Positions 1-64,000 of a stretch of DNA of 64,000 bases are shown here, piece after piece. The stretch is taken from positions 2,914,001 through 2,978,000 of the forward strand of contig NZ_JANAVO010000001.1 in the NCBI RefSeq assembly GCF_024213555.1, in the 5' to 3' direction. Source of the DNA: Allokutzneria sp. A3M-2-11 16 (GTDB lineage Bacteria; Actinomycetota; Actinomycetes; Mycobacteriales; Pseudonocardiaceae). Position 1 is the first letter of the stretch. Every line of letters starts with the position of its first letter. The position numbers and the translations under genes were made by a program. The notes below the pieces were generated by a model, which was given only the letters and a program-made list of their open reading frames with translations, was not told the DNA's origin and did no database searches.

Positions 1-129
1 GACGCAGATGATTTCCAGTCGGTCGCTCGGGTAATCCAGGTCGGTGCGCAGGGCGCGCAGGCAGGTGAGGGTGTCCTCGACCCCGCGGTAGTTCACGACT
101 ACCACCGAGACGACAGGCGCTTCCGCCAC
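1..129 (-). CDS. Glycosyltransferase family 2, N-terminal fragment
   Basis: This is the first 43 codons of a gene that runs off the left edge of the window. The start is GTG at 129, with a good ribosome binding site (GGAAGGAG) just upstream. The translation begins VAEAPVVSVVVVNYRGVEDT, the typical first beta strand and nucleotide-binding turn of GT-A fold family 2 enzymes (a run of valines, then N-Y-R). The next gene on the same strand (851-1750) is also family 2, so both probably belong to one cell-surface polysaccharide locus. The donor and acceptor cannot be told from this fragment. Confidence 0.8.
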   Translation of the reverse strand, partial: MAEAPVVSVVVVNYRGVEDTLTCLRALRTDLDYPSDRLEIICV

Positions 130-272
130 TCGCTTCGCTCCTTCCGGCAGTGCCGTTCGAGGGGCATAAGCCTGCCCTATCCCGCGTTGATCACTACTGG
201 GAGTCGGGTGCAACGCCACGTGATCTGGCGCTCACCGTATGGTGACCTGCGCACCCAGGTAGGGAGGCAGTG

Positions 273-863
273 ATGGGCCAGCTTCGGATCCGGCCGCTGC
301 ACAAGCTGTCGGATGACCAGTTCGATGTCGTCCAGGACATCTTTGAGCAGGCATATCCCGACTGGCTGCGGCTGTCCATCGACGAGCTCGACGGCGGGAA
401 GGGCTCGGATCGGATCGCCGTCGCCGGGCTGTTCGGCGATGTCCCGGTGGGGTTCGCGGCCGTCCGCGTGCTCCCCCGATCGGGTTGGTCTTTCCTCCGG
501 TACTTCGCGATCACCCCCGATCGCAGGCGCGAGGGCCTCGGCCGTCGGCTGTGGACCGAGGTGGTCGACTACCTGGCGATGAACGTCGCGCCACGCCGTC
601 TGCTGTGGGAGGCGCAGCTGCCCGAGCGCGCCGCTCCCGGTTCGCCGCAGCACGACGCGCGCAGCACCGCGCTGGCGTTCTACGAGTCCATCGGCGGCGA
701 GGTGCTGCCGGTGCACGACTACGTGATGCCGACGACCCTCGGGCTGCCAGCCGAGCCGATGCTGATCATGGCGCTCGACCCGAACAGCCCGGTGAAGGAC
801 CCGAACGGCCTGGTCAAGGCGTTGCTGTCGGAGCACTACGGCGTCGAGCGCTACGAGGTCTGA
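273..863 (+). CDS. GNAT family N-acetyltransferase
   Basis: A 196-residue protein with the acetyl-CoA binding signature of the GNAT fold: a beta strand (RYFAITPDRR, about residue 76) followed by the pyrophosphate loop R-R-E-G-L-G-R-R-L near residues 85-93. ATG at 273 is preferred because the AGGGAGG at 261-267 is correctly spaced for it and too close to the GTG at 270. The substrate is unknown. Its 3' end overlaps the convergent glycosyltransferase by 13 bp. A TCACC-GTAT-GGTGA inverted repeat at 232-245 lies in the leader and could be an operator. Confidence 0.85.
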   Translation: MGQLRIRPLHKLSDDQFDVVQDIFEQAYPDWLRLSIDELDGGKGSDRIAVAGLFGDVPVGFAAVRVLPRSGWSFLRYFAITPDRRREGLGRRLWTEVVDYLAMNVAPRRLLWEAQLPERAAPGSPQHDARSTALAFYESIGGEVLPVHDYVMPTTLGLPAEPMLIMALDPNSPVKDPNGLVKALLSEHYGVERYEV

Positions 864-1750
864 CCCGCCCACCTGGCCCAGACCGCGCGTCGCCGCGCGG
901 AGTCCGCGGCGCGCCGGATTCGCGGCAGCCTGATCACCACCTCGCCGAGCACGCGCAGGCGCAGGCGGACGGAGAAGTTCAGCGCGTCCGGCCGTGACCT
1001 GCGCAGCGGCAGCACAGCGGTCAGCGCCGCGAACTTCGCGAGCTGCCGCAACGCGATTCCGGTCGGCGCGCAGCGCAGCAGCATGAGCAGGCGATTTCGC
1101 TCGTTCCACAGGTGAAAGCTCCGCGAACCGGGCTCGGTGCTGGCGCCGTGGAGGTGGAGCACGCGCGCGCTCGCGGTGGGAACGATCTCGTGCCCGTTGA
1201 GCCTGAGCCGCCACGCGGTGTCGGTGTCCTCGTAGTAGCAGAAGAAGTCCGCCGGAACCCCGCCCGCCGCGCGCAGGACATCGGTCCTGACCAGCGCCGC
1301 TCCACCGCAGAAACCGAATACCTCTCCTGTTTCCTGGTTGATGTCGGCCCCGTGCCCGTCGTCGGTCAGGCGCACGCCTCTCGACTGCACCGCTCCGGTC
1401 GAGGTGAGCAGGACCGAGCTGGCCGCCGCCGCGTCGGGACGGTCGTCGAGTGCGTCTTCAAGTGCGCCCAACCAGCCCGGCTCGGGTGCGGCGTCATCGT
1501 TCAGCCACGCCACGAACTCCGTCCGGACGCGGGGGAGAGCGGCGGCCATTCCGCCCGCGTAACCGAGATTCTTGTTGAGGCGCAACACTTCCACGTCGCG
1601 GAGCAGGTCCGCTGTCCCGTCGTCGGACGCGTTGTCGACCACGAGTGTCCTATGTGGACGATCTTGGACGTGAAGGGCGTTCAAGCACGCCTCGATGTGC
1701 TCGCGCCCCCGCCACGTCACCACGACCACTGTGCTCCGCGCACCGCTCAC
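851..1750 (-). CDS. Glycosyltransferase family 2 (rhamnosyltransferase-like)
   Basis: A 299-residue GT-A fold enzyme. Visible motifs are the N-terminal STVVVVTWRGRE strand, VVDNASDDGT, the NLGYAGGMA loop, the metal/donor motif WLNDDAAPEP near residue 84, and the late YYEDTDTAWRLRLNG motif typical of rhamnosyltransferase-like members. The C-terminus (about residues 230-299) is Arg-rich and amphipathic, consistent with membrane association. The start is GTG at 1750, only 17 bp from the divergent gene at 1768, so the two share a very short promoter space. The role is inferred from family and from neighbouring sugar transferases. Confidence 0.88.
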   Translation of the reverse strand: MSGARSTVVVVTWRGREHIEACLNALHVQDRPHRTLVVDNASDDGTADLLRDVEVLRLNKNLGYAGGMAAALPRVRTEFVAWLNDDAAPEPGWLGALEDALDDRPDAAAASSVLLTSTGAVQSRGVRLTDDGHGADINQETGEVFGFCGGAALVRTDVLRAAGGVPADFFCYYEDTDTAWRLRLNGHEIVPTASARVLHLHGASTEPGSRSFHLWNERNRLLMLLRCAPTGIALRQLAKFAALTAVLPLRRSRPDALNFSVRLRLRVLGEVVIRLPRIRRAADSARRRAVWARWAGQTS

Positions 1751-1767
1751 CCTGGGAAAGTACCCGC

Positions 1768-2895
1768 ATGCCGGAGTTGGTTGTGGTGGCGGAGCAGTTG
1801 CTGGCGCCCGTGCCTGGCGGGACAGCGCGGTACACCAGGGAGCTGGTGCGCGCGCTGGCCGCGACCGCGCCCACGGGGTGGGAGGTCGGCACGGTCGTCG
1901 CCCGGCACTCCGACCCGAGTGCCGCGATCATCCCCGGCGCGAACGGGCCACGGGTGCTCAGCCTGCCTCGGCGCGCGCTGACGGCCGCGTGGGAGCGGGG
2001 ACTGCCGTTATGGCCGGGCGGCGATTCCGTGCACGCACCGACCCCATTGGCGCCTGCGCGGGCGAAAAGCGGGCGGAGTCTCGTCGTGACTGTGCACGAC
2101 ACCGTTCCGTGGACCCATCCCGAGACGCTGACCCGACGCGGGGTGAGCTGGCACCAGCGCATGATCACGCGAGCTGTGGAGCGCGCCGACGCCGTCGTGG
2201 TGCCGACCGCGGCCGTTGCCGCCGACCTCAGCCGTTACGCGCCGGGCTCAACCCAGGTCAACGTGATCGGCGAGGGCGTCCCCGCGAGCTTGCGCGAGCC
2301 TTCCGATGCGGTTCGCGAAGCCGTCGTGCGGCGCTTGGACGTGCCACGGCGGTACCTGTTGGCGGTGGGCACCGTGGAGCCGCGCAAGGGGCTCGACGTG
2401 CTGATCAAGGCGCTCGCGATCGTGCCGGACGTGCCGCTGCTCGTCGTCGGCGCGCAGGGGTGGGGCGGGGTCGACCTGGCTGCGCTCGCCCGCGCGGCAG
2501 ACCTGGACTCCGGGCGCGTCCGGCACTTGGGCGCGGTGTCCGACGCCGATCTCAGTGTGCTGCTGCACTCCGCTTCCGCCTTGGTGGCTCCGAGCCAGGC
2601 CGAAGGCTTCGGGCTCCCCGTGCTCGAAGCCATGGCCGCCGGGGCTCCGGTGGTCCACTCCGACGCGCCCGCGCTGGTCGAGGTGGCTGGCGGCGCCGGG
2701 ATCTCCGTGCCCAGGAACGATTTCCGCGCGCTGGCCCGCGCCCTGCGCACCGTGCTGACGGATTCCGACCACGCGGCGGCGATGGCGGGCGCGGGCAGGC
2801 TGCGCGCACGGGAGTACACCTGGGAAAACGCGGCGCGGCTCGCCTGGCGGGTGCACGAGCGCTGTTACGCCGCGGCGCGCGCGAAGATCACCTGA
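1768..2895 (+). CDS. Glycosyltransferase family 4 (GT-B fold)
   Basis: A 375-residue retaining GT-B transferase. An N-terminal acceptor domain starts MPELVVVAEQLLAPVPGG. The C-terminal donor domain has AVGTVEPRKGLDVLI and the EX7E motif (Glu279 in AEGFGLPVLE and Glu287). It probably adds a sugar from a nucleotide donor to a polysaccharide or lipid at the cytoplasmic face of the membrane. ATG 1768 begins the conserved fold; an upstream in-frame extension to 1645 would lie antisense over the neighbouring gene and is rejected. It is followed by a second GT4 gene 91 bp downstream on the same strand. Confidence 0.9.
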   Translation: MPELVVVAEQLLAPVPGGTARYTRELVRALAATAPTGWEVGTVVARHSDPSAAIIPGANGPRVLSLPRRALTAAWERGLPLWPGGDSVHAPTPLAPARAKSGRSLVVTVHDTVPWTHPETLTRRGVSWHQRMITRAVERADAVVVPTAAVAADLSRYAPGSTQVNVIGEGVPASLREPSDAVREAVVRRLDVPRRYLLAVGTVEPRKGLDVLIKALAIVPDVPLLVVGAQGWGGVDLAALARAADLDSGRVRHLGAVSDADLSVLLHSASALVAPSQAEGFGLPVLEAMAAGAPVVHSDAPALVEVAGGAGISVPRNDFRALARALRTVLTDSDHAAAMAGAGRLRAREYTWENAARLAWRVHERCYAAARAKIT

Positions 2896-2986
2896 TCAGG
2901 TTTTTGATCGTCTCCGCATCGTCACCTTGGCATCCGAATCCCGGAATGCCGACATGCGCGCGCGTGCACGGGATTAGGCTGCCCGG

Positions 2987-4138
2987 GTGGTGTTCCCCGA
3001 TCCCCGCGTGCTCATCGACGCCACCTCCGTGCCCGCCGACCGCGGCGGGGTCGGCCGCTACGTCGACGCGCTCGTCGCCGCCCTGGACTCGGACGGCTCC
3101 CGGATCACCGTGGTCTGCCAGCCCCGGGACGCTGAGCTGTACGGCAAGCTCGCCCCGAACGCGCGGGTCGTCGTCGCCACCGAGACGGTCGCGACCAGGA
3201 CCTCGCGGCTGACCTGGGAGCAGGCGACGCTGCCCGGCCTCGTCCGCAAGCTGAACGTGCAGGTGGTCCACTCGCCGCACTACACGGCGCCGCTGGCCAA
3301 CCCCGTCGCGTCCGTGGTGACGCTGCACGACGCCACCTTCTTCACCGACGTGACGCTGCACTCCTCGGTGAAGGCCCGCTTCTTCCGAGCCTGGACCAGG
3401 ACCTCGCTGCGCCGGGCCGCCGTCTGCGTGGTGCCCAGCCGCGCCACCGCCTCCGAGCTGGTCCGTGTCGCGGGCGCCGACCCGCGCATCCTGCACGTGG
3501 CCCCGCACGGCGTCGAGCACGACCGGTTCCACCCGCCCACGCCGGAGGAGGTGCGCCGGGTCCGCGACGACCTGTCGCTGCGCGACTCCGAGTACGTGGC
3601 CTTCCTCGGCACCCTCGAACCGCGCAAGAACGTGCCCGCGCTGATCCGCGGCTTCGCCAGGGCCTGTCGTGGTCGGTCGAACCCGCCCGCCCTGGTGCTC
3701 GCCGGTCAACCCGGGTGGGACAGCCAGGTCGAGCGCGCGCTGGACTCCGTGCCGCACCGCCTGCGCGTGATCCGCTCCGGCTACCTGCCCTTCGACGACC
3801 TCGCCGGGTTCCTCGGCGGCGCGCAGCTGGTCTGCTACCCCAGCCTCGGCGAGGGCTTCGGCCTGCCCATGCTGGAGGCCATGGCCTGCGGGGCTTCCGT
3901 GCTGACCACGCGCCGCCTGAGCCTGCCCGAGGTCGGTGGGGACGCCGTCGCCTACTGCGGCGTCGGCGCCGGTGACATCGCCGCGGCCCTGTCCGACCTC
4001 TTCGACGACCCCGAGCGCCGCGCTTCGTTGTCCGCCGCCGCTCAGCTCCGCGCCAAGGAGTTCACCTGGTCGGCGAGCGCGGCCAAGCACCGCGACGCCT
4101 ACGCCCGCGCCGCCGTCCTCCACCGCCGCGGCCGCTGA
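2987..4138 (+). CDS. Glycosyltransferase family 4 (GT-B fold)
   Basis: A 383-residue GT-B enzyme paralogous to the gene before it. It has the glycine turn DRGGVGRYVDAL near residue 18, FLGTLEPRKNVPALI, and the EX7E motif (Glu289 and Glu297 in LGEGFGLPMLEAMACG). The start is tandem GTG codons at 2987/2990. Its position next to a WbbL-type gene suggests work on cell-wall or lipid-linked glycan, but the exact sugar is not readable. The 3' flank is packed with palindromic repeats. Confidence 0.9.
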   Translation: MVFPDPRVLIDATSVPADRGGVGRYVDALVAALDSDGSRITVVCQPRDAELYGKLAPNARVVVATETVATRTSRLTWEQATLPGLVRKLNVQVVHSPHYTAPLANPVASVVTLHDATFFTDVTLHSSVKARFFRAWTRTSLRRAAVCVVPSRATASELVRVAGADPRILHVAPHGVEHDRFHPPTPEEVRRVRDDLSLRDSEYVAFLGTLEPRKNVPALIRGFARACRGRSNPPALVLAGQPGWDSQVERALDSVPHRLRVIRSGYLPFDDLAGFLGGAQLVCYPSLGEGFGLPMLEAMACGASVLTTRRLSLPEVGGDAVAYCGVGAGDIAAALSDLFDDPERRASLSAAAQLRAKEFTWSASAAKHRDAYARAAVLHRRGR

Positions 4139-4145
4139 CGTTGTG

Positions 4146-4226
4146 CCCTGAACGACCCGTTCAGGGAATCTAACGCCCCCAACGACCCGTTCAGGGACCT
4201 CAACGCCCCAATCGCGACATTGGCGG
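4146..4226. repeat. Family A palindromic repeat cluster
   Basis: This intergenic cluster has a perfect inverted repeat at 4146-4166 (arms CCCTGAACG / CGTTCAGGG, centre ACC). A second partial copy (AACGACCCGTTCAGGGA) follows, then a CCAAT-CGCGAC-ATTGG module. Read on the minus strand, the order is GCCAATG.CGCG.TTGGGGCGTT, then the TCCCTGAACG unit twice. The locus at 6981-7060 shows the same modules in the same order. The repeat lies between two plus-strand glycosyltransferase genes and may terminate transcription of the first. Confidence 0.8.
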
Positions 4227-4258
4227 AGGCCCCCCACCCCCACCGCCCCTCGTTGATC

Positions 4259-4309
4259 TACCCAATGTGGCATTGGTTACGTCTAGCGAAACAAATGCCA
4301 CATTGGGTA
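4259..4309. repeat. Family D hairpin
   Basis: A perfect 16-bp inverted repeat: TACCCAATGTGGCATT at 4259-4274 and its complement at 4294-4309, around a 19-nt loop. The loop is itself partly self-complementary around TCTAG. It lies in the 360-bp gene-free stretch 4139-4498, which also carries the family A cluster and one copy of the 13-bp palindrome (4317-4329). I see no gene in this stretch. The rest of it (4330-4498) is GC-rich leader before the wbbL-type gene. Confidence 0.8.
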
Positions 4310-4498
4310 CACAAGCGTCCACTGTGGACGGATGGGTGGGGTGAGTGGGGTTCCGCCCAAGGGGTGTCCACGGTTTGTGGGGTGTGGGCGCCTCGGGTGA
4401 TGCTGGAATCGGGGGTCCCCAGGAGCGGGCGAAAGCCACCCTCGCCCGCTGGAGTGCGGCTGGGGCCGGGTTCGCGTGGAGGTGCAGAATGTGACCCC

Positions 4499-5371
4499 GT
4501 GACCAGCGAACCCAAGTCCTACGGCGACGAGCTCGGCGTGATCACGGTGACCTACTCGCCGGGGGAGACCCTCGGCCGGTTCCTGGACACGCTGGTCAAG
4601 GCCACGAGCCGCGACGTGCGGGTGGTGCTCGCCGACAACGGTTCCACCGATGGCGCGCCCGAGGCGGCGGCTACCGAGCGGGACAACGTCGAGTTCCTCC
4701 CCACGGGCGGCAACCTGGGCTACGGCGGTGGCGCGAACCGAGGGGTGGCGGCGCTGCCGGACTCCGTGGGGTGGGTCGTGGTGGCCAACCCGGACCTGGA
4801 GTGGGGCGACGGCTCGCTGGACGAGCTGATCAAGGCGGCGGAGCGGTGGCCGAGGGGTGGCGCGTTCGGGCCGCTGATCCGCGAGCCCAACGGCGAGGTC
4901 TACCCGTCGGCGCGGCTGCTGCCGGAACTGGGCCGCGGCATCGGGCACGCGCTGTTCGGCAAGATCTGGGCGGGCAACCCGTGGACGCGGCAGTACCGCC
5001 AGGAGGACAAGACCGTCCGCGAGCGCACCGCCGGGTGGCTGTCCGGTTCGTGCCTGCTGATGCGGCGCGAGGCGTTCGACTCGGTCGCCGGGTTCGACCC
5101 GCGCTACTTCATGTTCTTCGAGGACGTGGACCTCGGTGACCGGTTGACCCGCAAGGGCTGGCAGAACGTGTACGTGCCCACCGCGGAGGTCGTCCACATC
5201 GGCGGGGTGTCCACGGCGAAGGTCAAGCCGAAGATGCTGGCCGCGCACCACGACAGCGCCTACCGGTACCTCGCCGACCGGCACCCCGGCCCGCTCTGGG
5301 CCCCGGTCCGCCTGGCGATCAAGGCCGGGCTCGCGCTCCGCCTGAAGCTCGAAGTCCGCGGCGCCCGTTAG
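4499..5371 (+). CDS. wbbL: Rhamnosyltransferase WbbL-type (GT2)
   Basis: A 290-residue GT2 enzyme resembling mycobacterial WbbL, which moves rhamnose from dTDP-rhamnose to decaprenyl-PP-GlcNAc to build the arabinogalactan linker. Motifs are VITVTYSPGE, LADNGSTDGAPEA, GNLGYGGGANRG, VVANPDLEW, GWLSGSCLLMRREAF and MFFEDVDLGDRL. GTG 4499 starts the conserved region; the open frame upstream to 4220 is repeat-bearing intergenic DNA. A guanylyltransferase follows, as Rv3264c follows Rv3265c in M. tuberculosis. Its stop overlaps the stop of the convergent gene (5368-5371). Whether this organism makes arabinogalactan with this linker is inferred. Confidence 0.85.
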   Translation: MTSEPKSYGDELGVITVTYSPGETLGRFLDTLVKATSRDVRVVLADNGSTDGAPEAAATERDNVEFLPTGGNLGYGGGANRGVAALPDSVGWVVVANPDLEWGDGSLDELIKAAERWPRGGAFGPLIREPNGEVYPSARLLPELGRGIGHALFGKIWAGNPWTRQYRQEDKTVRERTAGWLSGSCLLMRREAFDSVAGFDPRYFMFFEDVDLGDRLTRKGWQNVYVPTAEVVHIGGVSTAKVKPKMLAAHHDSAYRYLADRHPGPLWAPVRLAIKAGLALRLKLEVRGAR

Positions 5372-5787
5372 GACCAGTTCTGCTGCGGGTGGGGGTCGGT
5401 GCGCTGCTGCTGCGGGGGCAGCTGCTGCGTCGGGTACTGGTTGGGGTTCTGCTGCTGCGGCGGCACCTGCTGAGGGTGCTGCGGCAGCTGCTGGGTCGGC
5501 TGGCTCTGCGGCATCCGTTGCGTCTGCCCCTGCGGGCGCGGCTGCTGGAACTGCTCGGTGCGCTGCTGCTGCGGGGGTTGCGGCCGGACCGGCCGACCGC
5601 CCTGCGGCAGCACCATCGTCGACTCCGGGTCGGAGCCGCGCGGATCGTTGGCCTGCACCACGATGCGCGGGATCTGCACCGTGTTGGCCGCGTCCATCGG
5701 GGAGGTGGCGTCGTCGGGTGTGACGACGAAGGAGCCGCGTGCCCTGGCGCGCGCCAGCAGCTCCTCGGCCCGTTCGCGGGGGTCCAT
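5368..5787 (-). CDS. Gln/Pro-rich protein of unknown function
   Basis: A 139-residue protein with no signal peptide or membrane segment. The first roughly 55 residues look folded (MDPRERAEELLARARARGSF, then a short beta-rich stretch). From about residue 60 to the end it is almost only Q, P, N, R and T, with repeated P-Q-Q-Q and T-Q-Q-L-P units. The start is ATG 5787 with AGGAGAGG upstream. Such tails are usually disordered and can be low-affinity scaffolds. I do not recognise a family. Confidence 0.7.
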   Translation of the reverse strand: MDPRERAEELLARARARGSFVVTPDDATSPMDAANTVQIPRIVVQANDPRGSDPESTMVLPQGGRPVRPQPPQQQRTEQFQQPRPQGQTQRMPQSQPTQQLPQHPQQVPPQQQNPNQYPTQQLPPQQQRTDPHPQQNWS

Positions 5788-5899
5788 TTCGCTGACCTCT
5801 CCTACCGCCGGGTCCTGGTGGGCCTCAACCTATCGTGCTCGGCGTCTGCCAGAGTATTCGTTCGCCGGGCATCCGTCAGCCACCCAAGGAGCGAGAAGC

Positions 5900-6967
5900 A
5901 TGAGCGTCGACGCCGTCCTGCTCGTCGGCGGAAAGGGCACCCGGCTGCGGCCGTTGACGCTCTCCGCCCCCAAACCGATGCTGCCGACGGCCGGTGTGCC
6001 GTTCCTCACGCACATGCTCTCCCGCATCCGCGCGGCCGGGATCACCCACGTCGTGCTGGGCACCTCCTACAAGGCCGAGGTCTTCGAGGAGCACTTCGGC
6101 GACGGCTCCCACCTGGGCCTGGACCTGGAGTACGTGGTCGAGGAGGTCCCGCTGGGCACCGGCGGCGGCATCCGCAACGTGGCCGACCGGCTGCGCGGTG
6201 ACACCGCGATGATCTTCAACGGCGACATCCTGTCCGGTGTGGATCTCGGCGCGGTGCTGAACACCCACCGCGAGGCCGACGCCGATGTGACGCTGCACCT
6301 GGTAAAGGTCGAGGATCCGCGCCGGTTCGGGTGCGTCCCCACCGATGCGGACGGCCGGGTCACCGCGTTCCTGGAGAAGACCGACAACCCGCCGACCGAT
6401 CAGATCAACGCGGGTTGCTACGTCTTCCGCCGCTCGGTGCTGGAGTCCATCCCGGCGGGCCGCGAGGTTTCCGTTGAGCGGGAAACCTTCCCGGGCCTGC
6501 TCGCCTCCGGAGCGCGGGTGCAGGGGCACGTGGACGCCTCCTACTGGCTCGACCTGGGCACTCCGGCCGCGTTCGTGCAGGGCTCGGCGGACCTCGCCCG
6601 CGGCATCGCCCCGTCGGCGGCACTGCCCAAGCCCGCGGGTGAGGCGATCGTGCTCGACGGCGCGGTGCTGCGCGAAGGCGCCGCGGTCACCGGCGGAGCC
6701 ACGATCGGCGCGGGTTGCCAGCTCGGCGTGGACGCCAGGGTCGATGGCGCCGTGGTCTTCGACGGCGCGGTGATCGGCGCGGGCGCGGTGGTCGAGCGCT
6801 CGGTGATCGGTGCCCACGCCCGCATCGGCGACGGCGCCGTGGTCCGGGACGCGGTGATCGGCGATGGAGCTGTCGTCGGCGCCAACTGCGAGCTCCGCGA
6901 CGGCGTGCGCGTCTGGCCCGGAGTCCAACTCCCCGACGGAGGCGTCCGCTTCTCCGCCGACGCCTGA
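5900..6967 (+). CDS. manC: Mannose-1-phosphate guanylyltransferase-like NDP-sugar synthase
   Basis: A 355-residue nucleotidyltransferase. It has the signature GGKGTRLRPLT at residues 9-19, PKPMLP, the metal motif FNGDILSGVD and FLEKTDNP. A left-handed beta-helix built of hexapeptide repeats (V-I-G-A-G-A, V-I-G-D-G-A) fills the last 110 residues. It probably makes GDP-mannose from mannose-1-phosphate and GTP. The position directly after the wbbL-type gene matches Rv3264c, and manB and manA lie 11-15 kb downstream. Another NDP-sugar product cannot be excluded from sequence. ATG 5900 follows AAGGAGCG. Confidence 0.87.
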   Translation: MSVDAVLLVGGKGTRLRPLTLSAPKPMLPTAGVPFLTHMLSRIRAAGITHVVLGTSYKAEVFEEHFGDGSHLGLDLEYVVEEVPLGTGGGIRNVADRLRGDTAMIFNGDILSGVDLGAVLNTHREADADVTLHLVKVEDPRRFGCVPTDADGRVTAFLEKTDNPPTDQINAGCYVFRRSVLESIPAGREVSVERETFPGLLASGARVQGHVDASYWLDLGTPAAFVQGSADLARGIAPSAALPKPAGEAIVLDGAVLREGAAVTGGATIGAGCQLGVDARVDGAVVFDGAVIGAGAVVERSVIGAHARIGDGAVVRDAVIGDGAVVGANCELRDGVRVWPGVQLPDGGVRFSADA

Positions 6968-6980
6968 TCCCTCCCCCACG

Positions 6981-7060
6981 CCAATGCCGCGTTTGGGGCG
7001 TTAGATTCCCTGAACGAGTCGTTCGGGGAATCTAACGCCCCCAACGACCCGTTCAGGGCA
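6981..7060. repeat. Family A repeat, terminator-like hairpin
   Basis: The core is a 23-bp stem (left arm GGGGCGTTAGATTCCCTGAACGA from 6995, right arm ending at 7041, one G-T pair) with a one-base loop. It is followed by a further CCCGTTCAGGG half-unit. It sits between the convergent guanylyltransferase and PLD genes, where it can terminate both. The flanking module GCCAATGCCGCGTTTGG matches the minus strand of the cluster at 4146-4226. Confidence 0.85.
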
Positions 7061-7071
7061 AAAGACCGCGG

Positions 7072-8151
7072 TCAGGATGTCCTCATCTTGGTGAAGTTGG
7101 CGCGGTACTGGTCGTGGATGGCGGCCGAGTGGAGGCGGAGCAGGGCCTCGTCGTTCTCGCGGAGCGCGGCGTTGGTGTAGTTGTGGCTGCCGGTGAACAC
7201 CCACTTGCTGTTCTTCTGGTTGGCGTAGGTGCCCTCGATCAGCATGTACTTCGAGTGCACGATGAAGTCGCCGGGGATCTTCTTCAGCGTGATCCGCGCG
7301 TGGTTGTCCAGGTGGCCGAGGCTGCCCGCGTCGAGTTTGGTGTAGACGACCTCGACCCGGCACTTCTTCCCGGCCAGCTCGCGGAGCTTGGCGGCGATGC
7401 CGTCGCGGCTGAAGTTCCACATCGCGATGCGGATGATCGTGTTGTCGGCGCAGCCCACGTTGCCGAGCACGTTGGTGATGGTGTCGGACCCGGCGCGCGG
7501 GAAGAAGTAGGTCTTCGCGTTGCCGCTGAGGTCGGAGCGGAAGTAGTTGTTGTTCTTCTTCTGCGCCACCAGATCGCTGAAGTAGCGCAGGTACGAGTTG
7601 TAGAGCCCGGTGTTCCCCGCGAGGGTCACCGCGTTGTTCCACATCTTCGTCGTGTTGGTCGGCGTCAGGTTCGCCGAGCCCTGCACGACGACGTTCTTCG
7701 AGCCGGAAGTGTCGGAGAACAGGAAGAACTTGTTGTGCATGATCGGTGTGCCGAGGTCGCCGATGCACGCGCGTCCCTTGGTGCACAACGCAACCCAGGA
7801 CGGCTTCGAACGATCGGTGCCGAGCTTCCTGACGAGGTCGACGGCGGCGGGTTTCGCGGAGTGCTTGCTGTCGAGCACCATGTGCACCTTCACCCCGCGG
7901 TCCCGCGCGGCGACGAGTTCGTTCACCACCCCGGCGTCGTTGAAGTGGTAGATCGCGATGGAGACGGTCGAGCCGACGGCCGCGCCCTTGATCAAGGACC
8001 GCAGGTGGTCGACGATCGCCCGCTGCTGCCCCGCGACGTGCGGGTTGTTGAAGACCGCCCCGTCGGTGACGGCGGCGTTGGCGGTCGCGGGCAGGGACAG
8101 CGAACCGGCCACGAGCAACGCGGTGACCAGTGCTCTGATTGAACGTCGCAT
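7072..8151 (-). CDS. Secreted phospholipase D-family protein
   Basis: A 359-residue protein with a Sec signal peptide (RRSIRALVTALLVAGSLSLP, predicted cleavage after ATANA near residue 26). It has two PLD catalytic half-sites: H-N-K with G-S-A-N about 20 residues on, and H-S-K with G-S-H-N. The acidic residue of the second HKD motif is Glu rather than Asp (HSKYMLIEG). This fold hydrolyses phosphodiesters in phospholipids or nucleic acid. The open frame continues to 9000, but that is antisense to the DNA glycosylase gene; ATG 8151 is chosen because it begins the signal peptide. Confidence 0.87.
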   Translation of the reverse strand: MRRSIRALVTALLVAGSLSLPATANAAVTDGAVFNNPHVAGQQRAIVDHLRSLIKGAAVGSTVSIAIYHFNDAGVVNELVAARDRGVKVHMVLDSKHSAKPAAVDLVRKLGTDRSKPSWVALCTKGRACIGDLGTPIMHNKFFLFSDTSGSKNVVVQGSANLTPTNTTKMWNNAVTLAGNTGLYNSYLRYFSDLVAQKKNNNYFRSDLSGNAKTYFFPRAGSDTITNVLGNVGCADNTIIRIAMWNFSRDGIAAKLRELAGKKCRVEVVYTKLDAGSLGHLDNHARITLKKIPGDFIVHSKYMLIEGTYANQKNSKWVFTGSHNYTNAALRENDEALLRLHSAAIHDQYRANFTKMRTS

Positions 8152-8221
8152 CGCCCGACTATCGCCGCCGTCCCCGACTTCGGCAATCTTCTTTACAAAG
8201 TCTGCGGGTAGCGTGCTGCGG

Positions 8222-9139
8222 ATGCGCGCGGCGGGTGCGGTCGAGACGGAGTGGCTGCCGGGGTTCGAGGTGGATCCCGTGGCGGTGCTGCGTCCGCATC
8301 GGCGGGGGAACGGCGATCCGGCCTGGAAGATCGACGCGCGCGGAACGGTCTGGCGGGCCTGCACGACTCCGGCGGGCACAGCCACCCTCGCCGTCCGGCG
8401 CGCGGGTGCGCACGTGCGTGCGCGGGCGTGGGGCCCAGGAGCGGAGTGGGTGATCGACGGGCTGCCCGAGCTGCTCGGCGCCGCAGATGACGACAGCGGG
8501 TTCGTCGCGCACCACCAGCTCGTCGCCGAGGCGCGCGCGTTGCGGCCGGACCTGCGATTGGGCTCGACCCGCCGCGTGTGGGACGCCCTGCTGCCGGCGA
8601 TCCTGGAACAGAAGGTCACCGGCAAGGAGGCGTGGCGGATCTGGCGCGAGCTGTGCGCCCGCTTCGGCGAGCCCGCCCCCGGACCCGTGCCGGAGAAGAT
8701 GTTCGCCCCGCCGACGCCGGAGCGCGTGCGCGCGATCCCCGACTGGGAGTGGCACCGCGCCGGGCTCGACGGGGGCCGCCGCCGCGCGCTGCTGGCCGCG
8801 GCCTCGGTGGCCGACCGGCTCGAACGCGCGGCGGAACTCCGTGGTGTGCAAGGAAGAGACCTGCTCCGCCGGATTCCGGGGATCGGGGTCTGGACCGCGG
8901 CCGAGGTCGCCCAGCGGGCCTGGGGCGACCCGGACGCGGTCAGCTTCGGCGACTTCCACCTCGCGAAGATCGTCGGCTGGGCGTTGCTGGGCCACGACAT
9001 CGACGACGCGAAGCTGCACGAGTTGCTGAAACCCTATGCGCCGCAACGACAACGCGCGATCCGCTACCTGGCGGGCGCCGGGGTGCGGCGCCCCAGGTTC
9101 GGACCGCGGTACGCGCCGCGCGACTACCGGGCGTTCTGA
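8222..9139 (+). CDS. HhH-GPD DNA glycosylase (3-methyladenine type)
   Basis: A 305-residue base-excision repair enzyme of the AlkA-like superfamily. The helix-hairpin-helix is LLRRIPGIGVWTAAEVAQRA near residue 225, followed by the Gly/Pro-Asp loop with the catalytic Asp in VSFGDFHLA. The upstream WDALLPAILEQKVTG matches the conserved VxxLxxxILxQQVS region. It should remove alkylated purines from DNA. The start at ATG 8222 lies 70 bp from the divergent PLD gene. The 3' end overlaps the convergent Nudix gene by 16 bp. Confidence 0.88.
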   Translation: MRAAGAVETEWLPGFEVDPVAVLRPHRRGNGDPAWKIDARGTVWRACTTPAGTATLAVRRAGAHVRARAWGPGAEWVIDGLPELLGAADDDSGFVAHHQLVAEARALRPDLRLGSTRRVWDALLPAILEQKVTGKEAWRIWRELCARFGEPAPGPVPEKMFAPPTPERVRAIPDWEWHRAGLDGGRRRALLAAASVADRLERAAELRGVQGRDLLRRIPGIGVWTAAEVAQRAWGDPDAVSFGDFHLAKIVGWALLGHDIDDAKLHELLKPYAPQRQRAIRYLAGAGVRRPRFGPRYAPRDYRAF

Positions 9140-9672
9140 AGCTCCAGCGCGCGGCGCACCAGATCCGGGATCGAGTCCACATCGGACGGAAGCTCGTCGA
9201 CGGGCCACCACTGGAGGTCCACCGACTCCTCGCTGCGAACCGGTTTCGCGCCAACGGGAGCGCGCACCACGAAGCGCACGTCCAGGTGCCGCGTTGGCAC
9301 ACCGAGAGAGCACGTGATCGGATGCACCTCGATGTGCACCGGACGCGGATCGATTGTCAGGCCACGGATTCCCGACTCCTCGGTGGCTTCGCGGAGCGCG
9401 GCCTCGACGAGCGTGGCGTCCTCCGGCTCGCAGTGGCCGCCGAGCTGGACCCAGCGGCCGACGCGCGGGTGCAGCGTCAGCAGCACGTGATCCCCGGTCG
9501 CGTCCAGCACCACTGCCGAAGCGGTGATGTGCCCTGGCGCGCAAGCACGTTCGCACGCGTCGGGCCGCGCGGCCAGGAAGGCGAGGATCGCGTGCTTGAC
9601 CGACTGCTGCCCGTGGTCCGCGGGCTCCCAGTCGGTCAACCGGCGAACAACGTCCGCGTGCAGCGTGCTCAC
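9124..9672 (-). CDS. Nudix hydrolase, coupled to fbiB
   Basis: A 182-residue Nudix protein. The box is [20 protein letters not shown] followed by EESGI (about residues 75-99), the GGH-E variant with two extra residues before the REXXEE helix. The start GTG 9672 overlaps the fbiB stop (GTGA at 9669-9672), so it is translationally coupled to fbiB. That suggests a role near F420 or nucleotide clean-up, but the substrate is unknown. The M. tuberculosis locus, as I recall it, does not have this gene directly after fbiB. Confidence 0.88.
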
Positions 9673-11030
9673 AGCTCGACCAGTCCTTCCGCGAGCTCGC
9701 GCGGCGCGCGCGGGCTCGGATCGCCGTCCAGTGGATGCCCGACCGCGACACCGCCGAGCGGCTCCCAGTTCCCGGGCAGGTCGAGCACGCCCCGCACCAC
9801 GTCGGGGCAGAAGATCGTCGAGGAAACCCAGCAGGAGCCGAGCTCCTCGGCGGCCAGCGCCACGAGCAGGCCCTGCACGGCGGCGCCCCCGGCGACGGTG
9901 AACATCGTCCGCTCCGCCTCGGTCCTGCGCGCGTCCGGATAGGAGTGCGCGCCGTCGCGAACGAGGAAGGGGAGCACGATTTCCGGTGCCTCGTAAAGGA
10001 TTCGCCCGCGCTGCACGCGGCGCTCGATGCGCTCGGCGCTCATCCCGTCACCGGTCAGGTCCACCTGCCACGCCTCGCGCATCGCGTCGAGCAGCTTCGC
10101 CCGCAGCGGGCGGTTGCGCACCCACACGAAGCGAACCGGGCGGGTGTGGTGCGGGGCGGGTGCGGTGAGCGCGGCGGCGACGGCCCTGCGCACCGCGTCC
10201 GCGTCGACGGGGCGGTCGTGGTCGTAGAGGCGCACAGAGCGCCGCGTCAGCACCGCTTCCCGGCGGCCCTGCGCGATGGCCAGGTCGGTGCCCAGCCGGA
10301 ACAGGTCCTCCTCCAGCGGCCGCAACAGGTCCCGCGCGGTAGTCCCATCGTCCACATAGGACAGTCCGCGGACCACGGCGACCGGGTTCCCGCCGAGCTT
10401 GCCCTTGACCAGGTCACCGGCGGCGGCCAGCTCGTCGGCGATGGCGATCTCGGTCACCGCCAGCTCGTTGCCCTGCGCGTCCACCTTGCCCCGGTAGCCG
10501 TGCAGCACCGGCAGGCCCGCGGAGCCGATGGCCACGTCGGTCTGACCCACCCGCCACGTCCGGCCCATCGTGTCGGTGACCACGACGGCCACGTCCACGC
10601 CGAGCTCCCGCTTGACACCCGCGCGCAACGCCGCCGCCGAGGCGTCCGGGTCCTCCGGCAGCAGCGCGATCTCGTCGCCCGCCACGTTGGAGGCGTCCAC
10701 CCCGGACGCGGCCTGGATGATGCCGAGCCGGTTCCGGGTGATCAGCGTGTTGCGGAACCGCGCGACCACCGCGTCGGACTCGGCGCGCACCAGCTCCCGC
10801 CGCAGCTCCTCCCGCGCGTCCCGGTCACCGGGTGCCGCGACCAGTCGTCCCTCCACTTTGGACACGACCTTGCTGGTCACCACGAGCACGTCGCCCTCGC
10901 GCAGCCACGGGGCCGCCGAGGTGATCGCGCCGAGCAGGTCATCGCCCGGCCGGAACTCCGGAAGCCCTTCGACGACAAGCACTTCGAGCTTCGGCGAAGC
11001 GTGGTCGGCTGGCAGGGTGGCTTCGGTCAC
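9669..11030 (-). CDS. fbiB: Coenzyme F420:L-glutamate ligase FbiB (two-domain)
   Basis: A 453-residue bifunctional enzyme. Residues 1-240 are the CofE-type ligase that adds glutamates to F420-0 using GTP ([43 protein letters not shown]). Residues from about 255 are the nitroreductase-fold FMN domain ([25 protein letters not shown]). In mycobacteria the C-terminal domain reduces dehydro-F420-0 to F420-0. GTG 11030 overlaps the fbiA stop by 4 bp, so the order is fbiA-fbiB-Nudix in one transcript. Length and domain order match mycobacterial FbiB. Confidence 0.95.
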
Positions 11031-12016
11031 GCTGTGACTCCCGCGAGAGAGAACGCCTCGGCGACCATGGCCGCGGTGGCATCGACATCGGTCATGAGCA
11101 TCGGCGCGGACACCACCCGGACCCCGGGGACGTCCGCGCGGTCGCCGGTGTGCACCAGCCAGCCGTCCAGCAGGCCGTCACCGGAGGCCGTGCGGGAGCC
11201 GTAGTGCCTGCCGACCGCCTGCGCGGTGGTCTCAACGCCGATCGCGGTCAGGCAGGCGTCGGCCATGCCCCGCAGCGGCTTGCCGTCGATGATGGGGGAG
11301 ATCCCGATCACCGGCGCCTTGCTCTCGCGCAGCGCCGCCCTGATCCCCGGCACCGCCAGCACGGTGCCGACGCTGACCACCGGGTTCGACGGGGCGAGCA
11401 GCACCACGTCGGCGTCGGCGATCGCGTCCAGCACGCCGGGGGCGGGCTTGGCCTCCTCGGCGCCGACCGCGACGATCGCGTGCGCGGGCAGCGAGGCGCG
11501 GTAGCGCACCCACCACTCCTGGAAGTGCACGGCGCGGCGCTCACCGGTGTTCGGGTCGTCGATCGCCACGTGCGTCTCGACCCGGTCGTCGCTGGCGGGC
11601 AGCAGGGTCACGCCCGGCCGCCAGCGGTCGCACAGCGCCGCGGTCACCTCGGAGAGCGGGAAACCCGCGCGCAGCATCCTGGATCGGATCAGATGGGTCG
11701 CCACGTCCCGGTCGCCCAGCCCGAACCAGGTCGGGTCGGCGCCGTAGGCGGCCAGCTCCTCCTTGACCGACCAGCTCTCCCCGGCCCGGCCCCAGCCGCG
11801 CTCGGAGTCGATGCCCCCGCCGAGGGTGTACATGCAGGTGTCCAGGTCGGGACAGATGCGCAGCCCGTGCATCCAGACGTCGTCACCGGTGTTGACCAGC
11901 GCGGTGACCTGGTGCGGCGACTCGATCTCGCCAATGGCGGGCATACCGAGAGCGGCCTTCACCCCCAGCAGGAACCGGGCTCCGCCAACACCACCGACCA
12001 GTACAACGACCTTCAC
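11027..12016 (-). CDS. fbiA: F420 phosphotransferase FbiA/CofD
   Basis: A 329-residue transferase that joins the (enol)phosphopyruvyl/lactyl moiety to Fo in coenzyme F420 synthesis. Motifs are [15 protein letters not shown] at residues 2-16, [19 protein letters not shown] (Fo and metal binding), [10 protein letters not shown] and [11 protein letters not shown]. The start is GTG 12016; the frame stays open upstream to 12847 but that part is antisense to the peptidase gene. It leads the fbiA-fbiB-Nudix run and lies next to whiB2, as in M. tuberculosis. Confidence 0.95.
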
Positions 12017-12054
12017 GGATGGCCATCCTCGCACGCGCGCCGCCGACGGTGGGC

Positions 12055-12804
12055 TCACCGCCAGAACATGAACAGGTACTGCCCGACGAGCGCGGCGAAG
12101 GGGTCCCCGCCGACGAGCCCGAACAGTCCCCCGGACAGGCTGTGGAACGCCTCGTTGACCGGCGGAATTCCGATCAGCACCGCGAACAGGATCAGCGGAG
12201 CCCACTGGCGGGCCTTGGCGCCCATCTCCTGGTAGCGGTACGGCAGGTACGGCTCGATCGCGCCGTACCCGTCCAGCCCGGGGATCGGCAGGATGTTCAA
12301 CACGAACGCCATCACCTGGAGCGAGGCCAGGTAGGACAGCCCCGCCGCCAGACCCGGGGCCGGCTGGGTGATCGTGACGGCCAACGCGAGCAGGATCCCG
12401 ATCCCGAGGTTTGCCAGTGGCCCGGCAAGGGAAACAGCGGACTCGGCGCCCTTGTTGCGCAGCGCGTGCCGGTTGATCCAGACGGCACCGCCCGGCAGCG
12501 GGATCCCGCCGATGGCCAGGAAGAGCAACGGGAGCAAGAGGCTGAGCACTGGATCGGTGTAGCGGCGCGGGTCGAGGGTCAGGTAGCCCTTGAACACCAC
12601 CGAGCGGTCCCCGCCGCGGTAGGCGAAGAGCGCGTGCCCGAACTCGTGCAGGCACAAAGAGGCCGTCCACCCCCCAAGAACCGTGACCACGATGCCGATG
12701 GTCATGACGACCTCGTTGTCCACAGTAGACAGGAAGCAGCCGACAGCAGTGATCGCCAGGATGAGCAGGAACAGGGGGCTCGGTCGTACCGCTTGTCGGA
12801 TCAC
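12055..12804 (-). CDS. M50 site-2-type zinc metalloprotease, membrane
   Basis: A 249-residue polytopic membrane protein. Zinc ligands are the HEFGH motif at residues 53-57 inside a membrane helix (SLCLHEFGHALFA). The third ligand comes from the NILPIPGLDGYG motif near residue 165. About six hydrophobic segments are visible. Such proteases cleave substrates within the membrane; no substrate is suggested by the neighbours. There is no PDZ domain. GTG 12804 starts 175 bp from the divergent whiB2. A GTCCACAGTAGAC copy of the recurrent palindrome lies in its 5' part (12718-12730). Confidence 0.87.
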   Translation of the reverse strand: MIRQAVRPSPLFLLILAITAVGCFLSTVDNEVVMTIGIVVTVLGGWTASLCLHEFGHALFAYRGGDRSVVFKGYLTLDPRRYTDPVLSLLLPLLFLAIGGIPLPGGAVWINRHALRNKGAESAVSLAGPLANLGIGILLALAVTITQPAPGLAAGLSYLASLQVMAFVLNILPIPGLDGYGAIEPYLPYRYQEMGAKARQWAPLILFAVLIGIPPVNEAFHSLSGGLFGLVGGDPFAALVGQYLFMFWR

Positions 12805-12875
12805 GGGGCCAGTCTGCCCGTGCCCGCGCGGCGCTTTCCAGCCGCATGGGGGGTCCCCCGTCGTGTGTACTTGGC

Positions 12876-12918
12876 TTGACCCCCTTGCATCACACGGGTG
12901 TAATCACATTGGTGTCAT
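12876..12918 (+). promoter_or_regulatory. whiB2 promoter with tandem 14-bp repeats
   Basis: A near-consensus housekeeping promoter: TTGACC at 12876-12881, a 17-bp spacer, and TGTAAT at 12899-12904. This places the start near 12911, about 68 nt before whiB2. Two adjacent 14-bp direct repeats, CACACGGGTGTAAT (12891-12904) and CACATTGGTGTCAT (12905-12918), cover the -10 and the start point. A protein bound there would probably repress. The bound factor is not known from sequence. Confidence 0.65.
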
Positions 12919-12978
12919 TCGCCGGGAGAGAGGGCGAATGGGTCCGCCAACCGGGGAGCGGAAGGCGAGGAGGCGGAC

Positions 12979-13350
12979 GTGTTGAAAGACGAAGAGAACC
13001 ACGTGGGACCGCGGGGGGATGCCGCGGCCACGGGGCTGGGCGTCATCGCCGAGCTGTTCGACACCGACGATGACGAGTTCGACTGGCAGGAAGAAGCGCT
13101 GTGCGCGCAAACGGATCCGGAGGCGTTCTTCCCCGAGAAGGGCGGTTCCACCCGTGAGGCCAAGCGCATCTGCGGCGGCTGCGCCGTCCGGTCGGAATGC
13201 CTGGAATACGCCCTAGCGCACGACGAACGCTTCGGAATCTGGGGCGGTTTGTCCGAGCGTGAACGGCGCAAGCTCAAGAAGCGGCCGGACGACGTGATCC
13301 TGTTGGACGGCAGCCTCGCCGTCGAACAGGTGGACGGGCTGACCGCCTGA
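12979..13350 (+). CDS. whiB2: WhiB2/WhmD family iron-sulfur regulator
   Basis: A 123-residue WhiB protein. The [4Fe-4S] ligands are Cys42, Cys65, Cys68 and Cys74 (C-x22-C-x2-C-x5-C). The G-I-W-G-G-L turn is at residues 86-91, followed by a basic tail RERRKLKKR. In mycobacteria and Streptomyces this family member controls septation and division together with the main sigma factor. The acidic N-terminal extension (FDTDDDEFD) is typical of WhmD. GTG 12979 follows GAGGAGGC. Its place beside fbiA and the phosphomannomutase operon matches Rv3260c. Confidence 0.95.
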   Translation: MLKDEENHVGPRGDAAATGLGVIAELFDTDDDEFDWQEEALCAQTDPEAFFPEKGGSTREAKRICGGCAVRSECLEYALAHDERFGIWGGLSERERRKLKKRPDDVILLDGSLAVEQVDGLTA

Positions 13351-13442
13351 GGCGAGACCGCACTGACGTCGTACCGTGACCCCGGAAGCACTCGGGGTCA
13401 CGTTCGGCGATCGGGAGGCCACGCGGTGGCAGTGGTGGCGCG

Positions 13443-16400
13443 GTGGGCGCTCGCGGATCGCGGGTGCCCGTGAGCACGGGGTTTTCCGGGACGCCGCTGC
13501 TGCGGACCGCGCCGGTGCTCGCCGTTCTCGTCTGCCACGACGCCGATCCGTGGCTGGACGAGGCCCTCGCGGCGCTGCGCGAGCTCACGCTGCGGCCACG
13601 GCACATCCTGGCCGTGGACACCGGTTCCGTCGACGGCACGGCGGAAACGCTGCGCGCCGCGTGCACCGGGGTCGACAAGACCCTCGACGGAGTCCTTACC
13701 CTGCCGAGGGAAACCGGTTTCAGCTCGGCGACCGCGGCCGCGGTGACCGCCGCGCTGCAGCGCTGGGGTGATCCCGGGCAGTGGATCTGGCTGCTGCACG
13801 ACGACTGCGCGCCGGAGCCGGACTGCCTCGCCGCGCTGCTCACGGTCGCCGAGGTGTCCCCGTCCGCCGCGGTGCTGGGCCCCCTCTGTCTGGAGTGGAC
13901 GGACCCGCGACTGGTGGTGGAGGCGGGCGTCTCCACCGACTCCTCCGGCCACCGGCAGACCGGGATCGGGCCCGGTGAGCTGGACTGGGGCCGTTACGGC
14001 GAGCCGGGCGCGGTCGGCGTCTGGATCGAGCAGAACACCGAAGCCCTCGCGGTGTCCTCGGCGGGTGCGCTGGTGCGCCGCGAGGTCTGGCAGAAGCTGC
14101 ACGGTTTCGACGAGGCGCTGCCGCTGTTCGGTGATGACATCGATTTCGGGTGGCGGGCCAATATCGCGGGCTACGTGGTGATCGTCGTGCCCGCGGCGCG
14201 AATCCGGCACGCGACGGCGGCGGCGAAGGGCAATCGATCGCTCGACGCGCTCGACCGGAATTCCGGACTGTCTCGAACTTTCCTCGCTTTGCGGGCACGC
14301 CGAGAACACGGTCTGCGCACGGTTCTGGTCAACTGCTCGCTGTTGTCGTTTGTGCTCGGGCTGCCCCGGTTGGCGATTCTCGGGTTGCTGCGCGGAATCG
14401 GGTTCGCCTTGCTGCGGCGGTTTTCCGCGGCGCGGGCGGAACTGAGCGCGACGGCCCGGCTACTGAGCGGGCGCGCCGGACTTCTCGCGGCCCGCCGTGA
14501 TCGACGCCTTTATCGCGATCCGGACGCACGCGATGTTCGCGGACTGTTCACCTCGCGGCTGACCCGGCTGCGCAATGCCGCGCGCGGTGGCCTGACCGGG
14601 TTCCTGCGCAGTCGCCTGCGCGCCGACGCCGCGCTCGGCAGGCTGCCCGCCAGGGCCGATCGCTTGCCGACGTGGACGCCGTCCGCCCAGGTCGGCCCGC
14701 CCGCGCTGCCCGCGGGAGCCCTCGGGCGGCGGAACCGCCCGGCCCGGCTGGCCGCGGGCCTGCGCCGCCCGGCCCGGGCCGTGGTCGTCGAGGTCCCCGA
14801 GCCCGCCGCGTTCCGCCCGAGCCCCCGGCCCCGCGCCGCCGACCCCCGGCCCGCGCCCGAGCTGGTGGTGGTCGAAGTCGATCGCGCCCGGGTGCTCCGC
14901 GAACTCCTGCTGTCCCCGGCGGTCCTGCTCGTCGCGGTCATGGTCCTGCTCGCACTGGTGATCCACGCTGCCCGTCTGGGCGGGGTTCTCTCCGGCGGCG
15001 AGCTGCTGCCGATCGGCGATCTCGCGCAGACGTGGTCGGAGTACCTGGCGAGCTGGCACGGCGTCGGCGGCGGCACCACAGCTCCGGCGACCCCGGCGCT
15101 CGCGGTGCTGGGCTCGCTCGGCGCGCTGCTCGGCGGTCCTCCCGTCGCCGTGGCGGTGTTGCTGCTCGCGGATCTGCCGCTGTCCGGCCTCACCGGGTAT
15201 CTCGCGACGCGCCGCCTGCCCGTGGCGCGGTGGGTTCGCGCCGTCGCTGCCGCTGGGTATGCGTTGCTGCCCGCCGCGACCGCCGCCACCGCACAGGGCA
15301 GGCTCGAAGTCGTTGTGGTGCATGTGTTTCTGCCACTCGTGCTGGCCGGAGTCGCCGCCGCGGTCGGACCCGCGACCGGTTCCTGGCTGTCTGTCGCTTC
15401 CGGTACCGCGCTCGGCCTCGCGGTGATCGGCGCGTTTTCGCCGCTGACCCACCTGCTGGTGCTGGTCGTCGCGGTGATCGCGTTCGTGCTGGTGGGTCGC
15501 AGCGTGACGCCACTGGTCGCGATTGTGTTGCTGCCATTGGGATTGCTCCTGCCGTGGCCCGCCGTCATCGTGCAGCACCCCGAGGTGTTGCTCCCGGGCG
15601 GTCCGGCCGCCTCGGCGTTCTCGCTCGCCGCTCTGAACCCCGGAGGACCGGGTGGCACGCCGTGGGTGGGCTTCGCGGTCCTCGCGGCGGTGGTGCTCGC
15701 GCTCGTCGCCTGCCCGCGCCGCGAAGTGCTGCCGGGAGTCGGTCTCGTCGTGCTCGGCGCGGCTGTCGTGGCCGTGCTGCCGGGGTGGGCGGGCGCGCCG
15801 CTGCTGCTCGTCGGCTGCGGCATGTTGTGGATCGTGCTCGCGGCGGTGGCCTACGTTGATCGCCCGCGCCCCTTGGCTTTCGCCGCGCCCGTGGTCCTGC
15901 TCTGGCTCGCGGTGGGGGCGCTCGTCGTGGGGCGCGAAGGGCCGCTGCGGGTGGGCGAGGAGGCTCAGCTCGGCAAGAACCAGGCCGCTGAGCTCGCGTC
16001 GACCTCGTCATGGCAGTTGATCGTCGGAGAGCGGCCGTGGTTGGTGCGGGGGCGCTCGCCGCGCTTCGGTGACTCCGCGCTCCAACTGCGCACCGACCGC
16101 GCTCCCGTGCTGGCCGCCGACTTCACCAGCTACGACCAGCCCGCGGTGCGGACCGCGGTGTCCCGCGCGGCCGCGGCCGGAGTGCGGTTCGTGGTCCTGC
16201 CCGATTCGGCGACAGCGGACCGGGTCAAGGTGTTCGCACCCGACCTCGTGGCGACAGTGCCCGCTCGCTCCGATGGAAGGCCGGTGCTCCGGCTGCTCCG
16301 CGTGCAGCCGCCCGCCGTCCTGCTGCCCACCGACGTCGGAGTGATCGCGCGGTCCACCACGCCGCCGCCGGAGGAGCTGGCCGGGGTCGCTCCGGTGCCC

Positions 16401-16691
16401 GGCGGACCGCCCGCGGTCGCGGTGCGCGTGTCCCGGGGCGCCGAGGCGAGGCTGCTCGTGCTGGCCGCCACCGACGAACCGGGCTGGCGGGCTTCGGTCG
16501 ACGGCGAACCGGCGAACCTGACGCGGGCGTGGGGCGGCCAGGTCGCGCTCACCCTGCCGGGCCGCGAGGTCGAGGTCCGCGTCGAGGTCGCCACCGGTTC
16601 ACGGGACGTCCTGCTGCTCGTCCAGGCCTTCGCCGCCCTCTTCGCCCTCCTCACCGCCATCCCCACCCCCACCCGCTTTCGAGCTGAATGA
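13443..16691 (+). CDS. Large GT2 glycosyltransferase with multipass membrane domain
   Basis: A protein of 1,082 residues. Residues 15-300 are a GT-A domain (VLAVLVCHDADPWLDEAL, AVDTGSVDGTAE, WLLHDDCAPEPD, FGDDIDFGWRA). A Pro/Arg-rich linker spans about 380-490. From about 495 to 840 there are roughly ten hydrophobic helices, then a soluble C-terminal domain to 1,080. It probably transfers a sugar from a lipid or nucleotide donor at the membrane; the product is unknown. The start is uncertain: GTG 13443 or GTG 13470, neither with a strong ribosome site. A 15-codon frame with a good site (GGGAGG; GTG 13426) ends in GTGA exactly at 13470. Confidence 0.85.
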   Translation: MGARGSRVPVSTGFSGTPLLRTAPVLAVLVCHDADPWLDEALAALRELTLRPRHILAVDTGSVDGTAETLRAACTGVDKTLDGVLTLPRETGFSSATAAAVTAALQRWGDPGQWIWLLHDDCAPEPDCLAALLTVAEVSPSAAVLGPLCLEWTDPRLVVEAGVSTDSSGHRQTGIGPGELDWGRYGEPGAVGVWIEQNTEALAVSSAGALVRREVWQKLHGFDEALPLFGDDIDFGWRANIAGYVVIVVPAARIRHATAAAKGNRSLDALDRNSGLSRTFLALRARREHGLRTVLVNCSLLSFVLGLPRLAILGLLRGIGFALLRRFSAARAELSATARLLSGRAGLLAARRDRRLYRDPDARDVRGLFTSRLTRLRNAARGGLTGFLRSRLRADAALGRLPARADRLPTWTPSAQVGPPALPAGALGRRNRPARLAAGLRRPARAVVVEVPEPAAFRPSPRPRAADPRPAPELVVVEVDRARVLRELLLSPAVLLVAVMVLLALVIHAARLGGVLSGGELLPIGDLAQTWSEYLASWHGVGGGTTAPATPALAVLGSLGALLGGPPVAVAVLLLADLPLSGLTGYLATRRLPVARWVRAVAAAGYALLPAATAATAQGRLEVVVVHVFLPLVLAGVAAAVGPATGSWLSVASGTALGLAVIGAFSPLTHLLVLVVAVIAFVLVGRSVTPLVAIVLLPLGLLLPWPAVIVQHPEVLLPGGPAASAFSLAALNPGGPGGTPWVGFAVLAAVVLALVACPRREVLPGVGLVVLGAAVVAVLPGWAGAPLLLVGCGMLWIVLAAVAYVDRPRPLAFAAPVVLLWLAVGALVVGREGPLRVGEEAQLGKNQAAELASTSSWQLIVGERPWLVRGRSPRFGDSALQLRTDRAPVLAADFTSYDQPAVRTAVSRAAAAGVRFVVLPDSATADRVKVFAPDLVATVPARSDGRPVLRLLRVQPPAVLLPTDVGVIARSTTPPPEELAGVAPVPGGPPAVAVRVSRGAEARLLVLAATDEPGWRASVDGEPANLTRAWGGQVALTLPGREVEVRVEVATGSRDVLLLVQAFAALFALLTAIPTPTRFRAE

Positions 16692-16700
16692 GTCATTCAG
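16684..16700. repeat. Family A palindrome overlapping a stop codon
   Basis: CTGAATGA-G-TCATTCAG is a perfect 17-bp inverted repeat that contains the stop codon (16689-16691) of the large glycosyltransferase. It is the AT-shifted form of the family A core (CTGAACGA.TCGTTCAG) and again lies between convergent genes. Confidence 0.7.
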
Positions 16701-16767
16701 GGTTCGGCGGGCGCCTGGGGTGGGGTGATCTTGGTCGCGTTCTGGGGTTGGGCGAATGCCTAGATGG

Positions 16768-17283
16768 CTACTCGCCGTCGACGATGTCGGGGTCGAGCCC
16801 GAGATAGCTCGCCACCTGCTCGATCAGCAGGTCGTGGACGAGGTCGGAGAGGTCGGCCCCGTCGCGCGCACGGGCCTCAAGGGGACGGCGGTAGAGCACG
16901 ATCCGGGCCCGCGTGGGCACCCCCCGGCTGTCCACGCCCGCGGGCACCAGCCGGGCCAGCGGGACGCTGCCGTCCTCCACCACGTCCTCGCCCCAGGAGA
17001 GCTCGTCCGGGGCGGATCCGAGCACTTCGGGGACGTCGTCGACGGCCACGTCCAGCTCGGTCAGCTCGTTGCGCCAGCGGGCCTCGATCGGCTCAAGGGC
17101 CTCCAGCACCACCGCGTCGAAGCGCTCCGAACGACTGCGCGCCGCGGGCAGGTTCGCGGGGTAGAGCTGCCCCCGCAGTCCGCGGCCGTGCCGATCTCGC
17201 CTGCGCCGGTTCCTTCGCTGTGCCCCGTGAGCCGTCACCACGGCCCGCAGAGTACGCCGGTCGGCCGCAGCACCGTGTGTCAT
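16768..17283 (-). CDS. Zincin-like protein with lost metal ligands (Rv3259-type)
   Basis: A 171-residue protein of the minimal metallopeptidase-like family found next to DUF3499 and manB in actinobacteria. The N-terminal 40 residues are Arg-rich. The core region RFDAVVLEALEPIEARW...DVPEVLG and the C-terminal helix VHDLLIEQVASYLGLD are visible. Where active zincins have H-E-x-x-H-x-x-G, this protein has E-Q-V-A-S-Y-L-G, so it should not bind zinc in the usual way. The long open frame continuing to 19248 is a shadow of manB. ATG 17283 is the probable start, 48 bp from the divergent DUF3499 gene. Confidence 0.8.
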   Translation of the reverse strand: MTHGAAADRRTLRAVVTAHGAQRRNRRRRDRHGRGLRGQLYPANLPAARSRSERFDAVVLEALEPIEARWRNELTELDVAVDDVPEVLGSAPDELSWGEDVVEDGSVPLARLVPAGVDSRGVPTRARIVLYRRPLEARARDGADLSDLVHDLLIEQVASYLGLDPDIVDGE

Positions 17284-17331
17284 CAGCGAGCCTGACGACG
17301 CCACGCCCCGTGAAGCGCTATCGTCCCCATC

Positions 17332-17694
17332 GTGCGCAGCGTGAGGCAATGCTCGCGGACCGGGTGTGTCAACCCGGCTGTTGCCACGCTCACCTATGCC
17401 TACACCGACTCCACCGCCGTGGTCGGGCCCCTCGCCACCTACGCCGAACCGCACAGCTACGACCTGTGTGAAGTGCACGCGATGCGCCTGACCGTCCCCC
17501 GCGGGTGGGAGGTCGTGCGGCACGAGGGCGAGTTCACCGTCCCGCAGCCCTCCGTCGACGATCTCACCGCGCTGGCCGAGGCCGTGCGCGAGGCGGGCAG
17601 GGCCGATCGCCCGGTCGACCGCCCCGAGATCTCGGTGGGCACCGGACGCCGTGGCCACCTCCGGGTCCTGCCCGATCCGAACGACGAGCAGTAG
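17332..17694 (+). CDS. DUF3499 family protein (Rv3258c-type)
   Basis: A 120-residue actinobacterial conserved protein of unknown function. It has four likely metal ligands in two pairs: C-S-R-T-G-C near residues 7-12 and L-C-E-V-H near residues 46-49, suggesting a small zinc-ribbon-like fold. The C-terminal third is charged and probably flexible. GTG 17332 gives MRSVRQCSRTGC; a GTG nine bases on is also possible. It is upstream of the phosphomannomutase gene on the same strand and may share its transcript. Confidence 0.82.
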   Translation: MRSVRQCSRTGCVNPAVATLTYAYTDSTAVVGPLATYAEPHSYDLCEVHAMRLTVPRGWEVVRHEGEFTVPQPSVDDLTALAEAVREAGRADRPVDRPEISVGTGRRGHLRVLPDPNDEQ

Positions 17695-17805
17695 GTTCCA
17701 GACCCGACGGACCGAGTGGCCGGGGGAGCGCCAAGCGCTCGCCGGTAGGCTTCTGCCGTCAGTTCGTTGACGGATCTTCCTGTAAGCCGACCAGTTGGAG
17801 ATGGC

Positions 17806-19152
17806 GTGCGCGACCTGTCCGGCATCGTGAAGGCATACGACATCCGCGGGGTGGTGGGGGAGCAGATCGACACCGACGTCGTCCGCGACCTCGGCGCCGC
17901 CTTCGCCCGGTTCGTCGGCGGGCCCGCGGTGGTGATCGGCTACGACATGCGCGACTCCTCGCCGTCCCTGTCGGCCGCCTTCGCCGAGGGCGTCACCGGC
18001 CAGGGCGTCGACGTCGTCGACATCGGCCTGGCCAGCACCGACATGCTCTACTTCGCCTCCGGCAGGCTGGAGCTGCCCGGCGCGATGTTCACCGCGAGCC
18101 ACAACCCGGCGAAGTACAACGGGATCAAGCTCTGCCGCGCGGGTGCCTCCCCGGTCGGCCAGGACAGCGGGCTGTCGGAGATCCGGCAGATGGTCGAGCA
18201 CGGCGTTCCCGGTTTCCTGGGCGCCAAGGGCAGCGTGTCCAAGCGCGACATGCTCGACGGTTACGCGGAGTTCCTCGGCACGCTGGTCGACCTCTCCGGC
18301 AGCCGTCCGCTGAAGATCGTGGTGGACGCGGGCAACGGCATGGGCGGCTACACGGTGCCGCGGGTCTTCGACGGCCTGCCGTTCGAGGTCGTGCCGATGT
18401 ACTTCGAGCTGGACGGGAACTTCCCCAACCACGAGGCCAACCCGCTGGACCCGAAGAACATCGTCGACCTGCAGGCGAAGGTCCGCGAGGTCGGCGCGGA
18501 CGCGGGCGTGGCCTTCGACGGCGACGCCGACCGCTGCTTCGTGGTCGACGCCGACGGCGCCCCGGTCTCGCCGAGCGCGATCACCGCACTGGTCGCCGTG
18601 CGCGAGCTGGCCAAGGACCCGGGCGGCACGATCATCCACAACCTGATCACCTCCAAGGGCGTCCCGGAGATCGTCACCGAGCACGGCGGCAAGGCCGTGC
18701 GCACCCGCGTCGGCCACTCGTTCATCAAGCAGACGATGGCCGAGACCGGTGCGATCTTCGGCGGCGAGCACTCCGCGCACTACTACTTCCGCGACTTCTG
18801 GCGGGCCGACTCCGGCATGCTGGCCGCGCTGCACGTGCTGGCCGCGCTGGGCGAGACGGACAAGCCGCTGTCCGAGCTGATGAGCCAGTACTCCCGCTAC
18901 TCGGCCTCCGGGGAGATCAACTCCACCGTCGCCGACCAGGACGGCCGGATGGCCGCCGTGCGCGAGGCGTTCGCGGGCGAGGGCGTGGAGATCGACGAGC
19001 TGGACGGGCTGACCGTTGACCTCGGCGACGGCTCCTGGTTCAACCTGCGCGCGTCCAACACCGAGCCGCTGCTGCGGCTGAACATCGAGGCCCCATCCGA
19101 TGACGCCGTCGCCGAGCTGCGCGACCGCGTGCTGGCGATCGTCCGCGCCTGA
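17806..19152 (+). CDS. manB: Phosphomannomutase/phosphoglucomutase
   Basis: A 448-residue alpha-D-phosphohexomutase that interconverts mannose-6-phosphate and mannose-1-phosphate. The four active-site loops are all present: the phosphoserine loop TASHNPAKYNGIK, the magnesium loop DGDADRCF, the sugar loop GGEHSAHYYF and the phosphate loop RASNTEPLLRL. GTG 17806 is chosen because GGAG at 17797-17800 is five bases upstream; an upstream TTG at 17767 would add 13 residues without a site. Its product feeds the guanylyltransferase at 5900-6967. It heads the manB-Trm112-SIS-manA operon. Confidence 0.95.
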   Translation: MRDLSGIVKAYDIRGVVGEQIDTDVVRDLGAAFARFVGGPAVVIGYDMRDSSPSLSAAFAEGVTGQGVDVVDIGLASTDMLYFASGRLELPGAMFTASHNPAKYNGIKLCRAGASPVGQDSGLSEIRQMVEHGVPGFLGAKGSVSKRDMLDGYAEFLGTLVDLSGSRPLKIVVDAGNGMGGYTVPRVFDGLPFEVVPMYFELDGNFPNHEANPLDPKNIVDLQAKVREVGADAGVAFDGDADRCFVVDADGAPVSPSAITALVAVRELAKDPGGTIIHNLITSKGVPEIVTEHGGKAVRTRVGHSFIKQTMAETGAIFGGEHSAHYYFRDFWRADSGMLAALHVLAALGETDKPLSELMSQYSRYSASGEINSTVADQDGRMAAVREAFAGEGVEIDELDGLTVDLGDGSWFNLRASNTEPLLRLNIEAPSDDAVAELRDRVLAIVRA

Positions 19153-19174
19153 AGCTGGCTGGAGGAGACGAGAC

Positions 19175-19384
19175 ATGGCCGTACAGCTCGACGCCCAGCT
19201 GCTGGAGATCCTGGCGTGCCCCGGTGACGACCACGGCGCCCTGGTCACCGGGACCCCGGAGGACGCGGACGCCGACTACCTGACCTGCACCGCGTGCGCC
19301 CGGCGCTACCCGGTGCGCGACGGCATCCCGGTACTGCTCCTCGAAGAGGCCGATGGCGGCCCCGAGGACCCGGCGAAGGCGTGA
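19175..19384 (+). CDS. Trm112 family protein
   Basis: A 69-residue small zinc-ribbon protein. A Cys near residue 15 (LEILACPGDD) and the pair C-T-A-C in YLTCTACARRYPVRDGIPVLL mark the Trm112/YcaR-like fold. Eukaryotic and archaeal Trm112 activate methyltransferases; the role in actinobacteria is unclear. It is preceded by GGAGGAGA and its stop overlaps the start of the next gene (GTGA at 19381-19384), so the two are co-translated. Confidence 0.9.
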   Translation: MAVQLDAQLLEILACPGDDHGALVTGTPEDADADYLTCTACARRYPVRDGIPVLLLEEADGGPEDPAKA

Positions 19385-20472
19385 CGGTGTTGCTCGACGA
19401 CACGCTGCTGGACGATCCACGCCGTCTCCAGGACGCCGACGGCGGCGGGCTGCTGCGCGCCGCGGCGCTGGCGGGCGCCCAGGTGCGCTCGACCGCGGAG
19501 GCCGCGGCCGAGGGCGGCATCGACCGCGTGATCGGCTCCGACCGCCCGCGCGCGCTGGTGCTGCTGACCAGGCCGGGCGTCGGACCGGCGGGTGCGCAGC
19601 TGCTCGCGGCGCTGCTCGGCCCGGCCTGCCCGGTGCCGGTGGTGATCGCCGATGTGGTCCCCGGCTGGGTCGGCGCGCTGGACGTGGTGTTCGCCTACAC
19701 CGACGACCCGGGTGACGGCGTGCTCGCCGAGTCGGTCGGACTGGCGACCAGGCGCGGAGCGCGGATGGTGATGGCCGCTCCGGAGGACGGTCCGGCTGCT
19801 CAGGCCGCCGCGGGGCGGGCGTTGCTGCTGCCGCAGCGGGTCCCGGTTCCGCACGGCCTCGGCTTCGCCAGGGTGCTCGCGGCCGGACTGGTCACGCTGA
19901 ACGCGCTCGGGCTGCTGCGCACGGACCTGGACGCGCTGGCCGACGAGCTCGACCGCGAGGCCGAGCGGGACCACCCGATGCACGAGTCCTTCGTCAACCC
20001 GGCGAAGTCGCTGGCGCTGCGGCTGGCCGACCGGACCCCGCTGCTGTGGGGGCTGGACCACGCGGCGACCGCGGTCGCGGCGCACGGCGCGCTCGCGCTG
20101 GCCTCGTTCTCCGGCGTCGTCGCGGACGTCGCCGGGTACCCGCAGGCGGTGATCAGGCCCGCGCTGCACCGGGCCGCGATCAGCGCGACCAGCCAGGCCG
20201 ACATCTTCGCCGACCCGGACGACGACGAGGGCGTCCCGCCGAGGGTGCTGCTGCTCGCCGTCAGCAAGGGACCGGTCGCCGACGCCGCCCGCCGGGCCGC
20301 GTCGGAGTCGCTGCGCGGGGCCGACGTGATCGCCCCGGCCGAGGAGGTCGCGGGCGACGAGGCGCTGCGGGCGGCACTGCTCGCCGTGCGCTTCGACCTC
20401 GCGGCCCTCTACCTTGGACTCGCCGCCGGACGCCTCGGCGGCCCCGGGTTCGTGTCCCCGGCCGCGAGGTAG
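19381..20472 (+). CDS. SIS-domain sugar isomerase-like protein (TobH/Rv3256c type)
   Basis: A 363-residue protein with two SIS-like halves related to bacterial phosphoglucose/phosphomannose isomerases. Visible parts are the N-terminal LLDDTLLDDPRRLQDADG, a beta strand and loop AVVVL-type core around residues 55-100, and TPLLWGLDHAATAVAAHGAL near residue 220. It lies between the phosphomannomutase and manA genes, so a role in mannose-phosphate metabolism is likely, but catalysis is not proven for this family. GTG 19381 overlaps the previous stop by 4 bp. Confidence 0.85.
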   Translation: MTVLLDDTLLDDPRRLQDADGGGLLRAAALAGAQVRSTAEAAAEGGIDRVIGSDRPRALVLLTRPGVGPAGAQLLAALLGPACPVPVVIADVVPGWVGALDVVFAYTDDPGDGVLAESVGLATRRGARMVMAAPEDGPAAQAAAGRALLLPQRVPVPHGLGFARVLAAGLVTLNALGLLRTDLDALADELDREAERDHPMHESFVNPAKSLALRLADRTPLLWGLDHAATAVAAHGALALASFSGVVADVAGYPQAVIRPALHRAAISATSQADIFADPDDDEGVPPRVLLLAVSKGPVADAARRAASESLRGADVIAPAEEVAGDEALRAALLAVRFDLAALYLGLAAGRLGGPGFVSPAAR

Positions 20473-20487
20473 GGAGCGAGAGCAAGA

Positions 20488-21717
20488 GTGGATCTACTGC
20501 GCAACGCGGTGCGCCCTTATGCGTGGGGCTCGCGCACCGTGATCGCGGACCTCCTCGGTCGGCCGGTGCCCGCTCCGCACCCGGAGGCCGAGCTGTGGAT
20601 GGGCGCCCACCCCGGCGACCCGTCCTGGCTGGTGGGTCCGGACGGCTCCGAGGTCTCCCTGTTGGAGGCCGTCAACGCCGACCCCGCCGGACAGCTGGGC
20701 GAGGGCTGCCTGAACCGCTGGCGGGGCAGGCTGCCGTTCCTGATGAAGGTGCTCGCGGCCGAGGAGCCGCTGAGCCTGCAGGCCCACCCCTCCGCCGAAC
20801 AGGCCGCGGAGGGCTTCGACCGCGAGGAGCGGGCGGGGGTCCCCAGGGACGCGTCCACCCGCAACTACCCGGACCCCACCGCCAAACCCGAGCTGGTGTG
20901 CGCGCTCTCGGAGTTCCACGCACTGGCCGGGTTCCGGGAGGCGGCGCGGACCGTCGAGCTGCTGGGCGCGCTGGACGTGCCCGAGCTGCGCGGCCACGCC
21001 CAGCTGCTGACCGCCGACCCGACCGAGAACGGGCTGCGGTTCCTGTTCACCACGTGGATCACGCTGCCGCAGACCGCGCTGGACGAGCTGCTGCCGCCGG
21101 TGCTGGACGCGTGCGTGCGGCACGTGCGGGAGCGCGGGGAGTTCGCGCTGGAGTGCCGGACCATCCTGGAGCTGGGGGAGCGCCACCCCGGGGACGCGGG
21201 CGTGCTGTGCGCGCTGCTGATGAACCGGCTCGCGCTCCAGCCCGGCGAGGCGATCTACCTGCCCGCGGGCAACCTGCACGCCTACCTCCAGGGCAGCGCC
21301 GTGGAGATCCTGGCCAACTCCGACAACATCCTCCGCGGCGGGCTCACGCCGAAGCACGTGGACGTGCCGGAACTGTTGCGGGTACTGGACTTCTCCTGCG
21401 GGGACATGCCGGTGCAGCGGGGCGAACAGGTCCAGCCGCACCTGACCGTCTACCGCACGCCCGCGGCCGAGTTCGAGCTGTCCCGGCTGGACTGGCCCGC
21501 CGACGCCCCCGATGGTGACGTGCCGCTCGGCGGCGACGGCCCGCAGATCGTGATCTGCGTCGAGGGCGCGGTGCGGCTGCACACCCACGACGGCGACGAG
21601 CTGCTGCTGGAGCGGGGCGAGTCCGCGTGGCTGCCGGCCTGCGACGGCAAGGCCCACATCGGTCCGGCTGGTCCGGCCGCGGCGCGGGTCTTCCGCGCCA
21701 CTTCAGGGGAACACTGA
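20488..21717 (+). CDS. manA: Mannose-6-phosphate isomerase, class I
   Basis: A 409-residue type I phosphomannose isomerase that turns fructose-6-phosphate into mannose-6-phosphate with a zinc ion. The zinc site is built from QAHPSAEQA and KPELVCALSEF, and the signature YLPAGNLHAYLQGSAVEILANSDN is at about residue 255. N-terminal NAVRPYAWGS is typical. GTG 20488 lies 15 bp after the SIS gene. It completes the route fructose-6-P to mannose-6-P (ManA), mannose-1-P (ManB), GDP-mannose (ManC) encoded in this window. Confidence 0.95.
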   Translation: MDLLRNAVRPYAWGSRTVIADLLGRPVPAPHPEAELWMGAHPGDPSWLVGPDGSEVSLLEAVNADPAGQLGEGCLNRWRGRLPFLMKVLAAEEPLSLQAHPSAEQAAEGFDREERAGVPRDASTRNYPDPTAKPELVCALSEFHALAGFREAARTVELLGALDVPELRGHAQLLTADPTENGLRFLFTTWITLPQTALDELLPPVLDACVRHVRERGEFALECRTILELGERHPGDAGVLCALLMNRLALQPGEAIYLPAGNLHAYLQGSAVEILANSDNILRGGLTPKHVDVPELLRVLDFSCGDMPVQRGEQVQPHLTVYRTPAAEFELSRLDWPADAPDGDVPLGGDGPQIVICVEGAVRLHTHDGDELLLERGESAWLPACDGKAHIGPAGPAAARVFRATSGEH

Positions 21718-21780
21718 TCGCACCAACGGCGCATGGCCTAAGGTCAGCCCGACAATTCGGACCCAGGACAGGGAGCAGAA

Positions 21781-22710
21781 GTGGCTGCTGGGGGCGGAAC
21801 CAAGGCGATCGTCGCCGCACTGCTGGCCAACGCCGGCATCGCGGTGTCGAAGTTCGTCGGGTTCTTCATCACGGGCTCGTCGTCGATGCTGGCCGAGGCG
21901 GTGCACTCGGTCGCGGACACGTCCAACCAGGGCCTGCTGCTGGTCGGCCAGAAGACGGCTCGGCGCAGGCCGACGGAGGAGCACCCGTTCGGCTACGGCC
22001 GGGACCGGTACTTCTACTCCTTCGTCGTGGCGCTGCTGCTGTTCACGCTGGGCTCGGTTTTCGCGCTCTACGAAGGCATCCACAAGCTGGAGGCGCCCGA
22101 GCAGCTGACCTCGCCGATGGTCGCGGTGGTCATCCTGGTGGTCGCGATCGTCCTGGAGACCTTCAGCTTCCGCACCGCGATCGTCGAATCGCGGGCGGTC
22201 AAGGGCGACGCGACCTGGTGGGAGTTCATCCGCCGGGCCAAGACCCCCGAGCTGCCGGTGGTGCTGCTCGAGGACGCGGGCGCGCTGTTCGGCCTGGTCC
22301 TTGCGCTCGGCGGGGTCGGCCTGACCTACGTCACCGGCAACCCGGTGTGGGACGCGGTCGGCACCATCTGCATCGGCGTGCTGCTCGGCGTCATCGCGAT
22401 CATCCTGATCGGTGAGACCAAGAGCCTGCTGATCGGCGAGGGGGCCAACCCCGACGTGCTCAAGGTGATCGTCGAGGAGCTGCAGGCCGGCAAGGTCGAC
22501 CGCGTGCTGCACATCCGCACCCAGTACATCGGCCCGGACGAGCTGCTGGTCGCCGCGAAGATCTCGCTGATCGGGACCAGGGACATCGACGACGTGGCGC
22601 AGGCCATCGACGACGCCGAGCACCGGGTGCGGGCCAGGGTCCCGGAGGCCAGGCTGATGTACCTGGAGCCGGACATCGACCGCTCCACCGCGGTCCCCGA
22701 CAAGAAGTGA
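21781..22710 (+). CDS. Cation diffusion facilitator, SLC30A9-like
   Basis: A 309-residue membrane transporter. The N-terminal GGGTKAIVAALLANAGIAVS begins helix 1; helix 2 carries HSVADTSNQ, giving His and Asp ligands. In the fifth helix the usual H-x3-D zinc pair is replaced by VLLEDAGALFG, the Glu-Asp form of ZnT9-like members whose transported ion is debated. About six helices are followed by a cytoplasmic ferredoxin-like domain (VLHIRTQYIGPDELLVAAKI). The start is GTG 21781, after a GGGAGC site. A metal other than zinc, or zinc/proton exchange, is possible. Confidence 0.88.
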   Translation: MAAGGGTKAIVAALLANAGIAVSKFVGFFITGSSSMLAEAVHSVADTSNQGLLLVGQKTARRRPTEEHPFGYGRDRYFYSFVVALLLFTLGSVFALYEGIHKLEAPEQLTSPMVAVVILVVAIVLETFSFRTAIVESRAVKGDATWWEFIRRAKTPELPVVLLEDAGALFGLVLALGGVGLTYVTGNPVWDAVGTICIGVLLGVIAIILIGETKSLLIGEGANPDVLKVIVEELQAGKVDRVLHIRTQYIGPDELLVAAKISLIGTRDIDDVAQAIDDAEHRVRARVPEARLMYLEPDIDRSTAVPDKK

Positions 22711-22760
22711 AGATCTTTTCCTAAGCCTTCCCTAAATCTTCACCCGAATCAGCTATGACC

Positions 22761-22837
22761 CCTTGACCGCTCAGTACAGTGTGCCCGCACATCGCGGGTG
22801 TCTGTCGAGGGACGCCCACGTCGAGGGGTCAAGGAGG
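22761..22837 (+). promoter_or_regulatory. Structured leader that can hide a ribosome binding site
   Basis: CCTTGACC (22761-22768) is an exact complement of GGTCAAGG (22827-22834), and the second arm includes the first half of the AAGGAGG ribosome binding site of the permease gene. Between them is a CCCGC-ACATC-GCGGG hairpin (22784-22798) and two copies of CGTCGAGGG-like sequence. Folding would mask the site, so the leader may control translation. It does not match a riboswitch class I can recognise. Confidence 0.4.
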
Positions 22838-22843
22838 ACCGGC

Positions 22844-24388
22844 GTGTCTGGTCTGTGGCGCAAGAAAACCATCGAACAGTCCATTGCGGACACCGATGAG
22901 CCGGAGACGCGGCTACGCAAGGACCTCAGCGCCTGGGACCTGACGGTCTTCGGTGTCGCGGTGGTCATCGGCGCGGGCATCTTCACGCTCGCCGCGAGCA
23001 CCGCGGGCAACCTGGCCGGTCCTTCGGTCACGCTGTCCTTCGTGCTCGCCGCGATCGCGTGCGGGCTCGCGGCGGTCTGCTACGCCGAGTTCGCGTCGAC
23101 CGTGCCGGTGGCCGGTAGCGCGTACACGTACTCGTACGCGACCTTCGGCGAGTTCATCGCGTGGATCCTGGGCTGGGACCTGATCCTGGAGTTCGCGCTC
23201 GCGGCAGCGGTCGTCGGCAAGGGCTGGTCCAGCTACCTGCAGACGGTGATGGGCAACTTCGGCATGGAGACGTCGACCACCGTGCAGATCGGTGGGATCG
23301 ACTTCGACTGGGGCGCGGTGCTGATCGTGGTCGCGCTCAGCGTGCTGCTCGCCCTCGGCACCAAGATGTCCTCGCGGGTCAGCCAGGTCATCACCGCCAT
23401 CAAGGTGTTCGTGGTGCTGCTGGTGATCGCGGTCGGCATCGGCTACATCAACACCGCCAACTACTCGCCGTTCATCCCGCCCGCCGCCGAGGCGTCGGCC
23501 TCCGGGCACGGCGGTGGCCTCGAGCAGTCGCTGTTCTCGCTGATCTCCGGCGTGGAGACCTCGCAGTTCGGCGTCTACGGCATGCTCGCCGGTGCGGCGC
23601 TGGTGTTCTTCGCCTTCATCGGCTTCGACATCGTGGCCACCACGGCGGAGGAGACCAAGAACCCGCAGCGCAACGTGCCGCGCGGCATCCTGGGCTCGCT
23701 GGCCATCGTCACCGTGCTCTACGTGGCGGTCTCGCTGGTGATCACCGGTATCCGGCCGTACACCGAGCTGAAGAACAAGGTCGGCCCGAACGGCGAGGTG
23801 GTCCGCTCCAACCTGGCGACGGCCTTCTCCGACGCGGGCATCAACTGGCTCGGGATCAACTGGTCGACGATCATCGCGGTCGGTGCCCTCGCCGGTCTGA
23901 CCACGGTGGTCATGGTGCTGCTGCTCGGCCAGAGCCGGGTGCTGTTCGCCATGTCCCGCGACGGCCTGATCCCGCGCGGCCTCGCCGTCACCGGCGACCG
24001 GGGCACCCCGGTCCGGGCCACCGTCCTGGTCGGCATCGTCGTGGCGATCGCGGCGGGCTTCTTCCCGACCGGCACCCTCGAAGAGATGGTCAACGTCGGA
24101 ACGCTGTTCGCCTTCGTGCTGGTCTCCGGCGGTGTGCTGGTGCTGCGCAAGACCCACCCGGACCTGCCGCGCGGCTTCCGCGCCCCGGCGGTTCCGCTGG
24201 TGCCGATCCTGGCGATCCTGTCCTGCCTGTGGCTGATGATCAACCTGACCGCGCTGACCTGGGTCCGGTTCCTGATCTGGATGGCGCTCGGCGTGGTCGT
24301 GTACTTCGCCTACGGCGCCCGCAACTCGGTGCTGCGCTCCCGCGCGGTCCAGCTCGGCGAGGAAACCTCGGCGAAGACCGACTCGTAG
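22844..24388 (+). CDS. APC-family amino acid permease
   Basis: A 514-residue permease of the amino acid-polyamine-organocation superfamily. The first helix has the unwound substrate motif VVIGAGIFTLAAS near residue 48, and about 12 to 14 hydrophobic segments follow. The N-terminus (WRKKTIEQSIADTD) is cytoplasmic and typical of cationic amino acid carriers. GTG 22844 follows AAGGAGG at 22831-22837. It corresponds by position to Rv3253c, annotated as a cationic amino acid transporter. The substrate is inferred only from the family. A strong terminator follows directly. Confidence 0.9.
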   Translation: MSGLWRKKTIEQSIADTDEPETRLRKDLSAWDLTVFGVAVVIGAGIFTLAASTAGNLAGPSVTLSFVLAAIACGLAAVCYAEFASTVPVAGSAYTYSYATFGEFIAWILGWDLILEFALAAAVVGKGWSSYLQTVMGNFGMETSTTVQIGGIDFDWGAVLIVVALSVLLALGTKMSSRVSQVITAIKVFVVLLVIAVGIGYINTANYSPFIPPAAEASASGHGGGLEQSLFSLISGVETSQFGVYGMLAGAALVFFAFIGFDIVATTAEETKNPQRNVPRGILGSLAIVTVLYVAVSLVITGIRPYTELKNKVGPNGEVVRSNLATAFSDAGINWLGINWSTIIAVGALAGLTTVVMVLLLGQSRVLFAMSRDGLIPRGLAVTGDRGTPVRATVLVGIVVAIAAGFFPTGTLEEMVNVGTLFAFVLVSGGVLVLRKTHPDLPRGFRAPAVPLVPILAILSCLWLMINLTALTWVRFLIWMALGVVVYFAYGARNSVLRSRAVQLGEETSAKTDS

Positions 24389-24400
24389 GACCGAGCACTC

Positions 24401-24441
24401 GGCCAGGGCCGCCCACGTAATCTGCGTGGGCGGCCCTGGCC
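24401..24441 (+). terminator. Rho-independent terminator after the permease gene
   Basis: A perfect 17-bp stem (GGCCAGGGCCGCCCACG and its complement) with a 7-nt loop TAATCTG, followed by GTCTTGTTC. It separates the permease gene from the carboxylase gene. Confidence 0.9.
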
Positions 24442-24472
24442 GTCTTGTTCATCGATCCCACGAGGAGCACCG

Positions 24473-25825
24473 ATGTTCGAATCCGTTCTCGTCGCCAACC
24501 GCGGTGAGATCGCCCGCCGGGTCCTGCGCACCGCACGCCGGCTGGGTATCAGGACCATCGCCGTCCACTCCGACGTCGACGCCGGTCTGCCGTTCGTGCG
24601 CGAGGCCGACGAGGCGGTGCTGCTCGGCGGCGCCGCGATCGGGGAGTCCTACCGCAACGCGGAGCGGGTGCTGGAGGCCGCGCGCAGGACCGGCGCGAAG
24701 GCCGTCCACCCCGGCTACGGCTTCCTGTCGGAGAACACCGACTTCGCCCGAGCCGTGCAGGAGGCGGGCATCGCCTGGGTCGGTCCCGGTGCCGCCGCGA
24801 TCTCCGCGATGGGCGACAAGGTCGCCGCGCGCGCCGCGATGGCCGCGGCCGGGGTGCCGGTCGCTCCCGGCTCGGCTGACGCTGTGTCCACAGTGGACGA
24901 AGCGGTGGTCGAGGCGGAGCGGGTCGGCTACCCCGTGATGATCAAGGCTTCCGCCGGTGGGGGCGGCATGGGCATGGCCACCGCGTCCGATGTGGACGGT
25001 CTGCGCGCGGAGTTCGAGAAGGTCACCGCCTTCGCCGAGCGCACCTTCGGCGACGGCCGCGTGTTCGTGGAGCGCTTCTTCCCGAGCGTGCGGCACGTGG
25101 AGGTCCAGGTGCTCGGGCTGAACGACGGCCGCGTCATCGCGCTCGGCGAGCGGGACTGCTCCGTCCAGCGCCGCAACCAGAAGGTGGCCGAGGAGACCCC
25201 GTCGCCCGCCGTCGACGCGACGCTGCGTGCCGCGATGTGCGCCGCGGCCGTGCGCGCCGCCGAGGCCGTGGACTACCGCAACGCGGGCACCGTGGAGTTC
25301 CTACTCGACCCCGCGACCAAGGAGTTCTTCTTCCTGGAGATGAACACCCGCCTCCAGGTGGAGCACCCGATCACCGAGGCGATCTTCGGCGTGGACCTGG
25401 TGGAGGAGCAGCTGCGCGTGGCCGCGGGCCTGGAGCCCGGCTTCGACGTGGACGGGTTGACGTCCACCGGTCACGCCATCGAGCTGCGGATCAACGCCGA
25501 GGACTCGAAGCGCTTCTTCCCCGGCCCCGGCGCGATCACCGAGTGGATCGAGCCCGAGGGCGAGGGCGTGCGCGTGGACTCCGGCTACGGCCCGGACACC
25601 GTGGTGACGCCGAACTACGACTCGCTGATGGCCAAGCTGGTGCTCATCGGCGCCGACCGCGCGGACGCCCTGGAGAAGGCGCGGAAGGCGGTGGCGGGTT
25701 TCACGATCGTGGGCCCGAAGTCCAACCTGGCCTTCCACGCCGAGCTCCTGGAGAACCCCGAGTTCATCAGCGGCGACTACGACACCGGCATCATCGGCCG
25801 CATGCGCGCCAAGCCGAAGAAGTAA
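24473..25825 (+). CDS. Stand-alone biotin carboxylase subunit
   Basis: A 450-residue biotin carboxylase. It has the N-terminal FESVLVANRGEIARRVLRTA, the ATP-grasp glycine loop KASAGGGGMGM, GERDCSVQRRNQKV, and the signature FLEMNTRLQVEHPITE with the catalytic Glu/Arg residues. It ends after the carboxylase C-domain, so there is no fused biotin carrier, unlike the roughly 590-residue AccA3 proteins usual in actinobacteria. A separate biotin peptide is encoded at 57859-58071 and could serve it. A GTCCACAGTGGAC palindrome is inside the gene at 24886-24898. It has no carboxyltransferase neighbour. Confidence 0.92.
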   Translation: MFESVLVANRGEIARRVLRTARRLGIRTIAVHSDVDAGLPFVREADEAVLLGGAAIGESYRNAERVLEAARRTGAKAVHPGYGFLSENTDFARAVQEAGIAWVGPGAAAISAMGDKVAARAAMAAAGVPVAPGSADAVSTVDEAVVEAERVGYPVMIKASAGGGGMGMATASDVDGLRAEFEKVTAFAERTFGDGRVFVERFFPSVRHVEVQVLGLNDGRVIALGERDCSVQRRNQKVAEETPSPAVDATLRAAMCAAAVRAAEAVDYRNAGTVEFLLDPATKEFFFLEMNTRLQVEHPITEAIFGVDLVEEQLRVAAGLEPGFDVDGLTSTGHAIELRINAEDSKRFFPGPGAITEWIEPEGEGVRVDSGYGPDTVVTPNYDSLMAKLVLIGADRADALEKARKAVAGFTIVGPKSNLAFHAELLENPEFISGDYDTGIIGRMRAKPKK

Positions 25826-25961
25826 CCGGGTCCACCCGTCTTCAAGTACACCGGACCCCCTCCCCAGCAGTCTCAAACAGCCCCCAACCCCGGCCGGGGT
25901 TGGGGGCTGTTTGAGACCGTTTTTGGTGGGGTTCGTGGTACTTGAAGACTGCCCAACCCGG
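25826..25961. repeat. Family B hairpin element, copy 1
   Basis: Outer arms GTCTTCAAGTAC (25838-25849) and GTACTTGAAGAC (25938-25949) are flanked by a further CCGGGT / ACCCGG pair. Inside is a perfect 48-bp palindrome at 25870-25917 with no loop. The element fills the whole gap between the convergent carboxylase and reductase genes. Core length is 112 nt. Confidence 0.9.
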
Positions 25962-25966
25962 CTGGG

Positions 25967-26830
25967 TCAGGCGTCGAGGCGGGCCAGCTCGTCCGCGCTG
26001 AGGGTGAGGTGGACGGCCTCGACCGAGGAGCGGATGGTCTCGGGGCGCGAGGAGCCGGGGATCGGGATCACCCGCTCGGACTTCGCCAGCTCCCAGGCCA
26101 GGCAGATCTGCTGCGGGCTGACGCCGCGCTCCTTGGCGATCTCGGCGAAAGCGGCGTGCTGCGAGCCGAGGTCGGCCGCGCCGCCCATACCGCCGAGCGG
26201 GCTCCACGGCAGGAACGCGATTCCCAGCTCGTCGCACAGCTCCAGCTCCGGCAGGGACGACCGGAATCGCGGGGAGAACTCGTTCTGCACCGCGGCCAGC
26301 CGCCCGCCGAGGACCTCGTTGGCCGAGCGGATCTCGGCCGGGTTGAAGTTCGACACCCCGGCCATCCGGATCTTGCCCTCGTCCAGCAGCTCCGCCAGCG
26401 CGCCGACCGACTCCTCGATCGGCACCTTCGGGTCCGGGCGGTGCAGCTGGTAGAGGCCGATCGCGTCGACGCCGAGCCTGCGCAGCGAGCCCTCGCACGC
26501 CCGCTTCAGGTACGCCGGGCTGCCGTCCAGGTCGAAGCCGTCGCCGGGCGTGCGGGTGTGACCGCCCTTGGTGGCCACCAGGACGTCGTCGCGGCCCTTC
26601 AGCGCCTCCGCGATCAGCACCTCGTTGTGCCCGAACTCGGCCGTTGTCATCGCGTACGCGTCGGCGGTGTCGATGAACGTGATGCCCGCGTCCAGTGCGG
26701 CGTGCACGGTGGTGATCGCCTGCTCACGGCTGGGCATGGCCTTGCCGGACGGCGGCATGGACAGCGGCATGCCGCCGAGCCCGATCGCGGAGACGGAGAC
26801 CGTGCCGATCCTGCGCTGCTGCAATGTCAC
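25967..26830 (-). CDS. Aldo/keto reductase, copy 1
   Basis: A 287-residue TIM-barrel NADPH oxidoreductase. Motifs are the first strand VSVSAIGLGGMPLSM, the catalytic Asp/Tyr region FIDTADAYAMTTAEFGHNE, ATKGGHTR with the catalytic Lys, LYQLHRPDP, and the C-terminal cofactor region PIPGSSRPETI. The substrate is unknown. GTG 26830 overlaps the stop of the other reductase gene (26827-26830), so the two are translated together. It is about 60 percent identical by eye to its neighbour, which points to tandem duplication. Confidence 0.92.
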   Translation of the reverse strand: MTLQQRRIGTVSVSAIGLGGMPLSMPPSGKAMPSREQAITTVHAALDAGITFIDTADAYAMTTAEFGHNEVLIAEALKGRDDVLVATKGGHTRTPGDGFDLDGSPAYLKRACEGSLRRLGVDAIGLYQLHRPDPKVPIEESVGALAELLDEGKIRMAGVSNFNPAEIRSANEVLGGRLAAVQNEFSPRFRSSLPELELCDELGIAFLPWSPLGGMGGAADLGSQHAAFAEIAKERGVSPQQICLAWELAKSERVIPIPGSSRPETIRSSVEAVHLTLSADELARLDA

Positions 26831-27660
26831 TCCTTGTCGAGCGTATTCAACTCTTCCTCGGACAGCCGCAGGTGCGCCGCGGCGGCCGAGTCGCGAATGG
26901 TCGAGGGGCGGCGGGAGCCGGGGATCGGGATCACCACCGGGGACTGCGCCAGCTCCCAGGCCAGGCAGACCTGCTGCGCGCTGACGCCGTGTTTCTCGGC
27001 GACCTCGGCGAAGGCGCCGCCGATCCGGCTCGCCGTGCCGACGCCGCCGAGCGGGCTGTACGGCAGGAAGGCGATGCCCAGCTCGTCGCACAGCTCCAGC
27101 TCCGGCCGGGACGAGCGCACGCGCGGCGAGAACTCGTTCTGCACGCTGACCAGTCGTCCGCCGAGCGCCTCGTTGGCAACCCGGATCTGTTCGGTGTCCA
27201 CATTGGACATTCCGGCCATGAGGACCTTCCCGGCGTCGATCAGCTCGCCGATCGCGCCCGCCGACTCGCTCAGCGGCACGTCCGGATCGGGCGCGTGCAG
27301 CTGGTAGAGCCCGATCGCGTCCACGCCGAGCCGCCGCAGCGACGCGTTACAGGCCCGGCGCAGGTACTCCGGCGAACCGTTCAGCCCCCAGGCGCCGTGC
27401 TCCCGCGTGCACCCGGCCTTCGTCGCGATCAGCACGTCCTCGCGGCCGACGACGGCCTCCGCGACCAGTTCCTCGCCGTGGCCGAACTCGGTGTGGTCGA
27501 TGCAGTAGGCGTCGGCGGTGTCGATCAGCGTCACCCCGGCTTCCAGGGCGGCCCGGATCGTCGCGAGCGCTGCCTGCTTCGCGGGGCGGCCTACGTCGGA
27601 CAGCGGCCACTCGCCGAGGCCGATCGCACTCACCGGGATTCCGCCGATGGACCTGTTCAT
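26827..27660 (-). CDS. Aldo/keto reductase, copy 2
   Basis: A 277-residue paralogue of the downstream gene. It has IPVSAIGLGEWPLSD, LIDTADAYCIDHTEFGHGEE, ATKAGCTR, LYQLHAPDP and PIPGSRRPSTI. It is the first gene of the two-gene run and starts at ATG 27660, 55 bp from the divergent GlmL-like gene. A GTCCACATTGGAC palindrome lies inside it at 27196-27208, encoding part of S-N-V-D-T. Function beyond NADPH-linked carbonyl reduction cannot be read. Confidence 0.92.
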   Translation of the reverse strand: MNRSIGGIPVSAIGLGEWPLSDVGRPAKQAALATIRAALEAGVTLIDTADAYCIDHTEFGHGEELVAEAVVGREDVLIATKAGCTREHGAWGLNGSPEYLRRACNASLRRLGVDAIGLYQLHAPDPDVPLSESAGAIGELIDAGKVLMAGMSNVDTEQIRVANEALGGRLVSVQNEFSPRVRSSRPELELCDELGIAFLPYSPLGGVGTASRIGGAFAEVAEKHGVSAQQVCLAWELAQSPVVIPIPGSRRPSTIRDSAAAAHLRLSEEELNTLDKE

Positions 27661-27715
27661 ACGGGACAGCCTGAACCAGTAAGAGTTGGAGTGCCAACCA
27701 AGTACGTTTGCGGTC

Positions 27716-29032
27716 ATGGAACCCGTTCTCTGCCTCGACGTGGGCTCTACGTGGACGAAGGGCGCGCTGATCGGCCAGGACGGGAGCCTTCTCGGCACGG
27801 CCCAGCACCGCACCACGCCACCCGAGGTGATGAACGGCATCGCGGCGGTCGCGGCGGCGGTCGGTGGTGATCCCGCGACGGCCCTGGTCTGCTCATCGGC
27901 GGGCGGAGGGTTGCGGCTCGCCGTGGTCGGCCAGGAGCGCATGGTCAGCGCGGAGGCGGGCTACCGCGTCGCTTTGTCCGCCGGTGCGAAGGTGGTGCAC
28001 GTCGCGGCGGGCGAGCTGGACGGAGCCGGAGTCCGCGCGCTGCGGGAGAGCCGTCCTGATGTGCTGCTGCTCGTCGGTGGGACGGACGGCGGCGAGACTC
28101 GTGTGCTGTTGCACAACGCGCACCGCATTGCCGCGAACCGCCTGCGCTGTCCCGTTGTGCTCGCGGGGAATGTGCATGCGGGGCAGGAGGCTTTGGCCAC
28201 GCTGCACGCCACGAAGCGCACCGTCGTTCCCACGGACAACGTGCTGCCCGACGTCGGCGAGCTTGCCCCTGGCCCCGCGCGGCGGGCGATCCGCGAGGTC
28301 TTCCTCCAGCACGTGATCGGCGGCAAGGGGCTCTCGCGCGGGCCCCGTTTCCGCCGCATGGTGCGCGCGGTGACCCCGGACGCGGTTCTTCGCGGGGTTT
28401 CCCGGCTCGCCGCGACGTCGGCCACCGATGAGGACAGTCCGGGCGCGGTGCTCGTGGTGGACGTCGGCGGAGCCACCAGCGATGTGTACTCCGCAGTGTC
28501 CACTGTGGACGATGACACGCCCCGGCGGACCGTTGGGCTGCCCGCCGATCGGCGCACCGTGGAGGGCGACCTCGGCATGCGGTGGTCGGCTCCTGGCGTG
28601 GTCGCCGAGGCTGTCGCGGAGCGGCTGCTCGCGGACGGTGAGGAAGGCCCGCTCGCCGAGGCCGCCGCGTTCCGTGCTGCCGACGTCGGCTGGATTCCCG
28701 AAGCGGCGCAAGACATCGCGATCGACGCCCGCCTTGCTTCGCTGGCCGCGGTCGTGGCGCTGCGCAGGCACCTTCGGCTCGTCGAAGGTCGCATGGGACC
28801 GAAGGGCGCCGGGCTGCTGGTGCTCTCCGGCGGCGTGTTCCGGCACGCGTCATCGTCCACATTGGACATTGTTCGCGAAGTGCTGGCAGGGGACTCCGTG
28901 CTGCGCCCGATCCTCCGCCAAGCGCGCGTCACGGTGGACACCGACTACGTGCTGGCCCCCGCTGGCCTCCTCGCCGACGCCGCCCTAACCGACGCCGCCG
29001 ACCACCTCCTCCGCACCCGCCTCATCCCCTAG
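27716..29032 (+). CDS. GlmL/MutL-family ATPase-like protein, orphan
   Basis: A 438-residue protein of the ASKHA fold. The phosphate-1 motif DVGSTWTKGALI is at residues 8-19, and a second nucleotide loop DVGGATSDVYS is near residue 250. In clostridia GlmL accompanies the adenosylcobalamin-dependent glutamate mutase and is thought to act as a chaperone or reactivase. No mutase, cobalamin or ornithine aminomutase gene is near it here, so the partner is unknown. It holds two copies of the recurrent palindrome (28498-28510 and 28855-28867). ATG 27716 starts the conserved strand. Confidence 0.82.
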   Translation: MEPVLCLDVGSTWTKGALIGQDGSLLGTAQHRTTPPEVMNGIAAVAAAVGGDPATALVCSSAGGGLRLAVVGQERMVSAEAGYRVALSAGAKVVHVAAGELDGAGVRALRESRPDVLLLVGGTDGGETRVLLHNAHRIAANRLRCPVVLAGNVHAGQEALATLHATKRTVVPTDNVLPDVGELAPGPARRAIREVFLQHVIGGKGLSRGPRFRRMVRAVTPDAVLRGVSRLAATSATDEDSPGAVLVVDVGGATSDVYSAVSTVDDDTPRRTVGLPADRRTVEGDLGMRWSAPGVVAEAVAERLLADGEEGPLAEAAAFRAADVGWIPEAAQDIAIDARLASLAAVVALRRHLRLVEGRMGPKGAGLLVLSGGVFRHASSSTLDIVREVLAGDSVLRPILRQARVTVDTDYVLAPAGLLADAALTDAADHLLRTRLIP

Positions 29033-29040
29033 CGCGCCGT

Positions 29041-29181
29041 GGTTGGACAGTCTTCAAGTCCCACGCACCCCACCGAAAACCATCGCAAACCACAGCGAAC
29101 CCTGGCCCGGGGCGCCGCGAGGTTGCTCGTCGTTTGAGACACCCTCAGCGGGGGTTGGGGGGACTTGAAGACGCCCCAACC
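29041..29181. repeat. Family B hairpin element, copy 2
   Basis: Outer arms GTCTTCAAGTC (29050-29060) and GACTTGAAGAC (29162-29172) with an outermost GGTTGG / CCAACC pair. The inner stem is degraded: CGCAAACCAC and CGTTTGAG regions pair only partly. Core length is 123 nt. It fills the gap between convergent genes and is the most diverged copy in the window. Confidence 0.85.
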
Positions 29182-29191
29182 CGCCCAGCGG

Positions 29192-31504
29192 TCAGGGCGT
29201 TTCGAGGCCCGCCGCGATGGCGACGGCGCGGTCCCACTCCGGGTCGGGCTGATATTCGTTGTGCCCCAACACTCCTGGCGCCCAACGCAGACCCGGGAAA
29301 GGCCCGCGCAGCGGATCGGGCAGCCAGTGGTCGTTGCCCAGCACGAGAGCCCCTGTCGGGCCGGTGGCGGCGGGGGAGAGCGGCCCCTCCGAACCGTCGT
29401 GCCGGAAGCCGACGCCGAGCATCCTGCCGTTGTAGACCTGCTGCGACCACGTGGTCACCGGCCCGCCGAGCGCGTCAGTACCGCGGCACAGCGCCCGCCA
29501 GCGCGGCCCCAGCATCCCGGCGAGCGTGGCCAGCGAGGAATGCGGCACCACGGCGGGAAACCCCCTCGGGTAGGCCCATTGCAGCTGCGAGCCCACCGTG
29601 ACCAGGCCGATCCGCTCGCGGTCGTACTCCGGCAGCGAGTCGACCAGCCACGCCGCGGCGACCGCGGCCATCAGGCTGCCCTGGCTGTGCCCGACCAGCA
29701 CGACCCTGGTGTTCGGCTCCTTCAGGTGCTCGCAGGCGCGCGCCACGATCTCCGGGACGACCTTCAGCTTGTAGCAGGGCGGCACCGTCGGGTGCGCCTC
29801 GCGCGGCCAGAACGAGGCGAGGTCGGCGAGGATGCCGAGCTTCCGCGCCCGGTCGGGGTGCTGAGAGGCTTGGTACACAACGAAGAGGAAGCCACCGGCG
29901 AGTCCGGCCAACGTGGCCACGCCCAGCCCGGACAACCCCAATGCCCAGTCCGGGACCGGGATGTTCAGTGCGCGGAAGAACCCGCCGAAGACCGCGCCCG
30001 CGGTGAGTAAACCGGCGGTGGCGATCAGCAGCCGGTGGTAGTTCCGCCGCTGCCAGGTGGCCTTCCGCCACTTGCGCGCGGCGCGCTTGGCGTCCTCCGG
30101 GCGGTCCTTGTGCAGCAACGCGACCTCGGGCGGGGTGTAGTTCCCGCGCTTCTCCGCGACCGAGCGCGACAGCAGCCACAGCGGGACCGCGACGGCCAGC
30201 ACGACCAGCGCGATCGCGGCGAAGGTCCCCCACAGCAGGGTGATCCACTGGTAGCCCAGCGGCAGCGCGAGCTTGTCGTAGCCCAGCGAGCTGCGCACCG
30301 TGATCGCCATCCCGGCGCCGAACCCGCCGCCGAGCAGCCCGGCGAGCGCCAGCATCGGCGCCGCCATCCAGCCGCCCGCCCACGGACGCAGCTCACGGGC
30401 CTGCTTCGCCCACTCCGACCTGGCCATCAGCGCGGCCGGGGCCAGCACGATCGCGACGACCACCGCGACCAGCGCCAGCAGCGCGCCCAGCAGCTCAGCG
30501 GTCGGATCGGCGCCGACGAGCTTGCCCGCGGGCGGTTCGACCAGCACCGCGGTCGCGATCAGCAGGGCTCCGGCGGCGATCATCAGCAACCGGCGCGGTC
30601 CCGTGCCCAGCGCCCCGCGCAGCCAGCGGCCCGGCCCCTCCGGCTGCGTTCCGGTCGGGTCGTCGAGGAAGAACACGCCGACCATCGAGATGGCCAGCAA
30701 CACCAGCGCTGCGGTCCACAGCGCGCTCACGCCCGCCGTCACCGGCCCCATCGGACCGCCGAGGACCAGCAACGACGCCACCGCCAGTGCGGCTGTCACG
30801 TGCAGCGCCCGCAGCGCGGGGGTGTCCGGGTCCGCCTCGACCCCGCCGCCGGGCAGCGTCGGCATCCGGCGGCCGGGCGCGTCACCCAGCTCGTGCTTGA
30901 TCGACACCGTCCAGTCCACGGTGGACAGCCGGTGCATCGCGAAGACGATGAGCAGCACGGGGAGCAGGCCGATCAGCCCGCGCACCCCCGGGATCTCCCG
31001 CACCCACCTGGGCACGGTCGAGGTCAGGCACGCCGCGTCCGGCGCGAGGCACTGCGCGGCGATCAGATCGGCCGAGACGACAGTGAGTTGCCCCACAAGA
31101 AGCATGGTCAGCAGCAGCGCGGCCAGCCGCAGCAGCGCGCGCAGGAACGTGCCCAGCGCGTGCGCGACGCGCTTGCCCTCGGGGATCGGCGGCAGCATCC
31201 AGTGCGCCACGTTGGCCAGGGAGAACGGGAACAGCAGGGCCCAGCTGGCCTTGGCGAGGCCGCCCGAGGTCATCGCGGACCAGACGTAGCCCTCGATCAC
31301 CCTCGGCACCGGCCGCCCGCCAGCGTGCAGCGACGGCGCGGGCGCGGGCCTGCGCATCCGGTCGGCGGGCCGGACGATCCGCCCGAGCTTGTCGCCTGCC
31401 ACGGTCGCCGTCGCGACCGCGCCGGTCACCGATTCCGGTGTGGCACCCGCGATCCCCGGCACCCGAAGCTCGACGACGCGTGTGTCCGGTCCTGGGAGCA
31501 GCAC
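29192..31504 (-). CDS. Multipass membrane protein with C-terminal alpha/beta hydrolase
   Basis: A 770-residue protein. Residues 1-125 include a helical pair region, then about ten hydrophobic segments are spread from about residue 80 to 560. After the last helix is a hydrolase-like domain with the nucleophile elbow VVLVGHSQGSLMAAVAAAWL near residue 600, and VTVGSQLQWAYPRGF follows. The Ser in G-H-S-Q-G is the expected nucleophile. It looks like a membrane-bound lipase or esterase, but I recognise no named family. GTG 31504 follows GGAAGGAGA. The frame stays open to 33235 on the far side, antisense to ahcY, and that part is rejected. Confidence 0.8.
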   Translation of the reverse strand: MLLPGPDTRVVELRVPGIAGATPESVTGAVATATVAGDKLGRIVRPADRMRRPAPAPSLHAGGRPVPRVIEGYVWSAMTSGGLAKASWALLFPFSLANVAHWMLPPIPEGKRVAHALGTFLRALLRLAALLLTMLLVGQLTVVSADLIAAQCLAPDAACLTSTVPRWVREIPGVRGLIGLLPVLLIVFAMHRLSTVDWTVSIKHELGDAPGRRMPTLPGGGVEADPDTPALRALHVTAALAVASLLVLGGPMGPVTAGVSALWTAALVLLAISMVGVFFLDDPTGTQPEGPGRWLRGALGTGPRRLLMIAAGALLIATAVLVEPPAGKLVGADPTAELLGALLALVAVVVAIVLAPAALMARSEWAKQARELRPWAGGWMAAPMLALAGLLGGGFGAGMAITVRSSLGYDKLALPLGYQWITLLWGTFAAIALVVLAVAVPLWLLSRSVAEKRGNYTPPEVALLHKDRPEDAKRAARKWRKATWQRRNYHRLLIATAGLLTAGAVFGGFFRALNIPVPDWALGLSGLGVATLAGLAGGFLFVVYQASQHPDRARKLGILADLASFWPREAHPTVPPCYKLKVVPEIVARACEHLKEPNTRVVLVGHSQGSLMAAVAAAWLVDSLPEYDRERIGLVTVGSQLQWAYPRGFPAVVPHSSLATLAGMLGPRWRALCRGTDALGGPVTTWSQQVYNGRMLGVGFRHDGSEGPLSPAATGPTGALVLGNDHWLPDPLRGPFPGLRWAPGVLGHNEYQPDPEWDRAVAIAAGLETP

Positions 31505-31687
31505 GTGTCGTCTCCTTCCCCTCGCCGACCATGGTGACCGGACGGCGCTCGCTTCGGTTAGCCCTTGCCCGGGTCGTATCCCCTTCGTGCATCCTGCGAC
31601 ATCGGGAACGTGAATCCCGTTACCTGGGGCGCACGGCGTGGCTAACGGTAGGGTCTCGACTGAACATCCCACCTGGACGGAGCGATC

Positions 31688-33151
<1,464 letters not shown>

Positions 33152-33167
33152 TCGACCGCGGTCGAAC

Positions 33168-33200
33168 GGCGGCCCGTCTCCCACGCGGAGGCGGGCCGCC
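33168..33200 (+). terminator. Terminator after ahcY
   Basis: A 14-bp stem (GGCGGCCCGTCTCC / GGAGGCGGGCCGCC, one G-T pair) with loop CACGC, 16 bp after the ahcY stop. The rest of the gap to 33353 holds a weaker hairpin around 33277-33310 that may serve the minus-strand gene. Confidence 0.85.
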
Positions 33201-33353
33201 GCCGTTTCCGGGGACTGGATTTGTGTTGGTGGCAAAGGGAAAACGCTGAAAACCCACGTCGTAGCCTCAGTGCTCTTGCGGACCTCGCAAAGCTGTGAGC
33301 TGCGAAGTCCTTGATGGCGGTGTCAACCGACCGGTGTAGCGCGCGGGCCCGGA

Positions 33354-34169
33354 TCAGCTCGGTTCGTGCCCGTTCGACGGTGACAGCTCGCCCGGGGAGA
33401 ACTCCTCGAACGTGCCGTCGAGCCGCGCGTCGGCGCCGCACAGGCGGGCGAAGACCTCGTCCATCGACGCGATCTCGTGGATGCGCTCCGGGTGGCGGTA
33501 GGCCCACCACACCCGCGCCGTGCGCACATCGGTGAAGGCGGTGGAGCGCAGGTGCTCCATCTCCTCCTTGTCGATCTTGCGGCGGAGTTCGCCGATCGCC
33601 TCCGCCCGGCGCAGCCGCTCGTACTCCTCGGTGGCCTCGACGTGCGCCTGGCTCGCGCTGAGGGTGACCTCGCCGACCACCGCGACCAGCTCGTCGAACT
33701 CGTGCCGCAGGCCGAGCCGCCGGTTGGCCTCCGCCTGCACCGCCTCGACCTGGGTGACCAGCGCGCACCGCGCCACCACCGCGACCAGTTCGGCCGAGCC
33801 CGCGCGCACCACCTCCTCGGGGCGGGAGTGGCGCAGGTGCTGGCCGGGAAGGGACTCCCAGCGCAGCGTGAAGCTCGCGTCGAACCACGTTCCGGGGACG
33901 AAGCTGGGCAGCCTGGTCGCCAGGGTGGTCACGTTCGGCTGCGCGGGCGGGCGCATCGACTGCTGCGGGAACGGGTTCGGCTTGGCCGCGGGGACCGGCT
34001 TCGCGGGTGCCGTGGAGGTCGGCGCGGGCGCGGCGGGCTTGTCGGCGGTCACGGGTTTCGGGGCGGTCGCGGCCGCGCTCGCCAGCGCCACGGTCCTGGC
34101 CTGGATGAGGAAGTCCGAGCCGTACCGGCGGCGGGCGCGGAACAAGGCCCAGCGTTCGGACAGTCGCAT
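33354..34169 (-). CDS. Conserved-looking protein of unknown function
   Basis: A 271-residue cytoplasmic protein without signal or membrane segments. After a basic N-terminus (MRLSERWALFRARRRYG) comes a low-complexity Ala/Pro/Lys linker to about residue 75. A compact domain follows (LPSFVPGTWFDASFTLRWES), then long predicted helices rich in Glu, Arg and Ala (residues 120-220), possibly coiled coil. It is divergent from tmk; a 12-bp palindrome GTTCGGCCGAAC at 34331-34342 lies in the shared region. I do not recognise a family and assign no function. Confidence 0.7.
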   Translation of the reverse strand: MRLSERWALFRARRRYGSDFLIQARTVALASAAATAPKPVTADKPAAPAPTSTAPAKPVPAAKPNPFPQQSMRPPAQPNVTTLATRLPSFVPGTWFDASFTLRWESLPGQHLRHSRPEEVVRAGSAELVAVVARCALVTQVEAVQAEANRRLGLRHEFDELVAVVGEVTLSASQAHVEATEEYERLRRAEAIGELRRKIDKEEMEHLRSTAFTDVRTARVWWAYRHPERIHEIASMDEVFARLCGADARLDGTFEEFSPGELSPSNGHEPS

Positions 34170-34382
34170 CGTCGTGCTGCTCCGTAGGTCGGCGATGTGG
34201 GTCGGCGGTGGAGGCCCCGGCGCACCCCACTGTCCTGGAACTCGGCCATCGACAGTACCTCCGACCAGGCGTTTACCTGAGCACGGGGGCAAGGCGACTC
34301 CCTCGGCGCACCCCCGACAGGACGACGGCCGTTCGGCCGAACGCACCCCGTTGCCGCTGGTCGGAGCCGAGGAGGCGCTAGC

Positions 34383-35033
34383 GTGTGCGATATGGGTCGG
34401 TTGATCGTCATCGAGGGCCTGGACGGCTCGGGCAAGCGCACGCTCACCGACGCGCTGACCAAGGAACTGGCCGACCGCGGGCTGACCACCACGCGCTGGG
34501 CGTTCCCGCGCTACGGCGAGAGCGTGCACGCCGACCTGATCACCGACGCCATGCACAACCGCCTCGGCCCGCTCGTGGACACCGTCTACGGCATGGCCGT
34601 GCTCTACGCGCTGGACCGCCAGGGCGCGGCCGCGGGCATCCGCGCCGATCTGGAGAAGTTCGACATCGTGCTGGTCGACCGCTACCTCGCCTCCAACGCG
34701 GCGTACTGCGCGGCGCGGCTGCACGAGGACGCCCACGGCGCCATGGTGCGCTGGGTGCGCGACGTGGAGCTGGGCCGCTTCGACCTGCCCGTCCCGGACG
34801 CGCACCTGCTGCTGCGCGTCCCGGTCGAGATCGCCGCCGCCCGCACCGCTCACCGCGCGGACACCGAGGCCGGGCGCGAGCGCGACTCCTACGAGACCGA
34901 CGGCGGTCTCCAAGCCCGTTGCGCCAAGGTCTACGAGCAGCTTGCCGAGCAGAACTGGGTCAGCCCGTGGCACGTCGTGGACGGCTCCAGCGCCGTCGAC
35001 GCCGCGGCCCTCGCGGACGTCGTCCTCGGCTGA
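34383..35033 (+). CDS. tmk: Thymidylate kinase
   Basis: A 216-residue kinase that makes dTDP from dTMP. The P-loop is IEGLDGSGKRTLTDAL; the DR(Y/H) motif is VLVDRYLASNAAYCAARL; the adenine-side region is DAHLLLRVPVEIAAART. The KRT form of the P-loop matches mycobacterial Tmk. GTG 34383 has GGAGG seven bases upstream; ATG 34392 is an alternative three codons in but is too far from that site. It corresponds to Rv3247c, directly before mtrA. Confidence 0.95.
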   Translation: MCDMGRLIVIEGLDGSGKRTLTDALTKELADRGLTTTRWAFPRYGESVHADLITDAMHNRLGPLVDTVYGMAVLYALDRQGAAAGIRADLEKFDIVLVDRYLASNAAYCAARLHEDAHGAMVRWVRDVELGRFDLPVPDAHLLLRVPVEIAAARTAHRADTEAGRERDSYETDGGLQARCAKVYEQLAEQNWVSPWHVVDGSSAVDAAALADVVLG

Positions 35034-35384
35034 AATCCCGTGGGTCGTTCGACCCGCACCCCAGGTCACGGATCGATTCCAGGGCCGAACAAACCCGGAT
35101 CGTGACGTTTCACCGGCAGAGGGACCTCACGAAGGGTCTCGAGTCGATCACTTCGCGATGCCGGATTCGCTGGTGGGACCCCGAATTCCGGGCAAGATCG
35201 CTAACGTCTGACGAGTCCCCGCCGGGCCCTCTCGGAGGCGGGTGGACCAGGCGCAACCGACCCGCGCCCCGGTCTCGGTTTGACAAAGTTGACTGGAGTT
35301 GGTCGCGAATCAGTAACGTCTAGAGGGATCACACCGCTGTACGGGGCGAACGGCAGCGGCGCCGTGGGGGCGAGGAGGCTGGCA
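35034..35384 (+). promoter_or_regulatory. mtrA upstream region with candidate promoter
   Basis: This 351-bp stretch has no convincing gene. TTGACA at 35280-35285 and TTGACT at 35289-35294 lie upstream of TAACGT at 35314-35319, a possible -10 with a long spacer of 19 bp from the second hexamer. A second TAACGTCT occurs at about 35201-35208. The repeated element suggests two start points or a bound regulator. Assignment is weak without transcript data. Confidence 0.35.
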
Positions 35385-35492
35385 ATGGTCCAGATCGACA
35401 GGCAGCAGCACATGGGAGTCGGCACACCGGCGATGCCCGCGAACCAGAATGGTCACCGGGCGGTTCGAGGGCGTCCGGCGGGCAGTGCGAAC

Positions 35493-36179
35493 ATGTGGCC
35501 CATGAAGGCACGCGTACTGGTGGTGGACGACGACCCGGCGCTGGCGGAGATGCTCACGATCGTGCTCCGCGGCGAGGGCTTCGACACCGCGGTGGTGGGC
35601 GACGGCACCCGGGCACTCCCCGCGCTGCGGGAGCTCAAGCCGGACCTCGTCCTGCTCGACCTCATGCTCCCCGGGATGAACGGCATCGACGTCTGCAAGG
35701 CGATCCGGTCCGAGTCCGGGGTGCCCATCGTCATGCTCACGGCCAAGAGCGACACCGTCGACGTGGTGCTGGGCCTGGAGTCCGGCGCCGACGACTACGT
35801 CGTCAAGCCGTTCAAGCCGAAGGAGCTGGTCGCCCGCATCCGCGCCCGCCTGCGGCGCACCGAGTCCGAGCCCGCCGAGATGCTCGGCATCGGCGACCTG
35901 ACCATCGACGTCCCCGGTCACGAGGTGACCAGGGACGGCGTGGCGATCCAGCTGACCCCGCTCGAGTTCGACCTGCTGGTCGCGCTCGCCCGCAAGCCCC
36001 GGCAGGTGTTCACCCGCGAGGTGCTGCTGGAGCAGGTGTGGGGTTACCGCCACGCGGCGGACACCCGGCTGGTCAACGTCCACGTGCAGCGGCTGCGGTC
36101 CAAGGTCGAGCGCGACCCGGAGCACCCCGAGGTGGTGCTGACGGTGCGCGGCGTCGGGTACAAGGCCGGTCCTCCGTGA
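35493..36179 (+). CDS. mtrA: Response regulator MtrA
   Basis: A 228-residue OmpR-type regulator. The receiver domain has the acidic triad in VVDDDP (residues 12-14), the phospho-acceptor Asp56 in LLDLMLPG, and the switch Lys in DYVVKPFKPKE. The C-terminal winged helix ends LTVRGVGYKAGPP, exactly as in mycobacterial MtrA. Length 228 equals the M. tuberculosis protein if ATG 35493 is used. However, an in-frame ATG at 35385 has an excellent site (GAGGAGG, six bases away) and would add 36 residues, whereas 35493 has none. MtrA controls division and cell-wall genes and acts with MtrB. Confidence 0.95.
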   Translation: MWPMKARVLVVDDDPALAEMLTIVLRGEGFDTAVVGDGTRALPALRELKPDLVLLDLMLPGMNGIDVCKAIRSESGVPIVMLTAKSDTVDVVLGLESGADDYVVKPFKPKELVARIRARLRRTESEPAEMLGIGDLTIDVPGHEVTRDGVAIQLTPLEFDLLVALARKPRQVFTREVLLEQVWGYRHAADTRLVNVHVQRLRSKVERDPEHPEVVLTVRGVGYKAGPP

Positions 36180-36210
36180 TCGATGCGCGTCGGGCCGTCC
36201 CTGGCGGACG

Positions 36211-37950
36211 GTGGGGATGAAGCCGGGCGCCCAGCACGCTCGCACGCTCGCGCACCGGGGCAGACGCCTCGGTGCCGACCTGCAGCGCCGCTGGGCGAGC
36301 CTCGGTGCCCTGTGGCGACGGTCGCTGCAGCTGCGCATCGTGGTCAGCACCCTGGCGCTGTCCTCGTCGGTGGTGTTCGTGCTGGGCATGGTGCTGCAGA
36401 CGCAGATCACCACGAAGCTGATCTCGGAGAAGGACCGCGCGGCCTACATCCAGACCGAGATCAGCGTGAAGAAGGTCGAGCGCGAACTGCTCGGGGTCGA
36501 TCCGGTCTCGGAGAACCTGCAGAGCAAGTTCGCCAGCGCACTCGCCATGCTGACCGCCGCGCCCGGGGCGAACGAGACCGAGACCGCGAACAACCACACC
36601 GAGGCCGGTGTGTTCACGCCCGTGCTCATCGACGGCAGGGCCGCCGATCCGGTCGCGACCACCTCCTCCAGCGTCGGCCCCTTCCACGAGGTGCCCGCCG
36701 AGCTGCGCAGGATGGTCGAGAGCGGTGACTGGGCGAGCCAGAACACCACGGTGACCCGGGAAGCGGGCCGGACCCCGATCTACGTCATCGGCGCCCCGGT
36801 GCGCACCGCGGGCCGCGCCGTGCAGCTCTACCTGGTCTTCCCGCTGACCGCGGAGCAGCGCACCGTCGACGTCGTGCAGAGCACGCTGTTCGTCGGCGGG
36901 CTGGTGCTGCTGTTGCTGCTCGCCGGGATCGCCAACCTGGTGACCAGGCAGGTGGTGCACCCGGTGCGGCAGGCCGCCGAGATCGCCGAGCGCTTCGCCG
37001 ACGGCAGCCTGGAAGAACGCATGTCCGCGGTGGGCGAGGACGACGTGGCCAGGCTGGCCGAGTCGTTCAACGAGATGGCGGGCAGCATCCAGAACCAGAT
37101 CCAGCAGCTGGAGGAGTTCGGCACCCTCCAGCGCCGGTTCACCTCCGACGTCTCGCACGAGCTGCGCACCCCGCTGACCACCGTGCGGATGGCCGCGGAC
37201 GTGCTGCACGCCTCCCGCGAGCAGTTCCCCGCCGGGCTGGCCCGTTCCACCGAGCTGCTGGTCAACGAGCTCGACCGGTTCGAGGTGCTGCTCGCCGACC
37301 TGCTGGAGATCAGCAGGCTGGACGCGGGCGTCGCCGACCTGTCCGTGGAGAGCGTGGACGTGCGCTCCCTCGTCGACCGATCGATGTCCGCCGTCCGGGT
37401 GATCGCGCTCAACGCCGGGGTCGAGGTCCAGCTGCACAGGCCCGACACCGAGGTGGTCGCGGACATCGACTTCCGCCGCGTGGAGCGGATTCTGCGCAAC
37501 CTGCTGGCCAACGCGGTGGACCACAGCGAGGGGCGTCCGATCGAGGTTCGGGTGGCCGAGGACTCCGAGGCCGTCGCGGTGTCCGTGCGGGACCACGGCG
37601 TCGGCCTGCGGCCCGGCCAGGAGGACCTGGTCTTCACCCGGTTCTGGCGCGCCGACCCCTCCCGCAACCGGCAGACCGGCGGCACCGGGCTCGGGCTGGC
37701 GATCAGCCTGGAGGACGCGCGGCTGCACGGCGGCTGGCTGGACGCGTGGGGCGAGGTCGGCCTCGGCGCGTGCTTCCGGCTGACGCTGCCGAAGCGACCC
37801 GGTATCGAGCTGACCGGCAGCCCGCTGCCGTTGAACCCCACCGGCAACGCCCCGTTACCGCCGCAGGCGAAGGCCTTGCCACCGCTCGCGCAGGAGCAGG
37901 AGCGGCAGACCGTCGGAGCGGGAGCGCAGCGCCAGGAGGAGGAGCTGTGA
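36211..37950 (+). CDS. mtrB: Sensor histidine kinase MtrB
   Basis: A 579-residue sensor. Transmembrane helices are at about 41-62 and 227-246, with an extracytoplasmic domain of about 165 residues between. A HAMP linker follows, then the HisKA helix with the phospho-acceptor His316 in SDVSHELRTPLTT. The ATPase domain has NLLANAVDHSEG, DHGVGL and GGTGLGLAI. The C-terminal tail is Gln/Glu/Pro-rich. GTG 36211 starts 32 bp after mtrA. Its stop overlaps lpqB by 4 bp. Confidence 0.96.
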   Translation: MGMKPGAQHARTLAHRGRRLGADLQRRWASLGALWRRSLQLRIVVSTLALSSSVVFVLGMVLQTQITTKLISEKDRAAYIQTEISVKKVERELLGVDPVSENLQSKFASALAMLTAAPGANETETANNHTEAGVFTPVLIDGRAADPVATTSSSVGPFHEVPAELRRMVESGDWASQNTTVTREAGRTPIYVIGAPVRTAGRAVQLYLVFPLTAEQRTVDVVQSTLFVGGLVLLLLLAGIANLVTRQVVHPVRQAAEIAERFADGSLEERMSAVGEDDVARLAESFNEMAGSIQNQIQQLEEFGTLQRRFTSDVSHELRTPLTTVRMAADVLHASREQFPAGLARSTELLVNELDRFEVLLADLLEISRLDAGVADLSVESVDVRSLVDRSMSAVRVIALNAGVEVQLHRPDTEVVADIDFRRVERILRNLLANAVDHSEGRPIEVRVAEDSEAVAVSVRDHGVGLRPGQEDLVFTRFWRADPSRNRQTGGTGLGLAISLEDARLHGGWLDAWGEVGLGACFRLTLPKRPGIELTGSPLPLNPTGNAPLPPQAKALPPLAQEQERQTVGAGAQRQEEEL

Positions 37951-39686
37951 GCGGGTCCCGGGCTCGTGTGGCCGCACTCCGCCTGGCCCTGGCCTGCCTG
38001 CTGCTGGTCACCGGCTGCGCCTCCATCCCCGAGTCCGGCGCGCCCAAGAAGCTGCGCCCCGGCGGGGGCTTCGGGCAGGGGACCGAGGCGGTCCAGCCCG
38101 ATCGCGGGCTCACCCCGCTCGGCCTGGTCCGCAACTTCGTCAAGGCGTCGGCGAACTCCGAACAGCTGCACGCCGACGCCCGGCTCTACCTCACCCAGCA
38201 GGCGAGCCGGTCCTGGGACGACCGCAGCCTGCACCGGGTGATCGCCGACGACTTCGACACCATCCCGCGCCCGGTGCTCGGTCCGAACGGCGAGCCGAAG
38301 CCGAACGAGCAGATCGTCGTGCTGCGCGGCACCCAGTTCGGCCGGGTGGACTTCGACGCCTCGTTCGTGCCCGAGACCAAGGCCATCGAGACGGAGCTGC
38401 GGGTCGAGAAGCAGGCCGACGGCGACTGGCGGATCGCCGACCCGCCGCAGGGCGTGGTGGTCACGTTCAGCACCTTCAAGGAGAACTACAAGCAGGTCCG
38501 GGTCTACTTCTCCGATCCGAACCACCGCACGGTCGTCCCCGACCTGCGGTACGTGCCGATGCGCCCGGCGCGCGCGGTGCCGGACAAGGTCCTCGACGCG
38601 CTGCTGCTCGGACCGTCCGCCGCCCTGCGCGGCTCGGTCACCAGCGTGATCCCGCAGAACACCGCCCTCGCCAGCAACGTCAGCGAGAGCGCGGACGGCG
38701 CGCTCCAGGTGAACCTCGGCAAGCTCGGCGACAAGACCACGCCGGACCGGCGGGTGATCGCCGCCCAGGTGGTGCTGTCCCTGCGCGGCGTCACCAACAG
38801 CCGGATCAAGCTCTACGCCGACGGTCAGCCGCTGGTGCCGGACAAGCTCGAATGGCGGCCCGCCGACGTCGCGACCTTTGAGGCGCACCTCGGCCCCAGC
38901 CCGGAGCTGGCGGGCATGTTCGTCTCCGGCGGGAAGCTGCGCTCACTCAAGGACGAGTCGCTCGTCGGGGCCGCCTCCGACCTCAACGTGGTCTCCGCCG
39001 GGCAGTCCAAGCAGGGCGATCTGCTCGCCGTCGTCGCCCGCCAGGGCAGCGGCGTCCAGCTGCGGGTCGGCCCGACCAACGGCCCTCTGCGCGAGGTGCC
39101 GCTGCGGCAGTCGGGGCGGCTCACCCGGCCGACCTGGATGCCAGACGCGCCGGAGATGTGGACGGTGCTGGACCAGAGCACCGTGGTCCGCGTCGTCGAC
39201 ACCACCGGCCGCGGCACGTGGAGCTCCACCAGGGTCAACGCCGACGAGCTGACCCGCTTCGGGCCGATCACGGAGCTTCGGCTGTCCAGGGACGGGCTGC
39301 GGGTGGCCGCGATCGCCGGTGGCCGCGTCGTCGTCGGCACGGTGGCCGAACAGGGCGGTGAACGCAGCGTCCGCGCCGCGCAGGTGCTGGGCTTCAACCG
39401 GCTGGCCAACCCGGTGGCGGTGGAGTGGCCGCTGCCGGACGCGGTGATCGTCGCGACCACCAACGCCGCCACGCCGGTCGCCAAGATCGGCGTGGACGGG
39501 CTGGTGGTGGAGTCTTACCTCAGCACCAACCTGACGCCACCGGTGCACGCGATCGCCGCCGCCCCGAGCCGCCCGGTGGTGGTCTCCGACGGCGGCGGGC
39601 TGTGGAAGGTCACCGAGTCCACCGAGGTCTGGCAGCCGCTGCCGTTCAACCCCGGCCCCAACGCGGTGCCGTTCTACCCGGGCTGA
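37947..39686 (+). CDS. lpqB: Lipoprotein LpqB
   Basis: A 579-residue lipoprotein that in mycobacteria contacts MtrB's extracellular domain and affects MtrA phosphorylation. The lipobox is LVTGC with Cys24. A GerMN-type domain is seen around residues 195-310 (VPDKVLDALLLGPSAALRGS), and the C-terminal half has repeated beta-propeller-like strands. GTG 37947 overlaps the mtrB stop (GTGA), so the three-gene operon order mtrA-mtrB-lpqB is conserved. Confidence 0.95.
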   Translation: MSGSRARVAALRLALACLLLVTGCASIPESGAPKKLRPGGGFGQGTEAVQPDRGLTPLGLVRNFVKASANSEQLHADARLYLTQQASRSWDDRSLHRVIADDFDTIPRPVLGPNGEPKPNEQIVVLRGTQFGRVDFDASFVPETKAIETELRVEKQADGDWRIADPPQGVVVTFSTFKENYKQVRVYFSDPNHRTVVPDLRYVPMRPARAVPDKVLDALLLGPSAALRGSVTSVIPQNTALASNVSESADGALQVNLGKLGDKTTPDRRVIAAQVVLSLRGVTNSRIKLYADGQPLVPDKLEWRPADVATFEAHLGPSPELAGMFVSGGKLRSLKDESLVGAASDLNVVSAGQSKQGDLLAVVARQGSGVQLRVGPTNGPLREVPLRQSGRLTRPTWMPDAPEMWTVLDQSTVVRVVDTTGRGTWSSTRVNADELTRFGPITELRLSRDGLRVAAIAGGRVVVGTVAEQGGERSVRAAQVLGFNRLANPVAVEWPLPDAVIVATTNAATPVAKIGVDGLVVESYLSTNLTPPVHAIAAAPSRPVVVSDGGGLWKVTESTEVWQPLPFNPGPNAVPFYPG

Positions 39687-39876
39687 GCCCGGCCCTCAGA
39701 ACACCACCCGGGTGGCCTAGTCAGGTCCGGCGGATCGGTGCCGATACGGAGGAGGAACCCCACCCCCCCTCGTTTCCCCCGCGCGGGTAGCGCCTCGCAC
39801 CGGACGCGTGAAACGAACTCCACCCACGGTATCGGTCTCCCTCGACGCCCCGGAGTCCCGGCGGCACGGTGGGGAC

Positions 39877-40566
39877 GTGGTCCTCGCACTGCTCGACCTG
39901 CTCATGCCCGCCCACTGCGTCTGCGGCGCACCGGGCGGGGCACTGTGCCGCCCGTGCCGCGCCGAGTTCTCCCGGCCGCGCCGGGTGTACCGCTCCGCCC
40001 TCGCGGCGGGGCCACCGGTCCACGCCCTCGGCGGTCACGCCGGGGTCACCCGAGAGGCCGTGCTGGCCGCCAAACTGGGCGGCCGGCGCGACCTCGCCCG
40101 GCCACTCGGGTCCTGTCTCGCCGCCGCGCTGCCCCGGTTGCTCGCACCGGTGCTCCGGCCGCAGCCCCCCTCCGCCACCCCAGCGCTCTGGTTGGTCCCC
40201 GTGCCCTCGCTCGCCGCCACCGCCCGCCGCCGAGGTGGGCAGCACATGCGCCACATCGCCCGGCACTGCGCGCTCGCGCTCCGCGCGGGCGGTCGCCCCG
40301 CCGTGCTCTCGCCCGCGCTCCGGCTGGCCAGGGGCGCGGGGGACGCCGTCGGCCTGACCGCGGCCGAGCGCGCGGCGAACCTCGACGGCCGCGTGCTGAC
40401 CCGGCGCGACGCGCTGCCACCGCCCGCTGCTCCGGTCGTGTTGCTCGACGACGTCGTGACCACCGGGGCGACCCTGTCCGCGTGCTCCGCCGCGCTCGCC
40501 GGGGCGGGTGCCCGGCCCGCGCTCGCGCTGGTGCTGACCGAGGCCGGACGCCATGGCCCAACCTGA
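39877..40566 (+). CDS. ComF-family phosphoribosyltransferase-like protein
   Basis: A 229-residue protein with an N-terminal zinc ribbon (H-C-V-C-G then L-C-R-P-C) and a C-terminal PRTase domain. The PRPP-binding motif VVLLDDVVTTGATLSAC is near residue 190. ComF is linked to DNA uptake in Bacillus; in actinobacteria its role is unclear. The start is uncertain: GTG 39877 begins the conserved region with GGTGGGG upstream, while GTG 39808 would add 23 residues. It corresponds to Rv3242c, between lpqB and hpf. Confidence 0.87.
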   Translation: MVLALLDLLMPAHCVCGAPGGALCRPCRAEFSRPRRVYRSALAAGPPVHALGGHAGVTREAVLAAKLGGRRDLARPLGSCLAAALPRLLAPVLRPQPPSATPALWLVPVPSLAATARRRGGQHMRHIARHCALALRAGGRPAVLSPALRLARGAGDAVGLTAAERAANLDGRVLTRRDALPPPAAPVVLLDDVVTTGATLSACSAALAGAGARPALALVLTEAGRHGPT

Positions 40567-41002
40567 GATTTCCCTGGGATTTCGGGCTCCGAGGAACCTT
40601 GCGGAGTGCGAGCCTCGTTGGCTGGGTATGAGGTATCGGGTGATCCCGAACGGGCTACCGACCGCGTTGACCACAGCGTGTGTTCGGCTGCTGCGAAAGG
40701 GTGAAGACGCACCCCGATGGCCCGAGCTACCTGCGATCTTGGGCGCGGGGGTCGCCAGGGGCTCGACCTCTGTTTGGTTGCGGAAAGTAACTGCACTCGG
40801 CGCATTGACATCCCCCGTCCTGGGGGGTGTTGTGACCGAACAAGCCGGGATAGCGTGCTCGGCTATCAGCAACTCCGGGCTTTGTTTGGAGGCGAATTCC
40901 CACGACTGAAGGCGCCGGAGGCAGGCTGAGACCCCCTCCGCTGGAGCGCCACAGCGATACCTTTGCTGATACACCGCGCATGACGCGATGGGAGGTCCGT
41001 GT
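40567..41002 (+). promoter_or_regulatory. hpf upstream region with a SigH-like promoter candidate
   Basis: This 436-bp stretch has no gene I can support. GGAAC at 40593-40597 followed 19 bp later by GTTGG at 40617 fits the loose SigH/SigR pattern (GGAA[C/T]-N18/19-GTT). Further on, TTGACA at about 40805-40810 precedes a CCCCCGTCCTGGGGGG palindrome. The strong ribosome site GGGAGG at 40990-40995 serves hpf. The long leader suggests regulation; the SigH assignment is tentative. Confidence 0.35.
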
Positions 41003-41683
41003 ATGGACATCGTCGTTAAGGGCCGCAACGTCGAGGTGCCCGATCACTATCGAGTGCACGTCGCCGAGAAGCTGGCCCGGTTGGAGCGCTACGACCGCAA
41101 GGTCGTCCGCTTCGATGTCGAGCTTTTTCACGAGCCTAACCGCAGGCAGATGAAGAACTGTCAGCGGGTCGAGATCACCGGCAAGGGGCGGGGCCCCGTC
41201 ATCCGCGCGGAAGCGTGCGCCGGTGACTTCTACGCGGCGCTCGACGTCGCGGTCAACAAGCTGGAAGCCAGGCTCCGCAGGGTGCACGACCGCCGTCGGG
41301 TGCACCGCGGGAGGCACGCACCGACGTCCGTCGCCCAGGCCACCGCAGCCAGCGCCGCTCAGCTGCTCAACGACTACGACACCTCGTCCATGCAGGCCCA
41401 GCGCGGCCGCACCGCCGTACTGGAGACCACCGCCTACGCAGCAGAACCCCACGTCGCCGAGGTTCCCGAACAGCGGTGGGACGACGGACTCGAGGAGAAG
41501 CTCCCGGGCCGGGTCGTGCGGGAGAAGGAACACCCCGCCAAGCCCATGACGGTCGACCAGGCACTCTACGAAATGGAGCTCGTCGGACACGACTTCTACC
41601 TGTTCCACTGCGCCGACTCCGGACGACCGACGGTCGTGTACCGGCGCAAGGGCTTCGACTACGGAGTCATCAGGCTCGCCTAG
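41003..41683 (+). CDS. hpf: Ribosome hibernation-promoting factor, long form
   Basis: A 226-residue protein. The N-terminal S30AE domain (MDIVVKGRNVEVPDHYRVHV to about residue 105, ending in a basic stretch [12 protein letters not shown]) binds the 30S decoding site. The C-terminal domain (about residues 165-226; MTVDQALYEMELVGHDFYLF and YRRKGFDYGVIRLA) drives 100S dimerisation in other bacteria. ATG 41003 has GGGAGG seven bases upstream. It corresponds to Rv3241c, just before secA. Confidence 0.95.
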   Translation: MDIVVKGRNVEVPDHYRVHVAEKLARLERYDRKVVRFDVELFHEPNRRQMKNCQRVEITGKGRGPVIRAEACAGDFYAALDVAVNKLEARLRRVHDRRRVHRGRHAPTSVAQATAASAAQLLNDYDTSSMQAQRGRTAVLETTAYAAEPHVAEVPEQRWDDGLEEKLPGRVVREKEHPAKPMTVDQALYEMELVGHDFYLFHCADSGRPTVVYRRKGFDYGVIRLA

Positions 41684-41699
41684 TTCGGACTGGGTGAAT

Positions 41700-41744
41700 G
41701 GCCGGCGGCCCCCGTGCGACCCAAGCGCACGGGGGCCGCCGGCC
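41700..41744 (+). terminator. Terminator between hpf and secA
   Basis: A perfect 19-bp stem (from GGCCGGCGGCCCCCGTGCG) with a 7-nt loop ACCCAAG, followed by GTATTT. It should end hpf transcription, so secA very likely has its own promoter in 41745-41869. Confidence 0.92.
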
Positions 41745-41869
41745 GTATTTCGCCCGTTTTCCACGAGCTGGGGTCATCTCTTCGCGGTGCCGGGGCGCGC
41801 GCCTCTACGATGGGTGGCTGAAGGCGTCCGTGTCGGGCGCAACCGATCAGGTAGTGAGGTCGACCCCGC

Positions 41870-44710
<2,841 letters not shown>

Positions 44711-44756
44711 CCCTCCTCCTCCCGCGCTGACTCCTCCGTCCGCGCACAACTCCCCA

Positions 44757-44788
44757 ACGCCCGCCCTCCCACTCCGGAGGGCGGGCGT
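44757..44788 (+). terminator. Terminator after secA
   Basis: A perfect 13-bp stem (ACGCCCGCCCTCC / GGAGGGCGGGCGT) with loop CACTCC, followed by CGTTGTT. It sits just before a family C element, so secA is followed by two hairpins in a row. Confidence 0.88.
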
Positions 44789-44795
44789 CGTTGTT

Positions 44796-44858
44796 CCCGT
44801 TTCGTACTCATAGCAGGAAAGAGAGCGCTCCCAAATCCCGTTATGAGTACGAAACGGG
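44796..44858. repeat. Family C hairpin element, copy 1
   Basis: A 63-bp element with perfect 16-bp ends CCCGTTTCGTACTCAT / ATGAGTACGAAACGGG. The inside has GGAAAGAGAGCGCTCCCA. It differs from the copy at 55784-55846 at only five positions and has the same length. It lies between convergent genes. Confidence 0.9.
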
Positions 44859-44873
44859 CTAAACACCGCTGGG

Positions 44874-45335
44874 TCAGAGGATGGCGAAAGAGGTGCAGAG
44901 CCAGCCGCGGGGTGTGGTTTCGATGCGTGCGGTGACGGCGCGGACGCGGGGGCCGAGGGTGATGGTGCCGCTGGCCTCGATCACTCCGGCCGCCGGTTCG
45001 CAGACGTGGACGGTGCGCAGCCGGTGCGGGTGACCCGGCCGGGCGCGGCGGAGCTGGGCGGCCAGGCGGCGGTGCACCGCCTCGGTCAGCTTGGTGTGCA
45101 ACAGCTGCCGGAGCGGGCGTTGGCCGTTCAGCGCCTCCAGGACCGTCGCGATGAGGTGCCCCGCCGCCGCGTGCAGCCGCAGCTGCCGCGCGCGAAAAGG
45201 CCCGGGGTCCGAACGGCGGTCCTGCGCCAGGTCGAGCTCCAGCGTCAGCTGGTCGATCGGCCACGTCGGCGGGTCGGGCGGCTCCTCCGGCTCCGGTTCG
45301 GACAGGTACGCGGGCAATCGCAGAACGACAACCAT
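44874..45335 (-). CDS. Rv3235-family protein (DUF6459-like)
   Basis: A 153-residue protein with a Pro/Glu-rich start (LSEPEPEEPPDPPTWPID). A helical region with an adapter-like fold follows (RQLRLHAAAGHLIATVLEAL, LHTKLTEAVHRRLAAQ). It ends in beta strands GTITLGPRVRAVTARIETT and RGWLCTSFAIL. The C-terminal W-x-C-T-x-x is typical of the family found beside secA in actinobacteria. The function is not known. ATG 45335 has a GGGGGGAAG site. Confidence 0.8.
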   Translation of the reverse strand: MVVVLRLPAYLSEPEPEEPPDPPTWPIDQLTLELDLAQDRRSDPGPFRARQLRLHAAAGHLIATVLEALNGQRPLRQLLHTKLTEAVHRRLAAQLRRARPGHPHRLRTVHVCEPAAGVIEASGTITLGPRVRAVTARIETTPRGWLCTSFAIL

Positions 45336-45436
45336 GTCTTCCCCCCAAGTTCTGTGTCCCCACAGGAACAGAGGGCCGAGCCGGCGAATCCGGTCAGTTC
45401 TCGCCGTATCGGGTGACGGTGACCTAGGGTCCGGGA

Positions 45437-45850
45437 ATGCAGCTGGCTGGTCTTGTCGTGGATTACGGCGGTGTGCTCACCGACTGGGGCCCGGAGCCCG
45501 GAGACGAACCGCCGCTGCTCGATGTCCTTCGCCAGGCCCGAAAACACGGCCTGCGCACCGCGCTGCTGTCCAATGCGGACGGACCAGGGCCCGCGCCGGA
45601 CAGCGCGTTCGGGATGCTGTTCGACGTGATGGTGCTCTCGGGCGAGGTCGGCGTGGCCAAGCCGGACGAGCGGATCTACCAGCTGGTCGCGGACAAACTC
45701 GGCCTGGCGACCGCGGACTGCGTGTTCGTCGACGACCTCGCGGGCAACGTGCGCGGGGCCGTCGCGGCGGGAATGGTCGGCGTGCACCACACCTCGGTCT
45801 CGGCGACGATCACCGAGCTCGAAGCGCTGTTCGAGACGAAGCTCGCTTAG
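45437..45850 (+). CDS. Short HAD-family hydrolase
   Basis: A 137-residue HAD protein. The nucleophile motif is VVDYGGVLTDW, motif II is LLSNADG, motif III Lys is in GVAKPDERIYQ, and motif IV is VFVDDLAGNVRGA. Note that the first catalytic Asp of the usual D-x-D is followed by Y-G rather than by D, so phosphatase chemistry may be altered. It has no cap domain and is shorter than most members. The 3' end overlaps the convergent lipoprotein gene by 4 bp. Confidence 0.85.
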   Translation: MQLAGLVVDYGGVLTDWGPEPGDEPPLLDVLRQARKHGLRTALLSNADGPGPAPDSAFGMLFDVMVLSGEVGVAKPDERIYQLVADKLGLATADCVFVDDLAGNVRGAVAAGMVGVHHTSVSATITELEALFETKLA

Positions 45851-46470
45851 GCAGGGGCCTTCGCGACGATCGCGGTGCCCGCGACGATCCAGCGCGGCTC
45901 GTCGGGCGTGCCGTCGCCGACGTGGATCTCCAGCAGGTACTTCTCGGTGGCCACGTACATGTCGCCACCGGGTGCTCCGAGCGCGGCGGGGACGGTGACC
46001 GCGCCGAGGCCGATGTCGGTCAGCAGCTTGCTGCCCGGGGTGTTCTTGTTGGCCCGCTGCACGAGTTCGCTGGGGTGCTGGCCGGTGGTGCCGTAGACGT
46101 TGATCCAGTTCTTCGGCAGCCCGGAAGCCTCGGTCGGGTAGAAGCAGCTGCGCTTCTGGCCCTCGGGGCCCATGTCCAGCTGGGTGTTGCGCCCCGGGGA
46201 GACCGGCTGGCCGACGAGCGCGGTGAACTCCGCCGCGGTGAGCAGGCACTCGTCCTCGACGACACCGGTGATCAACGGCGCGCCGGAGGTGGTGGTCGGA
46301 GTCGGATCGAGCTCCACACCGCTGGTAGTCGGCCTTGTTAAGGGCACAGGCGGCACCGTGGACTCGGGCTGCGGCGGCGGGGCGCCGTCTGCGTTCTTCG
46401 TGCACCCGGTCAGCAGGAGTGCGGCCACCGCGAGAGCGGCGGTGATCCGGCCACGGCGGTCTGCTCGCAC
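45847..46470 (-). CDS. Putative lipoprotein, DUF3558-like
   Basis: A 207-residue lipoprotein. The signal is short with lipobox LLLTGC (Cys near residue 23) followed by a Pro/Thr-rich spacer. The folded part has C-L-L-T-A-A-E-F-T-A-L-V-G and S-C-F-Y-P, the Cys pair pattern of DUF3558-type actinobacterial lipoproteins. GTG 46470 is preferred because it starts the signal sequence; the frame is open 19 codons further. The role is unknown. Confidence 0.8.
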   Translation of the reverse strand: MRADRRGRITAALAVAALLLTGCTKNADGAPPPQPESTVPPVPLTRPTTSGVELDPTPTTTSGAPLITGVVEDECLLTAAEFTALVGQPVSPGRNTQLDMGPEGQKRSCFYPTEASGLPKNWINVYGTTGQHPSELVQRANKNTPGSKLLTDIGLGAVTVPAALGAPGGDMYVATEKYLLEIHVGDGTPDEPRWIVAGTAIVAKAPA

Positions 46471-46496
46471 GGAACCCAAGTTAGTGCACGGGCGGC

Positions 46497-47249
46497 TCAG
46501 CGGCCTCTGCGCACCAACTCGAAGCACAGGACCGCGGCGGCGCTGGCCACGTTGAGGGATTCCACGCCGCCCGCCATGGGAATGGACACCCAGCTCGTGA
46601 CGTGCTCGCGGACCTCGGGGGAGACGCCGTCGGTCTCACCGCCGAGCACGAACGCCGCGCGGCCCGGGATCTTCGCGTCGAACAGCGTCGTGCGGCTCGT
46701 CCCGTCCATCCCGATCACGGTGTAGCCCGCGGAGCGCAGGTCGTGCGCTGCCTCGCCCGCGGTGGCGCAGCGCAGCATCGGCGCGTGGAAGGCCACGCCC
46801 GCGGACGCCTTCACCACGAGCGGGTCGATGCTCGCGACCCCGCGCCGCGGCACGACGATCCCGCCGATCCCGGCCGCTGTCGCGGTGCGCAGGATCATCC
46901 CGACGTTGGCGGGCGTGGTGATCCCGTCCAACACGAGCACCGAGTTCGGCAGCTTGCGCCCGGACAACGCGGCGTCGAGCGTGCGCATCTTCGGCGCCAC
47001 CACGTCGGCGAGCACGCCCTGGTCGTGTCGGCCGTTCCCGGCGAGCACCTTGACCCGGTGCGGGGTCGCGCGCTGCACCTGCACCCCACGGCGCCGGGCC
47101 GCGTCCAGGATCTCGTGCGCCGCAGCTCCCCGCGCGTTCTCGGCGAGGATCACCTTGTCCACGGCGAGCTGATCGTCGGCGAGCGCCTCCAGCACCGGCT
47201 TGCGGCCGTAGACGGTGACGAATCGGTCCTTCGGCGACACCTGCTCCAC
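46497..47249 (-). CDS. TrmH/SpoU-family RNA 2'-O-methyltransferase
   Basis: A 250-residue SPOUT methyltransferase. The substrate-binding N-terminal domain (FVTVYGRKPVLEALADDQLA) is followed by the knotted catalytic domain: VLVLDGITTPANVGMILRTA (motif 1), FVLGGETDGVSPEV (motif 2) and IPMAGGVESLNVASAAAVLC (motif 3). It probably methylates a ribose in rRNA or tRNA. GTG 47249 is taken as the start; an upstream ATG at 47333 would add 28 residues but overlaps the neighbouring gene. Confidence 0.88.
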   Translation of the reverse strand: MEQVSPKDRFVTVYGRKPVLEALADDQLAVDKVILAENARGAAAHEILDAARRRGVQVQRATPHRVKVLAGNGRHDQGVLADVVAPKMRTLDAALSGRKLPNSVLVLDGITTPANVGMILRTATAAGIGGIVVPRRGVASIDPLVVKASAGVAFHAPMLRCATAGEAAHDLRSAGYTVIGMDGTSRTTLFDAKIPGRAAFVLGGETDGVSPEVREHVTSWVSIPMAGGVESLNVASAAAVLCFELVRRGR

Positions 47250-47331
47250 GTGGTCAGCATCCCATGCCGCATAAGTGACTCGTTCCCCGCGACGGCTCGT
47301 AGCGGGCTCGCGCTGTGTCAGGATCGAACGC

Positions 47332-48732
47332 ATGCCCGATCGCCTCTCCGCACTCGATGCCTCGTTCCTCTACCTGGAGGACCCGATGACGCCGATGCAC
47401 ATGGGGGGCGTGTCGATCTTCCGGAAGCCGCGGAGCGGGTTCGACTACGACCGCCTGCTCGGGCTGATCGAGGAGCGGCTGCCGCTGGTGCCCCGGTACC
47501 GGCAGAAGGTGATGCAGGTCCCGGCGAAACTCGCCCGCCCCGTGTGGGTGGACGACCCGGACTTCGACCTGACCTACCACGTGCGCCGCTCCGCACTGCC
47601 CAAGCCAGGCAGCGAGGAACAGCTCAACGAGCTCGTGGCGCGGCTGATGTCGCGGCAGCTGGACCACACGCGCCCGTTGTGGGAGGCATACCTCGTAGAG
47701 GGGCTCGCGCGGGGCCGGGTCGCCGTGGTCACCAAGACGCACAACGCGATGGTCGACGGCATCGCGGCACCGGACATCACCCAGGTCATCCTGGACGTCA
47801 CCGCGACACCTAGAAGGGCCAAAGAAGAGCTCTGGATGCCCCATCCGCAGCCCAGTGGGGCTCAGCTGGTGTTGGAGGCCGTGGCGGAGGTCGTGCAGCG
47901 CCCAGGCGAACTCCTGGAGAACGTGCACGCCGCCGCCTTAGACGCGGCCGCGACGGTTCGCAAGGTCACCGATGCCGTAGGCGGTCTCGCGTCCGCGGTG
48001 ACCACCGCGGCGCGCCCCGCGCCCTCAGGTCCGCTGAACGTGCGGATCTCCACGCAGCGCCGTTATGCGGTCGCGCGCACGCGGCTTGAGGAGTACCGCG
48101 CGGTTCGCCGCAAGCACGGCGGCACGGTCAACGACGGCGTGCTCACCGTCATTTCCGGGGCACTGCGCAACTGGCTGCTCTCCAGAGGCGAGGCGGTCAC
48201 GTCTTCCACCACCATCCGCGCGATGGTGCCGGTGTCGGTGCTCGGCACGAACGGCAACGGGGAACGGCCGGTCGGCAACAGCGTGTCCTCGTACCTGGTC
48301 GACCTGCCCGTGGGAGAGCCGAACCCCGTAGTGCGCCTGCACCACGTCAGTCACGCCATGCGCGCGCACTCGGAATCCGGTCAGTCCGTGGCTGCTGAGG
48401 CGCTCGTCCGGCTCTCCGGTTTCGCGCCGCCCACACTGCACGCACTCGGCGCACGGGCTGCCAGCTCGTTCTCCAAGCGCATCTTCAACCTCGTCGTGAC
48501 CAACGTTCCGGGGCCGCAGGTGCCGTTGTACGCGGCAGGGGCCAAAATGATGGAAATGTTCCCGGTGGTCCCGTTGGCCATGAACCAGGCGTTGTCGATC
48601 GGTGTCACCTCTTACGACGGCGGCGTATATTTCGGGCTCAACGCCGATCGCGATGCGATGTCAGACGCAGACGTGCTCGCCGGAATGGTCGAAGAGTCCT
48701 TGGAAGAACTGGTGGGAGCGGTGTCGGTGTGA
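47332..48732 (+). CDS. WS/DGAT acyltransferase with altered catalytic motif
   Basis: A 466-residue wax ester synthase/diacylglycerol acyltransferase family member. The N-terminus PDRLSALDASFLYLEDPMTP and the C-terminal NVPGPQVPLYAAGAKM are typical. The catalytic H-H-x-x-x-D-G is H-N-A-M-V-D-G here (His137, Asn138, Asp142, Gly143). The second His, usually the general base, is therefore Asn. The enzyme may be weak or have another role. It matches Rv3234c by position. The stop overlaps the next gene by 4 bp. Confidence 0.9.
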   Translation: MPDRLSALDASFLYLEDPMTPMHMGGVSIFRKPRSGFDYDRLLGLIEERLPLVPRYRQKVMQVPAKLARPVWVDDPDFDLTYHVRRSALPKPGSEEQLNELVARLMSRQLDHTRPLWEAYLVEGLARGRVAVVTKTHNAMVDGIAAPDITQVILDVTATPRRAKEELWMPHPQPSGAQLVLEAVAEVVQRPGELLENVHAAALDAAATVRKVTDAVGGLASAVTTAARPAPSGPLNVRISTQRRYAVARTRLEEYRAVRRKHGGTVNDGVLTVISGALRNWLLSRGEAVTSSTTIRAMVPVSVLGTNGNGERPVGNSVSSYLVDLPVGEPNPVVRLHHVSHAMRAHSESGQSVAAEALVRLSGFAPPTLHALGARAASSFSKRIFNLVVTNVPGPQVPLYAAGAKMMEMFPVVPLAMNQALSIGVTSYDGGVYFGLNADRDAMSDADVLAGMVEESLEELVGAVSV

Positions 48733-49232
48733 GGGTCTACATCCCGGTCACGGTGCCGATGTTGCAGCGTTTCGTTAAGGACAGCGAGTTCCAGCCGCTC
48801 GGTGGTACGGCGTTCGCGCTGACCCCGATGCTGCGGGAGTCCTACGCCACGGGCGACACCGAAGAGCTTGAGTACGCGGCCATGACGGAGGCCGCGCGCG
48901 CCTCGTTGCGGCTCATCGCCGCCGAGCAGGCCGACGACCCGGGCGCCCCGGTGCGCCGCGCGGTCGTCTCGGCCGACGTCGACGACGTGAAGCTGCGTCC
49001 GGACCTGGACGACGCGGTGGTGAAGCTGTCCGGGCCGGTGCCGATGAGCGCAGTCGCCGCGGTGCACGTGGACCTGCCCGACGCGGAGGACGCCGTGCGC
49101 GCCGCGGCCGCGGTGATCGACGCGGCGGACCTCGGCGACGCGGACGCGGAGTTCACCCTCGGCGACGCGGAGGACCACGAGCTGGCTTGGTACGCCGTGC
49201 AGGAGCTCCCGTTTCTCTTGGAGCTGATGTAA
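48729..49232 (+). CDS. DUF6912-type conserved actinobacterial protein
   Basis: A 167-residue acidic soluble protein. It begins MRVYIPVTVPMLQRFVKDSE and ends in a hydrophobic helix WYAVQELPFLLELM. The middle has two alternating helix/strand units (LEYAAMTEAARASLRLIAAE, AVVSADVDDVKLRP). It is conserved next to the acyltransferase in actinobacteria (Rv3231c-like by position and length), but the function is unknown. GTG 48729 overlaps the acyltransferase stop by 4 bp. Confidence 0.8.
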   Translation: MRVYIPVTVPMLQRFVKDSEFQPLGGTAFALTPMLRESYATGDTEELEYAAMTEAARASLRLIAAEQADDPGAPVRRAVVSADVDDVKLRPDLDDAVVKLSGPVPMSAVAAVHVDLPDAEDAVRAAAAVIDAADLGDADAEFTLGDAEDHELAWYAVQELPFLLELM

Positions 49233-49293
49233 CCAGCGTCCAGTGACAGGATGGGCCGGGTAAGTCGATCCGAGAGGGAGGCGAACCCGACCC

Positions 49294-50922
<1,629 letters not shown>

Positions 50923-50926
50923 GCCA

Positions 50927-51063
50927 GGTTCGCCGGTCTTCAAGTACCCCGAACCCCCTTCCCAGCGATCCGTAACTGCCACAAACCCCCGTCGGTGACG
51001 GGGGTTTGTGGCAGTTTGAGACGCTTTGAACGGGGGTTGGGGGTACTTGAAGACGCCCCAACC
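50927..51063. repeat. Family B hairpin element, copy 3
   Basis: Outer arms GTCTTCAAGTACCCC (from 50936) and its near-complement ending at 51054 with GTACTTGAAGAC. The inner stem is perfect over 20 bp: AACTGCCACAAACCCCCGTC (50974-50993), loop GGT, complement 50997-51016. Core length is 119 nt. It is between convergent pruA and a lipoprotein gene. Confidence 0.92.
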
Positions 51064-51093
51064 ACTGTGCGGGGCAGGCTTGCGGATAGGGGG

Positions 51094-51975
51094 CTAGCGC
51101 GGCGGCTGCGGGATCTCGATGGGCGGGGCGATCTCGCTCTCGGCGGGCGCCTTGATGTCGACCGGCTCGCCCCAGTTGGTGTACTTCACGGAGATGGCGT
51201 TCGCGCTGTCGTCGCCCGGCATCCGCTGGCTGAAGTCGATCTGCTTCGGCAGGTCCTGGGCGTCGATCCAGAAGTCGTAGCTCATCGTGGTGATGCCCGC
51301 TTTGATCAGCATGTCGAAGCCGAGCTTCTGCAGCGGGTCGGCGGCCCGCTCGGCCAGCTTCTTCAGGTCGACGTCGATCTTGTGCTTGGTCGCGGGCGCG
51401 CCGTCCAGGGTGCCGGGCGTTGAGGCGGCGAGCGTGCCTGCGTCGCCGAACTTCCTGATGGCGATCTGCGGGTCTGCGGAGTCGCGCATCTGCTGGACCA
51501 GGCTGCCCATCAGCTTCGACATGACGTCGGTGCCCTTGGGGTCGATCTTCAGCCAGTTCTTGCCGGGCGGCACGGAGCCGTCCTTGGGCGCCTCGATGTA
51601 CATGGCCCCGCCCACCAGCAGCATCTTGCTGTCCTGCGGCGGCTTGCCGTCCTCACCGGGGACCTTGGAGGTCATCGACAGCGCCACGTCGTTGCCGTCG
51701 AAGCGGATCGCGCCGTTGCCGCCGACGTTGGACGCCTTGGGGCCGCTGCCGGTGACGGTGACCTTCGCGGACTTCTTGGCCTTCATGGCCACCGCGGCCT
51801 TCTCCATCAGGGGCGCCAGCGCGCCCTTCGCGGCGTTGCCGCCCTCGTTCTCCGGGCCGCGGGTGGTGCCCTGAGTGGGCTCCGGCATGGGCTCGCCGGG
51901 CTGTGTGGTGGTGCACGCGGTCAGCGCACCGACGAGCGCGAGGCCGCTGATCACGGTGATGGTGGTGCGACGCAC
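51094..51975 (-). CDS. Lipoprotein, LppX/LprG-like
   Basis: A 293-residue lipoprotein with signal RRTTITVISGLALVGALTAC (Cys near residue 21) and an Asn/Gly/Pro-rich spacer. The mature part has an LppX_LprAFG-like beta-rich core (GNGAIRFDGNDVALSMT, KMLLVGGAMYIEAP, MSYDFWIDAQDLPKQIDFS), a fold that carries lipids in the periplasm-like space. The start is GTG 51975 with AAGGGAG upstream. The cargo is not known. It precedes rsgA-aroA in the opposite reading order (it lies downstream of them). Confidence 0.82.
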   Translation of the reverse strand: MRRTTITVISGLALVGALTACTTTQPGEPMPEPTQGTTRGPENEGGNAAKGALAPLMEKAAVAMKAKKSAKVTVTGSGPKASNVGGNGAIRFDGNDVALSMTSKVPGEDGKPPQDSKMLLVGGAMYIEAPKDGSVPPGKNWLKIDPKGTDVMSKLMGSLVQQMRDSADPQIAIRKFGDAGTLAASTPGTLDGAPATKHKIDVDLKKLAERAADPLQKLGFDMLIKAGITTMSYDFWIDAQDLPKQIDFSQRMPGDDSANAISVKYTNWGEPVDIKAPAESEIAPPIEIPQPPR

Positions 51976-52010
51976 GGTGCTACTCCCTTGGAGCGAGTGG
52001 TGGGGTGCCG

Positions 52011-53063
52011 TTACGACGGCCCCTGGTGGTGTCCGGTTCCGTCCTGGTCGGACGCGAGGTCCTCGACGCCCGCCCGGGACCCGAGCAACCGGCGAAGGGA
52101 CTCCAGCCGACCGGATGGTGCCACACCGTCGGCGACGACCTGGTCCAAAGCGCAGTCCGGGTCCTCCGGATCGCCCCTGTGGCCGCAGTTGACCTGGCAC
52201 TCCTCGGCCGCGGCGGCGAACTCGGGGAAGGCGAGCACCAGGTCGTCCGGGGTGATGTGGGCCAGGCCGAACGAGCGCACGCCCGGGGTGTCGACCACCC
52301 AGCCGTCGCCGCCGGGCAACGGCAGCGCCAGCGCGGTGGTGGACACGTGCCGTCCCTTGCCGACGCCGGACACCGCGCCGGTGCGCCGGTTGGCGTCCGG
52401 CACCAGCTTGTTGACCAAGGTCGACTTGCCGACGCCGGAGTGCCCGATGAACGCCGAGACGCGGCCGGTGATCCGCTCGCGCAGCTCGACGGGCTCCTCG
52501 TCGTGCCGCGTCACCACGACCGGCAGGTCGAGGTCCGCGTAGGCGGCCAGCAGTTCCTTGGGATCGGCGAGGTCGGCCTTTGTCAGGCACAGCAACGGTT
52601 CCAGGTGACCCGCGTAGGCCGCGACGAGGCAGCGGTCGATGAAACCGGTGCGCGGTTCGGGATCGGCGAGCGCGGTGACGATCACCAGCTGGTCTGCGTT
52701 GGCCACCACGAGCCGCTCGAACGGGTCGGTGTCGTCGGCGGTGCGGCGCAGCACGCTCTTGCGCTCGGTCACCCGCACGATCCTGGCCAGGGTGTCGGTC
52801 TTGCCGGAGGTGTCGCCGACGAGGTCCACCCAGTCGCCGACCACCACGGGGGTGCGGCCCATCTCGCGGGCGCGCATCGCGGTCACCTCGCGCTCGGGGT
52901 CCCCGCCGAGCGCACAGGTCCAGCGGCCCCGGTCCACGGTGAGCACCATGGCCGCCTCGGCGTCCTCGTGGCCGGGCCGCAGCTTGCTGCGCGGGCGGGT
53001 GCCCTTGCCCGGCCGGACCCGGACGTCGGACTCGTCCAGGTTCTTCCAGCCCCGCCGACTCAC
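52011..53063 (-). CDS. rsgA: Ribosome small-subunit GTPase RsgA
   Basis: A 350-residue circularly permuted GTPase that helps late 30S assembly. In order: OB-like N-terminal domain, G4 motif [10 protein letters not shown]1 P-loop [15 protein letters not shown]3 [12 protein letters not shown], and a C-terminal zinc site C-x4-C-x-H-x9-C ([16 protein letters not shown]). GTG 53063 overlaps the aroA stop by 4 bp, so aroA-rsgA are coupled, matching Rv3227-Rv3228. The frame is open 13 codons further upstream inside aroA. Confidence 0.94.
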
Positions 53064-54340
53064 GACGCCTCCACGGCTGCCCCGTCCAGCATTGTCCGCC
53101 ACATGGCGGGGAAGTCCGGCATGGTCTTGGCGGTGGTGCCGATGTCGTCGACCTCGACGCCCTCGACGCGCAGCCCGATGATCGCGCCCGCGGTGGCCAT
53201 GCGGTGGTCGGCGTAGGCGCCCCAGACGCCGCCGTGCAGCGGACGCGGGCGGATGACGAGCCCGTCCTCGGTCTCCTCCGCGTCCCCGCCGAGCCGGTTG
53301 ATCTCCGCGGTCAGCGCGGCGAGCCGGTCGGTCTCGTGGCCGCGGATGTGCGCGATGCCCCGCAGCCGCGTCGGCCCCTCGGCGAGCGCGGCGATGGCGG
53401 CGATGGTGGGGCTCAGCTCGGAAGCGTGCCGCAGGTCCATGTCGATCCCGGTGAGCACGTCGGCGCCGCGGACGGTCAGCCCGCGCTCGTCGAGCACGAC
53501 CTCGCAGCCCATGAGCGTGAGGATCTCCCGGATCGCGTCGCCGGGCTGCGTGGTGCGCGCGGGCCAGCCGGGCACGGTGACCTGGCCGCCGGTGACTGCG
53601 GCCGCCGCGAGGAACGGCGTCGCGTTGGACAGATCCGGCTCGATGTCCCAGTCCCGCGCGGTGATCACGCCGGGCCGCACCCGCCAGGTGTTCGGCTCGT
53701 CGTCATCGACCTCGACGCCGTGCGCGCGCAGCATCTCGATGGTCATCTCGATGTGCGGCAAGGACGGAACGGGCTCGCCGTCGTGCACGACGGTCAGGCC
53801 GTTGTCGTAGCGCGCGCCGGAGAGCAGGAGACCGGAGACGAACTGCGACGAATGCGAAGCGTCGATCACCACCTGGCCGCCGGTGAGGTGCCCGGTGCCG
53901 TGCAGCGTGAACGGCAACGCGTCACCGTCGACGTCCGCGCCGAGCGCCCGCAGCGCTTCGAGGATCGTGCCCATCGGGCGTTCCCGCGCGCGTGGATCTC
54001 CGTCGAACCGCACGGCGCCCTTGGCCAGCGCGGCGGCGGGCGGGACGAAGCGCATGACCGTGCCCGCGAGCCCGCAGTCGAGCTCGGCGGGACCGGTCAG
54101 CGGCGCCGGTGTGACCAGCCACGACCCATCCGGCCCGTCCTCGATGCCGACGCCGAGCGCGCGCAGCGTGCCGACCATCAGCTCGCTGTCCCGGCTGCGC
54201 AGGGGCGCGCGGAGCACCGACGGACCGTCCGCTAGCGCCGCCAGCACCAGCGCGCGGTTGGTGATCGACTTTGAGCCGGGCAGCGGGACTTCCGCGTGCA
54301 CGGGGGAGTCGGTGCGGGGGGCCAGCCAGTGCGAGGTCAT
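53060..54340 (-). CDS. aroA: 3-phosphoshikimate 1-carboxyvinyltransferase (EPSP synthase)
   Basis: A 426-residue enzyme of the shikimate route that joins shikimate-3-phosphate and phosphoenolpyruvate. Motifs are [20 protein letters not shown] near residue 20, [28 protein letters not shown] and [15 protein letters not shown] near the end. ATG 54340 starts at [16 protein letters not shown], like mycobacterial AroA; the frame is open upstream but lacks homology. It is divergent from the SRAP gene with 69 bp between. Confidence 0.96.
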
Positions 54341-54409
54341 GTGTCGATGATCCCCCAACCTGCCGCGCGGCCCTCGCCCGGACCGGGCTGACATGCCACG
54401 ATGGATCAC

Positions 54410-55171
54410 GTGTGCGGCAGATTCGCCACCACCCGGGACCCGGACTCGCTTGCCGCCGAGTTCGACGCGGTGGATGGCACCGAAGGTCTGGTGGGCGGCG
54501 CGGACTACAACGTGGCCCCGACCAAGCACGTCCCGGCCGTCGTGGCGCGGCATCCGCGCGACGCCGAGGGCGAGCCCGATCCGGACTCCCTGGTCCGCAG
54601 CATCAGGATGATGCGCTGGGGCCTGGTGCCGATGTGGTCCAAGGACCCCTCGGTCGGCTCACGCATGATCAACGCACGGGTGGAGTCGGCCGCGGAGAAA
54701 CCCGCGTTCCGCACGGCCTTCGCCCGCCGCCGCTGCCTGATCCCGGCCGACGGTTGGTACGAGTGGCAGGGCGACGGCGACCGCAAGCAGCCCTTCTACG
54801 TGACCCCGGAGGACGGTTCCGGGCTGGCGCTCGCGGGCATCTGGGAGACGTGGCGCTCCCCGAAGTCGGCGGCCGACGAGTTCCCGATGGTGACCTTCGC
54901 GGTGCTGACCACGGACTCCTTCGGGCAGCTCGCCGACGTGCACCACCGGATGCCGATCATGCTGCCGCGGCACGCGTGGGCGGACTGGCTGAACCCGGAT
55001 TCGCCCGATCCCACGGCGCTGGTCGCGGAGCCCGACCCGAAGCTGCACGCGGGACTGGAACTGCGCCCGGTGACGACGAAGGTCAACAGCGTCCGCAACA
55101 ACGGTCCGGAACTGCTCACCCGGTTCGTCCCGGAGGAACCGGCCGAACAAGCACTCTTCGAGCTGCCATGA
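54410..55171 (+). CDS. SRAP domain protein (HMCES/YedK type)
   Basis: A 253-residue protein that crosslinks to abasic sites in single-stranded DNA to protect them. The catalytic Cys must be residue 2, and only GTG 54410 gives Met-Cys-Gly-Arg-Phe; ATG 54401, three codons upstream, would bury it. Other active-site parts are YNVAPT (Asn34), [29 protein letters not shown] and HHRMPIML. It corresponds to Rv3226c. Its stop overlaps the start of the next gene (ATGA). Confidence 0.95.
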
Positions 55172-55779
55172 CGACACTGGAGATCGACACCCCGTACGGC
55201 CCGGCACGGGCCGAGCTGCACTGCGCACCCGAGGCCCGCGCCGCGTTGCTGCTCGGGCACGGCGCCGGTGGTGGCATCAGCGCCCCCGACCTGGTCGCGG
55301 TGACCCGCGCGGCCACCGCGGCGGGTTTGGACGTCGCGCTGGTCGAGCAGCCCTACCGCGTCGCGGGCCGCCGCGCGCCCGCTCCCGCCAAGCAGTTGGA
55401 CGCCGCGTGGTTGGCGGTGGCTGAGCACCTGGGCTCGTCGTGGTGCGAGGACCTCCCGCTGGTCTTCGGAGGCCGGTCCTCCGGAGCGCGCGTCGCCTGC
55501 CGCACGGCAGCGGAGGGCCAAGCGGTCGCCGTGCTGTGCCTGGCGTTCCCCGTGCACCCGCCCGGCAAGCCGGAGAAGTCGCGGATGGCGGAGCTGTCCG
55601 AGGTCGAAGCCCCCGTGCTCGTCGTCCAGGGCGAGCGCGACCCGTTCGGCATGCCGCCCGCCGCGCACCACCGCGAGGTCGTGGTGGTCCCCGGCGACCA
55701 CTCCCTCAAGGCCGACGTGGCCCTCGTCGGCCGCACGGCAGGCGAATGGCTCGCCCGAGTCCTCCGCCCCCTCGACTAG
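55168..55779 (+). CDS. Small alpha/beta hydrolase (KANL3/Tex30-like)
   Basis: A 203-residue hydrolase-fold protein. The oxyanion strand is ALLLGHGAGGGISAPDL, the nucleophile elbow is FGGRSSGARVAC (Ser), then VLVVQGERDPFG with the acid and VPGDHSLK with the His. This family is close to dienelactone hydrolases; substrates are unknown. ATG 55168 overlaps the SRAP stop, so they are co-translated, which hints at a shared stress role without proving it. Confidence 0.88.
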   Translation: MTTLEIDTPYGPARAELHCAPEARAALLLGHGAGGGISAPDLVAVTRAATAAGLDVALVEQPYRVAGRRAPAPAKQLDAAWLAVAEHLGSSWCEDLPLVFGGRSSGARVACRTAAEGQAVAVLCLAFPVHPPGKPEKSRMAELSEVEAPVLVVQGERDPFGMPPAAHHREVVVVPGDHSLKADVALVGRTAGEWLARVLRPLD

Positions 55780-55783
55780 TTCT

Positions 55784-55846
55784 CCCGTTTCGTACTCTTG
55801 CCGGGAAAGAGAGCGCTCCCAATTCCCGTTATGAGTACGAAACGGG
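55784..55846. repeat. Family C hairpin element, copy 2
   Basis: A 63-bp element with ends CCCGTTTCGTACTC / GAGTACGAAACGGG and an inner CGGGAA / TTCCCG pair around AGAGAGCGCTCCCAA. It starts four bases after the hydrolase stop and lies between convergent genes. It is about 92 percent identical to the copy at 44796. Confidence 0.9.
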
Positions 55847-55907
55847 ATTGGTTTGGACCACCTCAGCCAAAGGAGGGGGTGGCGGGGGCGAAGTGCATGG
55901 GGTCAGT

Positions 55908-56390
55908 TTACGTGTCGGCGGCGATGGGGGCGAAGACGGCGGACGTGAGGCGGGCCAGGTCGGCGGGGGAGAGTTCGACTTCGAGGCCGCGGCGGCCCGC
56001 GCTGCAGAAGACTGTGGCGAAGGTCTCGGCTGAGGCGTCCACGACGACCGGCAGGCGCTTCTTCTGGCCCAGCGGCGAGATCCCGCCCGCCACGTAGCCC
56101 GTCGCCCGCTCCGCGTCCGGGACCGGCGCCATCTTCGCCTTCTTGCCACCCACCGCGGCGGCCAGCGCCTTCAGGTCGAGCTGAGCCGTGACCGGGACGA
56201 CGCCGACCGCGAGCTTGCCGTCGACCTCGGCCACCAGGGTCTTGAAGACCCGTTCCGGCTCCAGGCCCAGCGCCTCCGCGGCTTCGAGGCCGTAGGAGGC
56301 GTGCCTCGGATCGTGCTCGTAGGAGTGCAGCTCGTGCCGCACCTTCTGCTTGTCCAGCAACGCCGTCGCCGGAGTCCCGCGTCCCGCCAT
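55908..56390 (-). CDS. ybaK: Cys-tRNA(Pro)/Cys-tRNA(Cys) deacylase YbaK
   Basis: A 160-residue editing-domain protein that removes mischarged amino acids from tRNA. The conserved pieces are TPATALLDKQKVRHELHSYE, EALGLEPERVFKTLVAEVDG with the key Lys in V-F-K-T-L, and ATGYVAGGISPLGQKKRLP. ATG 56390 is 53 bp from the predicted upstream sigH start. There is a short GGGTCTTGAAGACCC inside the gene at about 56229-56243 that resembles family B ends by chance. Confidence 0.93.
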   Translation of the reverse strand: MAGRGTPATALLDKQKVRHELHSYEHDPRHASYGLEAAEALGLEPERVFKTLVAEVDGKLAVGVVPVTAQLDLKALAAAVGGKKAKMAPVPDAERATGYVAGGISPLGQKKRLPVVVDASAETFATVFCSAGRRGLEVELSPADLARLTSAVFAPIAADT

Positions 56391-56408
56391 GATCGAACCC
56401 TAGAACCA

Positions 56409-56434
56409 GGAATGCGGGGAGCGCCCACCGCGTT
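56409..56434 (+). promoter_or_regulatory. SigR/SigH-type autoregulatory promoter
   Basis: GGAAT at 56409-56413, an 18-bp spacer, and GTT at 56432-56434 match the SigR/SigH consensus exactly. Transcription would begin near 56440-56446, so the in-frame GTG at 56444 would be at or near the 5' end of the message. This is the expected place for feedback by the sigma factor on its own gene. Confidence 0.8.
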
Positions 56435-56599
56435 TCCCCACGTGTGGGAACCGAGCTGATGAGCGATCCAGGCAAGCGCTGCCCGTCGCGGCCGCCGAGA
56501 GACTCGCGGACCGGCCGTGGGGCCGCGCGCCGCGTATCCTCGGGGCCGACGTCACCGGCGATGGGACAGGTCCCGCCGGAGTGGTTGGAAGGGAGCCAG

Positions 56600-57229
56600 G
56601 TGCCCGACACCTCGCCCGAGGTCGAAGAGGTCGCCGAGGAGACCGCGGATCAGCGCGGAGCGCGTTTCGAACGGGACGCGATGCCGATGCTGGACCAGCT
56701 GTACTCGGCCGCGCTGCGGATGACGCGCAACCCCGCCGACGCCGAGGACCTGGTGCAGGAGACCTTCCTCAAGGCATACGGCGCCTTCGCGTCGTTCAAG
56801 GACGGCACCAACCTCAAGGCGTGGCTGTACCGCATCCTGACCAACACCTACATCAACGGTTACCGCAAGAAGCAGCGCCAGCCGGTGCAGCAGCCGACCG
56901 AGGAGATCCAGGACTGGCAGCTCGCCCAGGCGGAGAGCCACACCTCATCGGGTCTGCGCTCCGCCGAGGTCGAGGCGCTGGACCGGCTGCCGGACAGCGA
57001 CGTCAAGGACGCCCTTCAGCGACTTCCGGAGGAGTTCCGGATCGCGGTATACCTCGCCGACGTCGAGGGATTCGCTTACAAGGAGATCGCGGACATCATG
57101 GGTACGCCGATCGGGACCGTCATGTCCCGGTTGCACCGCGGCCGTCGCCAACTGCGCGAGATGCTGACCGGTGTGGCCGAGGAGCGTGGTCTGCTGCGCG
57201 GCCGTCAGCGCGAGGTGACGGGGTCATGA
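56600..57229 (+). CDS. sigH: ECF sigma factor SigH/SigR
   Basis: A 209-residue ECF sigma factor for thiol-oxidative and heat stress. Region 2 has [20 protein letters not shown] and [20 protein letters not shown]; region 4 has [49 protein letters not shown] 56600 has GGAAGGGAG at a good distance and gives the normal family length. The same frame is open upstream with starts at GTG 56444 and ATG 56459, adding 52 or 47 residues, close to the 55-residue extension of the unstable SigR isoform in Streptomyces coelicolor. It overlaps rshA by 4 bp and corresponds to Rv3223c. Confidence 0.94.
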
Positions 57230-57582
57230 ACTGCGGGGACCACGAGACCGACTGCTCCGAGGTGCTGGCCGAGGTGTGGCTCTACCTGGACCAGGAGTGC
57301 GACAAGACGCGGCGCGAGCTGCTGCACCGGCACCTCAACGAGTGCAACCCGTGCCTGGAGAGCTACGGCATCGAGGAGCACATCAAGGCGCTGCTCGCCC
57401 GCAAGTGCGGTGGCGAGCACGCGCCGGACACGCTCAAGGACCGGCTGCGCGCCTGCATCCGGGAGCAGGCCGACGTGATCGTCCAGCACGGTGCGGAGGG
57501 CACCACGGTGGAGATCCGGCACAAGAAGGTCGAGTCCCGGACTGCCGAATCCAGAACCGTCGAGTCCCGCACCGAGGACTAG
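57226..57582 (+). CDS. rshA: Zinc anti-sigma factor RshA/RsrA
   Basis: A 118-residue ZAS-type anti-sigma factor that holds SigH until disulfide stress. The redox/zinc ligands are Cys10, His36, Cys40 and Cys43 (H-x3-C-x2-C), matching RsrA, with further Cys at 3, 25, 60 and about 77. The C-terminal tail repeats V-E-S-R-T three times and looks disordered. ATG 57226 overlaps the sigH stop (ATGA), keeping the pair in balance. It corresponds to Rv3221A. Confidence 0.95.
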
Positions 57583-57592
57583 AAGACGCGAA

Positions 57593-57625
57593 AAGGCCCC
57601 GCGACCGTCTGGTCGGCGGGGCCTT
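57593..57625. terminator. Two-way terminator between rshA and bL37
   Basis: AAGGCCCCGC (57593-57602) pairs with GCGGGGCCTT (57616-57625), with an inner GACC / GGTC pair. It lies between the convergent rshA and bL37 genes and has A and T runs on its two sides. Confidence 0.88.
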
Positions 57626-57638
57626 CGCATGCCCGATG

Positions 57639-57713
57639 TCAGGCGTTGGGGCGCTTCCCGTGGTTCGCGCCACCCTTCTTACGGTCGCGCTTCTTGCGTC
57701 CCCGCTTCGACAT
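57639..57713 (-). CDS. Ribosomal protein bL37 (24 residues)
   Basis: A 24-residue highly basic peptide that begins MSKRGRKKRDRKKG and ends ANHGKRPNA. It matches the actinobacterial bL37 found in the mycobacterial 50S subunit (also annotated as AURKAIP1/COX24-like). ATG 57713 has AGAGGTGAC upstream. It is too short for routine gene callers. It stands between sigH-rshA and the biotinylated peptide and may be read from a promoter in 57714-57858. Confidence 0.93.
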   Translation of the reverse strand: MSKRGRKKRDRKKGGANHGKRPNA

Positions 57714-57858
57714 TGCGTCACCTCTTTTGCTGATGAACGGCTGTGACTCCAGCCGTGGCTTGCCGCCGTCAAGTCTGACACGTGTGAAACAGGGGCTCCC
57801 GCGTGGCCTCGCTCGTGATTGGATTGCGGCGGTTCATCAGCGTCAAGGAGGACATGGG

Positions 57859-58071
57859 ATGGCCGAGGAGATCAAGGCCGAGATGGTTGCCAACGTCTGG
57901 AAGGTCGTCGTCAAGGACGGCGACACCGTGGAGGACGGCGACACCTTGGTGATCCTGGAGTCCATGAAGATGGAGATCCCGGTCGTCGCCGAGTCCGACG
58001 GCGTGGTGACCATCAAGGTCGCCGAGGGTGACGTGGTCCAGGAAGGCGACCTGGTCGCGGTCGTCGACTAG
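57859..58071 (+). CDS. Biotinylated carrier peptide (TB7.3-like)
   Basis: A 70-residue biotinyl-lipoyl attachment protein. The biotin Lys37 sits in ESMKMEIPV, and the rest is the usual flattened barrel (VWKVVVKDGDTVEDGDTLVI, GVVTIKVAEGDVVQEGDLVA). ATG 57859 has AAGGAGG seven bases upstream; ATG 57854 is out of frame. It corresponds to Rv3221c, whose partner enzyme is uncertain. The stand-alone biotin carboxylase at 24473-25825 lacks a carrier domain and is a plausible partner. Confidence 0.95.
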   Translation: MAEEIKAEMVANVWKVVVKDGDTVEDGDTLVILESMKMEIPVVAESDGVVTIKVAEGDVVQEGDLVAVVD

Positions 58072-58093
58072 AACCGCCCCCACGTCCGCCCAC

Positions 58094-58231
58094 GGGTTGG
58101 AGCGTCTTCAAGACCACCGAACCCCCGTTCCAGCGGTCGTCAACCGCGGCGAACCTCGTGCAGTGCCGGGGGTTGGTGGCGGTTGACGACGGTTGTGGCG
58201 GGGGTTGGGGGTACTTGAAGACCCCCACACC
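58094..58231. repeat. Family B hairpin element, copy 4
   Basis: Outer arms GTCTTCAAG (58104-58112) and CTTGAAGAC (58214-58222). The inner stem GTCGTCAACCGC (58136-58147) pairs exactly with GCGGTTGACGAC (58179-58190), with a further CGAACC / GGTTGG pair inside. Core length is 119 nt. Here it lies between two genes on the same strand. Confidence 0.9.
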
Positions 58232-58302
58232 ACTGGGGCTCAGGATGGGAACAGCCACCGCGTTGTGGGGGTGGCGGGTGACAACGCGGGTCACAATGAG
58301 GT

Positions 58303-59802
58303 GTGTCCACCCTCAGTGAACTGCTCGCCGAGCACACTCGCCTGCCCGGTACCGCTGTCGACCACCTCCAGCTCGTCGTGGCGGAGTGGCAGCTGCTCTC
58401 CGATCTTTCGTTCGCGGACTTCCTCATGTGGGTTCCTGTCGAGGAGAGCGAGGAAGGCGGCGGGGACGAGCGATTTCTGTGCGTGGCGCAGGCCCGGCCC
58501 ACCACCGCGCCGACCGCGCACCCCGAGGACATGGTGGGCTCGGTGGTCACCGCGGCGGAGCACCCGCAGCTGCGACGTGCCATGGCCGAGGGCCGGATCT
58601 GTCGCGAGGAGGACCCGCGCTGGCACCTCGGAGTGCCGGTGCGCCGCGAGACCATCCCGGTGCTCATCGACCGGTCCTGCGTGGCGGTGCTGAGCCGGGA
58701 CATCAACCTGGCCGTTCCCCGCGTGCCGAGTCCGCTGGAGATCGCCTACCTCGGCAGCGCCGCCGACCTGTGCCAGATGATCGCCGACGGCACCTTCCCC
58801 GCGCCGGAGCCGACACCGGGAGCGCACACCAGCCCGCGCGTCGGCGACGGGTTCATCCGCCTCGACCCGGCGGGCGCGGTCGTCTTCGCCAGCCCGAACG
58901 CGCTGTCCGCCTACCACCGCATGGGCCACGCCTCGGATCTCGTCGGGGTGCACCTGGCCCCGCTGACGCGCTCGCTGATCTCCGATCCGTTCGACGCGAC
59001 CGAGGTCGTGCAGCGCGTCCGCTCAGCGCTCGACGGCAAGCCGAGCATGCGGGTGGAGGCCGAGGCGCGCGGAGCCATGGTGCTCTTCCGCGCGCTGCCG
59101 CTGCGCCCGCGCGGCCAGTCCGCGGGCGCGCTCGTGCTGGTTCGCGACATCACCGAGGTGCGGCGCCGGGACCGCGCGCTGATGTCCAAGGACGCGACCA
59201 TCCGCGAAATCCATCACCGCGTGAAGAACAACCTGCAGACCGTCGCGGCGTTGCTGCGCCTGCAGGCGCGCCGGACCGGAAATGACGAGGCCCGCCAGGT
59301 CCTTGAGGAGTCCGTGCGCCGGGTGACCTCGATCGCGCTGGTGCACGAGACGCTGTCCATGTCGGCCGACGAGCGGGTCAGCCTGGACGACGTCGTCGAC
59401 CAGGTGATCCCGATGATGAGCGATGTCGCGACCACCGAGACCCGGGTCGCCGTGCGCCGCGAGGGCAAGTTCGGGGTCGTCCCGGCGGAACTGGCCACGC
59501 CGCTGGTGATGGTGCTGACCGAGCTGGTGCAGAACGCCTTCGAGCACGCTTTCGAGCCTGGTCAGCGCGGGGACGTGCTGGTCACCGCGGAGCGCTCGTC
59601 GAAGTGGCTGGACGTGGTCGTCTACGACGATGGACGGGGCCTGCCGCCGGGGTTCTCGCTGGAGCGGACCAAATCGCTGGGCCTGCAGATCGTGCGGACG
59701 CTGGTGGAGTCGGAACTGCGCGGTTCGCTCAGCCTGCGCAGGCGCACCTCGGCACCGGGCACCGAAGCCGTGCTTCGGGTACCGCTGAAACGGCGACGTT
59801 AG
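58303..59802 (+). CDS. pdtaS: Sensor histidine kinase PdtaS
   Basis: A 499-residue soluble kinase. It has an N-terminal GAF domain (TAVDHLQLVVAEWQLLSDLS), a PAS domain (residues about 180-290), then a HisKA_2 region with EIHHRVKNNLQTVAALLRLQ (His304/His305) and an ATPase domain (ELVQNAFEHAF, YDDGRGLPPGF). PdtaS phosphorylates the RNA-binding antiterminator PdtaR, which is not in this window. GTG 58303 is the start. It corresponds to Rv3220c and is convergent with whiB1. Confidence 0.95.
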   Translation: MSTLSELLAEHTRLPGTAVDHLQLVVAEWQLLSDLSFADFLMWVPVEESEEGGGDERFLCVAQARPTTAPTAHPEDMVGSVVTAAEHPQLRRAMAEGRICREEDPRWHLGVPVRRETIPVLIDRSCVAVLSRDINLAVPRVPSPLEIAYLGSAADLCQMIADGTFPAPEPTPGAHTSPRVGDGFIRLDPAGAVVFASPNALSAYHRMGHASDLVGVHLAPLTRSLISDPFDATEVVQRVRSALDGKPSMRVEAEARGAMVLFRALPLRPRGQSAGALVLVRDITEVRRRDRALMSKDATIREIHHRVKNNLQTVAALLRLQARRTGNDEARQVLEESVRRVTSIALVHETLSMSADERVSLDDVVDQVIPMMSDVATTETRVAVRREGKFGVVPAELATPLVMVLTELVQNAFEHAFEPGQRGDVLVTAERSSKWLDVVVYDDGRGLPPGFSLERTKSLGLQIVRTLVESELRGSLSLRRRTSAPGTEAVLRVPLKRRR

Positions 59803-59859
59803 TCGTATACGTGAATGCACACGTAATAATTGGTGAACCGGAGATTGCTCCGGACATAA

Positions 59860-59899
59860 CTGAGGGCCGACACCATTGTGGACGGGTGTCGGCCCTCAG
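59860..59899. terminator. Two-way terminator between pdtaS and whiB1
   Basis: A perfect 15-bp stem (CTGAGGGCCGACACC / GGTGTCGGCCCTCAG) around ATTGTGGACG, with A/T-rich flanks on both sides. It lies between convergent genes. Confidence 0.92.
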
Positions 59900-59928
59900 A
59901 AATATATGTGGGGGTGTGCAGCCTGCAA

Positions 59929-60183
59929 TCAGGCACCGCTCCGGGCCCGGGTGCGAGCGTTGCGGCGCTTCAGCGCACGACGCTCGTCTTCGCTCATTCC
60001 GCCCCAGACGCCGGCGTCCTGGCCGCTTTCGAGTGCCCAGGTCAGGCAGTCGGAGATCACGGGGCAGCGACGGCACACGGCCTTCGCCTCGGCGATCTGC
60101 AGCAGCGCAGGCCCACTGTTCCCGACCGGGAAGAACGTCTCCGGGTCTTCGTCGCGGCAGGCCGCGCGGTGGCGCCAGTCCAT
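59929..60183 (-). CDS. whiB1: WhiB1 iron-sulfur regulator
   Basis: An 84-residue WhiB protein, the same length as M. tuberculosis WhiB1. Cluster ligands are Cys9, Cys37, Cys40 and Cys46. It has the GVWGGMSEDERRALKRRNAR turn and basic tail. In mycobacteria WhiB1 binds the main sigma factor and its cluster reacts with nitric oxide. ATG 60183 has GCGAGGAGC upstream and gives MDWRHRAACRDEDPE; the frame is open to 60285 but that adds no family sequence. It corresponds to Rv3219. Confidence 0.97.
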   Translation of the reverse strand: MDWRHRAACRDEDPETFFPVGNSGPALLQIAEAKAVCRRCPVISDCLTWALESGQDAGVWGGMSEDERRALKRRNARTRARSGA

Positions 60184-60208
60184 TGTTCCTAGCTCCTCGC
60201 CAGGCGCG

Positions 60209-60285
60209 ATAATCACGCCAGTTGTGGGGTTGGGGTGTCGTTCGTGGGTGCTTGTGAATGCTTTCACGAACTCCGGCGATGTCAA
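60209..60285 (-). promoter_or_regulatory. whiB1 promoter region with CRP-type site
   Basis: TGTGA-ATGCTT-TCACG at 60253-60268 matches the CRP consensus TGTGA-N6-TCACA at nine of ten positions. On the minus strand a GATTAT hexamer at 60214-60209 could be the -10, which would put the site centre about 58 bp upstream of the start, the position reported for the activating CRP site of M. tuberculosis whiB1. A TTGACA at 60285-60280 is an alternative -35 for a second, overlapping promoter. The rest of 60286-60419 shows no clear signal. Confidence 0.6.
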
Positions 60286-60419
60286 GAGGTCCGAACCAAA
60301 TCGGTGAGGGAACTCACCACATGGGGGGACCGGACTGACCTGCGGTTTCAGGCCGTAACCGGACCTTCGAAAATCTTGCCTCGCGATGGTGTGCCGATCG
60401 CTGTGCCACCGCCGAAGGG

Positions 60420-61340
60420 TTACACCGCCACCTGCAGTGCGCCGGGCACCGAAGTGAAGCGCACCTCGGTCCGTTCGCCGAGCAGGTCACCATCAACCTG
60501 CAACTTTACCGGATTCTCGCACGTGACGCGCGCCCATTCAATGTCGTCTTCTCGGAGGAGGTGTACACCGCGAGGGTCGGGAGCGCTCCGGGTTGCCTGG
60601 GCGAGGTGTTTTACCACCGTGAGTGTACGAACGTTACTCAGAGCGAACACGCCGAGCCCGGAGTCGAGTGAACACTCCGGATTGAGCCGAAGTGGGCGGG
60701 TCCCGTAGTAGGTCCAGGGGTCGGTGTTGGACACCAGGGCGATGTACTGCCCGGGGATCGGGTCCCGGCCGGGCAGGTGCACGGTCAGCTGCGGCTCCTC
60801 GCGGCGCAGCCGCAGGTACCGGGAGACGGCGACCTTCGCGTAGAGGAGCGGGGTCGCCTCCTTGCGCTTGACCCGGCGCTGCTCGACCCCGGCCACCACG
60901 TCGCCGTCGTAGCCGAGGCCCGCGTTGAAGGTGAACCAGCGGTCGTCGGCGCGGCCCAGCCCGACCCGCCTGCTGCTGCCCGACTCGATGGCGTTGAGCA
61001 GCTTGTGCGTGGCCTCCAGCGGGTCCAGCGGGATGCCGAGCGCACCCGCGAAGACGTTGGCGGAGCCGCCGGGCACCACGCCCAGCATCGGGGCGTCCGG
61101 GCGCACGCCGTCGGCGAGCAGGCCGTTGACCACCTCGTTGACCGTGCCGTCCCCACCGTGCGCGACCACCAGGTCGAAGCCGTCGGCGACGGCCTGCCGG
61201 GCGGCGTCGGCCGCGTGGCCCCGGTACTGGGTCTCCACCAGGTCCAGCTTGGTGTCGCTGGCCAGGGCGTGGGCGATCACGTCGCGGCCCGCCGGGGTGG
61301 TGGAGGTGGCCTGGGGGTTCACCACGAGAAGGGCACGCAC
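60420..61340 (-). CDS. Diacylglycerol kinase-like lipid kinase
   Basis: A 306-residue protein of the DAGK catalytic fold. The N-terminal RALLVVNPQATSTTPAG is followed by the nucleotide motif VVAHGGDGTVNEVVNGLLAD near residue 60 and GVVPGGSANVFAGALGIP. The C-terminal beta sandwich (QVDGDLLGERTEVRF) is complete. It phosphorylates a lipid alcohol such as diacylglycerol or sphingosine-like lipid; the exact substrate is not readable. GTG 61340 begins the conserved strand. It corresponds by position to Rv3218. Confidence 0.9.
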   Translation of the reverse strand: MRALLVVNPQATSTTPAGRDVIAHALASDTKLDLVETQYRGHAADAARQAVADGFDLVVAHGGDGTVNEVVNGLLADGVRPDAPMLGVVPGGSANVFAGALGIPLDPLEATHKLLNAIESGSSRRVGLGRADDRWFTFNAGLGYDGDVVAGVEQRRVKRKEATPLLYAKVAVSRYLRLRREEPQLTVHLPGRDPIPGQYIALVSNTDPWTYYGTRPLRLNPECSLDSGLGVFALSNVRTLTVVKHLAQATRSAPDPRGVHLLREDDIEWARVTCENPVKLQVDGDLLGERTEVRFTSVPGALQVAV

Positions 61341-61485
61341 CCCAGCAGCGTATGACAGCGCGTGACCAGCTGCGCGGCGCGAGCGCTCGGGTTAGACGGA
61401 CCTCACTCTCGAACGGGTGACGCACGCCCTACCGGGGCGGGGCCCGGTCATCTCCGCCGAACGCGTGCCCTGCCGTAGCTGGGGT

Positions 61486-61604
61486 GTCTTCAAGTACGCA
61501 CAACCCCCGCCAGGAACATCGCAAACCGCCCCCTACCTCCACGGCGGCTCCGGGTTCGTGGCGGTTTGCGGTGATCAACGGCGGGGTTGGGTGGTCTTGA
61601 AGAC
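61486..61604. repeat. Family B hairpin element, copy 5
   Basis: Outer arms GTCTTCAAG (61486-61494) and CTTGAAGAC (61596-61604), exactly 119 nt apart end to end. The inner stem CATCGCAAACCGCC (61517-61530) pairs with 61560-61573 with one G-T pair. This copy is between divergent genes, in the 329-bp gap 61341-61669 that otherwise holds no gene I can see. Confidence 0.9.
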
Positions 61605-61669
61605 GGTGGAACTCCGTGGGTGATGTGAGGCGGTCGGGGGCGTGCGGGGCTGGACTAGTATCGCTGCTC

Positions 61670-62083
61670 GTGACCAGTCGCAACGCCCCGACCGCCGTCC
61701 GCGCCGCGGGTGCGCTCGTCGCACTCCAGGGCCTCGCCGGTGTCGTGTTCGTGGTCGCGCTCGTGGTGCGCGCCCTCACCGGGGCGCCCGAGCCCGGCAA
61801 GGTCTTCGGTGAGGCCGTCTACTTCGCGGTGCTGACCGCGGGGGTTGCCGCCACCGCCGTTGGGCTGCTGCGCGCCAAGCGGTGGGCGCGCACGCCGGCC
61901 GTAGTGATCGAACTGCTGCTGCTCGGCGTCGCCTGGTACGCCTTCGGCCCCTCCCACCAGTACGTCTACGGCGCGCTCGTGGCGATCTACTGCGCGTCCC
62001 CGTTGGTCCTGCTCTTCACCGCTCCAGCGAAGGACTGGGCGATGGGCGTCGGCGAGTACTCCGACGCGGGCGCCGACGACTGA
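61670..62083 (+). CDS. Small integral membrane protein (Rv3217c-like)
   Basis: A 137-residue protein with four hydrophobic segments, at about 10-32, 47-67, 77-93 and 98-117. Between the second and third is a basic loop (LRAKRWART), which should face the cytoplasm. The C-terminal tail is acidic (EYSDAGADD). GTG 61670 is the start. It is the last gene of the block shared with M. tuberculosis. The function is unknown. Confidence 0.8.
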   Translation: MTSRNAPTAVRAAGALVALQGLAGVVFVVALVVRALTGAPEPGKVFGEAVYFAVLTAGVAATAVGLLRAKRWARTPAVVIELLLLGVAWYAFGPSHQYVYGALVAIYCASPLVLLFTAPAKDWAMGVGEYSDAGADD

Positions 62084-62655
62084 CGCCGTTTCGGCAGCGA
62101 CGTGATGCCGACTCCGGCGATCACGAGCAGCGAGAACGGCGCGACCGCCGTGGCGTCGTACTCGCGCAGCAGCTAGCCCCAGACGATGAAGCGGAGCACG
62201 TCCGGCGGCCGCGCCCTGCGGGTGATGACGTTCGACAGGCCCCAGCACGCGGCCGAGCCGATCACCAGCAGGAATGCCGACAGCGGGCTGGACGCGCCGT
62301 ACTCGACCGCGACCAGCGCTATCCCGGCGAAGGCCACCGCCATGCCGACGAGCCGGGTCCGGCCGGGGCGTTCGCGCAGCAGCAGGGCCGCGAAGAGCGC
62401 GGTGAACAGCGCTTGGCTCTGCACCACCAGAGAGGACAGACCCGCGGGCATCCCCGCCTTCATACCGACGAAGAGCAGCGCGAACTTGGCGACGCCGAGC
62501 ACCAGGCCGACGCCGAGCACCCAGCGCCAGGCGACGCGCGGCGCACCGATGAACAGGATCGCCGGGACCGCGGCGGCGAGGAAGCGCAGCGCGGAGAACA
62601 GCAGCGGCGGGAACTCGCCGAGGCCGATCTCGATCACGACGAAGTTGACGCCCCA
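62084..62655 (-). pseudogene. Decayed EamA/DMT transporter
   Basis: The translation has WGVNFVVIEIGLGEFPPLLF and SSLVVQSQALFTALFAALLL, about five or six helices of an EamA-family exporter. The first helix and start codon are missing: the frame begins exactly where the divergent lysR start lies. Near the other end a TAG at 62173-62175 interrupts the frame, after which LLREYDATAVAPFSLL, a piece of the second EamA repeat, continues in frame. Most of the second repeat has been deleted between IVWG and LLREY. It cannot make a working transporter. Confidence 0.85.
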
Positions 62656-63247
62656 TGATTGATCTGGGTCGGCTCCGCGCGCGGCACGCCGTCGCGCGCC
62701 ACGGTTCGATCGGGGCGGCGGCCTCGGCGCTCGGCTACACGCCGTCCGCGATCTCCCAGCAGCTCGCGAAGCTGGAACGGGAGACGAGGACTGCGCTGCT
62801 GGAGCGACGCGGCGCTGCTGCTCGCCGAGACCGCCGGGCAGGTGCTCGACCTGGTCGAGCAGGCCGAGATAACCCTTGAAGCGCAACGGGGAACGCCCGT
62901 CGGCCGGTTCTCCGTCGCCGCCTTCGCGACCGTCGCGCGGGGAGATCGACCTCGCGGTGGTGCACGACTGGCAGAACACGCCGCTGGCGGTGCCGGACGG
63001 GCTGTCGAGGGCTCGGATCGGCGAGGACGCGGCGGATGTCCTTCTGCCACAAGGACATCCGCTTGCCGAGCGGGATGTGCTGGTGCCGGGGGACCTCGCC
63101 AACCAGCGGTGGATCTGCCAGGAGGCCGGGGCGATCTGCCACGACTGGCTGGTCCGCACACTGCGGGACGCGCAGGTCGAGCCGGACGTCGCCCACGTGG
63201 CGCTGCGGGCGCACTGGGACGGCCGCGACAGCGCTGACGGGGAGTAG
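62655..63247 (+). pseudogene. Decayed LysR-family regulator
   Basis: The first 55 residues are a good LysR helix-turn-helix (ARHGSIGAAASALGYTPSAI then SQQLAKLERETRTALLERRG). The frame then shifts: LLLAETAGQVLDLVEQAEIT and GRFSVAAFATVARG are in a second frame, and the co-inducer domain (EIDLAVVHDWQNTPLAVPDG, DVLLPQGHPLAERDVLVPGD) is in a third, with a deletion in between and a lost C-terminus. It would have controlled the adjoining EamA gene. It appears to be one event series, since both genes of the pair are broken. Confidence 0.85.
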
Positions 63248-63373
63248 TCCCGCGTCGCACGTCCGTGGCGTCGCGGTAGCTCGCACCGGTGGTTCGCGGG
63301 CGCGATCGGCATGTCGATCAGGGGTCGCGGCCAGCCCTGCTCAGTCAGCCCGACGAGCAGAGAGGTGGACGCG

Positions 63374-64000
63374 GTGATCACTCAGGAAATGGTCCAGCAG
63401 TTGTTCGGCGACGAGGTCTACGACCGGCACGGCGACAAGATCGGCAAGGTCGGGCAGGTCTACCTGGACGACCAGACGGGCCAGCCCGTGTGGGTCACGG
63501 TGCGCACCGGCCTGTTCGGCATGAAGGAGAGCTTCGTCCCGCTCAACCAGGCGCACGTCGACGGCGACGCGGTGCACGTCCACGTCAGCAAGGACCAGGT
63601 CAAGGACGCGCCGAGGATGGACGTCGACGGCGGGCACATGTCCAGGGCGGAAGAGCGGCAGCTCTACAGCTACTACGGCATCGAGTACGCCGCCCTTCCC
63701 GGTCAACGCCAGAGCGAGCGCGGCGGACAGCGGCCCGCGCGTGACGACGCGACCGAGATGACGCGCTCCGAGGAGCGGTTGAGGGTCGGCACCGAGCAGG
63801 TGGAGACGGGCAAGGTCCGGCTGCGCAAGCACGTCGTGACGGAACAGCAGCAGGTGTCGGTTCCGGTGCGGCACGAAGAGGTCCGGCTCGAACGGGAGCC
63901 GATCGCCGAAGGTGCCGCGCGGGGCACCGAGCGGATCGGCGAAGCGGAGCAGGAGGTGACCCTGCACGCGGAGAAGCCGGTGGTGAGCAAGGAAACCGTG
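63374..64000 (+). CDS. PRC-barrel/DUF2382 stress protein, N-terminal part
   Basis: The frame is open for 209 codons to the window end. Residues 5-75 are a PRC-barrel (LFGDEVYDRHGDKIGKVGQV, VTVRTGLFGMKESFVPL). From about residue 125 a DUF2382 domain starts (RSEERLRVGTEQVETGKVRL, RKHVVTEQQQVSVPVRHEEV). This pair occurs in bacteria as a general stress or envelope-related protein of unknown action. GTG 63374 has AGAGGTGG upstream. The gap 63248-63373 before it shows nothing I can name. Confidence 0.87.
   Translation, partial: MITQEMVQQLFGDEVYDRHGDKIGKVGQVYLDDQTGQPVWVTVRTGLFGMKESFVPLNQAHVDGDAVHVHVSKDQVKDAPRMDVDGGHMSRAEERQLYSYYGIEYAALPGQRQSERGGQRPARDDATEMTRSEERLRVGTEQVETGKVRLRKHVVTEQQQVSVPVRHEEVRLEREPIAEGAARGTERIGEAEQEVTLHAEKPVVSKETV

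Follow-up and report, generated by a model that had tools for sequence, protein, structure and literature searches.

Five copies of an inverted repeat

The window, a 64,000-nt stretch of contig NZ_JANAVO010000001.1 (positions 2,914,001 to 2,978,000) of the soil actinobacterium Allokutzneria sp. A3M-2-11 16, contains five copies of an inverted repeat. All begin with GTCTTCAAG and end with CTTGAAGAC, as the preliminary description had it, and three of the cores (copies 3, 4 and 5) are exactly 119 nt long. Copy 1 (core 25838-25949, 112 nt) lies within a 143-nt insertion (25824-25966) relative to both the sister species (G034) and the outgroup (G068). These two share the same 2-nt junction (GA) at this site, so copy 1 was gained by the host genome (G000). 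The locus of copy 2 (core 29050-29172, 123 nt) measures 171 nt between homologous flanks versus 8 nt in the sister species. At copy 3 (50936-51054) the sister species has 51 nt with a hairpin of ordinary appearance in place of the element, and no core motif was seen by eye in the 454 nt of the outgroup site. Copy 4 (58104-58222) is flanked on one side by the end of a biotin/lipoyl-domain gene and on the other by a gene called on the + strand. The element is missing from the corresponding 36 nt in the sister species, and a degenerate related element was recognized by eye in the outgroup. Copy 5 (61486-61604) is found upstream of a - strand gene that encodes a DAGK domain, and only 7 nt separate the homologous flanks in the sister species. 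This copy was tallied as divergent; in our reading, the sister-species sequence makes a - strand gene that ends at 61655 more likely.

Perfect inner stems of 24 bp (copy 1) and 20 bp (copy 3) were confirmed in the sequence. The shared AACCCCC/GGGGGTT layer holds as a consensus but not in every copy: copy 1 has GGACCCCC/GGGGTTC and the left side of copy 2 has GCACCCC.

Copy number and presence in related genomes

When the whole host genome was searched, 228 exact-ended pairs were obtained and none with the reversed-pattern control. The repeats are thus a real multi-copy family, as had been proposed, and the further copies whose lack was named as an argument against it do exist. The host carries at least 228 copies, mostly close behind gene ends. 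In a set of 297 genomes, the unit motif was counted 551 times in the host, 36 times in the outgroup, 26 times in G008, 14 times in G130 and 9 times in the sister species (control 0). The unit occurs in other genera of the family. The 207 genomes from the order's other families contained no match; the control gave single matches in two of them. A wider contig scan returned at least eight loci (four in Allokutzneria sp. NRRL B-24872 and four single matches in unrelated organisms), and the reversed control of one search was not clean, as it matched the unrelated genome G019. Among the literature matches listed, those to 11-12-mers of the core sequence concerned unrelated subjects (by titles and abstract openings), and none on Pseudonocardiaceae or Allokutzneria repeats, or on terminators and convergent genes, dealt with this element by title.

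No pair was found in 880 kb of the sister species, hence none at the 24 comparable sites (26 rows were compared, of which one was without its right flank and two represented one site). The presence of the element is species-specific at the compared sites. Insertions of about 143-171 nt were observed at several clean sites, the sister-species junction was at most 14 nt long at 10 of the 24 sites, and no target-site duplication was seen by eye in the 18 junctions aligned with that species. By eye, relics were present at two sister-species sites, which together with the degenerate copy at one outgroup site indicate that part of the pattern is loss.

The host and sister genomes diverge by 7 % (93 % identity). 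Among 70 copies (exact-ended, 100-135 nt) the median identity was 73 %, the nearest-neighbour identity 82 %, and the best pairs reached 94.6 % and 91.7 %. These copies differ far more than expected if each had arisen from another since the split, and ordinary copy-and-paste does not explain this divergence. The combination of young sites with copies only about 73 % alike is a puzzle.

Architecture of the arms

One arm consists of a 31-bp dyad around GTCTTCAAG (unit 1) and a half-site 32 bp inward (unit 2). The half-site has the consensus AAS-NNC-NNC-N-AACC (about 14 bp) and is present in three copies per arm, two facing each other in the dyad and one 32 bp further in. The whole element is made of two such arms facing each other, the second inverted. 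In copy 3, the left arm (50936-50989, + strand) comprises the right half of the unit-1 dyad (GTCTTCAAGTACCCCGAACCCC) and a unit-2 half-site with its AAC at arm position 39; the right arm (51001-51054, - strand) is inverted and has the same layout. The AAC of unit 2 was found at position 39 in 130 of 136 arms and GGT at position -9 in 92 of 148 strict arms. The outer half is dyad-symmetric in a profile of 129 arms, several positions of which are fixed by the search pattern itself; the profile of the 70 copies is free in this respect, with ends that are invariant because the set was selected as exact-ended. We also considered a coding reading of the 3-nt periodicity and rejected it because the register of this period is lost between units 1 and 2, which lie 32 bp apart.

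A facing partner was present within 400 nt of 59 forward arms, compared with one back-to-back and two same-direction arrangements. The strict pattern left 31 arms unpaired, of which 8 lie inside called genes and 6 have an off-pattern partner (by eye), so that about 17 remain; some arms are solitary. The number of bases between the inner half-sites peaked at 4, 15 and 26, with none at 9-13 or 21-25 (68 of the 70 elements), and in 1.66 Mb all 57 exact pairs between 100 and 160 nt long fell into matching length bands, which were drawn after the data had been seen. With this spacing, the two arms lie on one side of the helix. In our reading of the arm profiles, AA/TT steps are conserved roughly in helical phase.

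Pairing between the arms

The match between the two arms exceeded that of shuffled arms in the inner unit only. It was 0.763 versus 0.764 in the outer layer and was worse than shuffled in the spacer (0.377 versus 0.428). At positions 34-54 the arms were at most 70 % alike in 27 % of the 70 elements, a share from an ungapped comparison that takes in elements with a 1-2 nt indel. The earlier claim of changed sequence with kept pairing therefore stands in part for the inner unit and fails for the outer layer and the spacer, and a selected structure over the whole element is not supported.

The 32 copies of the 119-nt class of this set were aligned for the covariation test proposed earlier, and the result was above shuffles: the score was 0.111 versus 0.082 and the number of cells changed on both sides 64 versus 47.9, values reached in none of 500 shuffles. 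There was no excess of pairs changed on both sides (14 versus 14.3) or of pair types (31 versus 33.7). Mismatches between arms included 89 G-T and 88 A-C, a comparison that is uninformative because the elements have no set orientation. The transition share of mismatches was 29 % versus 30 % shuffled at positions 42-49 and 41 % versus 34 % at positions 36-38, and the evidence on G-U pairs was weak either way.

The inner-unit covariation would suit a structured RNA or small-RNA family with pairing selected throughout, as first suggested. We consider this very unlikely, as no excess was found outside the inner unit, the Rfam scan of the window gave no match at the gathering threshold and no pair was present at the 24 comparable sister-species sites. 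That the arm match is confined to the inner unit favours duplex-DNA recognition rather than a conserved RNA hairpin, and both the solitary arms and the central spacing in 11-nt steps fit such recognition. The element may also have been remade by some inverted-repeat-copying process, the other origin considered at the outset.

Location at gene ends

With our own home-made gene calls, 31 of 58 elements were located between convergent genes and 2 between divergent genes; the convergent share compares with 271 of 1577 intergenic regions (p about 1e-12). In G008, 8 of 12 loci were convergent. The cores often begin 12-28 nt past stop codons.

Bidirectional terminators between convergent genes, selected as RNA hairpins, would explain this placement. 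They would also explain the very stable fold (mean of -77.5 kcal/mol for the 32 copies of 119 nt, versus -43.6 kcal/mol for mononucleotide shuffles) and the slightly better folding of true than of chimeric arm pairs (z -2.6; 23 of 5000 permutations). However, the element has the stable G+C-rich hairpin of an intrinsic terminator without the U-tract after it (flanks by eye), its outer tier is without covariation, solitary arms exist and the 11-nt spacing classes have no evident RNA meaning. Moreover, a hairpin terminator cannot fit between the genes at the ten short sister-species junctions. This explanation is, in our opinion, distinctly improbable.

BIME-2 of E. coli, the sequence of which we take to be unrelated to the present element, suggests another role. 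It is likewise an intergenic mosaic of palindromic units and a candidate topoisomerase site, and E. coli gyrase cleavage sites, whose motif has a phased 10-bp G/C variation, are overrepresented in it, according to excerpts of PMC6379681. The present element could be a chromosome-topology element that provides nucleoid-protein or DNA gyrase docking sites in the manner of BIME-2 and strong gyrase sites and is maintained where two-sided transcription piles up positive supercoils; this proposal seems unlikely to us. The excess at convergent genes in the host, the similar share in G008, the size of the insertions at several clean sites (about 143-171 nt) and the rough helical phase of the AA/TT steps agree with it. 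However, the sister species has almost none, so the element is dispensable for the genus. Between the 108- and 119-nt copies the centre is displaced against the arms by half a turn, which suggests that no central cleavage site is retained at a fixed place, and the half-site grammar is more specific than bending needs.

Comparison with known repeats

Integron attC sites have conserved ends and a variable self-complementary middle and lie in a cassette array. The present element resembles them in its ends and middle but has another core sequence, and attC identity was rejected because the copies are scattered singly over the chromosome. MITEs are short, non-coding insertions with inverted ends and are species-specific. 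The present element is likewise short, non-coding and species-specific and has terminal inverted repeats, but no target-site duplication was seen (18 rows, by eye) and no parental transposon in the 1.66 Mb read.

The closest kind is the REP/REPIN doublet, although the element has neither its transposase nor its tag. REPINs are REP doublets that form hairpins, with preferred doublet distances of 71 and 110 bp (PMC3116915, in part). As in the account given in parts of that paper, the present element forms hundreds of extragenic inverted doublets besides singlets, with a less conserved spacer, hairpin potential and preferred distances (PMC3116915); here, 59 facing pairs stand beside about 17 unpaired arms. 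It differs in its three phased half-sites per arm, its central spacing in 11-nt steps and the absence of a RAYT in three genomes (host, sister species and outgroup), in which no Y1_Tnp domain (PF01797) was found; control matches were obtained in 5 of 14 genomes.

REPs of the GTAG and CGTC families are extragenic and mostly lie between convergent or unidirectional genes, in the two plotted species mostly less than 20 bp from both 3' ends (excerpts of PMC3733652). The CGTC families have no linked transposase and form an 8-9 bp stem with a 4-5 nt loop; Actinobacteria are not among the five phyla given for them in these excerpts (PMC3733652), and 'actinobacter', 'streptomyces' and 'mycobacteri' had no match in its text. 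The present element shares the extragenic placement at gene ends and, with the CGTC families as described there, the lack of a linked transposase (PMC3733652). However, it is without the GTAG tag, C precedes GTC in 42 % of 129 arms and is not fixed, and its unit is not an 8-9 bp stem with a 4-5 nt loop.

Proposed origin and spread

We favour, with a probability of roughly 55 %, a lineage-expanded, non-autonomous, REPIN-like mobile repeat that is bound as duplex DNA by a putative protein. The half-sites would be occupied by a multimeric DNA-binding protein, most likely the mobilising enzyme itself or a host protein that it recruits. This protein would pair the arms through a short loop, and the spacing in steps of about 11 bp would be explained in this way. 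Gene 3' ends would be where the element inserts or where it survives best. Its capacity to form a hairpin would come mainly from two arms with one binding consensus, and the innermost part may be kept alike by hairpin-templated correction or modest selection. Among the arms in the 1.66 Mb read, or 19 % of the genome, no autonomous transposon with the same ends stood out. The inner-unit covariation and the better folding of true pairs would still allow a hairpin under selection.

REPs and the RAYT enzyme provide the best understanding of extragenic repeats in bacteria. The present element has a REPIN-like organisation and location without a RAYT, its binding grammar and helical phasing can be read, and the corresponding sites are nearly empty in a sister species that is 93 % identical. 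It is a clean case for studying how repeats spread, why they come to lie at the ends of convergent genes and how a short branch can give rise to diverse copies. Tentatively, and with a low chance of being right, a new kind of mobile repeat may be envisaged that has no RAYT, makes no target duplication, is delivered into the few bases that separate convergent stop codons and has its free half-site positions rewritten while spreading; on that same doubtful reading, young insertions would already be 20-30 % different, with contact positions and helical phase kept.

Copy number and organisation of the element

The preliminary description claimed five copies of a hairpin element with constant ends in the window, and all were present (25838-25949, 29050-29172, 50936-51054, 58104-58222 and 61486-61604). 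When the whole 8.81-Mb source genome (G000) was searched for further copies with the pattern GTCTTCAAG-N86..116-CTTGAAGAC, 228 exact matches were obtained and the reversed control gave 0. The family is real and numerous, and its order is unusual. None of the papers listed in searches of open-licence literature described it.

To work out the anatomy, two stretches of a single contig, together 1.66 Mb of G000 and holding 33 and 26 exact pairs, were read along with 15 other loci. Profiles of 140 arms showed near-fixed positions (numbered within the arm) at 12, 15 and 18-20 in an outer unit 1 and at 35, 39-41, 44, 47 and 50-52 in an inner unit 2, with freer positions between. The sequence upstream of GTCTTCAAG mirrors the unit 1 pattern (129 arms; G at -4 in 74 %, T at -7 in 95 %, G at -8 in 95 % and G at -9 in 75 %), which makes unit 1 a dyad with two half-sites. 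Unit 2 supplies a third half-site, which lies 32 bp further in and has the same orientation; the half-site consensus is AAS-NNC-NNC-N-AACC. In 148 strict arms the distance between the units was exactly 32 in 105 and 31 or 33 in 5, with no match in 24; a distance of 22 in the remaining 14 is an artefact of the pattern. With two such arms, a full element holds six half-sites. Facing arm pairs within 400 nt numbered 59, compared with one outward-facing (< >) and two same-direction (> >) arrangements; about 17 arms were solitary.

Spacing and covariation of the arms

The arm is rigid, with unit 2 at position 39 in 130 of 136 arms. Among elements of 100-135 nt (68 of 70), the inner half-sites were separated by 4-5 (9 elements), 7-8 (5), 14-20 (51) or 26 bases (3). 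The distribution peaks at 4, 15 and 26, and spacings of 9-13 or 21-25 bases are absent. All 57 exact pairs of 100-160 nt in the 1.66 Mb fell within the corresponding length bands, which were drawn after the lengths had been seen, and the period is not sharply resolved (resultant 0.67-0.70 over 10.5-12). A spacing that grows by roughly one helical turn at a time suits duplex DNA and not a hairpin loop.

The element had been read as a two-tier hairpin with covarying inner stems. Each arm of 70 elements was compared with its own partner and with arms from other elements. Likeness to the partner was no higher in the outer unit (0.763 vs 0.764) or the spacer (0.377 vs 0.428), and it was raised at the free positions of the inner unit (0.686 vs 0.519 ± 0.020). 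In 32 copies the covariation score, the paired cells and the cells changed on both sides each exceeded 500 of 500 shuffles; pairs changed on both sides (14 vs 14.3) and pair types (31 vs 33.7) were not in excess. The inner helix holds 10 of the 14 pairs with changes on both sides. Sliding the partner columns lowered every covariation measure, the structure itself being derived from the same sequences, and the fold of true arm pairs was more stable than that of chimeras by 3.5 kcal/mol (23 of 5000 permutations). The inner-unit excess, the formal count and the better folding together indicate that the likeness of the inner arms is real but local, so the claimed covariation holds in part for the inner unit and not for the outer unit or spacer. 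Template-switching correction of near-palindromes would yield the same local pattern. The RNA-structure reading gives way, for the most part, to that of a mobile repeat carrying putative arrays of binding sites in duplex DNA.

Distribution among genomes

The exact pair pattern occurred in four of 297 genomes of the family, namely G000, its sister species G034 (1 match), the same-genus outgroup G068 (6 matches) and G130, a member of another genus in which the layout differs. Apart from G000, the searched set held no genomes of the genus other than G034 and G068. A slightly stricter pattern matched at least 8 loci in named genomes, four of them in Allokutzneria sp. NRRL B-24872. The unit GTCTTCAAGNNCNNCNNACCC was present in 12 of the 297 genomes (G000, 551; G068, 36; G008, from another genus, 26; G130, 14; G034, 9; seven others, 1-3 each) and gave 0 matches among 207 genomes from the order's other families. 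In G008 it is often a near-perfect dyad (e.g. GTTTGTGGGTCTTCAAGACCCACAAAC), the two free bases of the halves often being non-complementary on reading of the sequences, and unit 2 lies at 32 bp in about half of the loci. Because the G008 loci are mostly single arms with the unit, the single arm is the module common to genera and the inverted pair is the form expanded in G000. At one G068 locus (L211, contig C22) the unit and its flank are in a tandem repeat, 277 bp apart.

Gain, loss and age of copies

G034 was taken as the sister since it shares 93 % identity with G000, and G068 is ~90 % identical to both. Site comparison gave 26 rows in 858 kb, among which 24 distinct sites have both flanks in G034. 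A search of 880 kb of G034 that tolerated one mismatch at each end found no element pair, and the flanks of 10 sites lie 14 nt or less apart there. At the copy 1 site two stop codons abut in G034 and G068 alike; printed sequence or coordinates also place the element absent from both at positions 565821, 568788, 2604081 and 2886347 of G000 contig C11. The copy 3 site in G068 is 454 nt with no core motif by eye. Counter to gain, a degenerate counterpart of copy 4 is present in G068 and a relic is kept at two G034 sites. Target-site duplications, suggested as a check, were not seen by eye in 18 rows, and a few target bases seem to have been replaced at the junctions.

Identity among copies had a median of 73 %, with nearest neighbours at 82 % and best pairs at 94.6 % and 91.7 %; as these figures come from 70 of at least 228 copies, closer neighbours may exist. 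The main puzzle is that the sites are young and the sequences look old. It would be explained if old lineages moved often or if copying introduced changes.

Genomic location and comparison with known repeats

Gene calls from a home-made program placed 58 exact elements of G000 in convergent (31), tandem (25) and divergent (2) regions and none inside genes, compared with 271, 1037 and 269 background intergenic regions, respectively (p about 1e-12). Per available gene 3' end, 31 of 56 were convergent vs 34 % expected (p 0.0017). Convergent and tandem loci numbered 8 and 4 of 12 in G008, and one each in G034. The 8 loci of G068 were convergent (3), divergent (2), undecided (1) or without the strict unit (2). 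Three of five G130 loci were convergent and two lie inside polyketide synthase genes (L207:1478 and L208:1521), where the element-family arm is in open frame in the linker that immediately precedes the KR domain.

REPs are reported at convergent sites near gene 3' ends (PMC3733652), where the element in G000 is also located. The organisation is shared with REPINs, inverted REP doublets (PMC3116915). Two REP features that were tested are absent: no REP-associated transposase (RAYT) was found in the three genomes searched (G000, G034 and G068), and the arms lack a fixed terminal tag of the REP kind. The element is classed as working like a REPIN, not as a REPIN member. Its nearest precedent is the CGTC repeats, which have no linked transposase (PMC3733652).

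Other repeats and neighbouring features

A second repeat, CCCGTTTCGTACTC...GAGTACGAAACGGG, lies at 44723-44873 and 55780-55913 of the window. Counted on both strands, its 14-mer was found 39 + 36 times in the 1.66 Mb read from G000 and 0 times in 880 kb of G034, where the 55780-55913 copy corresponds to a junction of 2 nt. Short intergenic palindromes of the CCTGAACGACCCGTTCAGGG and GAATGAGTCATTC kinds lie at 4116-4226, 6972-7069 and 16669-16724, and the GAATGA(G/C)TCATTC type is found in G034 too (9 in 880 kb). Such intergenic junctions are common to different palindrome families. At about 3195691-3195931 of G000 contig C11, a GAATGAGTCATTC-type palindrome splits one element at its centre, and by eye the G034 counterpart has the palindrome alone, which indicates nesting of repeat families.

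A tandem duplication is present at 25985-26482 and 26848-27336 (two matched blocks, 78 % identical), its first copy within an aldo/keto reductase gene. The minus-strand frame at 61655-62656, presumably EamA-like by reading and with no Pfam match, looks shortened in G000, where the homologous flanks enclose 48 nt vs 285 nt in G034.
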